A DNA stretch of 64,000 nucleotides from Terebella lapidaria (Eukaryota; Annelida; Polychaeta; Terebellida; Terebellidae), in assembly GCA_949152475.1 (NCBI GenBank), contig OX424570.1, positions 3,398,181-3,462,180 on the forward strand, given 5' to 3'. The notes under the pieces are model-generated. The model saw only the letters and a program-made list of their open reading frames with translations, searched no databases and was not told the DNA's origin. Below, piece after piece: positions 1 to 64,000 of the stretch. The translations under genes and the position numbers were made by a program. Every line of letters starts with the position of its first letter. Position 1 is the stretch's first letter.

Positions 1-1162
1 TCAGGATATCATAGTGTTATTGCAAGTACCTATTTAAAAGGTTGAACCTAGTGATAATAATTTGCATGGGTTTTTGGTAAGAGTTGCAAAAAATAAATTT
101 CAAAGGTTGGCATTGTTTGCACATATTTTCCCAGGCACCCATCAGTCGTTCTAATAAAAATGTTCGCTGGTAATTCACTCAGATCTAGTCTCATTGGCCT
201 TAATGTATTTATATACAAAGACTGCAATGCCTGCCATGCGTCAGTGATTGATGAACTTTAATCCGTACTAAGTTTTTCTGTGACCGACTATATTCGGTCA
301 AAATCTTCTTGGAATTTGGCACCGTTCCGTATGTTTTTATCCCAAAGTACACACACAGAAACTTATCTGGGCTGTACCCTGGCCATTGTGTTGTCGTGGC
401 AACCATGTTATTATCCACGTGTGTGGCTATGTTTTGGCTAATTATGGGTGGCCTGAAATCCCAATATATACAAATATCATCTGTTTGGAATACTAATAAA
501 CACTGATGTCTTTGGCAGCTATGGACATAGAAATACAATGTAGAGTTTGGAATCAACGCTTGGGCTGTCATTTTTACCACGACGGATAGTATTCCAAAAC
601 AATCATTCAAGTAGGAATTTATTCTATAGATCTATGCATGCTGGAAATATTTTATATTACTCTGAAATTATCATTCCAGACATAAACTTAGTAAAATAAG
701 TTAGAGATATTGATATGTACCGTAATGTCATCCCACAAGTTGTATTGTTTATATACCATACGTGATATCTGTCAGGCCTTTGTGCGTAATGTTTTTGAGA
801 AATTGATCACACACATTCATGTATAGTCCAGCTGTGAAGTTTGTGAGACTTTTATGGGTTTTTCTGGTTTTATTGTACTCAGAAGTTCAGCTTTGTTGAT
901 AGAAGCCATTGAGGCTGATTTCCACAAAATATGTTGCAATTTGCTTTGTAAACTCAAGCAGAAATATCCATGCAAGTTTTGTTGGTTTCTCAAGCCTACC
1001 TGAATACACCAACATTAATATTGATGTTTGTTTCAAAGCTGGGAAAAAATTGATGGTAAACATGTATAAAAAAAAAAAAAGAAGTTTATTGCATGAAGTG
1101 CTTTGTTTCTTTGTTTATCGTGTATGAGCGATGTCCTGATGTTTATGTTTCCATGGTTACAG
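1..1162. other. Intron/upstream part of the SPATS2-family gene, no exon seen
   Basis: No convincing coding exon on either strand. The first exon of the SPATS2-like gene in this window begins at 1163 with an open codon phase, so this stretch is most simply an intron of that gene, and the start codon and N-terminal domain lie before position 1. The short open frames here have no recognisable family signature. Confidence 0.6.
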
Positions 1163-1319
1163 ACGGCGCCCGGGACATCCTCCAGGAATGGCAGTCGATG
1201 TCCGGCCCCGGCAACAAGGTCAGTAAAATATCGCCAATCACTACACGACAGCAAAATATAGAACGAGAAAATGTTGATCGAATCATTCTGTAATTTTCTA
1301 AAACTATGATGGTTCGGAT

Positions 1320-1405
<86 letters not shown>

Positions 1406-4400
1406 TGGAGTATCCTAAGAAATTTCGGTATTGATCAGATAGTTTGGAAGAAACAAAAATTAGCCTCCTGCCTGATAGTTTATGTTGGTGAGAAAAGATG
1501 CTAGAATCATTGGTGTATTAAGTTAAAAATTATTTCGGTGCGAGCTTTACAACACTAAAAAATTCTGCGTGAAAGACAAAGTAAAAGCTATGAAAAAAAT
1601 TGAAATAAATTATTAGGGAATATTTGTCACTGTCGCCCCAGTCAACTGGGTCAAAGGCTTGATGCAAAAGACTTTTGTTTGTGGTTTTTCGCTTTTTAAA
1701 AAAAATATATCCATGAATATACTTAAATAATTTCTACTCTAATTTGCTTGATAACACCCTCCCTCCCCCCCCCCCCCCACCACTTATCCGCACACAAAGT
1801 ATTTATCTATATATATAAAATTTGGTGTGCATGTATATATAAAGAGCGGCAGCGATTTGCTTGAGTTGTGGTAATGTTGTGGATGCGACTATGGTTTATG
1901 TGGTCCCGCTTGACTGGTTTTCTGTAGCCCATGACGGAGATGCGAGATATACCGGTCTTGCTGAATCGTAGATGCCCCGATATTGTTTCCGTAGCAACAA
2001 CTGGGGCATTTTTTGTGACGATTCAAGAATGGAATTTGTGATGCCTTTTTGTGCCATGCATGCCAGGATAAAGTCTCTCTGACATCTGTGTTTAGTATGT
2101 ATTTTGTTTTGAATCTAGTTGAAAAATAATAGTTTGAACATTGTATTGAAGTGCCCAGAACAAAATCATCACTTCATCTTCAACATGCTCCAAGTACTTA
2201 TATAACTGATTCTGATAAAGTCTCCTTGCATAACAACACAGGAATTTTGCATGAATTTAAATATGTCCCCAAATTCTGGACATCTGTTTCCTGAAAATCA
2301 TATCTCTCATTTCACAATATCTCCTCCCCCTTTTGTCGATAAACCCTTCTTTATATAAAATATCACGTTCATGCGCTGGAAAACTGACCCACATTGGCAA
2401 ACCACAACCTTTTATTTTCAAACACACTCCATTTGATTCATCCAAGGCAAAACTTCTTTTCAATATCGTATTTTTTTCTTTATTATCAATGGTTAACGGA
2501 GCCATCTGTTATCAATTGGAGTCAAATGGACATTTGAATAGGGAGCTTGGCTGTATGCAAGCTCGCACAGCTGTTATCAACTGCAATGAATGCACTAAAC
2601 TACGCTTGAAATTTTGACGTCAAGCGAATAATTTCACCTCAGATGGTTATGTAAATATTTTGTGCTTGTTACGACCAGGGCCTTGCTTGTTTCTTGCCTA
2701 GTTTGCACAATTTCCGGAAACTGAAAGTGATTTTTTCTCTGTTGAAAGATCATGTACAAACACATGTTATTGTTCGAGTTGACATTTAACATGGCTAACA
2801 CTGATTAATAGTGAACTGGACTTATCAACTGTTGCCTGGATTGAACCAACTCTGGGGTGAAACTCCACTTTGTATTGTGTCCTAGGGGTTTTGTTTGTTG
2901 TAGCCGTGTATAGCCCCCTGCCCCCCCCCCCCCCCTTCCCATAAATAGGTATAACCTTAATACCTTTACTCACAATGGCTGATCGTATTGTGTTTGATTG
3001 GTTCGCTGATCTCATAACCATGAACAGAGAGAGAGCAAAAAAAAAATCTGTTGTCGACTGCATTGTTTACAACAATAAATGTAATTATCCGAGTGATCGG
3101 ACCGAGATCGGCAACCGTTACAGATAGGCATTGTCACCGCGGATATAATGCAGAGCAAATTCCACAGTAATTTTACGCACGTGACACTCAAAGACAATGA
3201 ACGCTGTCGGTATTTTGTACTTGAGATAATGAGTCGTGTTGACAATTGCCCAATGAACGTTTTGCACTAGGGGTACATGTTTTTAGTGGGAAAGCAAGGG
3301 GGGGAGCGGGGGAGGGGGTGAGAGGATCATAATATTTGCGTGGTTGCAGCTTGAGAAATCTCATTCGTACTTGTCAATTTATATAAAATGGTTACATCAG
3401 GAAAAAAGTTCTCCCCATCAAAATGCGTGTATTCAGTAATAGTATTTGTGTAATATCATATTACAAAAATTAATGATATCAATAATTTTTGATTGCACAA
3501 TACCATCACTTCCGAAATAAAAATTAGTTTTATAAACTTGTCTCTGCAAATTAAGAACAAGTTCATAGATCACATATTCAAATCAAGCAATTGCATGTGT
3601 TACACTGCAAAATCAAGGGGTGGAAAACTATTGATCACAGTCAAACTTACAACAGCTGTCGCAGTTTCATCTATGGATTTTATTTACCGCTTAGGGGTCC
3701 ACAAACCCTTATAAATGTCCGGCTCATCGCACCTACAGTTCATTTTTAACAGACACCGGCGCTGTTAAGATACTTGCATAGCCATTAGTAACACAGAACT
3801 TACAAGTAATTTTACTTCCATTCATAAATTGCTTTGTTGAAATTAGGGAATGCTGTTTCATATTATTACATGAAATTTAAATTATTCAGCTTGGAAGAAA
3901 AATATTAATTTTTTGAGAAATAATATAATATTTTTTGTGTTTTCGGTTTGCAGCCAGCAAATAAAAAGAAGAAGAAAAATAAGAATCGCGACAAGCCGCC
4001 AGCGACACAAGGTGGCAGCACTGCAGACACTGACTCAGGAACATTGCCACGGCCACCACAGGAAGCTCTACCCCAGCGGGCAGCTAGCGACCGACAGCGG
4101 GGAAAACACATCACGGACGGTAAGGGGCGAGCGAATGTCACGGGAGAGCTAATTTAAAACATATATGGTAGTTCTGACCAACATATTCTTATTGTATTTG
4201 TTTCGTCACAGTTGGCGGGTCAGGAGACATAGGTACTGTTGACAAGCCCAGCGACACCAAATCATCCACGAACCACGCGCAGAACAAAGTCGAGACCACG
4301 GCCACAACCTCGCGTCCAATCAGAACGCAGACATATCACAACTCCTCGTTAGTGCCTTCTCCCCCGACCGTCGCTTCACAAACATTTCACTCAGCCGGCA

Positions 4401-7400
4401 GCGAATCTGTGTTACATGACTCCGTAGCTAAGGAAAATTCTTCGAATAGTCGCCAAACTGTAAATACTTCTACCAGGATTAACCCGTCCTTAGCATCAAA
4501 CCCAAAGCATTCTGGGATAGGTGGACCGGACGGCGGTGGGGCGAAGAATTCCGAATCTAACATGGCGCCACAAAATCGTGGACCGGCAAAGGGCAAAGGT
4601 CGGCCCCAGGCTCTAAACAGTGAGTATTTTATCCTTGATTCGAGAACTTGTCTGCTTTCAGATGAATGTCCTGTAGGGAGTAGAATGCAATCATTAGAAG
4701 ATGGAATTTATAACTGATCAAATATTCTCCTTCACGAGTAAGGCTTAAACAGTCATGTAGAAAATGTTTCAAGCACTTGCTTTACTTTTGATTATCAAAA
4801 CAAATATAGATCGAAAAGGTGAGTTACTAGTATTCAAGTGATATTTTATTCTGTTGGTTTGTTTGTTTGATTGATTCAATTTTGTTAAGAATTTAAAGCA
4901 ATGTGCTTAACTATTAATCACTAATTTGGCAGCCATCACGACGTTGACTTTGTCATGTGTTGCATTTGTTCAATCTTTCACCAATAAGTTTATGATTTGG
5001 TGGTCGATTAAGGTTTTGTTTATGCTCTTGCTACCGGTATTCTCATAATAAAATGGAATGATGGACAGAGAAAGTTACAATGATTTTTTCTATGCATTGG
5101 ATCATTTTGTGACAGCAACAACTATCACTTAACTTACCAGTGTACCCATACAAATATATAGTACTTCACTATAAAAAGTTATGATCTGTTATTCTGTCTC
5201 AAAATTTGAAGCCAGGATGACTCTTCCTATCGTAGTCCTGTAGCAATCACTCCAGAGATTCTGACGTTACTTTTGTTATTTCAGTGGTCAAGGCAGGACG
5301 TGACAGGACGATTAGTGAGTCGAGCACGGCGTCTGTTGGGACCGACAAGTCCAAGAAACCACACGCAGGTACTAACGATTTCTGTATGAGTAGTGCTGTC
5401 CATAGGCATAATTATGTAGCTGGTCAAATAACGTGTTACATATTGTTTGCATTATGCAGATAAAAGTATTCATTGTTATCAAGTATTTTATTTTTGGGAA
5501 ACTCCAACATATTACTCTATTACCTATAACAAGATTTTTTGTTTGTATATATATAATTGAAAAAAAAAACCAACACAATTCCTGACAGGGCTGGAGAAAT
5601 CATCCAAGGACTTGACGCGTCAAACGATGTCGCTAAATCGGCAGAAAATGTTGCTAGACGAACACGTGAGCCAAGCCAGGAAGCAGATCTCAATGACTTA
5701 TGCGGAAATTATAGAACAGTACGTCAGCATATTGGGGGACTTTACCGGATACTTGAGATGTGATATCGTATCTTTCGCAGGATACAATGTTTTAATGTAA
5801 TGCATCACTTTTGTTACCAGATTGAAAGATCGAGAAGTCAGTCAACTTTTCCACTTGAACAAAGTGAAGAACGAAGCCCGTAAGTTTTCCAACATATTCC
5901 TTTAACATAAATCTGAGACAATAGTAATGGAATGTGGAAACAAGAAGAGACCGATTAACATAGGATCCTACCCCCCCCCCCCCCCCCCCCCCAACCAGAT
6001 GCCGCTCTGGAGAAGAGGCAGGACCAGGGCTCTGGGCTCAAAGCTCGTCTGGAGCGCGCCCCGAGCATGAATGACACCGAATTACGCGAGCTCCGTGCCG
6101 ATATCAAGGTCTTTATCACCGACAGTATGTCTCTGATGAACTGTCTGATTATTGAAGAAACCGCTAACATAGGGTGAAAAGTTGTAACTTTTAGTGTGAT
6201 GTTTTGTTTGCAGCACTTCGTGAGCGAGCGTAAAATTGACGAGGATTTGGGGAACACGAAACGCTTCAACTGTGATCTCGAACATTTGAAACAGGAAATT
6301 GACAAGTTTGGCGAAGGTTTGTGAAAAAGTTTATATTTGTGCTGGCACAGACCTTCACCTTATAACCATAACAATTGTGCACCTGAAGGAGATAGATATT
6401 TAAAGTATGACAATCATGTTTCATGTCCAACTGGACTTACGCATGTAAACATTCAAGCATCAATCAAATCCATACATTTGCCTCATGTACTTTGTGATAT
6501 ATATCGCCAGTGGTCGGTGTCAAGGCTACGTACAGCACACGACGTGCGTCCGTGACGTCAATAACTAGCAGTATCGTGAGTCATGATGACCTTCTGTCTC
6601 CCCTGTCGCCGCCTACACCCTTCAGCCCTCCGGCGTCCAGCGGGCCGACACACACCGAGAATGTGGCACCTCCAGCCGAGCCTGCTAAAGGTCCGTGCTT
6701 GTACTGTAAATCAGTCGCACTCGTCTCTGGAACCGTTAAATAATTTGCTTGAGTTTGGTCATGAAGTGGAAGTTTATTATGACTTGATTTGGAGATGAAA
6801 AGTTTAAATATAAGCGTTTCATTCTGCCAGTTTCCATGTGTATACATTTTGTATTAGCATGTGATGGATTTGTGTATTTCAATGTTTTCTGCCATTTATG
6901 TAATATGTGTTGGATTTGTTTATTTCAATATTTTGAACAGCTCCACCGCCTGTGATAACCGGTGCCAAAGTCATCAGTCAGTCGGAATCTGTTACTCGCT
7001 ATGAGACGAGTGAGATGGCCCAGAGACGGACCAAGGTAATATTTATGCTACATTGGTTCTGTACGGTTCAAAGTTTGTTTTCTCAAAAATCCCTTGATTC
7101 TGATATGCATAAGTCGATGTTAAAACAGTTTTCAGATGAGTTGACTGATCTGATCATTTTCAGGACACGAGAACGGTCGTGCGCGGCCCTCGTCCGAGCC
7201 AGAGTCCTCGGCGTCGTCAAGGTCAAGGTCACCAAGGTCAAGGGTCAGTGGAGGACGCCAAGAGTCACAGGGGTCAAGGCGACGTCGGCAGCAAGGCAGA
7301 GATCACGGGAGAGGACACAAATGGTGAGTTCTACACAAGAGACAATCGTGTTTCTTATTATAAGTTTGCCAGTTGTTACATCCTGTGATCCTGTTCTCGA

Positions 7401-8374
7401 AATGTATACTCCCTTCATGTTTGACAAATATGAAATTTCTCCCTCCAGTCCAACAGAAGAGTCGCAGTGCACGAAGACGACAGAAACTGCGTGAGAGAAA
7501 TCGTGAGCAGAAGGCTCAAGAAGGCAAAGGAGAGACGGACTCTTCAACCAGAGGACCAGGTCAGCAAGACAGGAGGGAGGCTCCTAAGAGTCCGCAAAAC
7601 AAACCCCAAAGGGAGGGTGATTCAAGGGACAAGAGTGGCCCTCGGCAGAGGAACAGAAGAACACCGTCGCCCAAGAAGCGCATGCAAGCTTCTGAAGGTC
7701 AAAAGGAGGATGGCAAAGAAGGTCAGAGGTCACAAGGCCAGGGTTCGCAAAGTCCTCGTCAGCGTCGACCTCGTAGCAATAGTAATCGATCCCGCACTCA
7801 GGCTGCCGAGGGAAAGACGCCGAAGGTCAGCGACGCACTCAGCGGTGTCAGTGAGACTGCAGAGGCTAACAGAGCGGTCACTGTGTCCATGTCTGTGGAT
7901 ACCCCGGCTCCCGAGTCTGGGGAGTCTCAAACCAAAGTGAGCTCTCTGCCGCAGGAAACGACTGAACAGGACCAACCAAGTGTGCAAGTTAATGGTGACA
8001 GTTCAGAGAAATCGGTTTTGCCAGAAAAGGATATCAATGAAAACAATTCCAGCAAGAGCCTCGAGTTGCCTGTTGTTAATGGCGACGGCTCCGAAGGAGA
8101 TAAAGTTACTAAAACGGCCACAGTGTCGATTGTGCCACCCAAAATGGAGGTTACCAAGGCGACAATATCTATAAACAGTGAGGAAGCTCTGCCTCAACGT
8201 AAAGTCAGGTCGCCTCGGCGACGGGAGGTGAAAGGTGTCACCAGTGAGGGGGAGACGTCGACCAATGGGATCTGTGGAGTCTCTGAGGACGAGGAGGAAC
8301 CGGGATATCCCATAGTAAACGGCGAAGTTAATGGAACGGTCAACGGAGAGATCAACGGTCACGATACGCCTTGA
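1163..8374 (+). CDS. SPATS2: SPATS2/SPATS2L orthologue, 12 exons, 5' end outside window
   Basis: Spermatogenesis-associated serine-rich protein 2 family (SPATS2/SPATS2L, DUF1387), cytoplasmic proteins linked to RNA-binding and stress granules. Exons read by eye: 1163-1218, 3954-4119, 4212-4619, 5285-5368, 5589-5718, 5821-5879, 5999-6108, 6214-6316, 6511-6690, 6941-7035, 7164-7323, 7449-8374; all GT-AG and phase-compatible, about 825 codons. The diagnostic part is ELRADIK followed by HFVSERKIDEDLG (6078-6255), near-identical in my memory to vertebrate SPATS2, plus the LKDREVSQL helix (5822-5848) and a lysine-rich KKKKKNK patch after ILQEW. Predicted coiled coil runs from 5589 to 6316. The C-terminal third (7449-8371) is low complexity, rich in R, S, Q and E. 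The N-terminal UBA-like part is missing only because it lies upstream. The last exon is unusually long. Naming is firm; single boundaries could be off by a few bases. Confidence 0.88.
1322..1403. repeat. (TA)n microsatellite
   Basis: About 40 uninterrupted TA units, in the intron after the first SPATS2 exon of the window. Confidence 0.97.
1404..3953. other. SPATS2 intron, no further gene seen
   Basis: Non-coding intron of about 2.7 kb (1219-3953). It holds C-runs near 1762-1779 and 2922-2935 and a G-rich stretch near 3298-3320. No conserved open frame or structured RNA was recognised. Confidence 0.6.
5971..5998 (+). repeat. Poly(C) tract serving as 3' splice-site pyrimidine tract
   Basis: A run of 22 C residues is followed directly by AACCAG and the SPATS2 exon that starts at 5999. 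The homopolymer therefore occupies the place of the normally T-rich polypyrimidine tract of this intron. Confidence 0.85.
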
Positions 8375-8818
8375 CGCTACGTCCCTCGGAATTAGTTACC
8401 TACTGGTGATAGATAAGAGTGCACTTGTAGCTATAAGAAATCAAATGGAAAGGAACAATACATACATGTTTAAAATCATATCGTGACCAGTCTATACTAT
8501 TCCACTGTTCATGCTTTTTGTCGTATCGTTTCCTAGTTAGGTCACCGATATAAACAAAGCTGGGAAAAACTGGCTGCTCTCACAGCAAAAAAAACATCAA
8601 AAATTTCTTGGGGAGGAAGTCCTTTTTGTAGAGTATTGTATATTGTAGACCTGATCATATGTTCCTGCGTCGTTATAGATGCAAACAAAATTTACTTTTG
8701 ACACATTTTGTTGTTTTAATAATACATAATGAAAGATCACGATCGACGTGAATTTTTCTTGATATGTTCATGTGATAACTTAACCAGATGTCCTATATGT
8801 GCATAATATCTTCGAGAA
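8375..8818 (+). other. Probable SPATS2 3' UTR
   Basis: Follows the TGA stop of SPATS2 directly and has no coding potential. No clear AATAAA signal was seen before the foldback element at 8819. The first clear AATAAA downstream is near 9684, which would put the foldback element inside the 3' UTR; this is inference. Confidence 0.4.
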
Positions 8819-9394
8819 CTATACTCTGATTTTTCTAACTCGTTTACACCGGTTTTTGACGATATCTTTGCGATGCTAAATGGTATCGTTTTATAACTTG
8901 GCATACTTCACATCGGAGACAAACGGTAATTTTCTACCAAATTTCAGACTTCTATAGCAATAATTGCAGAAGTTAGCAATCTACCCCAATGTTAAACTTC
9001 AGCTAAAAACGGGATCTCGAGAATCTGAGCTTATTCGAGGATTTGATCATGTTAATATTAACAGGATTCGAAGTATTTTTTGTAATTTTAGACCAGATGA
9101 AACATTGGGGGCTGTATTCTACACAAACATGTTGATTTTGAAAGATTGCACCACTACAAAACCGAGCAAATGTACGAAATTGTGTGCGGACCCAGGAATT
9201 AAATGACCGGGCTAAATTTAACATAGGGGTAGATTGCCAACTTTTTCAATGTTCGTGATAGAAGTCTGAAATTCCGTAAATAATTACCGTTTGACTCCCA
9301 GGTGAAGTATGCCAAGTTATAGAACGATAGCATTTAGCATCGCAAAAATATCAGCGAAAAACTGTGTAAACGAGTTAGAAAAATCAGGGTATAG
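8819..9394. mobile_element. Foldback/MITE-like element with ~180-bp terminal inverted repeats
   Basis: The left arm (about 8819-9000) and right arm (about 9210-9394) are imperfect reverse complements over roughly 180 bp. Shared blocks include CTGATTTTTCTAACTCG, GCGATGCTAAATG and ATAACTTGGCATACTTCAC, read in opposite orientation. About 210 bp of unrelated sequence separates the arms. There is no transposase frame, so it is a non-autonomous foldback or long-TIR MITE. It lies 3' of SPATS2 and, if transcribed, would form a long hairpin. Confidence 0.85.
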
Positions 9395-12335
9395 GACAAT
9401 TAAATTTCATGTATCACTTGAAAGTAAACCATGTGACCACTCCCATGTCGCATAATATAGAGATTTTGTGGCTTTGGCTTCGATCGCAATAGTGTATTAA
9501 TAACTACTTAGCAGCAAAGTGTATTTGGGTGAGCGGGACCATTCCTAATCAAATATAGTAATAGCAATCGTATACTTGAATATAATATAATATTCTTTGA
9601 ACATAATTTCATTATGTGTATGGAAATGTATTGTGTACATAAGTATATGTAGCAGAGCAGTAGGTGCTGGTGTATTTACTGCAAAATAAATTTGATTCAG
9701 TTTGATTTTTTTAGCTCTACCATTCGGTGCAATTGTACTTTCTAATTTTGGCTGGCCACAACTTTTGTTTTTGACTGTATTGTGTACAAAGTTTGTTGAT
9801 AAAAGTTGAACAGTTGTCCTGTTTCGCATGGGTAAACGATGATCTACGCTGCAGTATTGTAGGCAATATTCAACAGTTAACGTATTGTGCAATCAAAATA
9901 TCTCCTCATGCTCAAATCACTTCAAAAGTTTCCGAGATTTTTTGTCACTTTTCATGTTGGTAATTGGAACAAATTTGTATTATTTTCAGATGTACATTTT
10001 TACCATTTTTTCCCATGATTTTTTCACACGACCTGTAAATTCACTGGTGTTTGTCTGCATGTATCGTTTTGGAAAAACTCATAAGCTCAGTTCATGTGAT
10101 TTATTGCAAATACTTACCCAAGCCAGGTTTCTTCCTGTTCAAACTTCAATACCTCTGCCAGCTTGCAATTGACAGCAAGTATTTGAAAATTATACCAATC
10201 TGCAGAATTAATTTGTATTCAGCTACCAATTTCAGGTGTTCGACAGTTATGTAGAAATTAGTTTAAAGAAGAAAGGAGCTCTTGAAATATAGTGCATTTA
10301 CAGTTACAATTTCACCTGCATGTTGTTATCAAAGCTGTTTGGATGTTTGAAACGAATTTGTGCTTTGAGTTATTTTAGAATTTGTCAGTTATGTGTGAGG
10401 TATTAGTGGCATGAAGGTACACAATGAATGTCAAAGCTCAGAGATATCTAAAGAATCGTATGATACAGACTGTTAAAATATGCCAGCAAACGTTCCTGTA
10501 TTATATGTCAAGCTGCTGGGAGTATTATGCAAAATTATTTTCTTACTGTAACGCTGTGTCTCAGAAATTGTTCTCATTAGCAATCGCGAAGATTCATAGA
10601 CAGTTTTTTTTTACTTTCTACATTAGCAGTTATATTCTGTTGAACAGACAAATATGTGTTTAAACGTTAACAGCAAATACTATGCAAAGTTTCCAGAGAC
10701 ATTTAAATATGTCATTCGAACAAACGTCTGTATTTTGAGATTTTTCTGTGGCGAGTTCTGTTTTTGTGCGTTTTGTGTCTGTTCAAGATTATATTTGACA
10801 TATTATTTGTTGTTACTCATTTGATTCACTCGATTTATTGTTCACTGATACTGCAAATGTAAGCATAATGCTCATTTAAATATAGGTAAGTCTAGGTCAT
10901 GTTTAAAAGTTAAAAAAGTGTAGCCTAGAGCGCTTAGGGTCCTGTAGTAACACATTCTGTACGAGATACAATCTACCTGATATTATATTAATTTGTGTCT
11001 AGTGCAGATGATTACCAATAGCTATATCAGTGTGATTTCTAAAATTATAGCATATTGAACAAAGAAATCACAGGGATTTTTGAAAATTGTAATATTCTTG
11101 GAATATAATTTAGCTTGAATCCAGAACAGATACAAAACATTTGTTGTGCAATATCACTGTATTTTTGTATTATACTCTCGTTTCTGTAGGTTTGTGCGAC
11201 ATTTGCGAGGTTAAGCTCTACTTGTGACAGAAGATAAAGTTACTGCAAAAATTACATGAGTTGAAGCAGCATATATATTACTACGTTATGTATCAACAAT
11301 AACTTTGATGCCCATGCGCAAAATGCATTGTTAGTTCCCGTGTTCTATCGGTAGTGTGAAGCGAAATGTAAAATCTCGTCATCCATCGTTTCACACAATT
11401 GTTAGGAATTCACTTATTTTCTTGTGCATTTGTGAAATATTCGTCATCATGTTATTGAATTAAGTATAGTTAAGCATTATTTAATAAGTTAATATAAGAC
11501 TCGCAAATATTCCCCATATGTAGTTGAAGTAAAGCACGGAAACATCCAAAGACTGCTTTTCACATTGTACTAAATACCAACACACTGTATTGTATATGTA
11601 TTAAAATTATTGAGACAGAAATGCTATACTAGTATATTAAGTAGCTGTTAAAATAGATTTATTGCCATATGCTGTTTCACAATGATAGCAGCCACTATTT
11701 ATGATAAATAACACACTTGTTCAATTATAAACCTTGCAATTTGCAAACCAAACTCTCACGTTGTTCTTCTTGCATCAATCATTAGAGAAAGGTACATGTT
11801 TGAGTCTGGGACGTAGCATGCACAAGCTAATCATGTATATCACTCGGACGAAAACATTTTTTGAGAACACATATTTATTTCATTCAAAGCTTGGAAACAA
11901 TAATATGCGAGTAAATGCGTACATATAAATATAGTATTTTATGAAATAATTGCAACATATCTGCAACATATAATACTGAAAATAATCAGCAAAAGTTTTT
12001 TGTTTACAATGTTTCATACATAAAACAGATGCAACAATTTGTGTCCGACTGAAAGAAAACATCATAAAAATTCCATCCTCGCTTTAGTGTACAGTAACCA
12101 TGGTAATTTATGCTGTAACCATGGTAAATTAGTTCTGTTGAGCATCTGTACTCCATGAAACATGATAGCCATGCAAATAAATTTGAACATCGGCAAGATT
12201 ATTGTTGGTTCGACAATGAGTATAAGAAAATGGGGACAATTCAATTTCACAACAGGATATATAAAATGTCCCAAAATATCACAGTATTTTCAAGATAATT
12301 CGCATTAAATCCACTAGAAAAGTTTAATAAATCGC
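9395..12335. other. Gap between convergent genes, no gene recognised
   Basis: AT-rich DNA between the SPATS2 3' end and the minus-strand WD40 gene stop at 12336. AATAAA near 9684 could end SPATS2. Plus-strand TTTATT near 11647 and 11876 (AATAAA on the minus strand) could end the WD40 gene. None is confirmed. Short open frames in this stretch have no recognisable features. Confidence 0.5.
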
Positions 12336-15300
12336 TCAGACTTGGCAGTTGAGGATGGCCTTCCACGGGATCAGTGGCAGGGAAGCTTGTGACCTTGGGC
12401 TTTGACCTTGACCTTGCACAGAGGTCACGGAAGGAGTCTTGTCCTTGAGGTCATGACCTTGACCTTTACGCGGAGAGGGTGTGACGAGTGCGGGAAGCTG
12501 CAAAAACAACAGATGAAAACCTTTAACTATATATATATTATCATCACTAGGGCATTTAGTGTACGATATGACTTTGATTCATATTTATACATTCTAATAA
12601 ACATCATCACGAGATTTACGCAATACTGCACTTACATTTATAGCGCAAAATGAGTAATGATTACCAAATACCCTGTTATAGACTACGTGAGTACATCATT
12701 ACAGAAATACATAAGACCTTGGTCTTATGTATTTCTGATCATTAGTATCCAAGCTGCGATAAGAATATTCTATTTGTGTTCCCTATGTAATGCTCACACT
12801 GATGGAAAAGAGCACACACAGAATATAGAATGGTTGGAAGGGGGGGGGGGGGGGGGATGTGAAGAACAACTACAGGATTGTCTCTATACAGCAAAAAGTG
12901 CAAAACTCAAATGTGCAGCAAGATCTGTAGTGGACAGGATTACCAAGACTACCAAAAATACCAGTATTGATTAATATTACAAAGATGTTCTTGCAGTATG
13001 TTGACTGTGGAAATGAGTATACTCAACAAATTGAACACGGGGACCATACACATACAGGCACATGCGGGAAATACAGAGCCAGCCACAAAGTTATCCATCA
13101 GATCAGCTTGATCATCAGCAATGCACAAACTCAACAGAACACATGCACAAAAAAATGGATGATATTTATTGTGACATAATCAATTAAAAAATTAGCCCAA
13201 AGGCTAAGATAGGTTACCGGACAATTTTGGTTTGGCCATGGCAGCATTGGCAGGTAACAGACCTTGAGATTTACCAATCAAGGTTCGCAGTGTAAACATA
13301 TGACCTTGGGATTTACCAATCAAGGTCATCCGTATGAACTTCGATGTAACCATTACATGTATGTGTGCGGCATTTGATATTCTATATGTTGGGTGGAATC
13401 GTTTAGGCCGCCTAGGTCAATTTACACATTCCAAGTCAGACATTTGGCACTCAAGGTCATCTGACGTCAAGTTCAAGGTCATCATTAGTTGTGCCATATA
13501 TGTCTTCCTATATGTTCATAATGCAAACATGAGCTCTATCTGCAAGCATTTCATCTACAAAGGCAAATCTGGGCATTTTTTGACTCCAAAATGGCTGTTT
13601 TGACCTTTCAAGGTCATCGAAGGTCAAATTCAAGGTCACCACACAAGTCGGCATATATGACTTCTCATTTGAAAGTGCCAATTTCTAAGCTCTATCTTCA
13701 AGCGTTCTATGAGTACAGTCCTGACAGCTCCCATTATGAAGGAAAAAAGTGCCGAAAATTTTCTAAGTCCAAAATTTTTTTCAAAGGGTGAAAATTTTTT
13801 TTTGCCTAGAAATGGCCCAAAATGGATAGTAATGTTATTTGGGGCGAAAAAAAAATTTTTCACCGATTCGTCGAAAATTCAAAATGGCCACCACACTGAG
13901 ATCGGCGATTCAAGGGCAACAAAACTTATACACGTCACAGAGGTATATGAGAGGAATCTTTTTAAGCAAAAATCTCAAAACTGATCAGACAGTTTTTGAG
14001 AAAATACAGACCAGGTGCAAATTTGAGCGTTTTTCGACCCAAAAATGGCTGTTTTGACCTTTCAAGGTCATCCAAGGTCAAATTCAAGGTCACCACACAA
14101 GTCGCCATATATGACTTCCCATTTGAAAGTGCCAATTTCTAAGCTCTATCTTCAAGCGTTCTATGAGTACAGTCCGGACAGCTCCCATTATGAAGGGAAA
14201 AAGTGCCGAAAATTTTCTAAGTCCAAAATTTTTTTCAAAGGGTGAAAAATTTTTTTTGCCCTAGAAATGGCCCAAAATGGATAGTAATGCGATTTGGGGC
14301 GAAAAATTTTTTTTTTGCCGACCCACCAAAAATTCAAAATGGCCGCCACACGGAAACCGGCAGATTTAGGGCAACCAAACTTATACATATCACAGAGGTA
14401 TATGAGGGGAATCTTTTGAAACCAAAAACTCAAAACTGATCAGACAGTTTTTGAGAAAATGGCCGTCAAAGTCCAAAATTGAGCGTTTTTCGACAAAAAC
14501 GGCCGCCATTTTGAAAAAAATGCGAAAATCAAAAAACAAAAAAATACCTCCTTCTCAAAATATTTTTAGGCATTTTTGTGCAAAATTTCAGATAGATTCG
14601 ATCGTTAACTTTAAAGATAAAAATGTTAACGCCGGACGGACGGACGGACGGACGGACGGACGGACGGACGGACGGACGGACGGACGGACGGACGACGGAC
14701 GCAACGCCATGCCAATAGGTTATCGGACCAAAGGTCCGGTAACCTAAAAACAACGAAAGTCCAGTTTTGCCTCCCCTCGAACAAACCAATCTTCACCTTT
14801 AAATGCCAAGTGGAGGAAAATCGAGACCCTGTGAACTTAGATCATGCTGAGTCGAAGAGGCAACCTTCGGCTCGCAATACCTTTAGCTGACGACACGGGG
14901 GTTTTCAGATCACATACAACCTCTACCAATCGCTTGTTGCCAAGGTAACGGCCAACCTACCAGCAAGGTGAGCAGCAGTTGGGGAAAGAAATATAATTGG
15001 AGAAGACTTGCATTAGTTTTTGAGGCAAGTAGGATAGATCATTCTATGAACAGAACATTGCAAACAGTTGCCCCGAGTCGATTTTCTCGATTCGTTTTTT
15101 GATTGTCCAACAATAATCAAAGAACATTAGAAGTACGAGAAGTGATTAGCTTTGATTGTCCCAGCAAAAATTTAGTTGGTGAAGCCGCTGTTAATGAAAG
15201 CCGAGGAGATATGGTCAATAAGCATGATAAGCAAATTGCCAAAGGAGAAAACGGCTGTTGTTGTACCAATATTCTGGTAATACCTTTGTGTCAAGTACGT

Positions 15301-18300
15301 GGAAAATCACACAATGCGATGTTCATTAATTTCTAAAAATAAATAAATAAAAGATGATAGAATATAAGTTATCTGACACTGTTCCAAGTCAACTTCTGAT
15401 TGTGTTGACTTAACTTAATCTTATCTAATCTTTGCACCTTATCTTATGAAACTAGATGGTTAGGTCGCAGGTGACCATATATTTGTATCCCTGACATACT
15501 GGTACCATCATCCACTTCACCAGATTTATCAACTCATCATTATAGCATACAAATGTGAATGCTGATACAATATTTTGTCAGACAGCAAAGAATCTTACCT
15601 CAATAGCAATAAAAAAAACATATTAGTTTAAAACTAGATGCTTCCGGTCACCTACGACCGCTTGGGTGTATCCCCCGTAGCACTATCATTCCTTTTGCCC
15701 CAAATATATTACATGTACTAATAAGTGTGAAAAACTAGAACAAGGGATAGAAAAGATTACCAGAGAAATGTAAAATCTTGGGCCACAACTGTTCTTTTTT
15801 CCCACCAAAATTGCTGCATTAATCTTTCAAGGTTATTGAAGGGCGATTTCAAGATCACCACTGAAACCATTTCGACATGTTCGATAACAAAAACGAAATC
15901 ACAGCCAGATCAAACTTTTCACCTAAAATTATATTTCAACTCAGGATTTTTGACATACTTGGTTACCTTGTTGAGCTCAATAATAAATGTTTCTCGTCTT
16001 AACTATTATTATTGAGGTTAATGATAGATTTAACTAGCAAAAATAATGTTAACTTATTTGGTTACAGCCATAAAATCTCTACTGGACAGAACCTTTACCT
16101 TGTTGAGCCCAATAACAAATATTTCTTGTCTTAACTATTTTTATTGTGGTCAATAATAGACTTAACTAGTAATATTAAGGTTAACTTGTTCGGTTACACT
16201 CATGAAATCTGTACCGGACAAAACCTTCACCTTGTTGAGCTTATTAATAAATGTTTCTCATCTTAACTATTTTAATTGTGGTCAATAATAGACTTAACTA
16301 GTAAAATTGAGGTTAACTTATTCGATAATATCGATCTGTTTTCACTAAAAACATCAGTCCTCTATTCTGAACAAGAATCCAGTGCTATCTATTTTCATAG
16401 TACAGGGTATTGGATTGATCACAGATGTTCAAGTCGGTATTTTAACGGTCGTAATAAGTTAGTCCGTTAACTAGTTGATATTTATTCGATCATTCTGAAA
16501 AACGATAGGCTTCGTGTGAGGGTCGTTCTCTCCGAGTCTATGCGATTTCATCATCATTCATTGAAAACTCCCACTCGTAGAGCGTTCACAAACCATGTGT
16601 GTCAAACAGGCTAATTTGAGCACAAAATGTGTCGCCAATCGGCCAATTTGGTTGCTATGGCAACCAAAATCGATTGGTGTCGGGATCTTACCATAAGATG
16701 TGTCTGTATAAAAAATTATTAGAATCGGTTAAGATTTGCAACCTGTAGCGCGTTCACAAGAAAGTGTCTGCGGACGCGGACGCGGGCGCGGACGCGGCGC
16801 GACGAAGACAAATCCATAGTATCCGCCGAACTTCATTCGGGGGATACAAATATATATATTGATCACATATTTTATTTTATTTATTCTTTTATTCATTTTC
16901 TTCTACCTCAGTTGAAAAATAGTTATTCTTATCAGAAATTTATTATATTATCAGAAAAGACTTTTACTCCTATAGTATCTAATTTCATTGAACATAACTG
17001 AAGATATGAAATTCCAATGTCCTTCCCGAGTTATGGTCCCTGATATCGCTGACTCGTACACTCACCGATATATGGTCGTGCATGCGTTTTCTCAGCAGCT
17101 TATAGTACTCGCAGTAATGTTTGTGATCCTGGCGGATTTTAGGGTTTGCGAGACGGGACTCGCGATCGGGTGCGGGCGGTAAAGGCTCCCCCCACGCGAA
17201 CGACGGCTCAGCCTTGGTCAGGGACGGAAGCTTGGAGTCGGCTTGTGCAGTCACCGCAGCTTGTGGGTCACTGTCCAGACAAAACTCTCCATTAGCTTTT
17301 TTTTCACTATTTTTTTTAATAATTGACATGCAATTCAAAATGTGTGTTATATAATTTGTGGCAAATATTTATTTATTTTTTGTTAAATTGATAAATGAAA
17401 TAAATATCAGGAACTTATAAAAGTGGTTGTTATGATAAGCTATACAAACAAAACAATCTCACTGGTAGAAAAGAAATTGGAACAGGCAATAAGGGGAAAT
17501 CATATGAAGAAGGAACACTCAGATATAAAACACAACACATACTTTGAGACATGCACTTTGGGCAGGTGGGGGATTTGTTCCCCCGGGATTTCTGTGTTGT
17601 CATTGAAACTACGACGGATCGCATATCGACGTAGAATGTTCACGTTTATGGGGACTCCCGTTGTCCAGTGCAGATCCAAGATACCATAACTGGTGCGACC
17701 GAAATCCCTGGGGTTTTAGAGAGTTCAGGAAAAAATATGGGAATAAAGAAACTGTAACACACCAAACACACGTCCATGCAATCTTAAAGGTGAAATCTAT
17801 CAATGCATCAACGATGAAAATATGGTGTTATACATGCAAAAAAATCAAATACACATACAAACTGCAAGACATGTAATAAGAACACCCAGGCAGTAAATTA
17901 GCTATTTAGCAAAAATATCTACAATGATCCATCATTTTTCTGTCTATATAATATCGAGCACACTTTTATATCATAGGTACTAGCTACCGGGTAGTTGAGT
18001 TTAATTCAAAATGAACATATGTTGAATATTCGTTTTCTTAGTTCCTTCAAAATATCCAGTAAAACCCCCAAAAAACCATGAAAGTAAACAGACACGAATC
18101 GTCGAACAAAATGACATTCCGAAATGTAGCAAAAAATAAATCACATCACACTATAGCAAAGAGCACACAACATCACAGGAAGGATGAATTCATGAAAGCC
18201 CCACATACTCAGCCACAGTGGTCGCAGCCAGTTTTCCGTGGATGGGGTCGATTTTATGGCGCGGGGTCAGTCGGTCATCCACACCAGGATAGTCAGCACT

Positions 18301-21300
18301 CTGGAAAGTTTCGAACATCATCCAAAAAAAAGGTAAAAGTTCTGAAAAACTTTCCGTGCTTTGTTCTTGTTCCAAAAGTTGTTTATTTTAAGCTTTTCAT
18401 TGAATATTACAACTTTTTATGAAAATCTCATGATTGGTGCTAAAAGATGTAAGCATAAAACTACTGTAATTGAAAGTTTTCAGTCATTTTGTGTCGCATA
18501 TACAAACCATTAAAATCAATAGTCAAATACTAGTAACCACTTTCAGAAAGTCCCACAAACACGGACAGACGGTATTGCCCCTCACCCTGGGTTTGACGGA
18601 GATCGTGTGAAGCAGTCGGAGCCCAGGATCTCCTGCCACCAGTTCCACGTCGTCGCCTAGGTAACGGATGGGCGGGAGGTTTATCGAGTCCCGAGCACCT
18701 TTAGCCGCCTCCTGCGCCTCGCGTTCCTCGTGCAGTCTGCGGCGCTCCTGCGCACTCGGACGATTGAAAAACTGCCGCCAGTTCTCTGGCAAAGGATTAA
18801 GAAGATGATTTCAGTTGTTTTGGTAACAAAGTACTTTGTTGTATGCATGTGGTGTAATGAAATGTGCTGGTGGAATAAAACTATGATTTGGGTGAAGTTG
18901 AAAAAGATTGGATTTGGGGTTGAAAACCAATTGTAACTATAACGTTTGAAACAAGTTCATGGCTTAATTCCTACCAAACTAAGAATGGCTGACCCTCAAC
19001 CCAGAAACTGCCACTACACCATCCTATACTATACACATGAACGATATACAAGAAGTGTCGCGTTTGGACTCGTACCTTCTTCTGCGTCCGTGACGTCGTC
19101 ATCCACAATGATTTCCTCGACGTTTGAGCTGAGGACTGGAGACAGATTGGTGCGACCGTGAGGCGCCGCGGTGCTCAGGCCAACTTCAAAACCAAACAGG
19201 CAGAGACAGTCAGGAGGTAATCCTATAAATCTTCCACATGTAGCAACCTAATGACTTTCCAATAATAGCAGGTCCACAGTATTCAAACCAATTTTAATAT
19301 TTTTACCTACAATTATTCCATGTACATGTATTGTACAATTAGAAGCCTGACCTGTGCTCGGCTTTTCTCGACTGCTGACGCTTGTCACTGCCTCGGACGC
19401 GGTCATCGTTCCCAAGCCGCTGTCTTCCTCGAACTGCGAGCAGAAAATATCAAAACGTGAGGAAAGCCATTATTTGGTTGCCATGGTTACTTTACCTGAA
19501 TATCAGCATATAAGCTCGACAGACCCTCACCAAGCTGGTTTTGTGTGCGGACGCATCATCAAGCTTTGTGACTCTGATCGTCGCTCCGATCTTGTGTCGG
19601 GTTCCTGACGGGTCGCTCTCCTGGAAACCTCCATCAGTTGGCTCTGCGAAAAGTTTTACGATGCAACAAACTGAGTATTGGTCCTGTTAGAAGAATATTA
19701 CTGCAAAGCGAGACTCCATACATTATAGCATGCACAAGAATGTCAAATTTGAGGTCTATTCCAAATAAATAATAAATATTATACCTTTTTTTTGCACTAT
19801 TTTTTAACAACATGAATTGATGAAAACATACAATTTTGAATTTTCAAGTACTTAATCATGTTTATAAACCTATAATCGTGCATTCTGAAAATCAGAGAGG
19901 GGAGGGGGACTTCAGCTAGAGTCATTACAGTACTAATCACATCTTTCAGAAATCTTTTGTCGAAAGTTACTGGAACACAAATGTTTACACATTCATGCAT
20001 CACCAGGAAAACTCACACAATCAGGTATATGTTTAAGACTGCTTGCTTAGTTATCAAGTGACTTCATGTATATCATACAAGTGACATGTAAATACACATT
20101 AGAGTTCATGTCCCTTCAGAATAGAAGACTGATTAAATTTGTGTAGAAATCTCTGAAACATCATACTTGGATAAATATCTGAAGCTCTTTGCTTCTACAC
20201 GTTGTTGCGAGTATCAGGGTGAAAACTGACCACCTAAATCTCTAGACTTTACATTCAGCACACACAGACTCTTAGTGAGGGTATGATATTTATATGGATA
20301 CATTGACTAAGTTATAAGATTCACACACAGGAATACAACAACAAAGTGCTGTTTCTGGTTCACAGGAAGATATTTTATGTTTGTGTTGTGCGTCGTGTAC
20401 TTTTTACTACACGTACTAAATGTACGAATCAGAAAGAGTACATAGAAAACACTGTACTATGGTCACAGAAGATGGAGTTTTATTAATTCTACACAAATTC
20501 CACTAGAGCAGAGTTATATTGACACAATCTTCAATACCAACACAGAAACTACCACAAAACACACGGTATAAGATGTTGTTTCGGATACAGGGTGCACTGC
20601 ACACGGACATCAACATATTTTACCTTCCGTAGGTGACTTCTTAGAAGGATCAGGCACAGAATCTTGGAAGTCACTGTTTCTAAGCCAGGTTACTATTTCT
20701 CTGTTGTATCCATGCACTGAACTATCATCAAAGTTTGGTGGTTTGGTTTTGGGGGAATCAACTTTTTTGGTCGTTTTTAATGGTGAGATGTTCACATTCG
20801 CGCTGTTGGATATTGGGGCGAAGTCGACAGAAATCTTTTCAAGTTGTGAATTATCAGAGGTTTTCCTTGAAATATCGTGATCTACTTTGTGTAGTTCTTG
20901 CTTGGATGTTGCAACATTTTTCACAGCCAGGTTTTCGGATGACTTCCGTGTTGATTTTGGGGTCAAATTCTCTCCCGAGCCAAAACTCGGTGAAATCTCA
21001 GAAATCTTCGCCCCTATGTCATTGAATTCCGCAGCTTTTTCTGCCTGGAGACCTAACTTATCATCAAAAGTAGTGATGTTTTGCTCATCAGCTCTAGACT
21101 TGGGTATGAGAACTTCTAATTTCGCGGTTGGAGATGTTGATGTATCGCCTGGCTTCCTTGGAACACCATTTTTCGTGCTGTTTTTGGTGCAATCGGCAGA
21201 TGAAATACCAGAATTTTTGCCGAGAGAATTTGTATCTCTAAAGCTGTCTGCCGCCTTCAGAATATCTGACGCTTTCAGTAAAATTTCATCAGATTCTGTA

Positions 21301-22336
21301 TCGAAATTCTTCAGGTCTTTTCGTTTTTCACTGGATGCTGTGTCTGATTTTATGGAATCTGTGCTATTTACAAGGTCTATTCCTAATTGTTCAAACCATT
21401 TTGGCAGGTTAATTGTTGGGTGGGGTATGGTTTTAGGTAAGGGTGCATCAGAAAAAAATTCATCATTGCATGCAAAAATTTGAAGAAAAAAAATTCTGTA
21501 CATGGCACAAAAATTATGTACAACATCATCGTATTTACATGCAGCACACAAAAATTATGTTCCTTAAAATATATACAAAAGGATAGGTATACCTTTAGAA
21601 GACTACGATCATATTTGCAATACAAAATAAAATCACAATATCTAGGCAATGCAGGGATCTTGGGATAGGTGATAAATTTTCATTCATAAATATATTTACA
21701 AAAGCCAAGTGTGAAAATCTTCATGCTTAAATATTTCAAGTTCTACTCACCCTGATTTTCCTTCAATAAGTTCACGGAAGAACTCGAACTTTTTTCTGTG
21801 AAGTGGAATAAAGTTATACAATGAATTATGGTATTTAATCATGCAGATGACGAATGTTATTTTGCAAATTCAATTCGCCTAATTTACATAAAATCCCTCA
21901 AGCAGGATATTACCTGAAGCGTTATTGTTTCGATTGCCACTGATAGCCGATACTGTACTGGTGCTTCCATCTATGGGCTTATATTCAAAACCGGTGCTTC
22001 CTTCGGCATTCTTGTGTACAGAACCAGTGCCTCCCTCTGCAGGCCCGTGTACGGAACTAGTACTGTCCCCGGCATGATGCTGCTGTATAACGATGCTACC
22101 CTCCGTCTGTTGTTCTGATGGTACAGTGCTGCCACCTTGTGCCTCGCGCTGGGAATCCAGCATTTTGTACAGAGCAGGATTAGTCGGCAACAACCTTGAC
22201 TTGTTTCTGCAATCAGAAAATTTACGTGTAAACTCAGATATTTATTGATGGTGTAGTTCATTCGTGTAAAATTCCCTCAAAACGACAAACTTACACATCT
22301 CTTGAATCTGATAAGAAGCTCGCCTCAGACGGGGCA
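12336..22336 (-). CDS. WD40/ARM gene, C-terminal exons
   Basis: Eleven exons (22295-22336 down to 12336-12497) form the C-terminal part. It is mostly disordered: an S/T/G-rich exon (21914-22206) containing LLPTNPALYKMLDSQ, then a long S/D/K-rich exon (20624-about 21382), then acidic EEIIVDDDVTDAEE. This runs into a better-ordered block, NWRQFFNRPSAQERRR, INLPPIR and HKHYCEYYKLLRKRMHDHI (17066-18785). The terminal exon ends ILNCQV and stop at 12336-12338. Its reading frame is built on GGTCAAGGTCA-type repeats, giving KGQGHD and QGQGQ. The last intron (12498-17065) carries two mobile elements. The 5' edge of the long exon could instead lie as far up as about 21480. Confidence 0.68.
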
Positions 22337-25300
22337 CTGTGTGGGTAAAGTTAGGACAGTTTACACAACATAGCACCAAGGGTGCTGTAGCTTACCGGCA
22401 ATCATGAGAAACGCAGAGTATTGATTTTCCAACATATACATTGTTACACTGATCTTGAACTCTAATTGTCAAAAAATGTTCGTAAATGTTGCTGGAAACA
22501 CATTTTCTGTATGGACTATAGTACGAAATCAAATTACACATCACAAAGGTACATAAAGAGAATCTTATACATGATTTTGAGAAAAACTGTCTGAATAAAT
22601 TTAGACAAAATGGCCACCAAAGACAAATTTCATCGTTTTTGACCTTCCAAGGTCATTATAATAATGAGCATTTTATAGTCTAGGATCACCAACTCAAGTC
22701 GGTCTCTCTGACTGCACAATTATTATCCCCGGCAGACCTGTTCACTCCGACACATACTCAACCTCCTGGGAGGCATACAGCTCCATGTGCAGCCATTATT
22801 TGGCGCAGGGAAACTGTGCATACACAATTGCCATCTCTGTCTATTGCCAGGTGCCCATTATACTGTTTGGGTGAACAGCATACAGCAGCGCAGGTGAATG
22901 CACAAACAGGGTCACCCATCCATGTATTACCCACGCCTAGCGTTGCTTAACTTCGGTGATCTTACGGGTACCGGTGTGTCATGCGCTACAAGGCCGTCAT
23001 TGAAGGTCAAATTCAAGGTCATCACTCAAACCGCATTATATGATTTCCCATTTGAATGTGCCAATACTTAGGCTCTATTTTGAAGTCTTCTATGAGTTTA
23101 CTCCGCACAGCTCCCATTATGAAGGAAAAATTGGGTGAAATTTTCTAAGTCCAAAAATTTTTTCAATGGGCAAAAAAAATTTTTTTTTTTTTTTTGCTGG
23201 AAATGGCTCAAAACGAATAGTGACTTGATTTGGGACAAAAAAATTTTTTTTCGCCGACCCGTCAAAAAATCAAAATGGCCGCCACACGCAGACCGGCAAT
23301 TCAAGGGCAACGAAACTTATACACATCATAGAGGTACATGAGGGGAATGTTTTAAAACAAAAATCTCAAAACTGATCAGACAGTTTTTGAGAAAATGGCC
23401 ATCAAGTCCAAAATTGGTCATTTTTCGACAAAAAAAGGTCGTTTTGACCTTCCAAGGTCATTGAAGGTCAAATTCAAGGTCATCACTCAAACCGCAATAT
23501 ATGGTTTCCCATTTGAATGTGCCATTACTTAGGCTCTATCTTCAAGTGTTCTATGAGTTTACTCTGCACAGCTCCCATTATGAAGGAAAATTGGGTGAAA
23601 TTTTCTAAGTCCAAAAAATTTTTGATGAAGGAAAATTGGGTGAAATTTTCTAAGTCCAAAAAATTTTTCAATGGGCAAAAAAAATTTTTTTTTTTTTTTG
23701 CTGGAAATGGCTCAAAACGAATAGTGACTTGATTTGGGACAAAAAAATTTTTTTTCGCCGACCCGTCAAAAAATCAAAATGGCCGCCACACGCAGACCGG
23801 CGATTCAAGGGCAACGAAACTTATACACATCATAAAGGTACATAAGAGGAATGTTTTGAAACAAAAATCTCAAAACTGATAAGACAGTTTTTGAGAAAAT
23901 GGCCTCCAAAGTCCAAAATTGGCAATTTTTCGTCAAAAATGGCCGCCAAATCGGCAAAAAAGATTCAATCAAAAAAATTAAAAAAACGTCTTTAGATACT
24001 GGCCCAAGGTATGTTCTGACAAATTTATGGGGAAATTCATCACGTCAAAAAAAAGTTACAGACCCGGACGGACGACGGACGGACGACGGACGACGGACGA
24101 AATACCACGACAATAGCTTATCGGCCCAAAGGGCCGGTAAGCTAAAAAGACATGCAACAAAGTCGTGAAATTTCAACATTTATATGGGTGACAATAATTA
24201 TTTATGATTTTATGCCCTTGATCACTGACCTCTGGCCGTAATTTGGAGTCAGTTCCGTCATGTTCAGTTGCTTGGATACTGCTCGCGCCCCACCTATAGT
24301 AAACAAACTCAGGAATAGAAATATTCTCGAGTGATTGTCTGCTTGGTTGACGGTACATGAAATTCTTGATGGTAATCAGAGAATAAAACTTTCTCAGTTA
24401 TTTTTGTTTGTTTGCATAAATGGCAAATAATTTATCACATCGTCACCATGGCTATCAAACATGCAGTAATCAGCACACAAAGTTCGCAGTCAGCATGGAT
24501 CATGCCAGTCTAAAGCTTCAACAAATGTGACACCGCTCTATACAGTGCGAGTTGTGCACAGTGAGAAACTGCACATATTTACAGTTTAGTCACCAGACAC
24601 CATGACATTTACGCGTGTGAGGTATGTTGTGATCTACCGGTACATCACCGATTATGCATGCGTTTGTGTACAATGGACATAATATTGTCCCAAATGTAAC
24701 AAATCATTGTGCATTTACATTTACAACATCAAAGTGCGACAAGAAGGCAACCTTCAACATTTGGTTGCTCTGAAACATCACTCAAGATAATATCTTGAAT
24801 TTCCTCTTCTTCTTTATAAGCATCAACACGCGTAGCTTTGATGTTTCCTCCTACGCGCATTTCTTCTTCTTCATCTTCATTTGCCACATTTTTATCCCAA
24901 ATGTCGTCTGGGTTTTCCAATTTGCCATCATCATTTTTCATAAGCAATGAGTTTGATGCTGTTATTTCCTCGGCATTATCCGAGGAGCCCATCACAGGCA
25001 TGGAAGTCGAGTGAGTGGCGATCATTTGTCGTAATTTTAGGACTCTAGCTGATGACGAACGTGAAATTCGTTCATGCTTTCTTCCGGCAATAGATTTGTT
25101 AATATCATCAGTGTCAATGTTTATTTCTTGTTTCTCTTCGCCTGTCTCCACACAAACAGATTTATCACAGCGCTCATCGAGAATATTTGTTGGTTCTTCT
25201 TTACGTCAATTGTCATAACAGCCGTATGTTCATTGAAGTGAATTACAAATTAAAGTGAATTTTGTGACACCATAACATATTTTTTTGTTCCAAGCAGCAG

Positions 25301-28300
25301 GAAAATATTTAATAGAAAATATGTTTCATACATAACAAATTGTATTTGTTTTGCACAATCATATAAATCATGTATTCTCCCAACAATATTTCCTTGAATT
25401 TCAATCCTGTTCTGTTCAGAACACCCAATGTTAGACCCGTACCTTTTCTGTTGCGAGGATTCCTTGATTTCGTCTCAGGGCCAGGCTTCGCTTGAAGGTC
25501 CTCTGTCTGCACAGGCGAAAGTAGAACTAGGTCAGTCAAGGGATGTGCATCAAGTATATAATGTTTGGGACAGTGGATAATCAATGACAAAAAGCACATA
25601 TAATCTTTGTCATTATTTAACACTTTCATTGACAAAGTGAGGTTGTCAATTGATGAAAATTGGTGCATGGCATTCAATCAGAAAACGGAAAATTGACAAT
25701 TTAGCTGGATTCCAAATATTTACATTTCTGGTATGTACAGAATACCAGCATGAGATAACACTGAATGACAAGAACTACATGTATTGGTTTACAGCATGAG
25801 CTGTCTTTATAACATCTTAATGGGAGAGACAGTAACATTTTGGCCCGAGCACTGATGAGATCACTCACTCCGCTGTAGAGCCCGGACATATCCGGCCCCA
25901 CTCCCTCTGCCTCCTGTAGCCAGCTCTCCACCTTGCCTTCAGAAGATAGCGCCGTATCCCGGAATGTCCCCCGATCCAACAGCCCTGTCGCTACCTTCTC
26001 CAGCGCCTCGTCCTGTAACCATAGCAACTGAGAGAGTTAGGTCGCCATTTGGAGTTTATTTCTGGTTCAGTTTACACAATATCAGAAAACAGTTTGATTC
26101 GGCTGGTTACAAACTGTCTTGGTTTTACATATGACTATGAGTTAAGTTTTGACATTTATTCCGGTTTTGACATGAGTACAAGTGGTTCTGATATGTTTTT
26201 GATGTGGTTATGAACAGTTTTGGCCTGGTAGGAGTGGTTTTCTCACCTCGTCCTCTTTGCTGCTGTAGTGTTGGATGATCTTGAGCCCCTCCATCAGCCG
26301 ATACAGATCGTCCTTCGTGTCGATGCCGCTCAAGGCCTGTAAAGCGACCTGTGTCTCTGTCCGGACGTCATCCTGCATTAAACCAGACATATCTTAGTTC
26401 TGGTACTGGCTTTCTATGATGTACTTATAGTGCGCTTAATTTCAAACCATTGTACTATTTTAACTTATTTTTTCACTTTTAGAAATTGTAGGTTGTACAG
26501 ATTTTATTACGTGCAATTAATTTTATGAGGCAGTGCAGGAATGAACAAGACACATATGTATGTGAGATACTGTAAATCCACTATATTTCTGGAACTAGTA
26601 GCTTTTGCATCGAGGCAAAGTGCACATTCCATTGCCATTTCATTCCACAGAAGGCGTGTATTCACAGCAAAAAAATTTCAACCATTTCCCAGACTAAAAA
26701 GATGTTGATATAATGTTTATTTTTTCAGTGAGATTGGTAGAAAGAATCCTTACGGAGAGGTCTGTGAGTAGAGGGAGCAGGGCGACGATGACATCCTTCC
26801 TGTCGGCCCCGATGATCGTCAGCGTGCGGACTGCATTACCACGTACGATTTCGTTCTTACTCGACAGCTGACTGATCAGCTTGGTCACCATCCGACCTTC
26901 CTGTGTGCTCGAAAACCCGATCTCTCTGCCATGTGGGAAAAAGGTAGAGTTTTTTATTTTAGCAAATATGACAAGCAAAAACAAGTTATGTCATACAAGT
27001 CATAGACTTTCAAAAATTGTAAAAAGTAAAACCCCAAATAGACTCTTGTCGGTAAAAGTATTTAGTTTTGCTCCACCAAAAAGTTTACAGCATTTCATAA
27101 CAAACTAATGACTCGCGAAGCAAGACTTACTTGTTGATTTGTATCGTGTAGTCGCAGATTTTGGTGTGCGTAGCATTGTTGACATTGTCCAACATAGCAG
27201 TGAAAGCGCTGACGATCCCAGTTACTGTCGCGTTAACAGACTTTGGAAACCACGTCTCTGAGCAGATCTTGCGTAGTAACGGAGGCACATCGTCCTGATC
27301 CTCCTGTCAATTTTTTACGAAGTGTGGCCAGAATGTTTTGACATAAAACGTAAGATGCATCACTTTACAATTTTGAGGCATGTTATATTCTCATTCAATA
27401 GGGGGCAGCACTGTTATATCGTTTGTAATCAACAACGACGTAAATTATGGCAGTGAAATTATATTGAATACGCCAGAAAAACAGTGTAATGAGGTCATGT
27501 GTAAACTAAAAACAGTGCTGCCAGCTGGCCATTGCAGATATTTCTGAACATGCCCCATTAGTTCAAATTTGGGCCAGTTAGTGCCTCATGTTTATTGTTT
27601 TGTACAATCAAGTGTCAAGTCAGAGTATATAAGTTTGTGGGATTGGTTTGAACTCTGACCTCTGAGATGACCGTAGAGGCGACGGTTCCCTGTCGAGAGG
27701 TGACTTTCTGGCGCGGTGACGCTTGGGAACTCCCAGACAGGTCAGGCATCGTGAACTTTGAATGCCGAGACCCCTCTAGAGAAGAAAGTTTGTAAAGATG
27801 ACCTACATCGTTGGAACCACTGGGGAAAATTTGACCTATTTATAGCATTTATTGTACTTTTAAAATTATTTGTTCGAAATGCCAAATGCCTAAATGGACA
27901 ATCAAAATATGAATTTTCTTGTTTAATATATCAAGACGTTTTTCATTTTTATTAATTTATACTACATGCAGTATGTTTTTTTTACTACTTTTTACTTCAT
28001 TACGTGAAATTCATCAGGGGCCTGTTTCACTAAGATCATAAAGAGCTCGTTAGCAGCAAAATTCTCGTTAAATTAAAGAATCCTCGTTGATAACGAGGGT
28101 TTATCAATCACTAAGATTTCCATCGTTAAAAATGTTCGATGTATCCATCGTCAACAATATGTTGTCATAGTTATTTTTGTGTTTTTATTTCCATTGGTAA
28201 AAACTTCAAGGAGCACTTTATATAACGAGCTCGCTATCTTAGTGAAACGGACCCCTGATCCCATTAATCAATTGTTTGTACACTGGCACACACCATAGAC

Positions 28301-31300
28301 CACCATAGACTTGCGGCCGGGCGTGGAGGCGGTTTGCCGAGTGATGACTTTCTCCTTGCGGCCCATGGTCGCCCCGGAAACCACACTACCGACCTCAGCT
28401 TCCTCTTCAGCATCCGCCCCGTTGGACAAGTCCGTCTGTCAACAGTGAAGAGTTGAATGGTGTTTCCTTATCATGGCTTAGAATGTTTCACTGAGAGATT
28501 CATACAAAAAATCAGACAAATTAAATGTACAAAAAATACATTTTTAAATTTCGAATTGACATGGATAATGAAAACGAAATCTTGTCTTGAACACTACATG
28601 TATGGCACATATCTCACTGAAAATGAATTTGATGTGAAGATCAACACATACATGTATATAAATCAACGGAAATGTGTAACAGCAGAAAGTGAGAAGAATA
28701 TACACACAACCATTTACAAGTACAGATATTGTTGCAAGATCAATGTTATATATGTATTTTCGCTAGCTGGAAGCTACCACACAAAGACTAATTGATGTTA
28801 CAAGATGAAGTATTACCGGGTATTGTATTATGCTACACTTTTCAAAATGTACAGAATCCTTCCAAACTCACCAAAGATCACAAACTAATATACCTACATA
28901 TTAGAATGGATTAACAAGTGGCAGTTATTTAGTAGCAAGATGAAACTTTCTCTCCAGATTTATATACATGTAAGCAGAAAAGTTGAGCATCGTCTACCAG
29001 AACGAAGCAATATCACAGCTCAGAATTCACCTTAGCATATTTCTGTAATCTTCGCTTTCTTCGAAGCTGTTTGAAATTTGATAGACAAGTTTTACACAAT
29101 ATATTACTCGCATAAGCTGGGTTTTTTGTTACCATAACTTGGCTGTATTTCCCAGTTGTTAATGTTTTAAATCCAAGGTTTAGGTCAGCATTGGGCATTC
29201 AAATCACACACAGCAATCACTCAAGGTGTTACGATACGGAAAACACCATCTCGTGAACTTGTGAAGAATACATTCTCGTGATTGGAGCAGGGGGTGAAAC
29301 CCAAAACTCACTTTCTGAACTTGGGTGTCAATTTCAGCATGTTCCATTTCCATATACGTTTGCTAATGTAGGACACAGGAATATATCGCTCAGAATGCGT
29401 GATAAATATTCTCAGTCAGGAACAATCACATTATTGAGTATGAAATTCAGAAACAGTAGATTTTTTGTTTAATTCAAAACTGTAATATTGTTAAAAAAAT
29501 TTGTGTGAAATTTGTAAACATAGCTATAAACTCTCATGTTCGGAGAATCCTTACCGCTCTTTCGAGCTTAGAACCTGAGTTTCTCCTTTTTCGAGAACGA
29601 CTAAACGACTCATCCAACTTTCTGAGGCTTTCCCGAAGTTTTTTCCTGGCTTCCTACTTTGCAATATCCAATACATATATGCAAAAATGAAAGTATGAAA
29701 ATGTACTATTTTGATAAATTTCAATTTTTTTTACAAACATTAGGTACATGTAATTATGTCATGTTTTACATGGTTTAAGTGTGACTGGACAAATTGTTCT
29801 ATCAGACAAACTATTTTCAAATACAATTTCTTTCAAATTTTTATACCTCTTGTATTTCAAGTGAGCTGTTTAATTATGGGACATTCTGAACACATTAGAA
29901 GCCAGATAAAACGGGAAAAATGATAATAAGCAGCGTAGAATTACAGTAAATTCAACTTAAACAAGACATTTTTCACATGTTTCATGAGCGAAATTTCCTG
30001 AAATAAGCATGGAAGTGTTCCAAAGAGATCAATATTTCAAAGACATTAATAAGTATAACATAAACACATGATATTCTCAAGAAATACCAAAGTACATGTA
30101 ATTACTACTGACAAACATCCAAAATACAATGATCACATTCTCATTTTTCTTAACAGTAATTTAGTTATTTTATGACACATTACGATTGTGCCCGCGCGCG
30201 GAGGTATACGCACGTCTGAGAGGTAGAGTGTCACGTCGTTATCCTCTTGCTCAGGCTCCGGATCTTCCTGGACACGACCGAAACGCGTGTCACCAACTGG
30301 CGCCTACACAGAAACATTCATAAACGATCGCCGTAACAGTCAGACAAGTAATCATCTCGCTATGTTGACTTCAAGAAATCAGAGTTCCAGTGAATAATAG
30401 TTCATAATCATTTGAAATTTTTCACTCTATTATTCCTACTATTATTGCTTGATATATACTGTATGAACAAGTCAGCTCTTTGTTTGGATTCCATTGAGAA
30501 AATATTCTATGTGCCAAACAACCTACATATACACATGAATAGACTCACAGGTTTGAGCTTCCATTGTTTCTCTGGTTCTACGGGTGCTGGTGGTTTTGGT
30601 TTATGAATATTCAACAGGCCTCTGATCACAGAGTTTGGGACATAACCTAAAACATCACGATATTCGATTTGTTCAAGTGCTGGAATCTATCAAAGAGACC
30701 TTCATTTTCATCCCCAAATCATATGTCCAATACATGGAAAATAGTAATTTTTATCAAACACATCATTACACTCCTAATCTCTAGAAAATTGTCTCATTAT
30801 GCCAACTTCATGACAAACAATATCAAAGTTATTATTTATTTGATATGAAAGAAATTCCCCGAGATCTCGACAGAAGTCCCCCTCACCGTCCGGAGCTACT
30901 GGGTATTTTTTGCGCTGTTCCTCGGCGTGTCTCAATCTCTCCTCTTCCAGCCTGGCCGCCTCTACGTCCTCCGAATCCGGCGGCTGTTCCGTCGTCTCCA
31001 CATCCTCCCCCTGCTGTGTCACCGTGGCAACCACATCCAGCAGCTTCTTGCTTCCCTTCTTCCGTGAAGAATTCAACGCCTTCGTCTTCCCTGTAGTGAC
31101 GAACATTGAGGTCAACTATACTCAATTTCAAATTTTTTGAAAGCTACTAACAAAAATGTCTTAATAGTATGAACTGAACTACACTAAGCTACTTGTGGTT
31201 TTGGTGACATGACTAGGTTACAACTGTGGTACAGAAACCTAGTACACTGAATACATCTATTACAGCCACGTGTTACAAGTCCATTACACAACATTGTGAT

Positions 31301-34300
31301 TATAACACAACATGTGGAAAAACTGATTTTCGATGACATTTAAATTGAAGAACTGAAGCAACTCATCGAACAAATTTTAAACATATTTCTTGGTTTAAAT
31401 GCATTACAAATTGGTGGTTTCATGAAATACATGTAGACTACAGTTGATTTTCTAGTGGGATATGTGGGTGGGTGGGTGTTGGGGACGGATGGAGTGGGGT
31501 TTGTATGGTAATGATAACGAGAGGGGGAGGTGAGTTGGATAGCTCTAATGAACTACCGTGTACAACCAATGGTGGATGGGGTTCACACAACATGGAACGC
31601 CTATTTAAGATTGTCAGAAATTATCACTCACTTTTCCATCTCTCACCCAGTTTTACAGACGACTTTCGGCGCTGAGGCCCCATGGCACTCAGTCTGTGCT
31701 CAGAGTGCACTGCGCACTCTGCACTCTCAGTGGCACTAACGGCCGACGCTTGGTGTTGGATCTGGATGCAAGGTGACTGGCGGCTACAAGTGTTCCTATG
31801 GCAACGACTGCTGTTTCTGCTTCTCTCCCGATGTGCGGATAGTTTTACTGTGGCGTCTTCCCTCTTTTTGGCTGCAAAGTGACATGTTTTATTTCTAAGT
31901 TGTCTTTAAACATATTACATAATATCTCACTCAAGTGATCATTTTGTCAGAAGAATTATGTTTTTGTGGTATGGATCGAAAATAAGCTTTCAATGACAAA
32001 ACATAAAATACCATCAAAGCAAAGATATCAAATTTGTATGGGGAAGATCTGAATAACCCTTTCTTGAATCTTACCCATGGATATATTGACCTCTCCATAT
32101 ACTGAACATCATTATCTGCACCGCTTATATGCATGCAATGAGGTACATAACAATAGGCTTAGGAACCACAAGATAGGAATAGAGCTTACTGAATTCATTC
32201 CAGGATCTGTGAGGACTTGCGTCTCGTGTGTGTTGTATTTCCCCTGTAGAAAACAAAATTCAACCTCATCACATCAATCCTGATGTTGAGGAAATGAATA
32301 TGAACACACTTTACCTGCATTCAATACAATAATGGATGTAAAATGCCTAAAAATCCCAGTGCTGAGATTTTACCTGCCTACATGAATGTATATGCATGTG
32401 TGCTAATTATTTTGTGCCACTACTTCTAGCGCTGATGTTTCTGTACAGTTACCATGGCAGCGAGAAAAGCAGACAAGTAATTACTATAACACCCCTAATT
32501 AACTGCTAGAGGCCGGGTTGATGCTCTATAAGTCTATCCTAGGTATGTGTAAAACTAAGTCCTACACATTTGTCAATATATGATCACATCCATATTTAGC
32601 TACTTCATATAATTAATTCATTCCTGATGACTCAGTTGTTATAGATTTAAATACCATGGCAACCATATTTGCTTTGATTTGCACCTTTGCACCGTGTTGC
32701 AGGACTTTAGAAGTGACAGTTTATCAGAAGATAGTGTTGATTGTATGACGTACGACATAACTGCGACGTAACTAATTCGTTATTAGAGATTGCAGCCGAG
32801 TGAACATTTAATCATCTCGTGAACTTTCTAATCCGTGCAAAAAAAAAGCAGGAATTCATTTATGATCGTCATACAATGTCAAATAATATCGTTCCACACA
32901 TATCTTTCGAACAATGACTACGACAAAAAAAATCCTTGTACCCAATGTCCCTCAGGGCCGATGTAAGGGAAACAATAAAGATCCGCTTCAAAAAATACTC
33001 AAAGCTTGGAGTCGCTCAGGCGTGACTTGCACACGTCTATGGCAGTTCACGCTTGACTTGGCACGCTCGCACACCTCCGCCCGCCCGTCTGTCTCCCTCC
33101 CCACCTCATTATATAAGGATATTAACTCAACGGGATATTATTCTTTCCCGTAGGTGATCAATGTTTATTCGCCATGGTATCGAGGGGAGCTTTTGTTCAT
33201 GATTCCAAAGCCCCGATGAATCTTTGAAGGAAGCACGAGGGATGGGATTTGGTAGCGGTGTTTTTTCCTATGGTGATGGGAAAATAATATACCCAATGGC
33301 GACAGTGCGATGCTAGAAAAGACTCAATTGGCGACCATGTGGCAGGGTTTATTTGGCGTGATGTTTGTAATCAATAAAACCTTTTATCCTGATTGCAAAT
33401 CCTATTGTTACATCTTGAAATGATTCAAACTCATTATAACATTATAACTAGACGTCAAGGCCTAAAGATGCCTTGGAGGCATTTCGGTGTGATGATTAAT
33501 TTATAATATATACTAGATATCGAAGAAAATGAAAAATGTCGACTCCGTTAAAATAATACCCCTTAGACATGTTTGTCTAGGGCGACGAGTCCGAAAAAAA
33601 AGTCCGTTTCGCTCTACGACTCACCGTTTCCGAGATATCGACGAAAACGAGAAATGCCGACTCGGCAAAAAAATTTCGGGTCAAGGTCAAAGTTCATCCA
33701 TAATACCCCTTAGACATGTTTGTCTAGGGCGACGAGTCAGATAATGACGTCCGTTTCACTCTACGACACACCGTTCCCGAGATATCAACGAAATCGACGA
33801 GTCAGAAAAAAAAGTCTGTTTCGCTCTACGACTCACCGTTTCCGAGATATCGACGAAAACGAGAAATGCCGACTCGGCAAAAAAATTTCGGGTCAAGGTC
33901 AAAGTTCATCCATAATACCCCTTAGACATGTTTGTCTAGGGCGACGAGTCCGATAATAACGTCCGTTTCGCTCTACGACACACCGTTCCCAAGATATCGA
34001 CGAAAATCAAAAGTTCTAAAATAACTTTTATTTTTATACTATGCATACTTACCTCTGACTCTGGGGTCGTGTAATTGGCGAGCCCTCATTCGCCAACCAC
34101 ACATGAAATATGGGTGAAAAAGCTAAACGAAAGTTAGCCGGTCCGTTTAGACCCTGCGTTAGTAATGGTAGTTACCTGAGCAGTTCACCCTCCGTGTGGT
34201 AGCATAATCGTGCCGGTCCACTGCCTCCCAGTTCACTTTTGTTGAGTTGCAACACTTGATCACTGAAGGTTATCTTCTGAAAAGACAAGAAGATAATCAG

Positions 34301-37300
34301 CGGGGAGGAGGGTGGGACCATCCAACGTCAGAGGTAAGTATGCATAGTATAAAAATAAAAGTTATTTTAGAACTTTTGATTTGTTATGCTAAGCGATACT
34401 TACCTCTGACTCTGGGGAATGGCCTGCCGGTGGTGGGCCCCTCAGAGAGAAAGTACGCCTTGCACAAGATCATCCCCTGAAAGTAGAAGGATGAGAACTA
34501 TGCATAATACCAGTGACTATAATTACTGTATAAAGGATAAGGAACCCGCTCCTTTCCTATAGTAATTATAATACTAATTAACCACAGAGTAGCTCGGAAG
34601 TTAATAGTATACTGAGAGATACTTTGTAATCCAGAAGAATCTGAGATTACATACCTGTCGTCGAGTCCCTTGTGAGGCGATGAGCCGTAGCTAGGTGTTG
34701 AGACGGCGCTCCCCCCCCGGACTCTTGGCAGAAGAAGCAGTGGGTTGCACGATGACTTGTGCTGCGACGATGGGTCCCAGATGATAGAGGTCATCCGCGA
34801 GGAGCGATACATCGCGCAGGTAAAATGAGGAAAACGTAGAGTGAGATCTCCAAGTGGCTGCCTTCATGAGATCCTGAAGTGACATGTTGTGTGCAAACGA
34901 CCAGGAAGTGGAGATGGCGCGAACCTCGTGAGCCGTACGACCGTAGAGCTGATGTAGGTCCCGACGATCCTTACTGTAAGCACGTGTAACAACAGCCTTG
35001 ATCCAAAGCGAGATCGTGTTCTTGGAGACCTGTCCTCTCGATGCCGAAAACGGGAGAAAGAGGTGAGATTCCCTTGGTCGTGAAGGCTTAGTCCTCTTCA
35101 GATACAACCGTAACGCACGCACCGGACACAGGGACAGATCCCCACAGTCAGTCGCCAACTGAGATAAGGCAGGGACAGAGAACGTTCGCATCCCAGCCGC
35201 CAGGGCAGAAGGAGTTTCGGTCTTGGCAAGAAACCCCAGATGGTACTGGAGGGTAACAGAAGACCAATCTTCCGGGTGTAAGACCTCCGCAGACAGTCCC
35301 TGAAGCTCACTGACCCGCTTCGCGGAAGCAAGGGCCAACAGGAACACAGTCTTGTGCGTGAGAAAACGAAGCTCCGCTTCCTCGAGAGGCTCATATGGAG
35401 ATTCATTGAGGCTACAAAGGACCAATGACAAGTCCCATTTTGGTGCGCGGGAGACCGGAGGCAAATCCTGGGCGAAGGACTTGAACAGGGCCGAAATCTC
35501 CCGTGATGTAGAAATGTCCAAACCGTGAGAAGCTAGCACATTAGACAATGCCGCACGGTATCCCTTGACAGTAGTAAGCGCCCTCTTGCGCTTGTCTCTC
35601 AACCAGACAAAGAAGTCCGCTACCGTAGGGAGAGGGGGACGGCGTGGATCAACTTGCCGTCGACCACACCAAGAAGAGAAGACTCTCCACTTGGCTTGAT
35701 ATAATCGCTCTGAGGATGACCGAACTGTTCTGGACATCCGCTTGGCAGCGTTCTTCGAAAAGCCAGCCTTTCTGAATGAACGCCTGATAATCTCCACGCG
35801 TGAAGATGGAGAACGCCCAGATGCTCGTGAAACTGACGTCCCTGACGAAGCAGGCTGGGGATCGGTGGTAACAACCGTGGAAGATCCGTCAGAAGCTCCA
35901 GGAGTTCCGGAAACCAAGGCTTGGCTGGCCAGCAGGGAGCCACCAAGATGATCTGGGCCGAGCTTAACCGAATCCTCTGTAGAACCACGGGAATCAGTGA
36001 GAACGGAGGAAAAGCGTACGCCCATAGGATGGACCAGTCCTGAGCGAGGGCGTCTACTGCCCAGGCATGAGGGTCCGGGAACGGGGACACATAGAGAGGT
36101 AGACGATTGTTCTGGAACGTGGCGAACAGGTCCAAGTGAGGCTGACCCCAAAGACGCCACAGGTGACTGCAAACCTGAGGGTTCAGAGACCAGTTCGTGG
36201 AAACCGGACCCTTCCTCGAAAGGGCGTCGGCGATGGTGTTCATGGAGCCCGGGATGTGTCGGGCCAGAAGACTGACATCCTGGGATTCCGCCCACTCCAA
36301 GATTCTTCGAGTCAAGGCGCTTAGCTCCCTTGATCGTGTCCCCCCCTGATTCTTGATATAGCCGACGACCGTCGTGTTGTCGGTCATGGCCAGTACCGTG
36401 GACCCGGCAACCGTCTGATGAAAATGGCGCAGGCCCAACCAGACAGCCCTGAGCTCCAGCCAATTGATGTGATGCCGGAGATCGGCCGCCGACCAGAGAC
36501 CGGAGACTTGACTTTCGCCGAGGTGAGCACCCCAACCGAGGCGAGACGCGTCGGAGAACAGGAGAAAGTCGGGCTCCAACTCGTGAATCGGATGACCCCG
36601 TAGCAGGTTGACTGGATCGGACCACCAGAGGAGATCTGGCTGGAGAGCGGAAACCACCGGAACCAGAGTTGACAAGTCCTGCTCGGAGGACCAGTGGTCC
36701 TTCAAGTGGAACTGGATCGCCCGCATGCGCAACCGTGCACCAGGGACGATCTTCTCTAGCGACACCATGTGACCTAGGAGCCTCAGGAACACCACCGCCG
36801 CGACGGGAACCCCGGTGGAGAAAGACCGTAGAACGCCGTTCAAACGTTGAATACGATCTGCCGTCGGACGTGTCAGGAAGGACTGCGTGTCGATGTCCAT
36901 CCCGAGGTAGGTGACACGCTGGGAAGGAGCCAAGTCTGACTTCTTGAAATTTATGATGAGACCGACTCGCTGACAAAGCCGAACGATCTGGTCCGTGTGT
37001 GCGGCCACCGTCTGCTGGTCCGTGGCCGTAATCAGCCAATCGTCCAGATACCTCGTGAGACGAATCCCCCTGCGGTGCGCCCACGCCGATACCGGCTGAA
37101 ACACCCTGGTGAACAGGAACGGGGCGGTGGAGAGGCCGAAACACAGAGCACGGAACTGGTAGATCACGCTGCCCCACTGGAAACGAAGGTAGGGCCGTGA
37201 TGAGGGATGAATCGGGATGTGAAAGTAGGCATCTTTCAGATCTATGGAGGTCATCCAGTCCCCGCTGCGCAGAGACAGTAGAACCGTCCGTGGGCACTCC

Positions 37301-40300
37301 ATGGAAAACTTCTCCTTGGAGACAAACTTGTTCAGGGGACTGAGGTCGATTATCGGTCGCCAGCCGCCCGTGAGCTTGGGGACGACAAACAGACGACTGT
37401 AGAAGCCGGGAGAGTTCTGGGTCACCTTCTCCGTGGCTTCCTTGAGGAGCATCTCGGACACGAGGGCGTCCAGGACCGCAAACTTCTCCGACCCCGGGGC
37501 GTAGGATGCGAACGCTATCGGTAGAGGGGAGAGAGGAGGCGCCTGACTGAAGGGAATCCGGTACCCGTGACGCAGTATGGTAGTTACTAGACAGTCCTCG
37601 AATTCCGTATCCCAGACTGGCCAAAAGGCCTGAAGACGAGCTCCCACGGGGGATACATCCGAATCGTGGTTCCGTGGGAGCGTCTGGGACACATCAGGAG
37701 CGGGGCTGAGGCTTGGCAGAAGACGAGGATCCACTGCCGCCGCGACCTCCACGTGAAGAGTTAGTCGACTTCTTGTTCTTGTCAAACTTGGAGCCTTTAG
37801 AAAACTGAGACGACTGAGACTGCTGTTTCGACTCCGTGGCCTTGACCTTCGGGATCTTGAACGACGAGGAAGAGGATGCCGCAGGCTTCTTCTCCTGGCG
37901 TTCCACCAATTTAACTAAGTTAAATTTGCTGAGAAGGTCCGCTTCCTGGGCAACCGCCTGGCCTGCCTTGGCCAGGACATCCGGGTCAAAGAGGCGAGGA
38001 CCAAAGACCGAGGACGTGCGTAACTTGGACTTGAAGGCGTCCGACAGCTTGGAGGTAGATCTCTTGAGAAAGGCGTCCCGTCGCCTGAGAACGACGTTGG
38101 CCCACTCCACGTGCGACTCCTTCGTAATCTGTCCCACACACTTGTTAACGGAGGAAAGAGTCCTCTTGATGCGCAGCAACTCCGACACCGGTACTTGAAC
38201 AGTGGCATCCGTGTCCAAATCGGCGTCCGCTGGAACCGAACCGGGGGCCAGACGGTCGACCTGCACGCTGAGGAGGCCCGAGAGCCAGTCGAGGGTGTTG
38301 GCAACCAGTTGTACCCGACGCGGGTAAGATTCCCAGGTCTTGAGATCTGAGTCCGAAAGTGTAGCGGTAACACTCGAGGACTTGAGCCCAGGGGCGATGA
38401 CTGACAGGTCGTCATTCACCGCCGCTGCCTCCAGAGTGCTACCGCAATCCGTAGACTGGTAGTGCTTTAATTGTCCTTGGAAGCACGAGGCGAACTTGCC
38501 AGCTCGTAGGGGCTGTCCATTGACTGGGACGATCTTCTCTTCCACTAGAGTCCGTACTGACAAGATACCCTCGGACCACGGGAAGCGCACGTCCGGCTCC
38601 GGCTGCTGACGGGCGTGGAGCACACGCTCACCCACCGACGTATAAGAAGTCCCCTTGGCTACAGGTAGCTCAATCTCGTCAGGGAAGGCCTCCTGAACCC
38701 AAACGCGGACCTGGGCAAAGGTGTCGTCGTCAGACTTGGAGGAGGAAGGCTTGGAGGTACCGGCCGTAGCTGAGGAGTCGGCAGACCTAGCCGGGCTAGC
38801 CACCCGCGGCTTCTTGACTGGAGGTTCATCCGAGATCTGGTCTGCCGGGGGGGGAGGCAACGAGACTGGAGGCTCCAAAACAGCAACAGAGGACGACCCG
38901 GCCGCGTGTTGCTCACCTTCAGACCTAGGGGCGTGGTCTGAAGCGGGACGCTTGGGCTCCCTCACACGGTCGTAGTCCGAGCGTGAACTTTTCTCTCCAC
39001 GGCTACCGTGAGAATCCCTGGAGGAGTAGTCCCTGCGGTCCGCACGCTCCCGACGGTAGTAGTAGTCCCTATCGTCACGAGAACGGCCGGAACGGTAGTA
39101 ACGATCCAACTCTTCATGGTAAGAACGGTCAAAGTCATATTCACGACGATGATCATAAACCCAATCACGGAACCGATCCGCGCGGCTGGAGGACGGACGA
39201 TCCCAATCGCCGGAACGGTGTTGATCCACAGGCCGAGCTGGACGGTGGCGGCGGTCAGGCGAGGACGGGCGGCCCACCGCTGGAAGAACACTATCCGCCG
39301 TGGCTGTTGACCCGCGGTGCGAATCTCCACTGGAGGAAGACGACCGGCTGTCCGCGCGTCGACTGACGGACGGTGGAAGATCGCGGGGCAGAACACTGGG
39401 CTGAGAAACCCCCGGGCTGGCCACCGGTGGCTGCTGATCACGGTCACGGTCGGGTAAGCACCCGCGCGGCACCGCTGCGGCTGGAGAAGAGGTACCCTGG
39501 GCTGAAGAGGCGTCACGGTGCTGAACACGGCCCGGGCTACCAGCGAGAGACTTGTCCACCACAAGCACATCAACAGGGCCGTCGGAGAGCTGGACGGTGG
39601 AGTAGTCGGGGGGGCCACACTTGGCACGACCGACGGGGCCCCTGCCTTCACCTGACTGTTCCTCCGAGACCGACTCGCCGGTCTCGGCAGCCTGGGAACG
39701 GGAATCCACCGTGGCCGAGTCAACTGGCTCCGAGAAGATCGGGTCCAACGAAGGCAAACCCCAGGAACACGAAGGCTGGTCAGCTGGACTGTGGCTCGGG
39801 GGGTTGCCGCCGACGAACGGGTCACCAGAGAGAAGCGGCGTCGGAACTTCATCCACCGTGGGGGTGGCCGGTGTCGCAACTCCTTTCCCAACCAGGGACG
39901 ACAACATCGCCGACATGGACGCAATGGAAGTCTGCAAATTCCCAACCGTCTGTTCGAGGGAATCAAGACGAGAGGAGGAAGAGGAATCCAGAGATCGTCG
40001 ATCAGCAGAACGCGACCTCTTCTTCTCCCTGTCGATCCTACGCTGATCTATCCTGTCGAATCTGTCATCGGGCCAAGATTCGCAGATCTGACAGCGCTGA
40101 GACGCACAGCAAACAAACGGTCTGCAAGACGGACAGCGATCGTGAGGATCGAGATCGAGAGGAACCAAGAAGTGTCCACACTTGGTACATCTCCTGACAG
40201 AAGACGATTCCATCGTAGAAACAGCTAAGTTCCAAAATCCAAACTTCAAAGGGGCAATCGCGAGCGACGCAAAGTTGTTGTTGACAGGAGCTCGCCAAAA

Positions 40301-43300
40301 ACAAAAGTGAACTGGGAGGCAGTGGACCGGCACGATTATGCTACCACACGGAGGGTGAACTGCTCAGGTAACTACCATTACTAACGCAGGGTCTAAACGG
40401 ACCGGCTAACTTTCGTTTAGCTTTTTCACCCATATTTCATGTGTGGTTGGCGAATGAGGGCTCGCCAATTACACGACCCCAGAGTCAGAGGTAAGTATCG
40501 CTTAGCATAACAAACGAGAAATGCCGACTCGGCAAAAAAATTTCGGGTCAAGGTCAAAGTTCATCCATAATACCCCTTAGACATGTTTGTCTAGGGCGCC
40601 GAGTCCGAAAATAACGTCCGTTTCGCTCTACGACACACCGTTCCCGAGATATCGACGAAAACGAAAAATGCCGATTCGGCAAAAAAATTTCGGGTCAAGG
40701 TCAAAGTTCATCCATAATACCCCTTAGACATGTTTGTCTAGGGCGACGAGTCCGAAAATAATGTCCGTTTCGCTCTACGACACACCGTTTCCGAGATATC
40801 GACGAAAACGAAAAATGCCGACTCGGCAAAAAACATTCGTGTCAAGGTCAAAGTTCATCCATAATACCCTTAAGACATGTTTGTCTAGGGCGACGAGTCC
40901 GAAAATAACGTCCGTTTCGCTCTACGAAGCACCGTTTCCGAGATATCGACGAAAACGAAAAATGCCGACTCGGCAAAAAAATTTCAGGTCAAGGTCAAAG
41001 TTCATCCATAATACCCCTTAGACATGTTTGTCTAGGGCGACGAGTCCGAAAATAATGTCCGTTTCGCTCTACGACACACCGTTTCCGAGATATCGACGAA
41101 AACGAAAAATGCCGACTCGGCAAAAAACATTCGTGTCAAGGTCAAAGTTCATCCATAATACCCTTAACCCTTTCACCGGCGTGACCCTCGCGAAAAGTGT
41201 GCGCTACACGGCGCTCCCCTGGGAGATTTCTGGAAATTCGCGATATTGATTTAATATTGCCGATTTGGTAAGCAATGTAAGGTCCGAAGCATGACATATT
41301 ATATACCAAATTAAAGAGGATAACTTACTGAAGACAATAAGACCACTTGCAGCTTTATATCATCATTTTTGATGGAGATATGGTAAGATGAGTGAAATTT
41401 TTAAAGAAAATATCAGATTTTCAAAATACGATATATTGCGCCTTGTCCCGATATAAGCCAAATTTTAAATTTCTTTTATCCTTTTGATGGTGTTTGTTAC
41501 TATAAATATTCTGTTATCTGCTGGATGAAGCTTAATTGGTGGCTCCTGTTTTTATTTTTCAGATTACCATGCCAAATGCTGTAGCACAGAAGAAAAGAGA
41601 ATCGGATGTTTTCAAAAAATTTAATGAACTTTGGCGAATATGACTTTTGTATGAACATAATGTATCTGCAGGTAAAATATTAAATATTGCTCCAACAACA
41701 CCTGGTTACTTCTCTCCTCAAGAACAATGAATACTCACATGAAATGCAATATTCAAGTTAAAATAACATCAACAGGTATACACGGCCATGACAGTATGAG
41801 TATGATATAGATAAATAAAATCAACAAGTCATAACATACACAGTGAACATGATGCAAGTATTTCACAAATACAACCATGGAAGTGGAGTAAATTTATCAT
41901 CCGTATCTACAACAATTGTATACGAATATAATAAATAAGAATAACTATGTACAAATAAATAATAACAATAGTTCCATGAGCAAAACGGATATCAGTAATG
42001 AGCAGTCACACTCTAAGAGTCACACTCTACGCTTCCCAAGGCATTGGACGCCAGAACTCGACAAGCGTGTGGAACTTGGCCCAGCAGTTGGAGTGCTTCC
42101 AGGTTCCATCGTCCTGCTTGACGCGCTTGACACAAAGCCCGACGTTGCAGGTGCTGCATACGATGGTGGTCTTCACCTTCTTGCAGTTGTCGGGGACCTG
42201 AGCGTAACTGGCATCAGGATGCCGCTTGGTGTAGCGCTTATAGCGCTCCCGACAGACGACACAGGTGACGTTGGTGCTCGAACCGATGTCAGGGAAGTGG
42301 TCGAGGGTTTTGTTCAGCCTGTCATGAACACCTTCGCCCCCGGTTTCTCGGGGCCGCTTCAAGGGGATACGCGTGTCACCGATGAGGGCGTGGGCAATGT
42401 CGAGCCGGAAGCCGAGGAGGTCTTGCTTGCGATGTCCAGCGGTGGGGGGGTTGTCGTTCTGGTACAGGATGAAGGCATTGTGACAGACCCACTCCAGGAC
42501 CTTGACGACTGCTCGCATGTACCATCTTTTTTGTTTTCGACCTTTGTCGACTCGTGTCAGCTGGTCCAGGATGTCGACACCGTTCATGTTGTCATTGTAG
42601 TCCCTAACGAGGGCTGTGGCATCGACATCAACACGGCGTCCCTCGGCGTTTCGGCGCTGGACCACATCGGCATCTGGGTAGTGAAAGTTTGACAAGAAGT
42701 AGTTCTGATTCGAGTCGTACCAACGCACAGCCAGTAGGTTTCCACCACGCCTCCAGTCCCACTCTCCCTTTTGCCCCTTCTTCTTGACCAGGTTCTTCGG
42801 GAAGCCCTTTCTGTTTACCTGGCAGGTCCCAGCTGCCCCGATCCCCTCAACTGCCAGGTGGTGGAACAGTGTTGGTGATGAGTAGCCTCGATCCACCGTC
42901 AACTTGTGTCCCTGGTTCTGAAGACCAGTTATCAGCTGGGATACAATGTAACCCATGACTCCCAGGGCTGTTTTCTCGGCAGGTACAGTGACTTTTCCTG
43001 TGTAAAGCCGGAACCGCCACAGGTACTTGGTGGACTGGTCTACAAGTGCATCAACGCGAATCCCCCACTTGATGGGCTTGCTGCGGATGTACTGCTTTGC
43101 CGACCATCGACCCTTGAATGGAATCATCACCTCATCCACAGTAATCCTTTCCCCCAGGGAGAACTCGTGCTCAAACCGGTCCATGACGGTGTCCAGCAGC
43201 TGGCGTATTTTTCGGGCCTTGTCCCGCGGGTGCGTGCTGATGTACGCCTCGGATCCAACTCGAAAGTATCGCTTGATGGTGTTAAAGCGTTTTTCCTTCA

Positions 43301-46300
43301 TGATTGTCCAGAAGCCTGGAGTTCTGAGGACCCAGTGACGGCCGGTTTGTCGCCAGAGCTGCTCCAAGCGGGCTGGGTCCAGGCCGTAGTTAACGATCAG
43401 CAGAATGGAGAGGAAAACCTTGATCTCATCAAGCGTTGGGCGGGACCATGGGGTTTTGTTGTTGTCAGGCTCCGTCTCAATGTGTTGCTGTATAAAAAAT
43501 ATATATATATATATATATATAATTGAAATAACAAACGCAATGCACATGTATGCAAGAGAAAGTCAGGTAAGTCAATCAGGTGAGTGACAAATATTCAGTA
43601 ATTAAATGTAAATATTCATTGAAATATTCAGTTACATGTATACAAACATTGTCATTTCAATGTCTACATTTTTGTAAATAAACTAGTTCAGTACTGTGAA
43701 ATTATAAAGTTATAGTTTGATATGTTATGAATGGATAAAATTTGTAAATATTTGACGTATATGCAATTTATAATTGCACAATTATAAAAACGTATTTCAT
43801 CATCTTATCAGAAATTCAGAATCAAATATTTTTTTGTTTCATTGATATTCGTTAGATATATTGATAGTACATGTAATGCATTGAAGCTAAAACATATGGC
43901 TAATTGCTCACTGCCCAGTGCTGCCACCTACTGGATAAATGTAACAACAAACTACTAGTTTCCCAAAAGTTTCCATTCAGTATATAATTGTGTGTACCAT
44001 ATGGCTAGGTTATATGCAGTGCTGCCCTCTTGTGGCAATATTAGCAACTTGAAGGGCACTGAATTTACTTTACTTTCAATAAATTCCGCAATCCATCACA
44101 TAAATAAAAACTAATAATATCTATTTGTTATTCAGTGAAAATTAACAGGAAAAATACACATAATTCCTTCAAATAAAATCATTACATTTAGTTCCTGTTC
44201 AATTATTTTATTTTATATTTAATCTCAATATGTCTAGGCTAGATTTGACATTTGTGGAAAACATGAAATATTTTCACCGCTTCCATTTTCGGATCTATGC
44301 TCTATCTATGTATTTATTTATATGTATTTAATAGAATTATACTGATGTCCAGTATTTATTTACAGCTAGTATACTCTATAAGCTATTATTCCATAATTTA
44401 ATTTCTGTTTGTGTTTCAAATATCACTGAAATAAACACAAACTGCAAAACTTACCATGGCATTTTCGTGGGTACACTCGATCCAAAACTCGAGGAGATCG
44501 TCATCGATGAATTTGTTGAAGTACTCAGTGGGCGGCCTCTGGGCTGGGAGTGGGTGGGTGGGACCCCCTCGACCACGGAAGTCGGGGATGGGATTTGGCC
44601 TAGCATACGCACTCTTCGACCACTGGAACTGTGGCACAGGGACATCGCCAAATCCCCCAAACCAGTCACCATCATCTTCCTCAAAAATCTCAGCCAAATC
44701 GCGGTCTGACAAGCCACTAATGTCGGAGGCGTCGGATTCAGAATCAGATTCAGAATCCGAAAAATGTATGACATCTGTCAGATCAGACATGTTGTTTACA
44801 TTCACGACCAGCAACTCGGCAAAAATGCGCAGAAAAACGATCTCAAATCGCTTTACTTACCTGACAAAACTGACAATAAAACGAATCCGCCGCCATTTTT
44901 AAATGCCGCATATACTATGACGTAAAAATGGAGTCGCGACTTGTAAAACAATTGACACAAAACACCATTTTATTAACGAGACAGATCGTTTTTCTTCACA
45001 ATGTCAGACATTTTGTTCAGAAGGGAATCCCGCGTGACGTCACACCCCAGATTTGCCGCGAAAACCAAGCATTCTGGGTATTCTGACCTGATTAGGTCAA
45101 CACGAAGTAAACAAAGCCACGTGGACCGGTATACCGGTCCATGCCGTTGGAGAACGTCATTTTGACGGACCGGTATACCGGTCCAGACCGGCGAAAGGGT
45201 TAAGACATGTTTGTCTAGCGCGACGAGTCCGAAAATAACGTCCGTTTCGCTCTACGAAGCACCGTTTCCGAGATATCGACGAAAACGAAAAATGCCGACT
45301 CGGCAAAAAAATTTTGGGTCAAGGTCAAAGTTCATCCATATCTAGGGCGACGAGTCCGAAAATAACGTCCGTTTCGCTCTACGACACACCGCTCCCGAGA
45401 TATCGACGAAAACGAAAAATGCCGACTCGGCAAAAAAATTTCGGGTCAAGGTCAAAGTTCATCCATAATATCCCTTAGGCATGTTTGTCTAGGGCGACGA
45501 GTCCGAAAATAACGTCCGTTTCGCTCTACGAAGCACCGTTTCCGAGATATCGACGAAAACGAAAAATGCCGACTCGGCAAAAAAATTTCGGGTCAAGGTC
45601 AAAGTTCATCCATAATACCCCTTAGGCATGTTTGTCTAGGGCGACGAGTCCGAAAATAACGTCCGTTTCGCTCTACGACGCACCGTTTCCGAGATATCGA
45701 CGAAAACGAAAAATGCCGACTCGGCAAAAAAATTTCGGGTCAAGGTCAAAGTTCATCTATAATACCCTTAAGACATGTTTGTCTAGGGCGACGAGTCCGT
45801 AAATAACGTCCGTTTCGCTCTACGACACACCGCTCCCGAGATATCGATGAAAACGAAAAATGCCGACTCGGCAAAAAAATTTCGGGTCAAGGTCAAAGTT
45901 CATCCATAATACCCCTTAGACATGTTTGTCTAGGGCGACGAGTCCGAAAATAACATCCGTTTCGCTCTACGACGCACCGTTTCCGAGATATCGACGAAAA
46001 CGAAAAATGCCGACTCGGCAAAAAATTTTGGGGTCAAGGTCAAAGTTCATCCATAATACCCCTTAGACATGTTTGTCTAGGGCGACGAGTCCGAAAATAA
46101 CGTCCGTTTCGCTCTACGACGCACCGTTTCCGAGATATGCAGGATGCCTCAAGGATGACTCAGCAAAAAATTATTTCGACCTCTAGGTCAAAGGTCGTTT
46201 GACGTATCGATCCCAAAATCAATAGGGTTCTTCCCTGGTGGCATATGAACCTCCATGCAGAGTTCTGCAACTATTGCGTAAATATTTTTCCAGTTATTGT

Positions 46301-49300
46301 CCGGAAACCAAGTTTCAAGATCAGCCTCGATTTCATCCTCAAGGACCTCACGGACCTCGGAGCCGGATCAAAAAAAATAATACACCCTAGAGATGTTTGT
46401 CTAGGGCGACGAGTCCGAAAATAACGTCCGTTTCGCTCTACGATGCACGGTTTCTGAGATATGCAGGAAGCCTCAAGGATGAATCAGCAAAAAATTATTT
46501 CGACCTCTAGGTCAAAGGTCGTTTGACGGATCGATCCCAAAATCAATAGGGTTCTTCCCTGGTGGCATATGAACCTCCATGCAGAGTTCTGCAACTATTG
46601 CGTAAATATTTTTCCAGTTATCGTCCGGAAACCAAGTCTCAAAATTAGCCTTGATTTCATCCTCACGGACCTCACGGACCTCGGATCCGGCTCAAAAAGA
46701 ATAGGGTTCTTCCACATATCATTTCTGACTTGTGGTGAAAATTTGACTAGAATCCGACAAGGCAATCTAAAGTTATCGTCCGGAAACCAAAAGTGGCGGA
46801 AGAAGAAAAAAAAAAAAAATAAATAAATAAATAAATTCTGCTAAAACCATAAAGGCATTTCTGCCGAAATGCCTTAATTATGTTATAATGATGTTGAATC
46901 GATTCATACTGGGAATTTCAAATTCTACAGAAGTTTTGTTTCCCATATTCAAAATATTTATGTTACCATGGTTACGATCTTTATACTTTGAATCTTGTTA
47001 CATTTACTTAGAATTCGTCAGTACCAATTCAAGTGTTGATAAACAGATGAATGAATCTACTGCAGCGCATTCAACGCCACAAATATTTCTGAAATATTCA
47101 CTTAATCCTGGGATATCCAAGACTAGAATCAGTAAAGAAAACTCAACAAATTAATGTTCGGTTTACAGAATGGGCCACTGCATTAGTTTTTCCAGGTAGC
47201 ATATATTCTCAAGTATGTTTTTTCCATTCATAACTCAACACTTACCATCCTGGGCTGACAGGTGTCGATATTTCTCGTAGATCGTTTCTAGGCTTCTTGT
47301 GTCCTTGGCGCTTTCCGAGTCAAATTCACAAGGGTCCTCCTGTATCGGCAGTTGATTTTCTTTGAATATTTTCTGTCTGTCCGTCAGATTAAATGGATAA
47401 ATCGGTCCTTGGTCACTGTTGTAGCTGCAATCAAAATTTTACCAACAATATAAACATTATAAAGATATTTTTTTTACAAAACTGTGTAGATCTAATCACC
47501 TTTGATGGAACTTAATCAATTTAGTCAAATGTGTGACAAATAATGGACAAAAATTTTATTTTGTGGTTCATCTGACATTTTTCACCCCAATCGAAAATCG
47601 AACACCCATCTAGAACCTCCACAATGTCATCCCTATTTGTAGCCCACATGTGTGTTTATACAATCAGGTAATCATGAAATCTAAAAGTGAATATTTCGCT
47701 TTCTATCTCTGCAATAATTGGTGACAACTTTCAACCTAGAGAAAATACCATAAAACTTCAACGTTTTTCGTGTACAATCGTCATGAGATACATAGATTGT
47801 TGAAAAAAAAATCCAACAAAAGCCGTCCAATCTACTGTGAGAAATCACAGGTAACAATAACTCTTCAATTATCCTGTCAATGCTTAACAATCAAATATTG
47901 ACCTAAGCTGGCTACAATACAATCTTAGAAACAATCAATAGGTATTATACCCTCATGTGTTGATAAGATATAGCACATATTATCAATATTTGATTGTATA
48001 TTGAGTATGTACTTGTCATATTAACAACTAGACAATCATATATATACGGAAGGCATGTGCAGTGAATACTTTATGAAATCGCACCAAACCATTTACATCA
48101 AGCCATTGCTTGCAGAAGTTTCAGTATTAGGTTTCAAATCACAAATAATTCACTCATACATCACAACCACAGTAATGTATTTACTTTCAAAATTGTACAC
48201 TTGTTGAGCAGGTGTGATTCCAATAAAATAAAATTTTTGTAGCCTCCAATTGGAGATTTCAATAAATTTACATCTGCATTCAACAAATTTACATTTTCAA
48301 TTGAAATAGGAAGTAACTAGATTGGTTTTAAAATGTCTAACATTAAGTTCCTTACCAGGTATTAGTGAAAGCCAACGGAAATTCCTTCAGCTCATCCTAA
48401 AAGAATAATATATAATCAATACAAAGACGTATTAATTCATGTTTTGCCTTGTGATATGTAATCCAAGCTCAAGTTTTCTGAGCACACGGATAACATGAAT
48501 GTTACAGTAACCATACTATTCGCAATCCCCCATCATCATGCCATATCGCGCCTTACAACACAAACATATACAACCCAGACAATTGCTCAGCAGTAAATCC
48601 CATTCCAACACCAGATGAAATAGTTATAATTCACCCCGCTACCAGCCCGCCCCGCTCAGCGCGAAACACTGGCACCTTCGCCACACTTCACTGGTTACAG
48701 CCCTTTGTTTGTTGCCTGGCAACGCGACAGTTTTTTCGTGTCCGTGGGCTGGAGAACCCATTGTCTCTTGCGATGGGCGCGATTGTTCGCCTGAGAGCAT
48801 TACTGTCGAGAAATGGCAGGAAGGAACGGAACTTTCCGTCCCAGGGCGAATGGGAAACTACAAGTCTAGTCAATCTCATTTCAGTGGCTTTTATATGAGG
48901 CTTTGCACGACACATAAAGTATTGCAGTTTTTAATGTTCTGAAGTGATATACACTAGAAACCAAGTGCCAAAAAATAATATAGAAACAAATCCACAAAGC
49001 ACAAAGCATTGTCGAACGAATATTGACACAATATTGGGATTTATTATCATTTCACTTGCGAATTTCCTGTTGACTCAGTAATCGTTATTTTCAGAACAAA
49101 GAAAGGTATCGAATAGATGAAAGACAGTTTACAATATACAAGGATATTTAAATGTACCATTGAAAGTCAAACACCAACCTCAAAATGACAATTGACCAAT
49201 GTTTCCAATCGATCCAACGGAAGATAATCCACGATTCCGATGAAGCTGAGGAAATAAATGTGGAATATTTAATCAGTATTTCATAATAATGGCACGTAAA

Positions 49301-52300
49301 GACATATTCAATCGTATCGAAGCTGTACCAAGTCCAACCAACACACACTTGTCTTTTGAGTGACGAATCATGCTGTATCTCAAAGTGTGCGATCAGAATT
49401 GCCTCATTCTAAGTATGCAATTGAAGCATGTCACAAAAACATAACTGTTTTTTTTTTAGTTTTTAGTTTGATACACTCGACAGTTGACACGGACATAATC
49501 ATATAAACTACAAAATGTGTTGGTAACATCACATCTCACTTAACTGCATGTGTTCTAAATATATACATGTAACTAAAATAAATATTTATACATGGTACTA
49601 TGCAAATGCAAAACATTATAGTCACTGATTTTTCCTATATCCATATATTTAAATGACATAAATTCAATAAATGCCTAGCGTGAGATATATATTAGGTAGA
49701 AATATTTAGGTAGAGATGTCCAAATTAGATGGTAATTCATGTGTCAATTTTCACAGAACCTCCAAACCTAATTTATTCAAGATTGTAGATTGTTTCAATG
49801 AATAATCCCACTTGGAGTATAAAATACAAATAGATCTCCACTGGCTACAGCCATACAGCAACAACTGAGTCCACAATTCGCTGCCTGTCTTGCGGAAAAT
49901 AGTACAAAGTAGCCACAAAACCCCTGTGACATGTTTGCAAGGAATAAATACACTTGATTAATACACAGAAGCCCCCAAATCAAACACACATCACTGGAAA
50001 AAAGTTGCACGATATTGACAAAGGTGCATGGAAGATATTGATTCCTAAAGACCCCATGGATTTTGAAAATATCAATGGGGTCACGGTCAAAGACATGTTT
50101 CAAATAAAAAGATTACTGTATTTTTTTGTGTGTTGACACTCACTCATTTTTTTCAATTCATGCCCGAATATAGACTGAGTTTATGGGTGGCGTTTACTCA
50201 GCGTAAACAGATACACTGCGGGGCCAAAGGGTATAGAGTTTGGATAATGATCCGTGCTTCTAAATCACAGAGTAAACAGGATTATTGTATTTCCCAGTTT
50301 TTGTTTTCAAAAGCTTCTCCCTTTTGATGAGGTATAAATGTTTGTTCATGTCAATATTTGGCAGAATAATGCTTTTGTTGTGAGCTGTGGGTGGTCTTAC
50401 TACAAAAATTAATGACTTTTTAAATACTCACATGTGAACTATACACCATGCAGATATGATCAGGTGTACATGCTATGTATTCGACTGAATTTACAATTGG
50501 AGTACAAATAACAAAATCTTACCTTTAAGTAAAGAAACCTTCAGGAGCTTAACCAATCAATGCATCAACTTGGCTATTAAATCCATATCTCTGCATTCGC
50601 ATTAATTGCACCATTTCTTATCATTTAATTGATTACACAGATAACTGAAATTTACTATATCCACGGACGCTGACAATGTAATGATCTCCTTAATCCATAG
50701 CCACATAGGGTGGAATCCTTTATATTTCATCTCTCAACAAAAATCCACATGTATCCACAAGAGCGAAGACCATTTTTCACAATGTTACATCCTAAACAAT
50801 CTCAGTCGAGGTCGTGACGAGACAAATACCAATCCATCTGATCCAGCCCCCTCCCTCCCTTCCAACCTCACTGGTTGCTATGACGCCACGGCAAATTGAG
50901 ACACAAACCGCACTGGCCCAAGCACAGAATGTGCGTGCATTTGAACGTGATACCCATTAAATTTGCATTAATCCACTGGAGCGGGGGAAATTTGAGCCCT
51001 TAGGCGGGCGTTAGCAGTGCGCGGACAAGCCCGTTGAATTGTCGCGTGTCGGGTTCAGTGGAAGTTTCACGTGTTTCGTGGCTCGGGATACAAATGATTT
51101 TTTTTGCCAGGAAATGTTATTTAGAAATTTATTGATGGAGTTTCACATACATGTAGGTACACACAAGATCAGGTGACAAATTGGTGAGGTTAACTGTAAG
51201 TAAACAGAATACAGGTGAATTGATTCACAACAGGGAAATCTGATATATTCACCTGAATACATAGCTGTCACTGAGCGTAAATGGATCCAATTACCTTATA
51301 GATCTACATGAAAGTGGGGTAAAAACATTCGTATGTAGTGAAGTCAACACGCATGTTTGGGAATATTATGATATCAATTTTGTGTACTTTGATAAATTGT
51401 TTGGGTTTAATATAATGTCTGAATGTGATAAAGGTTTTTTCTAACATGTGTAAAAATACAGATTTTGTTTCTAAAAATAACAAGTTAGTTGATTTTTAAT
51501 TAATAATAATGTAGTGTGTTTTAATCAGCAATTTTCTGATGTTCACAGTTGTATTTGGAGTTGTTTTCTGACTCAAGCTGGCACGTCCAAGGCAATTAAA
51601 TGTCAACAAATATAAGGTCAGTTAATAAATCAGTAAATTACATATTCATTCACAGCTTTATATGCATCAATTACACACACAGGCTTTCGCCCAATGCTTG
51701 CAGCATCTATAGTTACCTGGGCAGCTGAGGTGCCTAAGGAATTATTCATGAAGCCTGCTATGAAAATCAATCAGCGAGGACACACAGGAATATGTCCATG
51801 AGCCCGAGTCAAGAATCAATCCTTAACACAATGGGAGTTTATCTTGGGGCTCTGGTGTACCATAACATACACAGAGCAGGTCGCAGTCAGATCCTGGTAT
51901 CGCAGGTGGATTTGGCTGTATATGTGTATGAGATCATTATCATCATCAAATTATTTCAATGGGAATATAAACAAATGGGAAAGTAGCTGAGTCTATTAAG
52001 TCGGGCTCTTGCTGGGCGTTTATTGATTTTATTGATCTACTGCCATTAATCAAAAGATGATCGCTTGAGAGCAAACAAAAGCACAGTTCGTCCGTCGGCA
52101 TGCAGGAAATCTTAAAGGGCGCAACAGATCTAATAGAAATCCAGGCGTTCTTCTCAAAGGACACATTTTCTTTCATGCAAAAATATCGCTGGGAATTGTG
52201 ATTTCCATTCCTATACAGCTGTACCGACCACAAATTGGGCTCATGGTGAGATCGATCAAAGAACCAGGTCAATAAAATCAATCAGACTCACTGAGGTGTT

Positions 52301-55300
52301 CATATGAGTGTAACTTGGCCATACAGAATCATACTTGGGTCCATTTGCAGAGTAATAAACCTCAGAGCACAATACTATCAGTATTTGGGGTCATTTCCTG
52401 CTTAGGGGTGGACAATTGTACCTGGTAATAATATTGACACTTATAATCACATAATTGGACTGTTTATTGATGAATTGATTCATTAGGTACCACAAATATC
52501 AATTATTAATACTTGTGAAGTGTTTAATGTTAGTGTTATTGTGATTCAAGTGCTATAAATATATCAATATTCAAACATCTTGATAGCTTTTGCTTGAAAA
52601 CAAGAACAATACAATAATTGACATAGCACTTACATATTATATTGCGCGTAAACAGGATCATTTTTTCCTGATAGCACCGATCGCCGATGACCAGAGTGTG
52701 TATCCCCTGGATGCCCCATTACCCCTGTTGCCCAGAATATGTATATCTTGAGAAAACAACGGGCATTGTGTTATGCTTTTTCTCAACAAGCTTATGCAAG
52801 TATCATTGTGTTATACTGGGAAAGTTTTTATAAATTGCAAAGAAATAGTGTAGGAACATAAATGTGTTCTACAAAGGCTGTTCTCAACACTGGATGTGTG
52901 TGTAATTGGTAATCAATCGACTTCATGGTCTAACCATAATATTTGTGCATCAGAGTTATCGAGAAACGTGACATGCACCGCACTCACAAGAAATTATCTA
53001 CGAACGCGGCAGCGCAACGACCACTAATCCATAGTACCCACCTAACTTTGCGCAACTGAGCATGGACTCACTGTATGTGATCCTGAAAGCCGACCAGAAT
53101 GTCGCCACGATCATCCGCGAAGCACACCCCGTAGACGGGAGAGACAAAGGCTAGCTCTCGGATCAGCTGACCGTCTGCGTCCCATAGCTACGAAGAGAAG
53201 AGGGGTTTCCTTGATGGTTATTTGTCAATATGATTGCAGTCGAGTTCCTGTTTTACATATTCAATACTGGAAGTTATGTTTTGGGTAATTGGGTAAGAAT
53301 TGATTTTGAAATAGATTGTCAAAATCATTCTTTCAAAAACTCACAACGACTTGTGGCTGGAAACACTTTTCCAATTTTTGGAATTTCGTTGAATTTTTAC
53401 ATATGAACTTCACTTGAATTTGTGATATCAAAATTTTGTGCTTAGTGATGTCAAGACGAGCATGCACTTTTACCTTTAGAGTGCGGTCCATACTGGACGT
53501 CACAAATAACTCCAGAGTAGAGCATCCAGCCACGTCATTAACCTGAGGGGACAATATATCATCATCTTACAATCAACATCAAATTGCATGAAAAAGTTCA
53601 GGTATACATGTATTTAGAGTTCATGCTTCCAGAAGAGACCCAGTGATTATCTAGCAAAGTTGCCATACCGGTACTCAGTAAAACACTTTGAAAGAATTTA
53701 TTCGATTACGAAATAGCTTCCGTATTTGTAACTTACTTAAGTAACAATTTTTTGTTATATAAATATTGATATCAGTCTGAGGGAAGCTATTTGGCTGTTA
53801 TTAGAATCTTTGAAGACATGATGCCGAGGCATAGGTTACCTCTTCGGTGTGGTTTTCCCCTGAGCAGTGGTGAAGTGGTTGTACTCGCGCACCGTCCCCA
53901 GTGTACTCACTGCCGTACACCTTGTAAAACTCCACGAGTCTGCAAGTAACATCAAATTGTTAATGATTCCTTCCATCAGGTCACCATGAAAACTGTATTA
54001 CATCATAATCCATGGATAGTACAATAGAATATATGTGATCAGGAAGTTTTGAGACATGACATAAGTTACATATTTTATGCCTTTTATCATTGGATATTCA
54101 TAATTTGGGGTGATACTCGAGTTGTAAACTTTGAAAACAATATCATACATTACCCAGAGTTGACGAAAACTGCGCAGATGACGGACCCAATCATGCACAC
54201 GGCTTTCACCAGTTTTGAGAAACTCACCTGAAAACCATTGAATTTTTACTGAAGAAATCAGTCAATTTATCATTATTTTCATGATTCTGAAAAACAAGCA
54301 TATGCGATAATGCAGCCCCAACAACCACATTACAATGATCTTCACAGAATATTTGACGATCAGACATATCTTAATAAAAGGTTTTTCATTTATTCTGACA
54401 CTTGGAAACTTTTTGCTGCTTTGCACTGAACATCCTTTGTCATAATGCAACTCACTTCTGCCTGTGCCATGCATAATGTCATAATGCACACTTTGTTGTC
54501 AATGTGATATCATAACGTCATCACAGAGTTATCATAATGATATTTGAAACAGAAATATGTTTGGTATATCAAGCAACAAAAATCATACTTTTCCCACTAA
54601 GTTCAGCACAATCAGACCACCGCAGATTTCCACTCGCCAAATCTTGAGGAGCTGATCACTTCCATACGAGAGAAGGCACTCTTCCTGTCCCATGATTGGC
54701 TGGTTTTCTGTAAACAACGGCATCGAGGTGGCCAACAGCGTGACATGGCCTTGGTGCGCCTTGAAATTTTCCTCCATCGCATAACCATCTGCTTGAATGA
54801 GACTTAACTAAGTAGCAAAATATGGTATTATTTCTTTGGAGCATATCTATAAAATTCTGAGAATTTGAAGGTTCATAATTTCGACAAATTTTGACCATTA
54901 GTCATGATTTCACCAACTGCAATTTTTCCAGGAATTGTTTGGAAATGAATTACAAAGTACACAAGTGTATTTTAAATGTACACATTTGAATCAATGGTAA
55001 ATTGTATAACTGTTGTCAGGCCTGAGTTAAGTACTTAAATGTTGGATTCTTACAAAAATCATTAATTTTCTGGTAAAATATTTCTCACCGTCCCGTTCTT
55101 GTGTCCGGCAAACACGAACGCTTCTGTTTGTTTTGCTCCTTCAACATTCCCTCTACCCGTCTGGAAAATTCAAGTATGGTTCGATATAATCATCGTACCC
55201 CTATAAAGAATATATCTTTCACGAATGGGAATCCTTGGCGTTATTTTATAACATGAACAGTATCATTATTTTTTTAACATGATGAAATATATTAAAGAAT

Positions 55301-55563
55301 TTAATATATATTTTCGGTAGCAGTTTTCACAAATTTGCATCACCAACAATCTTGATAAATCAGCGATTTATTTTAGAAAAAAAAAACAGTGGAATAAATA
55401 CCGCAAAATAATTTTTTAAAAACATTTGCAAAATGATATCCCCATTCGAGTGCTACCTTTTTGATGAGGGCAATGCACTGGACTGGACTGTTGTGGATAC
55501 ACGGGGGTGTGCTGAGCTGATAGCGAGGTTGACACGGGTTCGTGCTACAGTCATACACCAGCA
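12336..55563 (-). CDS. Large WD40 plus ARM/HEAT-repeat protein, WDR97/WDR87-like; 37 exons, 5' end not in window
   Basis: Reconstructed by eye from splice sites with phase checked at every junction. Exons 5' to 3': 55457-55563, 55089-55160, 54589-54807, 54154-54227, 53840-53939, 53474-53542, 53072-53187, 49179-49245, 48356-48396, 47246-47424, 32190-32243, 31647-31871, 30887-31090, 30549-30646, 30214-30303, 29555-29653, 29031-29066, 28294-28435, 27660-27775, 27131-27303, 26754-26925, 26247-26372, 25869-26012, 25443-25506, 24752-25198, 24230-24293, 22295-22336, 21914-22206, 21751-21795, 20624-about 21382, 19531-19643, 19352-19433, 19076-19183, 18586-18785, 18209-18300, 17066-17270, 12336-12497. 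That gives about 1,800 codons, with more upstream. N-terminal WD40 repeats followed by helical repeats and a charged tail suggest WDR97/WDR87, thought to be cilia/sperm-tail proteins; the family name is recalled, not searched. The acceptor of the 20624-21382 exon and the donor at 24752 (GTTGCC) are weak. Confidence 0.72.
13591..14460. repeat. 454-bp tandem duplication inside family 2 copy 1
   Basis: Positions 13591 and 14045 begin nearly identical blocks: Asn-rich-looking frames, GACAGCTCCCATTATGAAGG, and ATTTTCTAAGTCCAAAATTT recur at a 454-bp offset. Runs of A and T and AAAATGGC strings recur. Open frames here are repeat artefacts and not genes. Confidence 0.88.
14634..14700. repeat. (ACGG)n microsatellite
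   Basis: About 15 units of GGAC/ACGG just before the 3' hairpin of family 2 copy 1. Copy 2 has a shorter, imperfect run at the same place (24063-24098), so the microsatellite is part of the element's design. Confidence 0.95.
14745..15633. other. WD40-gene intron, nothing recognised
   Basis: Intronic DNA between two mobile elements. No exon or repeat signature was supported. Confidence 0.5.
15634..16848. mobile_element. Family 1 repeat element, copy A
   Basis: Begins CTAGATGCTTCCGGTC and has the subterminal motif GTATCCCCCG near 15669. It ends with a hairpin, GTATCCGCCGAA, CTTCA, TTCGGGGGATAC, whose arm is complementary to that 5' motif. The core has three ~133-bp tandem units (15963-16330). 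The 3' part carries GTTGCTATGGCAAC (16651-16664) and a CG-rich run GGACGCGGACGCGG. There is no coding capacity. The subterminal repeat, tandem core and 3' hairpin match Helentron-associated non-autonomous elements; family assignment is inference. Confidence 0.78.
15963..16330. repeat. ~133-bp tandem units in family 1 copy A
   Basis: CCTTGTTGAGC followed by AATAAATGTTTCTC recurs near 15965, 16097 and 16230. The same units are seen in copy B (62440-62800), at the same place within the element. Confidence 0.85.
22658..22995 (-). mobile_element. 5S rRNA-derived SINE (SINE3 type) nested in family 2 copy 2
   Basis: On the minus strand the 5' portion (about 22905-22995) reads as a degraded 5S rRNA: GGCC at the start, GATCACCGAAGTTAAGCAA over the box A region and TACATGGATGGGTGACC over box C. 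Both are promoter elements of 5S genes. A non-5S body of about 240 bp follows, ending in an ATTATTAT-like tail. GTCATT flanks both sides (22652-22657 and 22996-23001), and family 2 copies without the insert read straight through this point. It is too diverged to be a working 5S gene. Confidence 0.75.
22998..23920. repeat. Direct repeats in family 2 copy 2
   Basis: Two copies of a ~455-bp block, each with AAGGTCAAATTCAAGGTCAT, AAAATGGCCGCCACACG and long A/T runs. The second copy also has a short local duplication near 23577-23660. Confidence 0.85.
24230..32243 (-). CDS. WD40/ARM gene, middle exons (helical ARM/HEAT-like repeats)
   Basis: Sixteen exons from 32190-32243 down to 24230-24293. The basic, S/R-rich first part (29031-31871) includes RLEEERLRHAEEQRKKYP and GYVPNSVIRGLLNIHKP. 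It then becomes helical: DDVPPLLRKICSETWFP (27131-27303), GRMVTKLISQLSSKNEIVRG and NAVRTLTIIGADRKDV (26754-26925), LQALSGIDTKDDLYRLMEGL (26247-26372), then DEALEKVATGLLDR (25869-26012). These look like consecutive ARM/HEAT-type repeats. A 36-nt microexon at 29031-29066 (LRRKRRLQKYAK) is supported by phase 0 on both sides. Exon 24752-25198 is acidic and low complexity. Confidence 0.75.
28015..28258. mobile_element. Short MITE with GTTTCACTAAGAT terminal inverted repeats
   Basis: The left end CAGGGGCCTGTTTCACTAAG is matched in reverse complement by TTAGTGAAACGGACCCCTG at the right end. Imperfect complementarity runs to AGCTCGTTA on both sides, about 35 bp. AT is present on both flanks. It is 244 bp with no coding capacity and lies in the intron between exons 27660-27775 and 28294-28435. 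Confidence 0.8.
32244..33447. other. Start of the 15-kb WD40-gene intron, no gene
   Basis: Unique-looking intronic DNA between exon 32190-32243 and the family 3 element. Short open frames are present without recognisable features. Confidence 0.5.
33529..34006. repeat. 147-bp satellite units, left block
   Basis: Tandem units with GACATGTTTGTCTAGGGCGA, GTCCGTTTCGCTCTACGAC, GAGATATCGACGAAAA and GGTCAAGGTCAAAGTTCATC. One unit is shortened. Cut at 34006 by the DIRS element. Confidence 0.93.
34007..34250. repeat. DIRS inverted terminal repeat, 3' side
   Basis: Reverse complement of the right terminal repeat (40309-40514) over about 190 bp, including AACTGGGAGGCAGTGGACCG and GGTAACTACCATTACTAACG read in the other orientation. 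Confidence 0.92.
34333..34416. repeat. DIRS internal complementary region
   Basis: First half is the complement of the left outer end (34007-34050), second half the complement of the right outer end (40477-40514), joined at TTTTGATTTG. This is the family's hallmark and is thought to template completion of the ends. Confidence 0.88.
34691..35810 (-). CDS. DIRS tyrosine recombinase (approximate extent)
   Basis: Phage-integrase-type recombinase domain, with the arginine in AKRVSELQG, the HxxR box HEVRAISTSW and a terminal tyrosine in FSSFYLRDV. The open frame continues upstream, where it overlaps the reverse-transcriptase frame. The recombinase itself occupies about the last 370 residues. Family members use it for integration in place of a DDE integrase. 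Fossil element part; looks whole. Confidence 0.85.
35620..37785 (-). CDS. DIRS reverse transcriptase, RNase H and methyltransferase-like region
   Basis: Reverse-transcriptase landmarks: FVVPKLTGGWRPIIDLSPLN, IDLKDAYFHIPI, FRALCFGLSTAP and the active-site box TRYLDDWLI. RNase H follows (LLFSDASRLGWGAHLG, then AMTDNTTVVGYIKNQGG and ADALSRKG). After it comes a segment with LDLFATFQNN and YAFPPFSLIP, like the methyltransferase-like region of DIRS elements. Frame overlap with its neighbours is normal for the family. Looks whole. Confidence 0.9.
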   Translation of the reverse strand: MTRTRSRLTLHVEVAAAVDPRLLPSLSPAPDVSQTLPRNHDSDVSPVGARLQAFWPVWDTEFEDCLVTTILRHGYRIPFSQAPPLSPLPIAFASYAPGSEKFAVLDALVSEMLLKEATEKVTQNSPGFYSRLFVVPKLTGGWRPIIDLSPLNKFVSKEKFSMECPRTVLLSLRSGDWMTSIDLKDAYFHIPIHPSSRPYLRFQWGSVIYQFRALCFGLSTAPFLFTRVFQPVSAWAHRRGIRLTRYLDDWLITATDQQTVAAHTDQIVRLCQRVGLIINFKKSDLAPSQRVTYLGMDIDTQSFLTRPTADRIQRLNGVLRSFSTGVPVAAVVFLRLLGHMVSLEKIVPGARLRMRAIQFHLKDHWSSEQDLSTLVPVVSALQPDLLWWSDPVNLLRGHPIHELEPDFLLFSDASRLGWGAHLGESQVSGLWSAADLRHHINWLELRAVWLGLRHFHQTVAGSTVLAMTDNTTVVGYIKNQGGTRSRELSALTRRILEWAESQDVSLLARHIPGSMNTIADALSRKGPVSTNWSLNPQVCSHLWRLWGQPHLDLFATFQNNRLPLYVSPFPDPHAWAVDALAQDWSILWAYAFPPFSLIPVVLQRIRLSSAQIILVAPCWPAKPWFPELLELLTDLPRLLPPIPSLLRQGRQFHEHLGVLHLHAWRLSGVHSERLAFRRTLPSGCPEQFGHPQSDYIKPSGESSLLGVVDGKLIHAVPLSLR
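37694..40333 (-). CDS. DIRS gag-like first frame
   Basis: About 850 residues. An N-terminal zinc-ribbon-like cluster (CTKCGHF, CPSCRPFVCC, CQIC) is followed by a long R/S/D-rich low-complexity middle (about 38950-39700) and a more ordered C-terminal third ending in a G/S/K-rich tail. The position at the 5' side of the element and the overlap with the next frame fit the gag-like frame of DIRS elements. No similarity beyond that is claimed. Confidence 0.78.
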   Translation of the reverse strand: MPVHCLPVHFCFWRAPVNNNFASLAIAPLKFGFWNLAVSTMESSSVRRCTKCGHFLVPLDLDPHDRCPSCRPFVCCASQRCQICESWPDDRFDRIDQRRIDREKKRSRSADRRSLDSSSSSRLDSLEQTVGNLQTSIASMSAMLSSLVGKGVATPATPTVDEVPTPLLSGDPFVGGNPPSHSPADQPSCSWGLPSLDPIFSEPVDSATVDSRSQAAETGESVSEEQSGEGRGPVGRAKCGPPDYSTVQLSDGPVDVLVVDKSLAGSPGRVQHRDASSAQGTSSPAAAVPRGCLPDRDRDQQPPVASPGVSQPSVLPRDLPPSVSRRADSRSSSSSGDSHRGSTATADSVLPAVGRPSSPDRRHRPARPVDQHRSGDWDRPSSSRADRFRDWVYDHRREYDFDRSYHEELDRYYRSGRSRDDRDYYYRRERADRRDYSSRDSHGSRGEKSSRSDYDRVREPKRPASDHAPRSEGEQHAAGSSSVAVLEPPVSLPPPPADQISDEPPVKKPRVASPARSADSSATAGTSKPSSSKSDDDTFAQVRVWVQEAFPDEIELPVAKGTSYTSVGERVLHARQQPEPDVRFPWSEGILSVRTLVEEKIVPVNGQPLRAGKFASCFQGQLKHYQSTDCGSTLEAAAVNDDLSVIAPGLKSSSVTATLSDSDLKTWESYPRRVQLVANTLDWLSGLLSVQVDRLAPGSVPADADLDTDATVQVPVSELLRIKRTLSSVNKCVGQITKESHVEWANVVLRRRDAFLKRSTSKLSDAFKSKLRTSSVFGPRLFDPDVLAKAGQAVAQEADLLSKFNLVKLVERQEKKPAASSSSSFKIPKVKATESKQQSQSSQFSKGSKFDKNKKSTNSSRGGRGGSGSSSSAKPQPRS
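40309..40514. repeat. DIRS inverted terminal repeat, 5' side
   Basis: Matches the left terminal repeat in reverse complement. It ends at CATAACAAA, after which the satellite unit resumes with CGAGAAATGCCG. Confidence 0.92.
40515..41163. repeat. 147-bp satellite units, middle block
   Basis: Four and a half units between the DIRS and piggyBac insertions, e.g. equivalent points at 40734 and 41028, two units (294 bp) apart. Each unit has AGGTCAAAGTTCATC. The block stops at the TTAA where the piggyBac element entered. Confidence 0.95.
41168..45199 (-). mobile_element. Complete piggyBac transposon
   Basis: Flanked by TTAA on both sides (41164-41167 and 45200-45203). Terminal inverted repeats are CCCTTTCACCGGCG on the left and, reversed, CCCTTTCGCCGGTC on the right. 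It carries a two-exon transposase on the minus strand and subterminal palindromes GGACCGGTATACCGGTCC near the right end. Removing it plus one TTAA restores the satellite string CCCTTAAGACATG, which occurs elsewhere in the array. Confidence 0.95.
42027..44790 (-). CDS. piggyBac transposase (PGBD4-like), two exons, apparently intact
   Basis: Exon 1 is 44455-44790, from ATG (MSDLTDVIHFSD) through an acidic N-terminus to HENAM. Exon 2 is 43487 down to 42027. Junctions are GTAAGT and ATACAG, both phase 0. The product is about 598 residues, normal for the family. The DDE_Tnp_1_7 core shows VDEVMIPFKGRWSAKQYIRS (first Asp), VDRGYSSPTLF (second Asp) and RDYNDNMNGVDILDQL (third Asp). A C-terminal cysteine-rich finger follows: CVVCRERYKRY, CSTCNVGLC, NCWAKFH. 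It cuts and pastes the element at TTAA. No stop or frameshift was seen, so it may be active or recently active. The start at 44790 is the first ATG of the frame; an upstream CTG is less likely. Confidence 0.92.
45204..46140. repeat. 147-bp satellite units, right block
   Basis: About six and a half units, one shortened by about 17 bp near 45340. Units differ by a few bases (ACACACCGCTCCC against AAGCACCGTTTCC). An EcoRV-type GATATC lies in nearly every unit. Confidence 0.95.
46141..46740. repeat. ~323-bp duplicated block at the 3' side of family 3
   Basis: GGCATATGAACCTCCATGCA occurs near 46240 and 46563, with matching flanks such as GACCTCTAGGTCAAAGGTCG and CCTCACGGACCTCGGA. The two copies are separated by part of a 147-bp satellite unit. 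Open frames here are repeat artefacts. Confidence 0.88.
47246..55563 (-). CDS. WD40/ARM gene, N-terminal WD40 exons (partial at 5' end)
   Basis: Ten exons from 55457-55563 to 47246-47424. WD40 features: VFAGHKNGT running across the junction into LSLIQADGY, FKAHQGHVTLLATS and LLSYGSDQLLKIWRVE (54589-54807), then LELFVTSSMDRTLK joined to LWDADGQLIRELAF (53072-53542), a canonical repeat end and start. After the propeller come FIGIVDYLPLDRLETLV, DELKEFPLAFTNT and YPFNLTDRQKIFKENQLP. The first exon here opens in phase 1 with LLVYDCSTNPCQPRYQL, so more WD40 coding sequence must lie upstream, none of which I can find up to 64000. Confidence 0.82.
49246..53071. other. 3.8-kb WD40-gene intron
   Basis: No coding exon is needed here: phases of the flanking exons match. 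Apart from a decayed family 1 copy at 52668-53055, nothing is recognised. Confidence 0.55.
52668..53055. mobile_element. Decayed family 1 copy E
   Basis: The left part (CCGATCGCCGATGACC then GTGTATCCCCTGG) matches the 5' end of copy C. The right part (ACTCACAAGAAATTATCTAC, ACGCGGCAGCGCAACGACC, AATCCATAGTACCCACC) matches the family 1 3' end. The tandem core is missing. It ends about 16 bp before the exon at 53072-53187, just past its splice donor. Confidence 0.68.
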
Positions 55564-55573
55564 CTGGGCAATA

Positions 55574-55839
55574 TCAAAAATTTGACATTAACTTTTATTT
55601 TTATACTATGCATCCCTACCTCTGATTTTGGGGTCGATTTGTTAGCAAGCCTTCATTCGTCATCCTCTCGTGAAATATCGGTGAACTGAACTAAAACAAA
55701 GTTAGCCGGTCCGTCAGGACCCTGTGCTGGTAAAGGTAGTTACATGATCGTGAAGTTCCACTGCGTCCTAGTTCACTTTTGTTGATCCAGTAGAACTTTC
55801 TTAACTCAAGGAATATTTCAGAAAAGAATCGGAAGATAA
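55574..55839 (-). mobile_element. Old DIRS terminal fragment
   Basis: Diverged copy of the 34007-34280 end of the DIRS element: AACTTTTATTTTTATACTAT, then AAAGTTAGCCGGTCCGT and AGTTCACTTTTGTTGA in the same order. Only the end is present, so this is a broken fossil, clearly older than the element at 34007. It starts 10 bp from a WD40 exon and runs directly into family 1 copy C. Confidence 0.82.
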
Positions 55840-56607
55840 CTAGATGCTCTGCGGTCGCCGACGACCATGTCGGTGTATCCCTGGGACCTCATCCCCGTTG
55901 TCTAATATATTAATATTCAGACAAAATATCATTACTGTTGGGCCAGTGTCTTTAATCAATGTCAGTAATAAAAGTTGCAGGCCTTAACTATTTTTATTCC
56001 ATACAGTAATACTCTTAGCTAAAATATTTATCAACTTATTTCGAACTAAATGTTTTCCACAAACATTTGTCACAACTCCCAGGATCGGAATGTGAAGCCT
56101 GATCAACAACATTGTGTGTGATTTCTATATACATTCACTGTAATGTTAACTATGATTGTATCAAGTTGATATTAGGTTATTGATATTAACCACCTGTAAA
56201 CAATATTATTACTACAGGTGTGAAATCTATACCGGACAAAAAGTTTGCCTTGTTTAATCAGATCCAATAATAAATATTTCTCACCTTAAGTATTTTTATT
56301 GTGGGCAATAATAGATTTAACTAGTGAAATTCATGTTAACTTATTCAGTAATAGTAACCTATTTTACAGAAAACCATCAGCTGTATACTTGTACACACAT
56401 CCCCAGCACGACACCAATCGACCATCTTAGTTGCTATGGCAACCCAAATCAATACGTGTCCTGAGCTTACCATAAGAAATGTCCATCTAAAATATTATTC
56501 AAATCGGTTCAGATTTGCAACCTGCAGAGCTTCACAAGAAAATCTCAAACTCAGCGTGACGGATGCAAATCCAATAGTATCCCCCAAACTTTGTTCAGGA
56601 GATACAA
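55840..56607. mobile_element. Family 1 repeat element, copy C (shorter core)
   Basis: Starts CTAGATGCTCTGCGGTCGCC with GTGTATCCCTGGG, and ends AATAGTATCCCCCAAAC followed by GTTCAGGAGATACAA, the family 1 hairpin slightly eroded. It carries AATAATAAATATTTCTCACC core units and GTTGCTATGGCAAC at 56430-56443. Confidence 0.78.
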
Positions 56608-56663
56608 TTATTCTACTACTACAGGTAATTATAACAAATCAATTAGCAGAATCAATCCCTGTA

Positions 56664-56840
56664 CAGTGGTCCCCCTCAGATAAGACCTACCCTTCTGCCA
56701 CAAAATTAAGGTCTTATCTAAGGGGATGTCTCATTAGAGGGGTTCGTTTACACGTCAAAGTCATTCTAGCGCCACAAGAAAAAGTCTTTACAGAGGGGGA
56801 AGTCTTTCTTGAGGGGGGTCTTATCTGAGGGGGACCACTG
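56664..56840. mobile_element. 177-bp pogo/mariner-like MITE with perfect TIRs
   Basis: CAGTGGTCCCCCTCAGATAA at the left end is matched exactly, in reverse complement, at the right end. Perfect complementarity covers about 24 bp. TA target duplications flank it (56662-56663 and 56841-56842). There is also internal inverted repetition (GGTCTTATCT). TA duplications and CAGTG ends are typical of pogo/Tigger-type Tc1-mariner elements. Confidence 0.9.
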
Positions 56841-56842
56841 TA

Positions 56843-57744
56843 TACCATATCACAGAATAAAGAGTCCAAATATACATGGACATATAAATGTTCCTGACTT
56901 TCATACAAAATCTTTTGTCAATGCAATGAATATGAAAAGTTACATATATTATATTGCATCCAACTGGATACAAGAACGACAGTGAAAAGTCCAATTTTAT
57001 AAATCTGGAAAAATTTTATTCCTTTTCTCATGGTGAACAGCTGTACAGGAACACAATGTATTGTTTACAAATTTAACGGCTTCTGAATTTGTCATTCAAA
57101 TTCCTAAGAATATCTTTCTTTCCACTAATACTAGTAGAGTAATATGTATGATGTGAACAGTGTTAATTGACATCAATGAATCTAGAAATTTTCATGATCA
57201 GTCGTGATTTCGACAAAAAAACAGACATGATTAAAATTTAGAGACATGTAAATAAATTTTATTGCAGTTTTACGTCACATCTTTTACAGCTTTTCATGAC
57301 TACTCACACGTATAATCAATGCTCGAGTGTTTTGGTCAGCATATATTGAGGAGGCAACAGCTAAATATTTTGACTTTATTGTTAAGTGACTTGTTGATTG
57401 GAAATAGTCATGTGTAAACACATACACACTTTGGCGAACTGCGCTTAATTTGTGAGATTTTAAAAATGCATGACATATATCTCAACACCCCTGATGTAAT
57501 GCAATTGGCAATTCCCTGTTATCAACAGAGATCTAACCATGCACATAATGTACTCACATACATACAGCCATAAACTGATATCAACGACCTCTTCAGAAAG
57601 TACTTTTCACTATAAAATAAATCGAAGCTCAGGAAAGCAGAAATCACTTTGTATGATATTGACTTTTGTATTCTTGCACGTGGAGAGGGAAGGGTTCGTA
57701 AATTCACAGAACTGTTCTGAAACTTGGAAAAAGTCTTTAGAACC
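56843..57744. other. 5' flank of the protease gene
   Basis: AT-rich, no exon recognised. The promoter of the protease presumably lies here, but no convincing TATA box or start could be chosen. Confidence 0.4.
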
Positions 57745-59073
57745 ATGGCTGGAAAGGCAAATTTACTGTCTATCCTGCTAGCATCAATGCTAGTCACTGC
57801 TCAAGCGTTGAAGCACAATGCGACCCCATGGAAGAACACCGAATCAGAAGACGACACGATTCCTGGTGAGTTCATTATCGCGGTGGACAAATCTGTCGCT
57901 GAAGCCATGGGGGTCCCCAGTATTGCTGACGAAGCCAAGGAAGTCTACTCTTTACAAGTGAAGAAGGAACTTAACATAGGTTCGAGTCTATACCTCGTTG
58001 TTGCTGGCAGTGCTAGTGACGTCGCAGCCATGGCAGAACAGGACGACGTTCGCTACACGGAGCCTAACAGGGTGATACGCGCTTTCTACACGCCGCCTGT
58101 CTGTAATTCTACCTCCATCGGCAGTGAACTTTGGGGGTTGGCTCGCATAAACCAGCGAGAAAGCCTCAGTGGGGTGTATGAATACAGCACGGGTGACTTG
58201 GATGATGGCGACGGTGTGACCGCGTACGTCGTAGACAGTGGCGTAGAGATATCTCATGTGGATTTTTACGGCCGTGCCACCCATGGTTTCACATCTAGCC
58301 AGTTTTCCGATGATACGGACAGAACTGGCCATGGAACGCACGTGGCTGGGATCATAGGTGGGACGACTACGGGAGTCGCCAAGGAGGTCTCTATAGTTGC
58401 CATCAAAGTTCTTGGTGCGGATGGACGTGGAAGTGTCAGTGGAATGTTGGAAGCCTTACAGTGGATCCTACAAGACTTCTCAACCATAGGCCGACCAAAG
58501 AGTGTCATCAACTTATCACTGGGCCTATCAGGTATTTCCGTCCCATTTGATGACGCCCTCACTGAAGTCATAAACAGCGAGATACCAGCAGTAGCTGCGG
58601 CTGGGAATGAAAAAGGCATCGATGCCTGCTATAGGAGTCCAGCACGAGTCCCAAATGCGGTCACAGTTGGTGCCACAACTAGAACCGACCATGTCGCAGA
58701 TTTCAGCAATGTTGGGACTTGTGTCGACATATTTGCTCCAGGAAAGGACATATATTCGGCCTATGTTGGTCGCAGCTACCATACAGTTTCAGGCACCTCT
58801 CAGGCCACTCCTCATGTGACTGGCGTCATCGCGCGTTATCTGTCAACGCTGTCCAGTCGTCCATCGCCTGCTTCCATCACGGACTGGCTAGTGCGTACCT
58901 CTACAAAGGGGGCCATCGCCTATGCAAAATGTCCGGATCGGCTGCTCTATGCTCAGTGCTACACAGGCAGCGAGTGGAGCTTTGATACAGGAGATGATAT
59001 GTGTGGGGCGTGTCAGGCAAAGATCGCTTTGGGATCCATGATCTTCGCCTTGATTGCTCGCTCCCTCTACTAG
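57745..59073 (+). CDS. Secreted subtilisin-like serine protease (S8, proteinase K type), intronless
   Basis: 442 residues from the ATG at 57745 in one uninterrupted exon. Domains: signal peptide at about 1-22 (LLSILLASMLVTAQA); I9-type propeptide at about 38-113 (PGEFIIAVDKSV to YTEPNRVIRA); S8 catalytic domain at about 115-390. The catalytic set is complete: Asp164 (AYVVDSGV), His196 (GHGTHVAG), oxyanion Asn288 (AAGNE) and Ser352 (SGTSQATPHVTG). NLSLG and other family strings are also present. The C-terminus has several Cys and ends in a short hydrophobic tail (IALGSMIFALIARSLY) that could be a GPI-anchor signal, which is inference. It is an endopeptidase made as a zymogen. It lies on the opposite strand to the WD40 gene and probably within one of its introns. 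No intron, in a neighbourhood of intron-rich genes, suggests retroposition or an ancient intronless lineage. Confidence 0.93.
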   Translation: MAGKANLLSILLASMLVTAQALKHNATPWKNTESEDDTIPGEFIIAVDKSVAEAMGVPSIADEAKEVYSLQVKKELNIGSSLYLVVAGSASDVAAMAEQDDVRYTEPNRVIRAFYTPPVCNSTSIGSELWGLARINQRESLSGVYEYSTGDLDDGDGVTAYVVDSGVEISHVDFYGRATHGFTSSQFSDDTDRTGHGTHVAGIIGGTTTGVAKEVSIVAIKVLGADGRGSVSGMLEALQWILQDFSTIGRPKSVINLSLGLSGISVPFDDALTEVINSEIPAVAAAGNEKGIDACYRSPARVPNAVTVGATTRTDHVADFSNVGTCVDIFAPGKDIYSAYVGRSYHTVSGTSQATPHVTGVIARYLSTLSSRPSPASITDWLVRTSTKGAIAYAKCPDRLLYAQCYTGSEWSFDTGDDMCGACQAKIALGSMIFALIARSLY

Positions 59074-59601
59074 CTTTGAACAAGACGTGCGGAGCAATGG
59101 AAGGCCCAGATACACCTACTTCCCTATGATCAATCATGGGCAAGTAATCTTCAATGCTTGCAGACATTCGATGAAATGATACTACTCAGATTTCAAATTG
59201 AAAGCTAATCATTCCTGTTTGATTTAATCGTGATGAAGATGTAAGATCCACCAAAATATGTTTTATAAACATACATTTGTATAATCCTAACACTTTCAAT
59301 AGTTCTATTTGTGATACATGCATATCTCAAATTTAAGGGGAATACAATGTTGTTCATCTTGTGAATCTAACTGTAACCTTGGGCCAGTTGTGTTACATCT
59401 TATTCTTTTACATGTTTTCTCCCTAATTTCACAACTGGACTTCATGTATCATCAAGCAATGTGCATTTCAGTGTATATTTTGTGTCAGGATTTAAGAATC
59501 AAAGGAGAAATCTGTATACTACTAGTATTTTTCAGCTCAAAAATTTGATCTCTGGTATACAATTATTCACACTGGACTTAATATTCAACTCACTATGCCA
59601 A
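59074..59601. other. 3' flank of the protease gene
   Basis: No gene recognised and no clear polyadenylation signal. A family 1 element starts at 59602. Confidence 0.45.
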
Positions 59602-59883
59602 CTAGATGCTTCCGGTCGCCTACGACCGCTTGGGTGTATCCCCCGTAGCACTATCATTCCTCTTGCCCAAAATATATTACTAATAAGTGTGAAAAACTAA
59701 AACAAGGGATAGAGAAGATTACCAGAGAAATGTAAAATCTTAGGCCACAACTGTTTTTTTTTTCCCATCAAAATTGCTGCATTAATCTTTCAAGGTTATT
59801 GAAGGGTGAATTCAAGATCACCACTGAAACCACTGCATATGAATGTCCATTTCGTCATGTTCGATAACAAAAAAGAAATCACA

Positions 59884-61972
59884 TTTTCGTAGTACGCGTA
59901 ATGTATATTTTGCCGAAATAAAAAGATGTAGGAATGAACACGAACAAAAATTTCTTCATAGCGCCGCTGCTAATGTTCATTCAAACCCACGAAAATGGTG
60001 GGCACAATCCAAAAAAATACTAGGCACTTCTAATATGTCAATACCAGTTATTTGTGCGAATGATGAGGTGATAGTCAGCGATGAGTCAAAGGCTGAGAAA
60101 TTTAATGAACACTTCTTGCTGAATTCTTTCCTTGATGACTCCAATGCAGTGTTACCCGATGATTATCCACAACTCACAGAGGCTTGTTTATCAAATATAC
60201 AATTTAGTGAGCTTGATGTTGCCAAACAATTACTTTCTCTCAATCCAAACAAAGCGTTCGGTCCGGACGGCATAAGCCCGCGTCTTCTGAGAGAAACAGC
60301 ACCTGCAATACAGAGAAGCCTGTGTCAATTGTTCAAACTCTCTTTAACGCTATGCAAATTTCCGACGAATTGGAAAAAGGCAAATGTAATTCCACTCTTT
60401 AAGAAACATGACCGTTCCTTGCCCAATAACTATAGACCCGTGTCCCTTTTGAGCGCAGTTGGGAAAACCATGGAAAGATTGGTTTTCAGCTCTTTGATGT
60501 CATTTTTCGAGGAGAATTCTCTGCTGTCAGTATGGCAATCTGGATTTATACCAGGTAGATCTACGGTTACACACCTCGTAGAAATGTATAATAGTTTTTG
60601 TGAAACTGTGTCGAGAGGGAGGGAAATCAGGGCTATATTTTTAGATATAAGCAAAGCTTTCGATAGAGTGTGGCATAGCGGTTTATTGTTCAAACTAAAG
60701 AAATATGGTATACATAATGATTTGCATGTATGGCTCACTGACTATCTAGAAAATCGCACACAACGAGTTGTCATCAATGGGCAATCGTCAAGCTGGTCAC
60801 CTGTAAGTGCGGGTGTGCCACAGGGATCCGTTATTGGGCCGTTGTTATTTCTTGTCTTTATTAATGATATCACGCTTGCTGTTAAGAATTGTAATATACG
60901 TCTCTTCGCAGATGACACATCTATTTTCATTGAAGTAAATGATAGAGAGGAAGGGGCGATTTTGATCAATGAGGATCTACAAGCGATTTCATCATGGGCT
61001 GACAAGTGGCTGGTCACTTTCAATGCTTCAAAATCCGAATCTCTCGTTATATCCAAGAAACGTGATCTCGGGCATCATCCCCCTGTATTTTTGAATGGCT
61101 CCATTATTGAGGAGACTACCAGTCATAAACATGTTGGCGTAACGTTCACTAGGGATCTTTCTTGGAGCAGCCACATATCAGACCTTGCTTCTAAAGCTAC
61201 TAAGGTATTGAATGTTATCAAGCCATTCAAATTTAAAATGGACAGATTATCTTTGGAACGTTTATATATTTCCTGCATTAGACCTATTATGGAGTATGCA
61301 GATGTTGTTTGGGCTGGGGCCAATTTAACTGATTTATCAAAACTTGACAAAGTTCAAAAGGAAGCCGCTAGACTAGTAACAGGCGCCACTGCCCGCTGTA
61401 ATTCAGCCGCGTTAATGGCTGAATTAAATTGGATTCCTCTCTCCGAGAGAAGAACACGTCATAGACTATGTCTTTTTTATAACATTGTCAATGGTCATTG
61501 TCCACAATATTTGATTGAATGCTTGCCGGAGTCTGTAGGCCAAAGATCAGCTTATGCTTTACGATCATCCTCTAATTTCACTGCTATACCATCTCGACAT
61601 AAGTATATGTCATCCTCTTTTTTTCCGTCTACGATTACGTCTTGGAACGCATTGCCCATAGACGTGCGTAATGCTACCAACAGAAGGATCTTCACTCACA
61701 ATCTTTCCACTAATGATACTATGCGCAATCCCCTGTATTATAGGGGTGATCGCTTTGCAAATGTTCATTTAGCCCGCATGAGAATTGGCTGCAGTCTTTT
61801 GAATGATCACTTACATACTAATTTACATGTGGCGGATAGCGCAGCTTGCCGATGTGGCTATGTGAAGGAAGACCCAGACCATTATTATTGTGTACATAGT
61901 ATGTGTGTTTCTGTTTTTCTCGTTGTGTTGAGACCCATTAATATAAGCTTTTGCTTGTTTGGGGATCCTTAA
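59884..61972 (+). CDS. LINE reverse transcriptase, open but lacking endonuclease
   Basis: Open frame of about 695 residues entering at the truncation. RT landmarks: NPNKAFGPDGISPRLL, NYRPVSLLSAVGKTMERLV, SGFIPGRSTVTHLVEMYNSF, IFLDISKAFDRVWHSGLL, GVPQGSVIGPLLFLVFIND and the active site IRLFADDTSIF. The thumb-like C-terminal part has RPIMEYADVVWAGA and LNWIPLSERRTRHRL. A cysteine motif CRCGYVKEDPDHYYC follows, after which the frame soon ends, shorter than usual for the family. The true start codon is lost, so this is a dead-on-arrival copy despite the open frame. Clade assignment (jockey/CR1 group) is from memory and approximate. Confidence 0.88.
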
Positions 61973-61992
61973 ATAAAGTTTATATAAAAAAA
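59884..61992 (+). mobile_element. 5'-truncated non-LTR retrotransposon (jockey/CR1-like LINE)
   Basis: Flanked by the 13-bp duplication AAAAGAAATCACA (59871-59883 and 61993-62005). It ends with AATAAAG and a run of about 11 A, which merges with the duplication. The 5' end starts within the second ORF, so the first ORF and the endonuclease are absent, as in normal 5'-truncated LINE insertions. Copy A of the host repeat shows the matching empty site near 15884-15896. Confidence 0.92.
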
Positions 61993-62004
61993 AAAAGAAA
62001 TCAC

Positions 62005-62390
62005 AGCCAGATCAAACTTTTCACCTCAAGTTATATTTCAACTCAGGATTTTTGACATACTTGGTTCCAAGTTGCAATTCAAAGTAAAAATTGACCAAAA
62101 CTGCATTTCAAGATAACGAAATTGGAGCCAGATCGAACTTTTCACCATAAGTTATATATCAACTCATAATATGTGACAAACTTGTTTCCAAGTTGATATT
62201 CAAAGTAAAAGTTGACCAAAACTGCATTTCAAGATGACGAAATTGGAGCCAGATTGAACTTTTTACTATAAGTTATATTTTTACTCATAATATGTATCAA
62301 ACGTAGTTTCAAGTTGAAATTCAGAGTAAAAGTTGACCAAAACTGCATTTCAAGATGATGAAATTCGAGCCAGATCAATATTTTAGTAAA
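62005..62390. repeat. ~118-bp tandem units in family 1 copy B
   Basis: GAGCCAGATC followed by AACTTTTCACC, then AAAGTTGACCAAAACTGCAT, recurs about three times. Copy D has the same units near 63660-64000. Copy A retains less than one, so unit number varies between copies. Confidence 0.85.
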
Positions 62391-62439
62391 AATAATGTTA
62401 ACTTATTCAATTACATCTCTACTGAACAAAACCTTTACC

Positions 62440-62800
62440 TTGTTGAGCTCAATAATAAATGTTTCTCGTCTTAACTATTATTATTGAGGTCAATGATAGA
62501 TTTAACTAGCAAAAATAATGTTGACTTATTTGGTTACAGCCATAAAATCTCTACTGGACAGAACCTTTACCTTGTTGAGCCCAATAATAAATATTTCTTG
62601 TCCTAACTATTTTTATTGTGGTCAATAATAGACTTAACTAGTAATAATAATGTTAACTTATTCGGTTACACTCATGAAATCTGTACTGGACAAAACCTTC
62701 ACCTTGTTGAGCTTAATAATAAATGTTTCTCATCTTAACTATTTTAATTGTGGTCTATAATAGACTTAACTAGTAAAATTAAGGTTAACTTATTCGATTA
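62440..62800. repeat. ~133-bp tandem units in family 1 copy B
   Basis: Three units with CCTTGTTGAGC, AATAATAAAT and CTTAACTATT, in the same order as in copy A, including its third, shortened unit. Confidence 0.85.
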
Positions 62801-63402
62801 TATCGATCTGTTCTCACTAAAAACATCAGTTCTCTATTCTGAACAAGAATCCAGCGCTATTTGTTTTCATAGTACAGGGTATTGGATTGATCACAGATGT
62901 TCAAGTCGGTATTTTAATGGTCGTAATAAGTTAGTCCGTTAACTAATTAATATTCATTTGATCATTCTGAAAAAAGATAGGTTTCGTGTGAGGGTCTTTC
63001 TCTCCGAGTCTGTGCGATTTCATCATCATTCATTGAAAACTCCCACTCGTAGAGCGTTCACAAGCCATGTGTGTTAAACAGGCTACTTTGAGCACAAAAT
63101 GTGTCGCCAATCGGCCAATTTGGTTGCTATGGCAACCAAAATCGATAGGTGTCGTGATCTCACCATAGGACATGTCCATATGAAATATTATCAAAATCGG
63201 TTCAGATTTGAAAGCTGTAGCGCGTTCACAAGAAAGTGTCTGCGGACGCGGCGGCGGCGGCGCGACGATCGTAAATCCATAGTATCCTCCGAACTTTGTT
63301 CGGGGGATACAATAATTATGATAATTGTAAATGTGCATTGCACTATGATGAAGGTTTGATAAAAGTATGAATAGAAGTATGAATGAAAGTCTCTTTTTTT
63401 TA

Positions 63403-64000
63403 CAAGATGCTTTCTGGTTGCCTACGATCGCTGGGGTGTACCGGTATTCCCCGTGGCCCTATCATCCCTGTCGCCCCAAGTATATTACCGATAAGATTGA
63501 AGGATTAGAGCAAGGGCTATGGTTACCAGAGAAATGTAAAGTGTTAAGCCACAACTGTTTTTTTCCCCCAAAATTGCTGCTTTGAACTTTCAAGGTCATT
63601 GAAGGTCAAATTCAAGGTCACTGAAATCAGTGCATACGAATTTCCATTTCGACATGTTCGATAAGATGACGAGATTATAGCCAGATCGCACTTTTCACCA
63701 AAATTAAATTTCAACTCAAAATATTTGGCAAACTTGGTTTCAAGTGAAAGTTTCAAGTAAAAGTTTACCAAAACTGCATTTCAAGATGCCAGAAATGGAG
63801 CCAGATCGAACTTTTCACCATATCATGGTTCTCTTCATTCAAAATATGTGCTAAACTTGGTTTCAAGTTGAAATTCAAAGTTAAAGTTGAAGAAAACTGG
63901 ATCTCAAGATGACGAAATTGTAGCCAGATCGAACTTTCGACCATACGTTATATATTTTCACTCAAAATATGTGCCAAACTTGTTTTCAAGCTGAAATTAC
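63403..64000. mobile_element. Family 1 repeat element, copy D, runs off the window
   Basis: Starts AGATGCTTTCTGGTTGCC, with GTATTCCCCGTGG, then the AGGTCA module (63586-63620) and ~118-bp units. It begins about 90 bp after copy B ends, in the same orientation. The 3' end lies beyond 64000. Confidence 0.78.

Follow-up and report, generated by a model that had tools for sequence, protein, structure and literature searches.

Three HINE-like repeat families in the annelid Terebella lapidaria and a candidate Rep partner for one of them

Three repeat families (families 1, 2, and 3, hereafter F1, F2, and F3) in a 64,000-nucleotide stretch of the Terebella lapidaria genome (the window, C17:3398181-3462180, from a genome of 761.6 Mb in 438 contigs) are ordinary in kind, being HINE-like rolling-circle elements without genes of their own, such as oysters and flies are known to harbour. 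They very probably belong to the non-autonomous members (HINEs) of the Helitron2/Helentron group of rolling-circle transposons, with F2 likely supplied by one class of Rep genes (class F), and F1 and F3 by an enzyme that should recognise a CTAG-type end. The link to class F is the most useful new result. Thousands of elements beside long open Rep frames with a common 3′ terminus make the supplier testable. In oysters, Helentrons that carry tandem repeats are considered to disperse satellite-like DNA.

A first-pass annotation of the window had described three unrelated-looking families with one design (a 5′ subterminal motif, a long tandem core, and a 3′ hairpin complementary to the 5′ motif) and had proposed that the same Helentron-type machinery mobilises all of them. 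The initial observation was real in part but had been read in the wrong direction, and the interpretation as a whole is partly supported.

Anatomy of the three families

All F1, F2, and F3 copies in the window lie on the minus strand, and the supposed 3′ hairpin is therefore the 5′ end of the elements, a terminal hairpin formed by an inverted repeat and its imperfect inverted copy, while the real 3′ hairpins, which adjoin the supposed 5′ motif in all three families, had been overlooked. The motif, tandem core, and hairpin of the proposed design are all present, with the orientation reversed and a second hairpin to be added. Similarly, F1 and F3, described as beginning with CTAGA, end with TCTAG on the correct strand. 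The features of the window are as follows.

13191..14745, minus strand: F2a, a complete copy of 1,555 bp with a T-run at either end
14717..14745, minus strand: F2a 5′ end, AGGTTACCGGACC folding with GGTCCGATAACCT, TTTTT before
13186..13223, minus strand: F2a 3′ end, GTCCGGTAACCT, palindrome TTAGCC..GGCTAA, and T-run, the same kind of terminus as in Rep class F
15634..16847, minus strand: F1a, complete, 1,214 bp, TT flanks on both sides
16819..16847, minus strand: F1a 5′ end, in which the inverted repeat GTATCCCCCGAA folds with TTCGGCGGATAC
15634..15677, minus strand: F1a 3′ end, CGGGGGATAC before the hairpin CGGTC..GACCG, with CTAG and TT after it (covariation tested on relatives)
22372..24143, minus strand: F2b, a variant with inverted repeats changed in parallel (AGCTTACCGGCCC / GCCGGTAAGCT)
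22880-23001, minus strand: 5S rRNA-like insertion inside F2b (Rfam, 46.8 bits)
33448..46875, minus strand: F3, a single 13,428-bp element interrupted by two younger insertions (insertion limits by eye)
46852..46875, minus strand: F3 5′ hairpin AAGGCATTTCGGCAGAAATGCCTT, TT before, TATGGTTTT after
33448..33488, minus strand: F3 3′ end, CCGAAATGCCT, hairpin AAGGC..GCCTT, and GACGTCTAG followed by TT
about 34009-40511 (limits by eye): retroelement within the F3 core that encodes reverse transcriptase and RNase H domains
about 41165-45204 (limits by eye): insertion of piggyBac type within the F3 tandem core (Pfam DDE_Tnp_1_7, E 7e-60)
59602..63310, minus strand: F1b, complete, 3,709 bp including a LINE-like insertion at about 59884-61993
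59884-61993 (limits by eye): the LINE-like insertion within F1b (Pfam RVT_1), with a flanking repeat of about AAAGAAATCACA
63404..64000, minus strand: F1c, a diverged F1 relative that continues past the window end

An open frame with a Peptidase_S8 (subtilase) domain lies at 57721-59073.

Read from 5′ to 3′, F1 consists of TT, GTATCCCCCGAA with its imperfect inverted copy, TATGGATTT, a GC-rich microsatellite, about 450 bp, and 132-bp and 121-bp repeats, followed by CGGGGGATAC, the hairpin CGGTC..GACCG, CTAG, and TT. F2 comprises a T-run, AGGTTACCGGACC and its inverted copy (5′ hairpin type TTTTTAGGTTACCGGA, with one mismatch in the inverted copy common to both window copies), ATTGNCRTGG, a CGGA microsatellite, the core, GTCCGGTAACCT, the palindrome TTAGCC..GGCTAA, and a T-run. 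F3 runs from TT through AAGGCATTTC and its inverted copy, TATGGTTTT, and repeats of ~147 bp to CCGAAATGCCT, the hairpin AAGGC..GCCTT, GACGTCTAG, and TT. Tandem cores are confirmed in the families of the window; F1 and F2 show a microsatellite together with a tandem core, and in F3 the tandem core alone is clear. The termini fall into two classes: F1 and F3 share a 3′ hairpin with CTAG before TT, as well as TATGGWTTT after the 5′ hairpin, whereas F2 has a palindrome and, usually, a T-run. In every family, the 5′ inverted repeat lies at the end or a few bases from it and folds with sequence downstream, and a 3′ inverted repeat (34 bases from the element end in F1, about 23 in F2, and 29 in F3) sits directly upstream of the 3′ hairpin, which corresponds to the layout of Helitron2 elements and HINEs (3′ repeat ~20-30 bp from the end).

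Covariation of the 3′ hairpin was tested on the F1 relatives only, and there the hairpin covaries. Among 19 distinct rows, 92.1% of 114 cells are paired (the unpaired cells number 9/114, four of them at one pair), against 4-51% in slid controls of the same alignment. The covariation score is 0.296 versus 0.183 in shuffles, and seven cells are altered on both sides versus 1.5 in shuffles, with 0/500 shuffles as high in either measure; kinship among the rows can inflate this shuffle comparison, and it is preserved in the slid controls. Sibling families of F1 sought by their 3′ end gave 13 matches, none less than 15 kb from a listed Rep match when the two lists were compared by eye; one F1-type 3′ end match, at C16:20450339, lies 25 kb from a Rep match.

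The annotation's remark that both ends of family 2 changed together between copies holds, as F2a and F2b differ jointly at the 5′ repeat with its inverted copy and at the 3′ repeat. In F2b, the 3′ palindrome is AGCACC..GGTGCT and no T-run follows it. The 5S rRNA-like sequence within this copy is possibly a 5S-derived SINE. F2-type 5′ hairpins followed by non-ATTG bases at all four places, sought as a route to an autonomous F2 partner, number only three, none of them near a listed Rep match when the lists were compared by eye.

Joint change of the two ends is also seen in a relative of F3 on C130, which carries GGGCATTTCG at its 5′ end and CGAAATGCCC at its 3′ end. Another F3 relative (L084, 1-2550) has a core of ~148-bp units only ~72% like the window F3 core, with an almost identical 3′ end. 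Of the two insertions that split the window copy of F3, the piggyBac-type element entered at TTAA and has CCCTTTC-type inverted ends, and the retroelement has inverted end repeats without a clear duplication. The latter appears DIRS-like.

The impression of unrelated families applies to F3, whose core gave no match to the module described here, but not to F1 and F2, whose cores have a module of 64-67 bp in common. F1a and F2a agree at 79% over this module (59 bits, E 2e-11), and the F1 relative at 63404 agrees with the F2a core at 89% (85 bits, E 2e-19), while the best of 30 shuffles reached 28 bits.

Abundance and insertion sites

Exact-pattern counts of complete 5′ hairpins in the genome, which are lower bounds on copy number because only exact patterns were counted, gave at least 2,544 for F1, at least 11,510 for F2, and at least 2,451 for F3, with 0 matches for each of the reversed-pattern controls. 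Within the window, the F1 motif GTATCCCCCG occurs five times against 0.08 expected (one of the five, at 37647-37656, falls in the reverse-transcriptase open frame of another element), and the F3 motif AGGCATTTCGG occurs four times with at most one mismatch against 0.77 expected, a count reached by 2/100 shuffles. CTTACCGG alone, with two window matches equalled in 21/100 shuffles, is not above chance.

Genome copies show exact ends, unrelated flanks, and TT or T-rich targets. TT precedes the F1 5′ end at 31/31 distinct sites, with A before that TT at 26/31, and follows the 3′ end at 11/11 sites in F1 and 4/4 in F3, compared with a background of 9.8% of dinucleotides (0.098). F2 5′ ends have at least four T before them in 8/9 distinct flanks and TT in 9/9. 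The F3 5′ pattern showed TT in 4/7 rows, the other three being the opposite strand of the same palindromes and therefore dropped. For F1 and F3, a 2-bp TT duplication and an element-borne TT look alike in such flanks.

Three empty sites were read. F1 inserted in an F3 copy (L045 and L007 compared with the window F3) adds the element and one TT, F3 inserted in a Rep element of class B (C130 compared with C14) likewise adds the element and one TT, and a T-run surrounds F2 in a class B element on C23. Cut-and-paste duplications, named in the annotation as counter-evidence, are absent from these three sites, in which no target duplication beyond T/TT was found. A TG..CA insertion in a class B host served as a positive control; it is flanked by a duplicated ACAT (4 bp), so the empty-site method detects real duplications. 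A TT or T-rich target without target-site duplication, typical of HINEs, is seen in all three families, with F2b lacking the 3′ T-run. Together with the asymmetric repeats and the two hairpins, these sites fit a Helentron/Helitron2 (HINE) structure and bear out the earlier assignment to non-autonomous Helentrons.

Elements also occur joined head to tail. A pattern scan recovered F1-F1, F2-F1, and F2-F3 joints in 3/5 rows, the other two being dropped on account of other sequence upstream, and at C1:19064441 an F3 5′ end begins two bases past an F1 3′ end according to the coordinate lists.

Rep classes, the class F terminus, and alternative readings

A PF14214 profile search of the genome gave 150 scored matches, many of them in open frames of 2,000-2,900 codons, and no matches in 14 control genomes. 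The domains identified in class B protein pieces are OTU, Rep, Pif1, and endonuclease; class F combines a Rep domain with an endonuclease domain in the tail, in open frames of up to 2,548 codons. The 3′ DNA of class F, used as a query, gave 102 matches, of which the 33 that reach the boundary were selected; 29 of these stop exactly at base 2283, three extend past it by no more than 6 bases, and the remaining row is the query itself. The final T of CTCCGGTAACCTTTCTAGCCCTTGGGCTAATTTT, an F2 3′ terminus, falls on base 2283 (in L041, the F2 end has one T inserted and a different first base). Moreover, 24 of the 25 class F Rep matches (PF14214 profile start 33-36), the query copy included, are followed on the same strand within 25 kb by an F2-type end, at distances of 5.7-19.7 kb. 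The stretches read do not reach the class F 5′ end or include the helicase, so the match between class F and F2 is confined to about 34 bp of 3′ terminus; judged from this shared terminus, class F is likely the enzyme supplier of F2.

Six Rep 3′ regions were scanned, some of which may stop short of the element end, and class F alone among them terminates in an F2-type structure. Classes A, B, D, E, and G showed no F1, F2, or F3 end of their own in the parts read, the ends being unreached or of another type. Two candidates were set aside: an F2-type end near Rep class G appears to be part of a separate short F2-type element, and an F3 end that precedes a class B copy is an insertion, with an empty site in another copy. 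The 3′ regions of classes B and E (including L082 and L090) contain repeated units with the hairpin TACTTGGC..GCCAAGTA, which likely represent a further terminus type; at five other class B places aligned from query base 1, two stop 2-6 bases past this hairpin, two stop earlier, and one continues. The search for a Rep element with the same ends, suggested at the outset, yielded class F as a candidate for F2, and none ending like F1 or F3 appeared among the few Rep copies read.

Under the favoured reading, a Rep-helicase supplied in trans would nick at the 5′ T or TT, peel off one strand, and halt at the 3′ inverted repeat and hairpin, and the single strand would then be pasted into a TT target without duplicating it. 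Class F, which ends in the same 3′ signature, would supply this enzyme for F2, and the supplier of F1 and F3 should recognise the different, CTAG-type end.

The proposal that a single Helentron enzyme moves all three families, their cores being merely different cargo, appears improbable. It agrees with their common overall plan, the TT or T-rich targets throughout, and the core module that F1 and F2 have in common. It also agrees with the composition of class F, whose copies carry F1-type tandem repeats upstream of the Rep gene: the copy on C9 has an F1-like CTAG end upstream of the gene and yet terminates in the F2 terminus, and the upstream sequence on C12 contains diverged F1-type repeats, with no 5′ end in the stretch read. 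Assignment of the C9 end to a neighbouring element was rejected, as 11 other places span the position by alignment coordinates; its exact string is unique in the genome. However, this F1-like end is internal to class F rather than a boundary of mobility, and the termini of F2 and of F1/F3 are of two distinct classes, with a Rep class matching the F2 3′ end and no Rep end of the F1/F3 type among the few copies read. Because F1 and F3 have a different, hybrid terminus for which no partner was found, one common machinery is not supported.

That F1 and F3 are canonical Helitron1 elements (5′ TC, 3′ CTRR after a hairpin, A^T target) is less probable still. CTAG does follow the 3′ hairpin in both families, and A precedes the 5′ TT in 26/31 F1 sites, but their 5′ end is TT instead of TC, and Helitron1, according to PMC3627910, lacks the 5′ hairpin and the asymmetric inverted repeats that both families possess; F2, for its part, lacks CTRR. 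MITEs of the cut-and-paste kind, bounded by terminal inverted repeats and a duplicated TT, would account for the TT on both sides and for the complementarity of the 5′ repeat and the 3′ inverted repeat, but are very unlikely. Neither symmetric terminal inverted repeats nor a fixed duplication is seen: the element ends are asymmetric because the 3′ repeat sits 23-34 bases inside the end, and the 3′ hairpin, which covaries in F1 relatives, lies outside that repeat. The empty sites, the head-to-tail joints, and the F2-type end that terminates a Rep class argue against MITEs as well. Ordinary satellite arrays or segmental duplications without transposition, suggested by the tandem cores, can be dismissed: the patterns recur by the thousand at dispersed places, the termini are exact and abut unrelated flanks, and both empty sites and nested insertions occur.

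Within the preferred reading of rolling-circle HINEs, it is conceivable, if on balance doubtful, that termini and tandem cores are exchangeable modules. This reading draws on the class F Rep elements, which have F1-type tandem repeats and, in at least one copy, an internal F1-type CTAG end ahead of the gene, but close with an F2 terminus. Replication starting from the 5′ end of one element would pass its own terminator into a head-to-tail neighbour, and such read-through would yield new combinations and new non-autonomous families. If so, one genome would have been caught producing new non-autonomous families, and the hybrid ends, with CTAG and Helitron2-type features, would form a live intermediate class.

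Comparison with known systems

The comparisons below draw on parts of each cited paper. A close counterpart of F1 and F2 in layout is Cg_HINE of the Pacific oyster (PMC7492417), with a 5′ subTIR and complementary inverted repeat, a microsatellite (GTCC-like), a tandem core, a 3′ subTIR, and a 3′ palindrome; T-rich or TT targets without duplication and several core types per genome are further features in common with the present families. Ten autonomous oyster elements could not be related to HINEs in that study, whereas in the present genome the F2 3′ terminus also closes a Rep class whose tail is of endonuclease type. In addition, F1 and F3 end in CTAG, which the sections of PMC7492417 consulted do not mention.

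Helitron2 (PMC3627910) resembles the present families in its 5′ repeat, which folds into a terminal hairpin, in its 3′ repeat, which lies some 20-30 bp inside the end and adjoins the 3′ hairpin on the upstream side, and in compensatory changes between relatives. The algal example inserts between TTTT and T/C, and CTAG is absent from the portion of its description used here. For Helentrons, HINEs, and DINE-1, the likeness extends to subTIRs, a 3′ stem loop, and a TT target, and their Rep-helicase-endonuclease partner has a candidate counterpart in class F (PMC4067079). Fungal cases are covered in the relevant part of PMC5148889. The Phytophthora proto-Helentron (PMC4067079) is like F1 and F3 in having 5′ TT, 3′ CTAG, and an A^T target; it is a Rep-helicase element of ~14 kb without an endonuclease, and no such partner was found here.

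Oyster Helitron-like sequences (PMC7992393) are of the same hybrid kind as F1 and F3, with a CTAG 3′ end after a palindrome. SubTIRs occur in 257/751 of them, with an inverted repeat in 33% of those, and their target is A^T in 86%, to be compared with A before TT in 26/31 F1 sites. They differ in having 5′ TC and a microsatellite in only one element, as opposed to 5′ TT and tandem cores here. No autonomous sequence was detected in that study, in which the hybrid sequences were termed possible intermediates. The hybrid CTAG ends of F1 and F3 bear on the relation of Helitrons to Helentrons.
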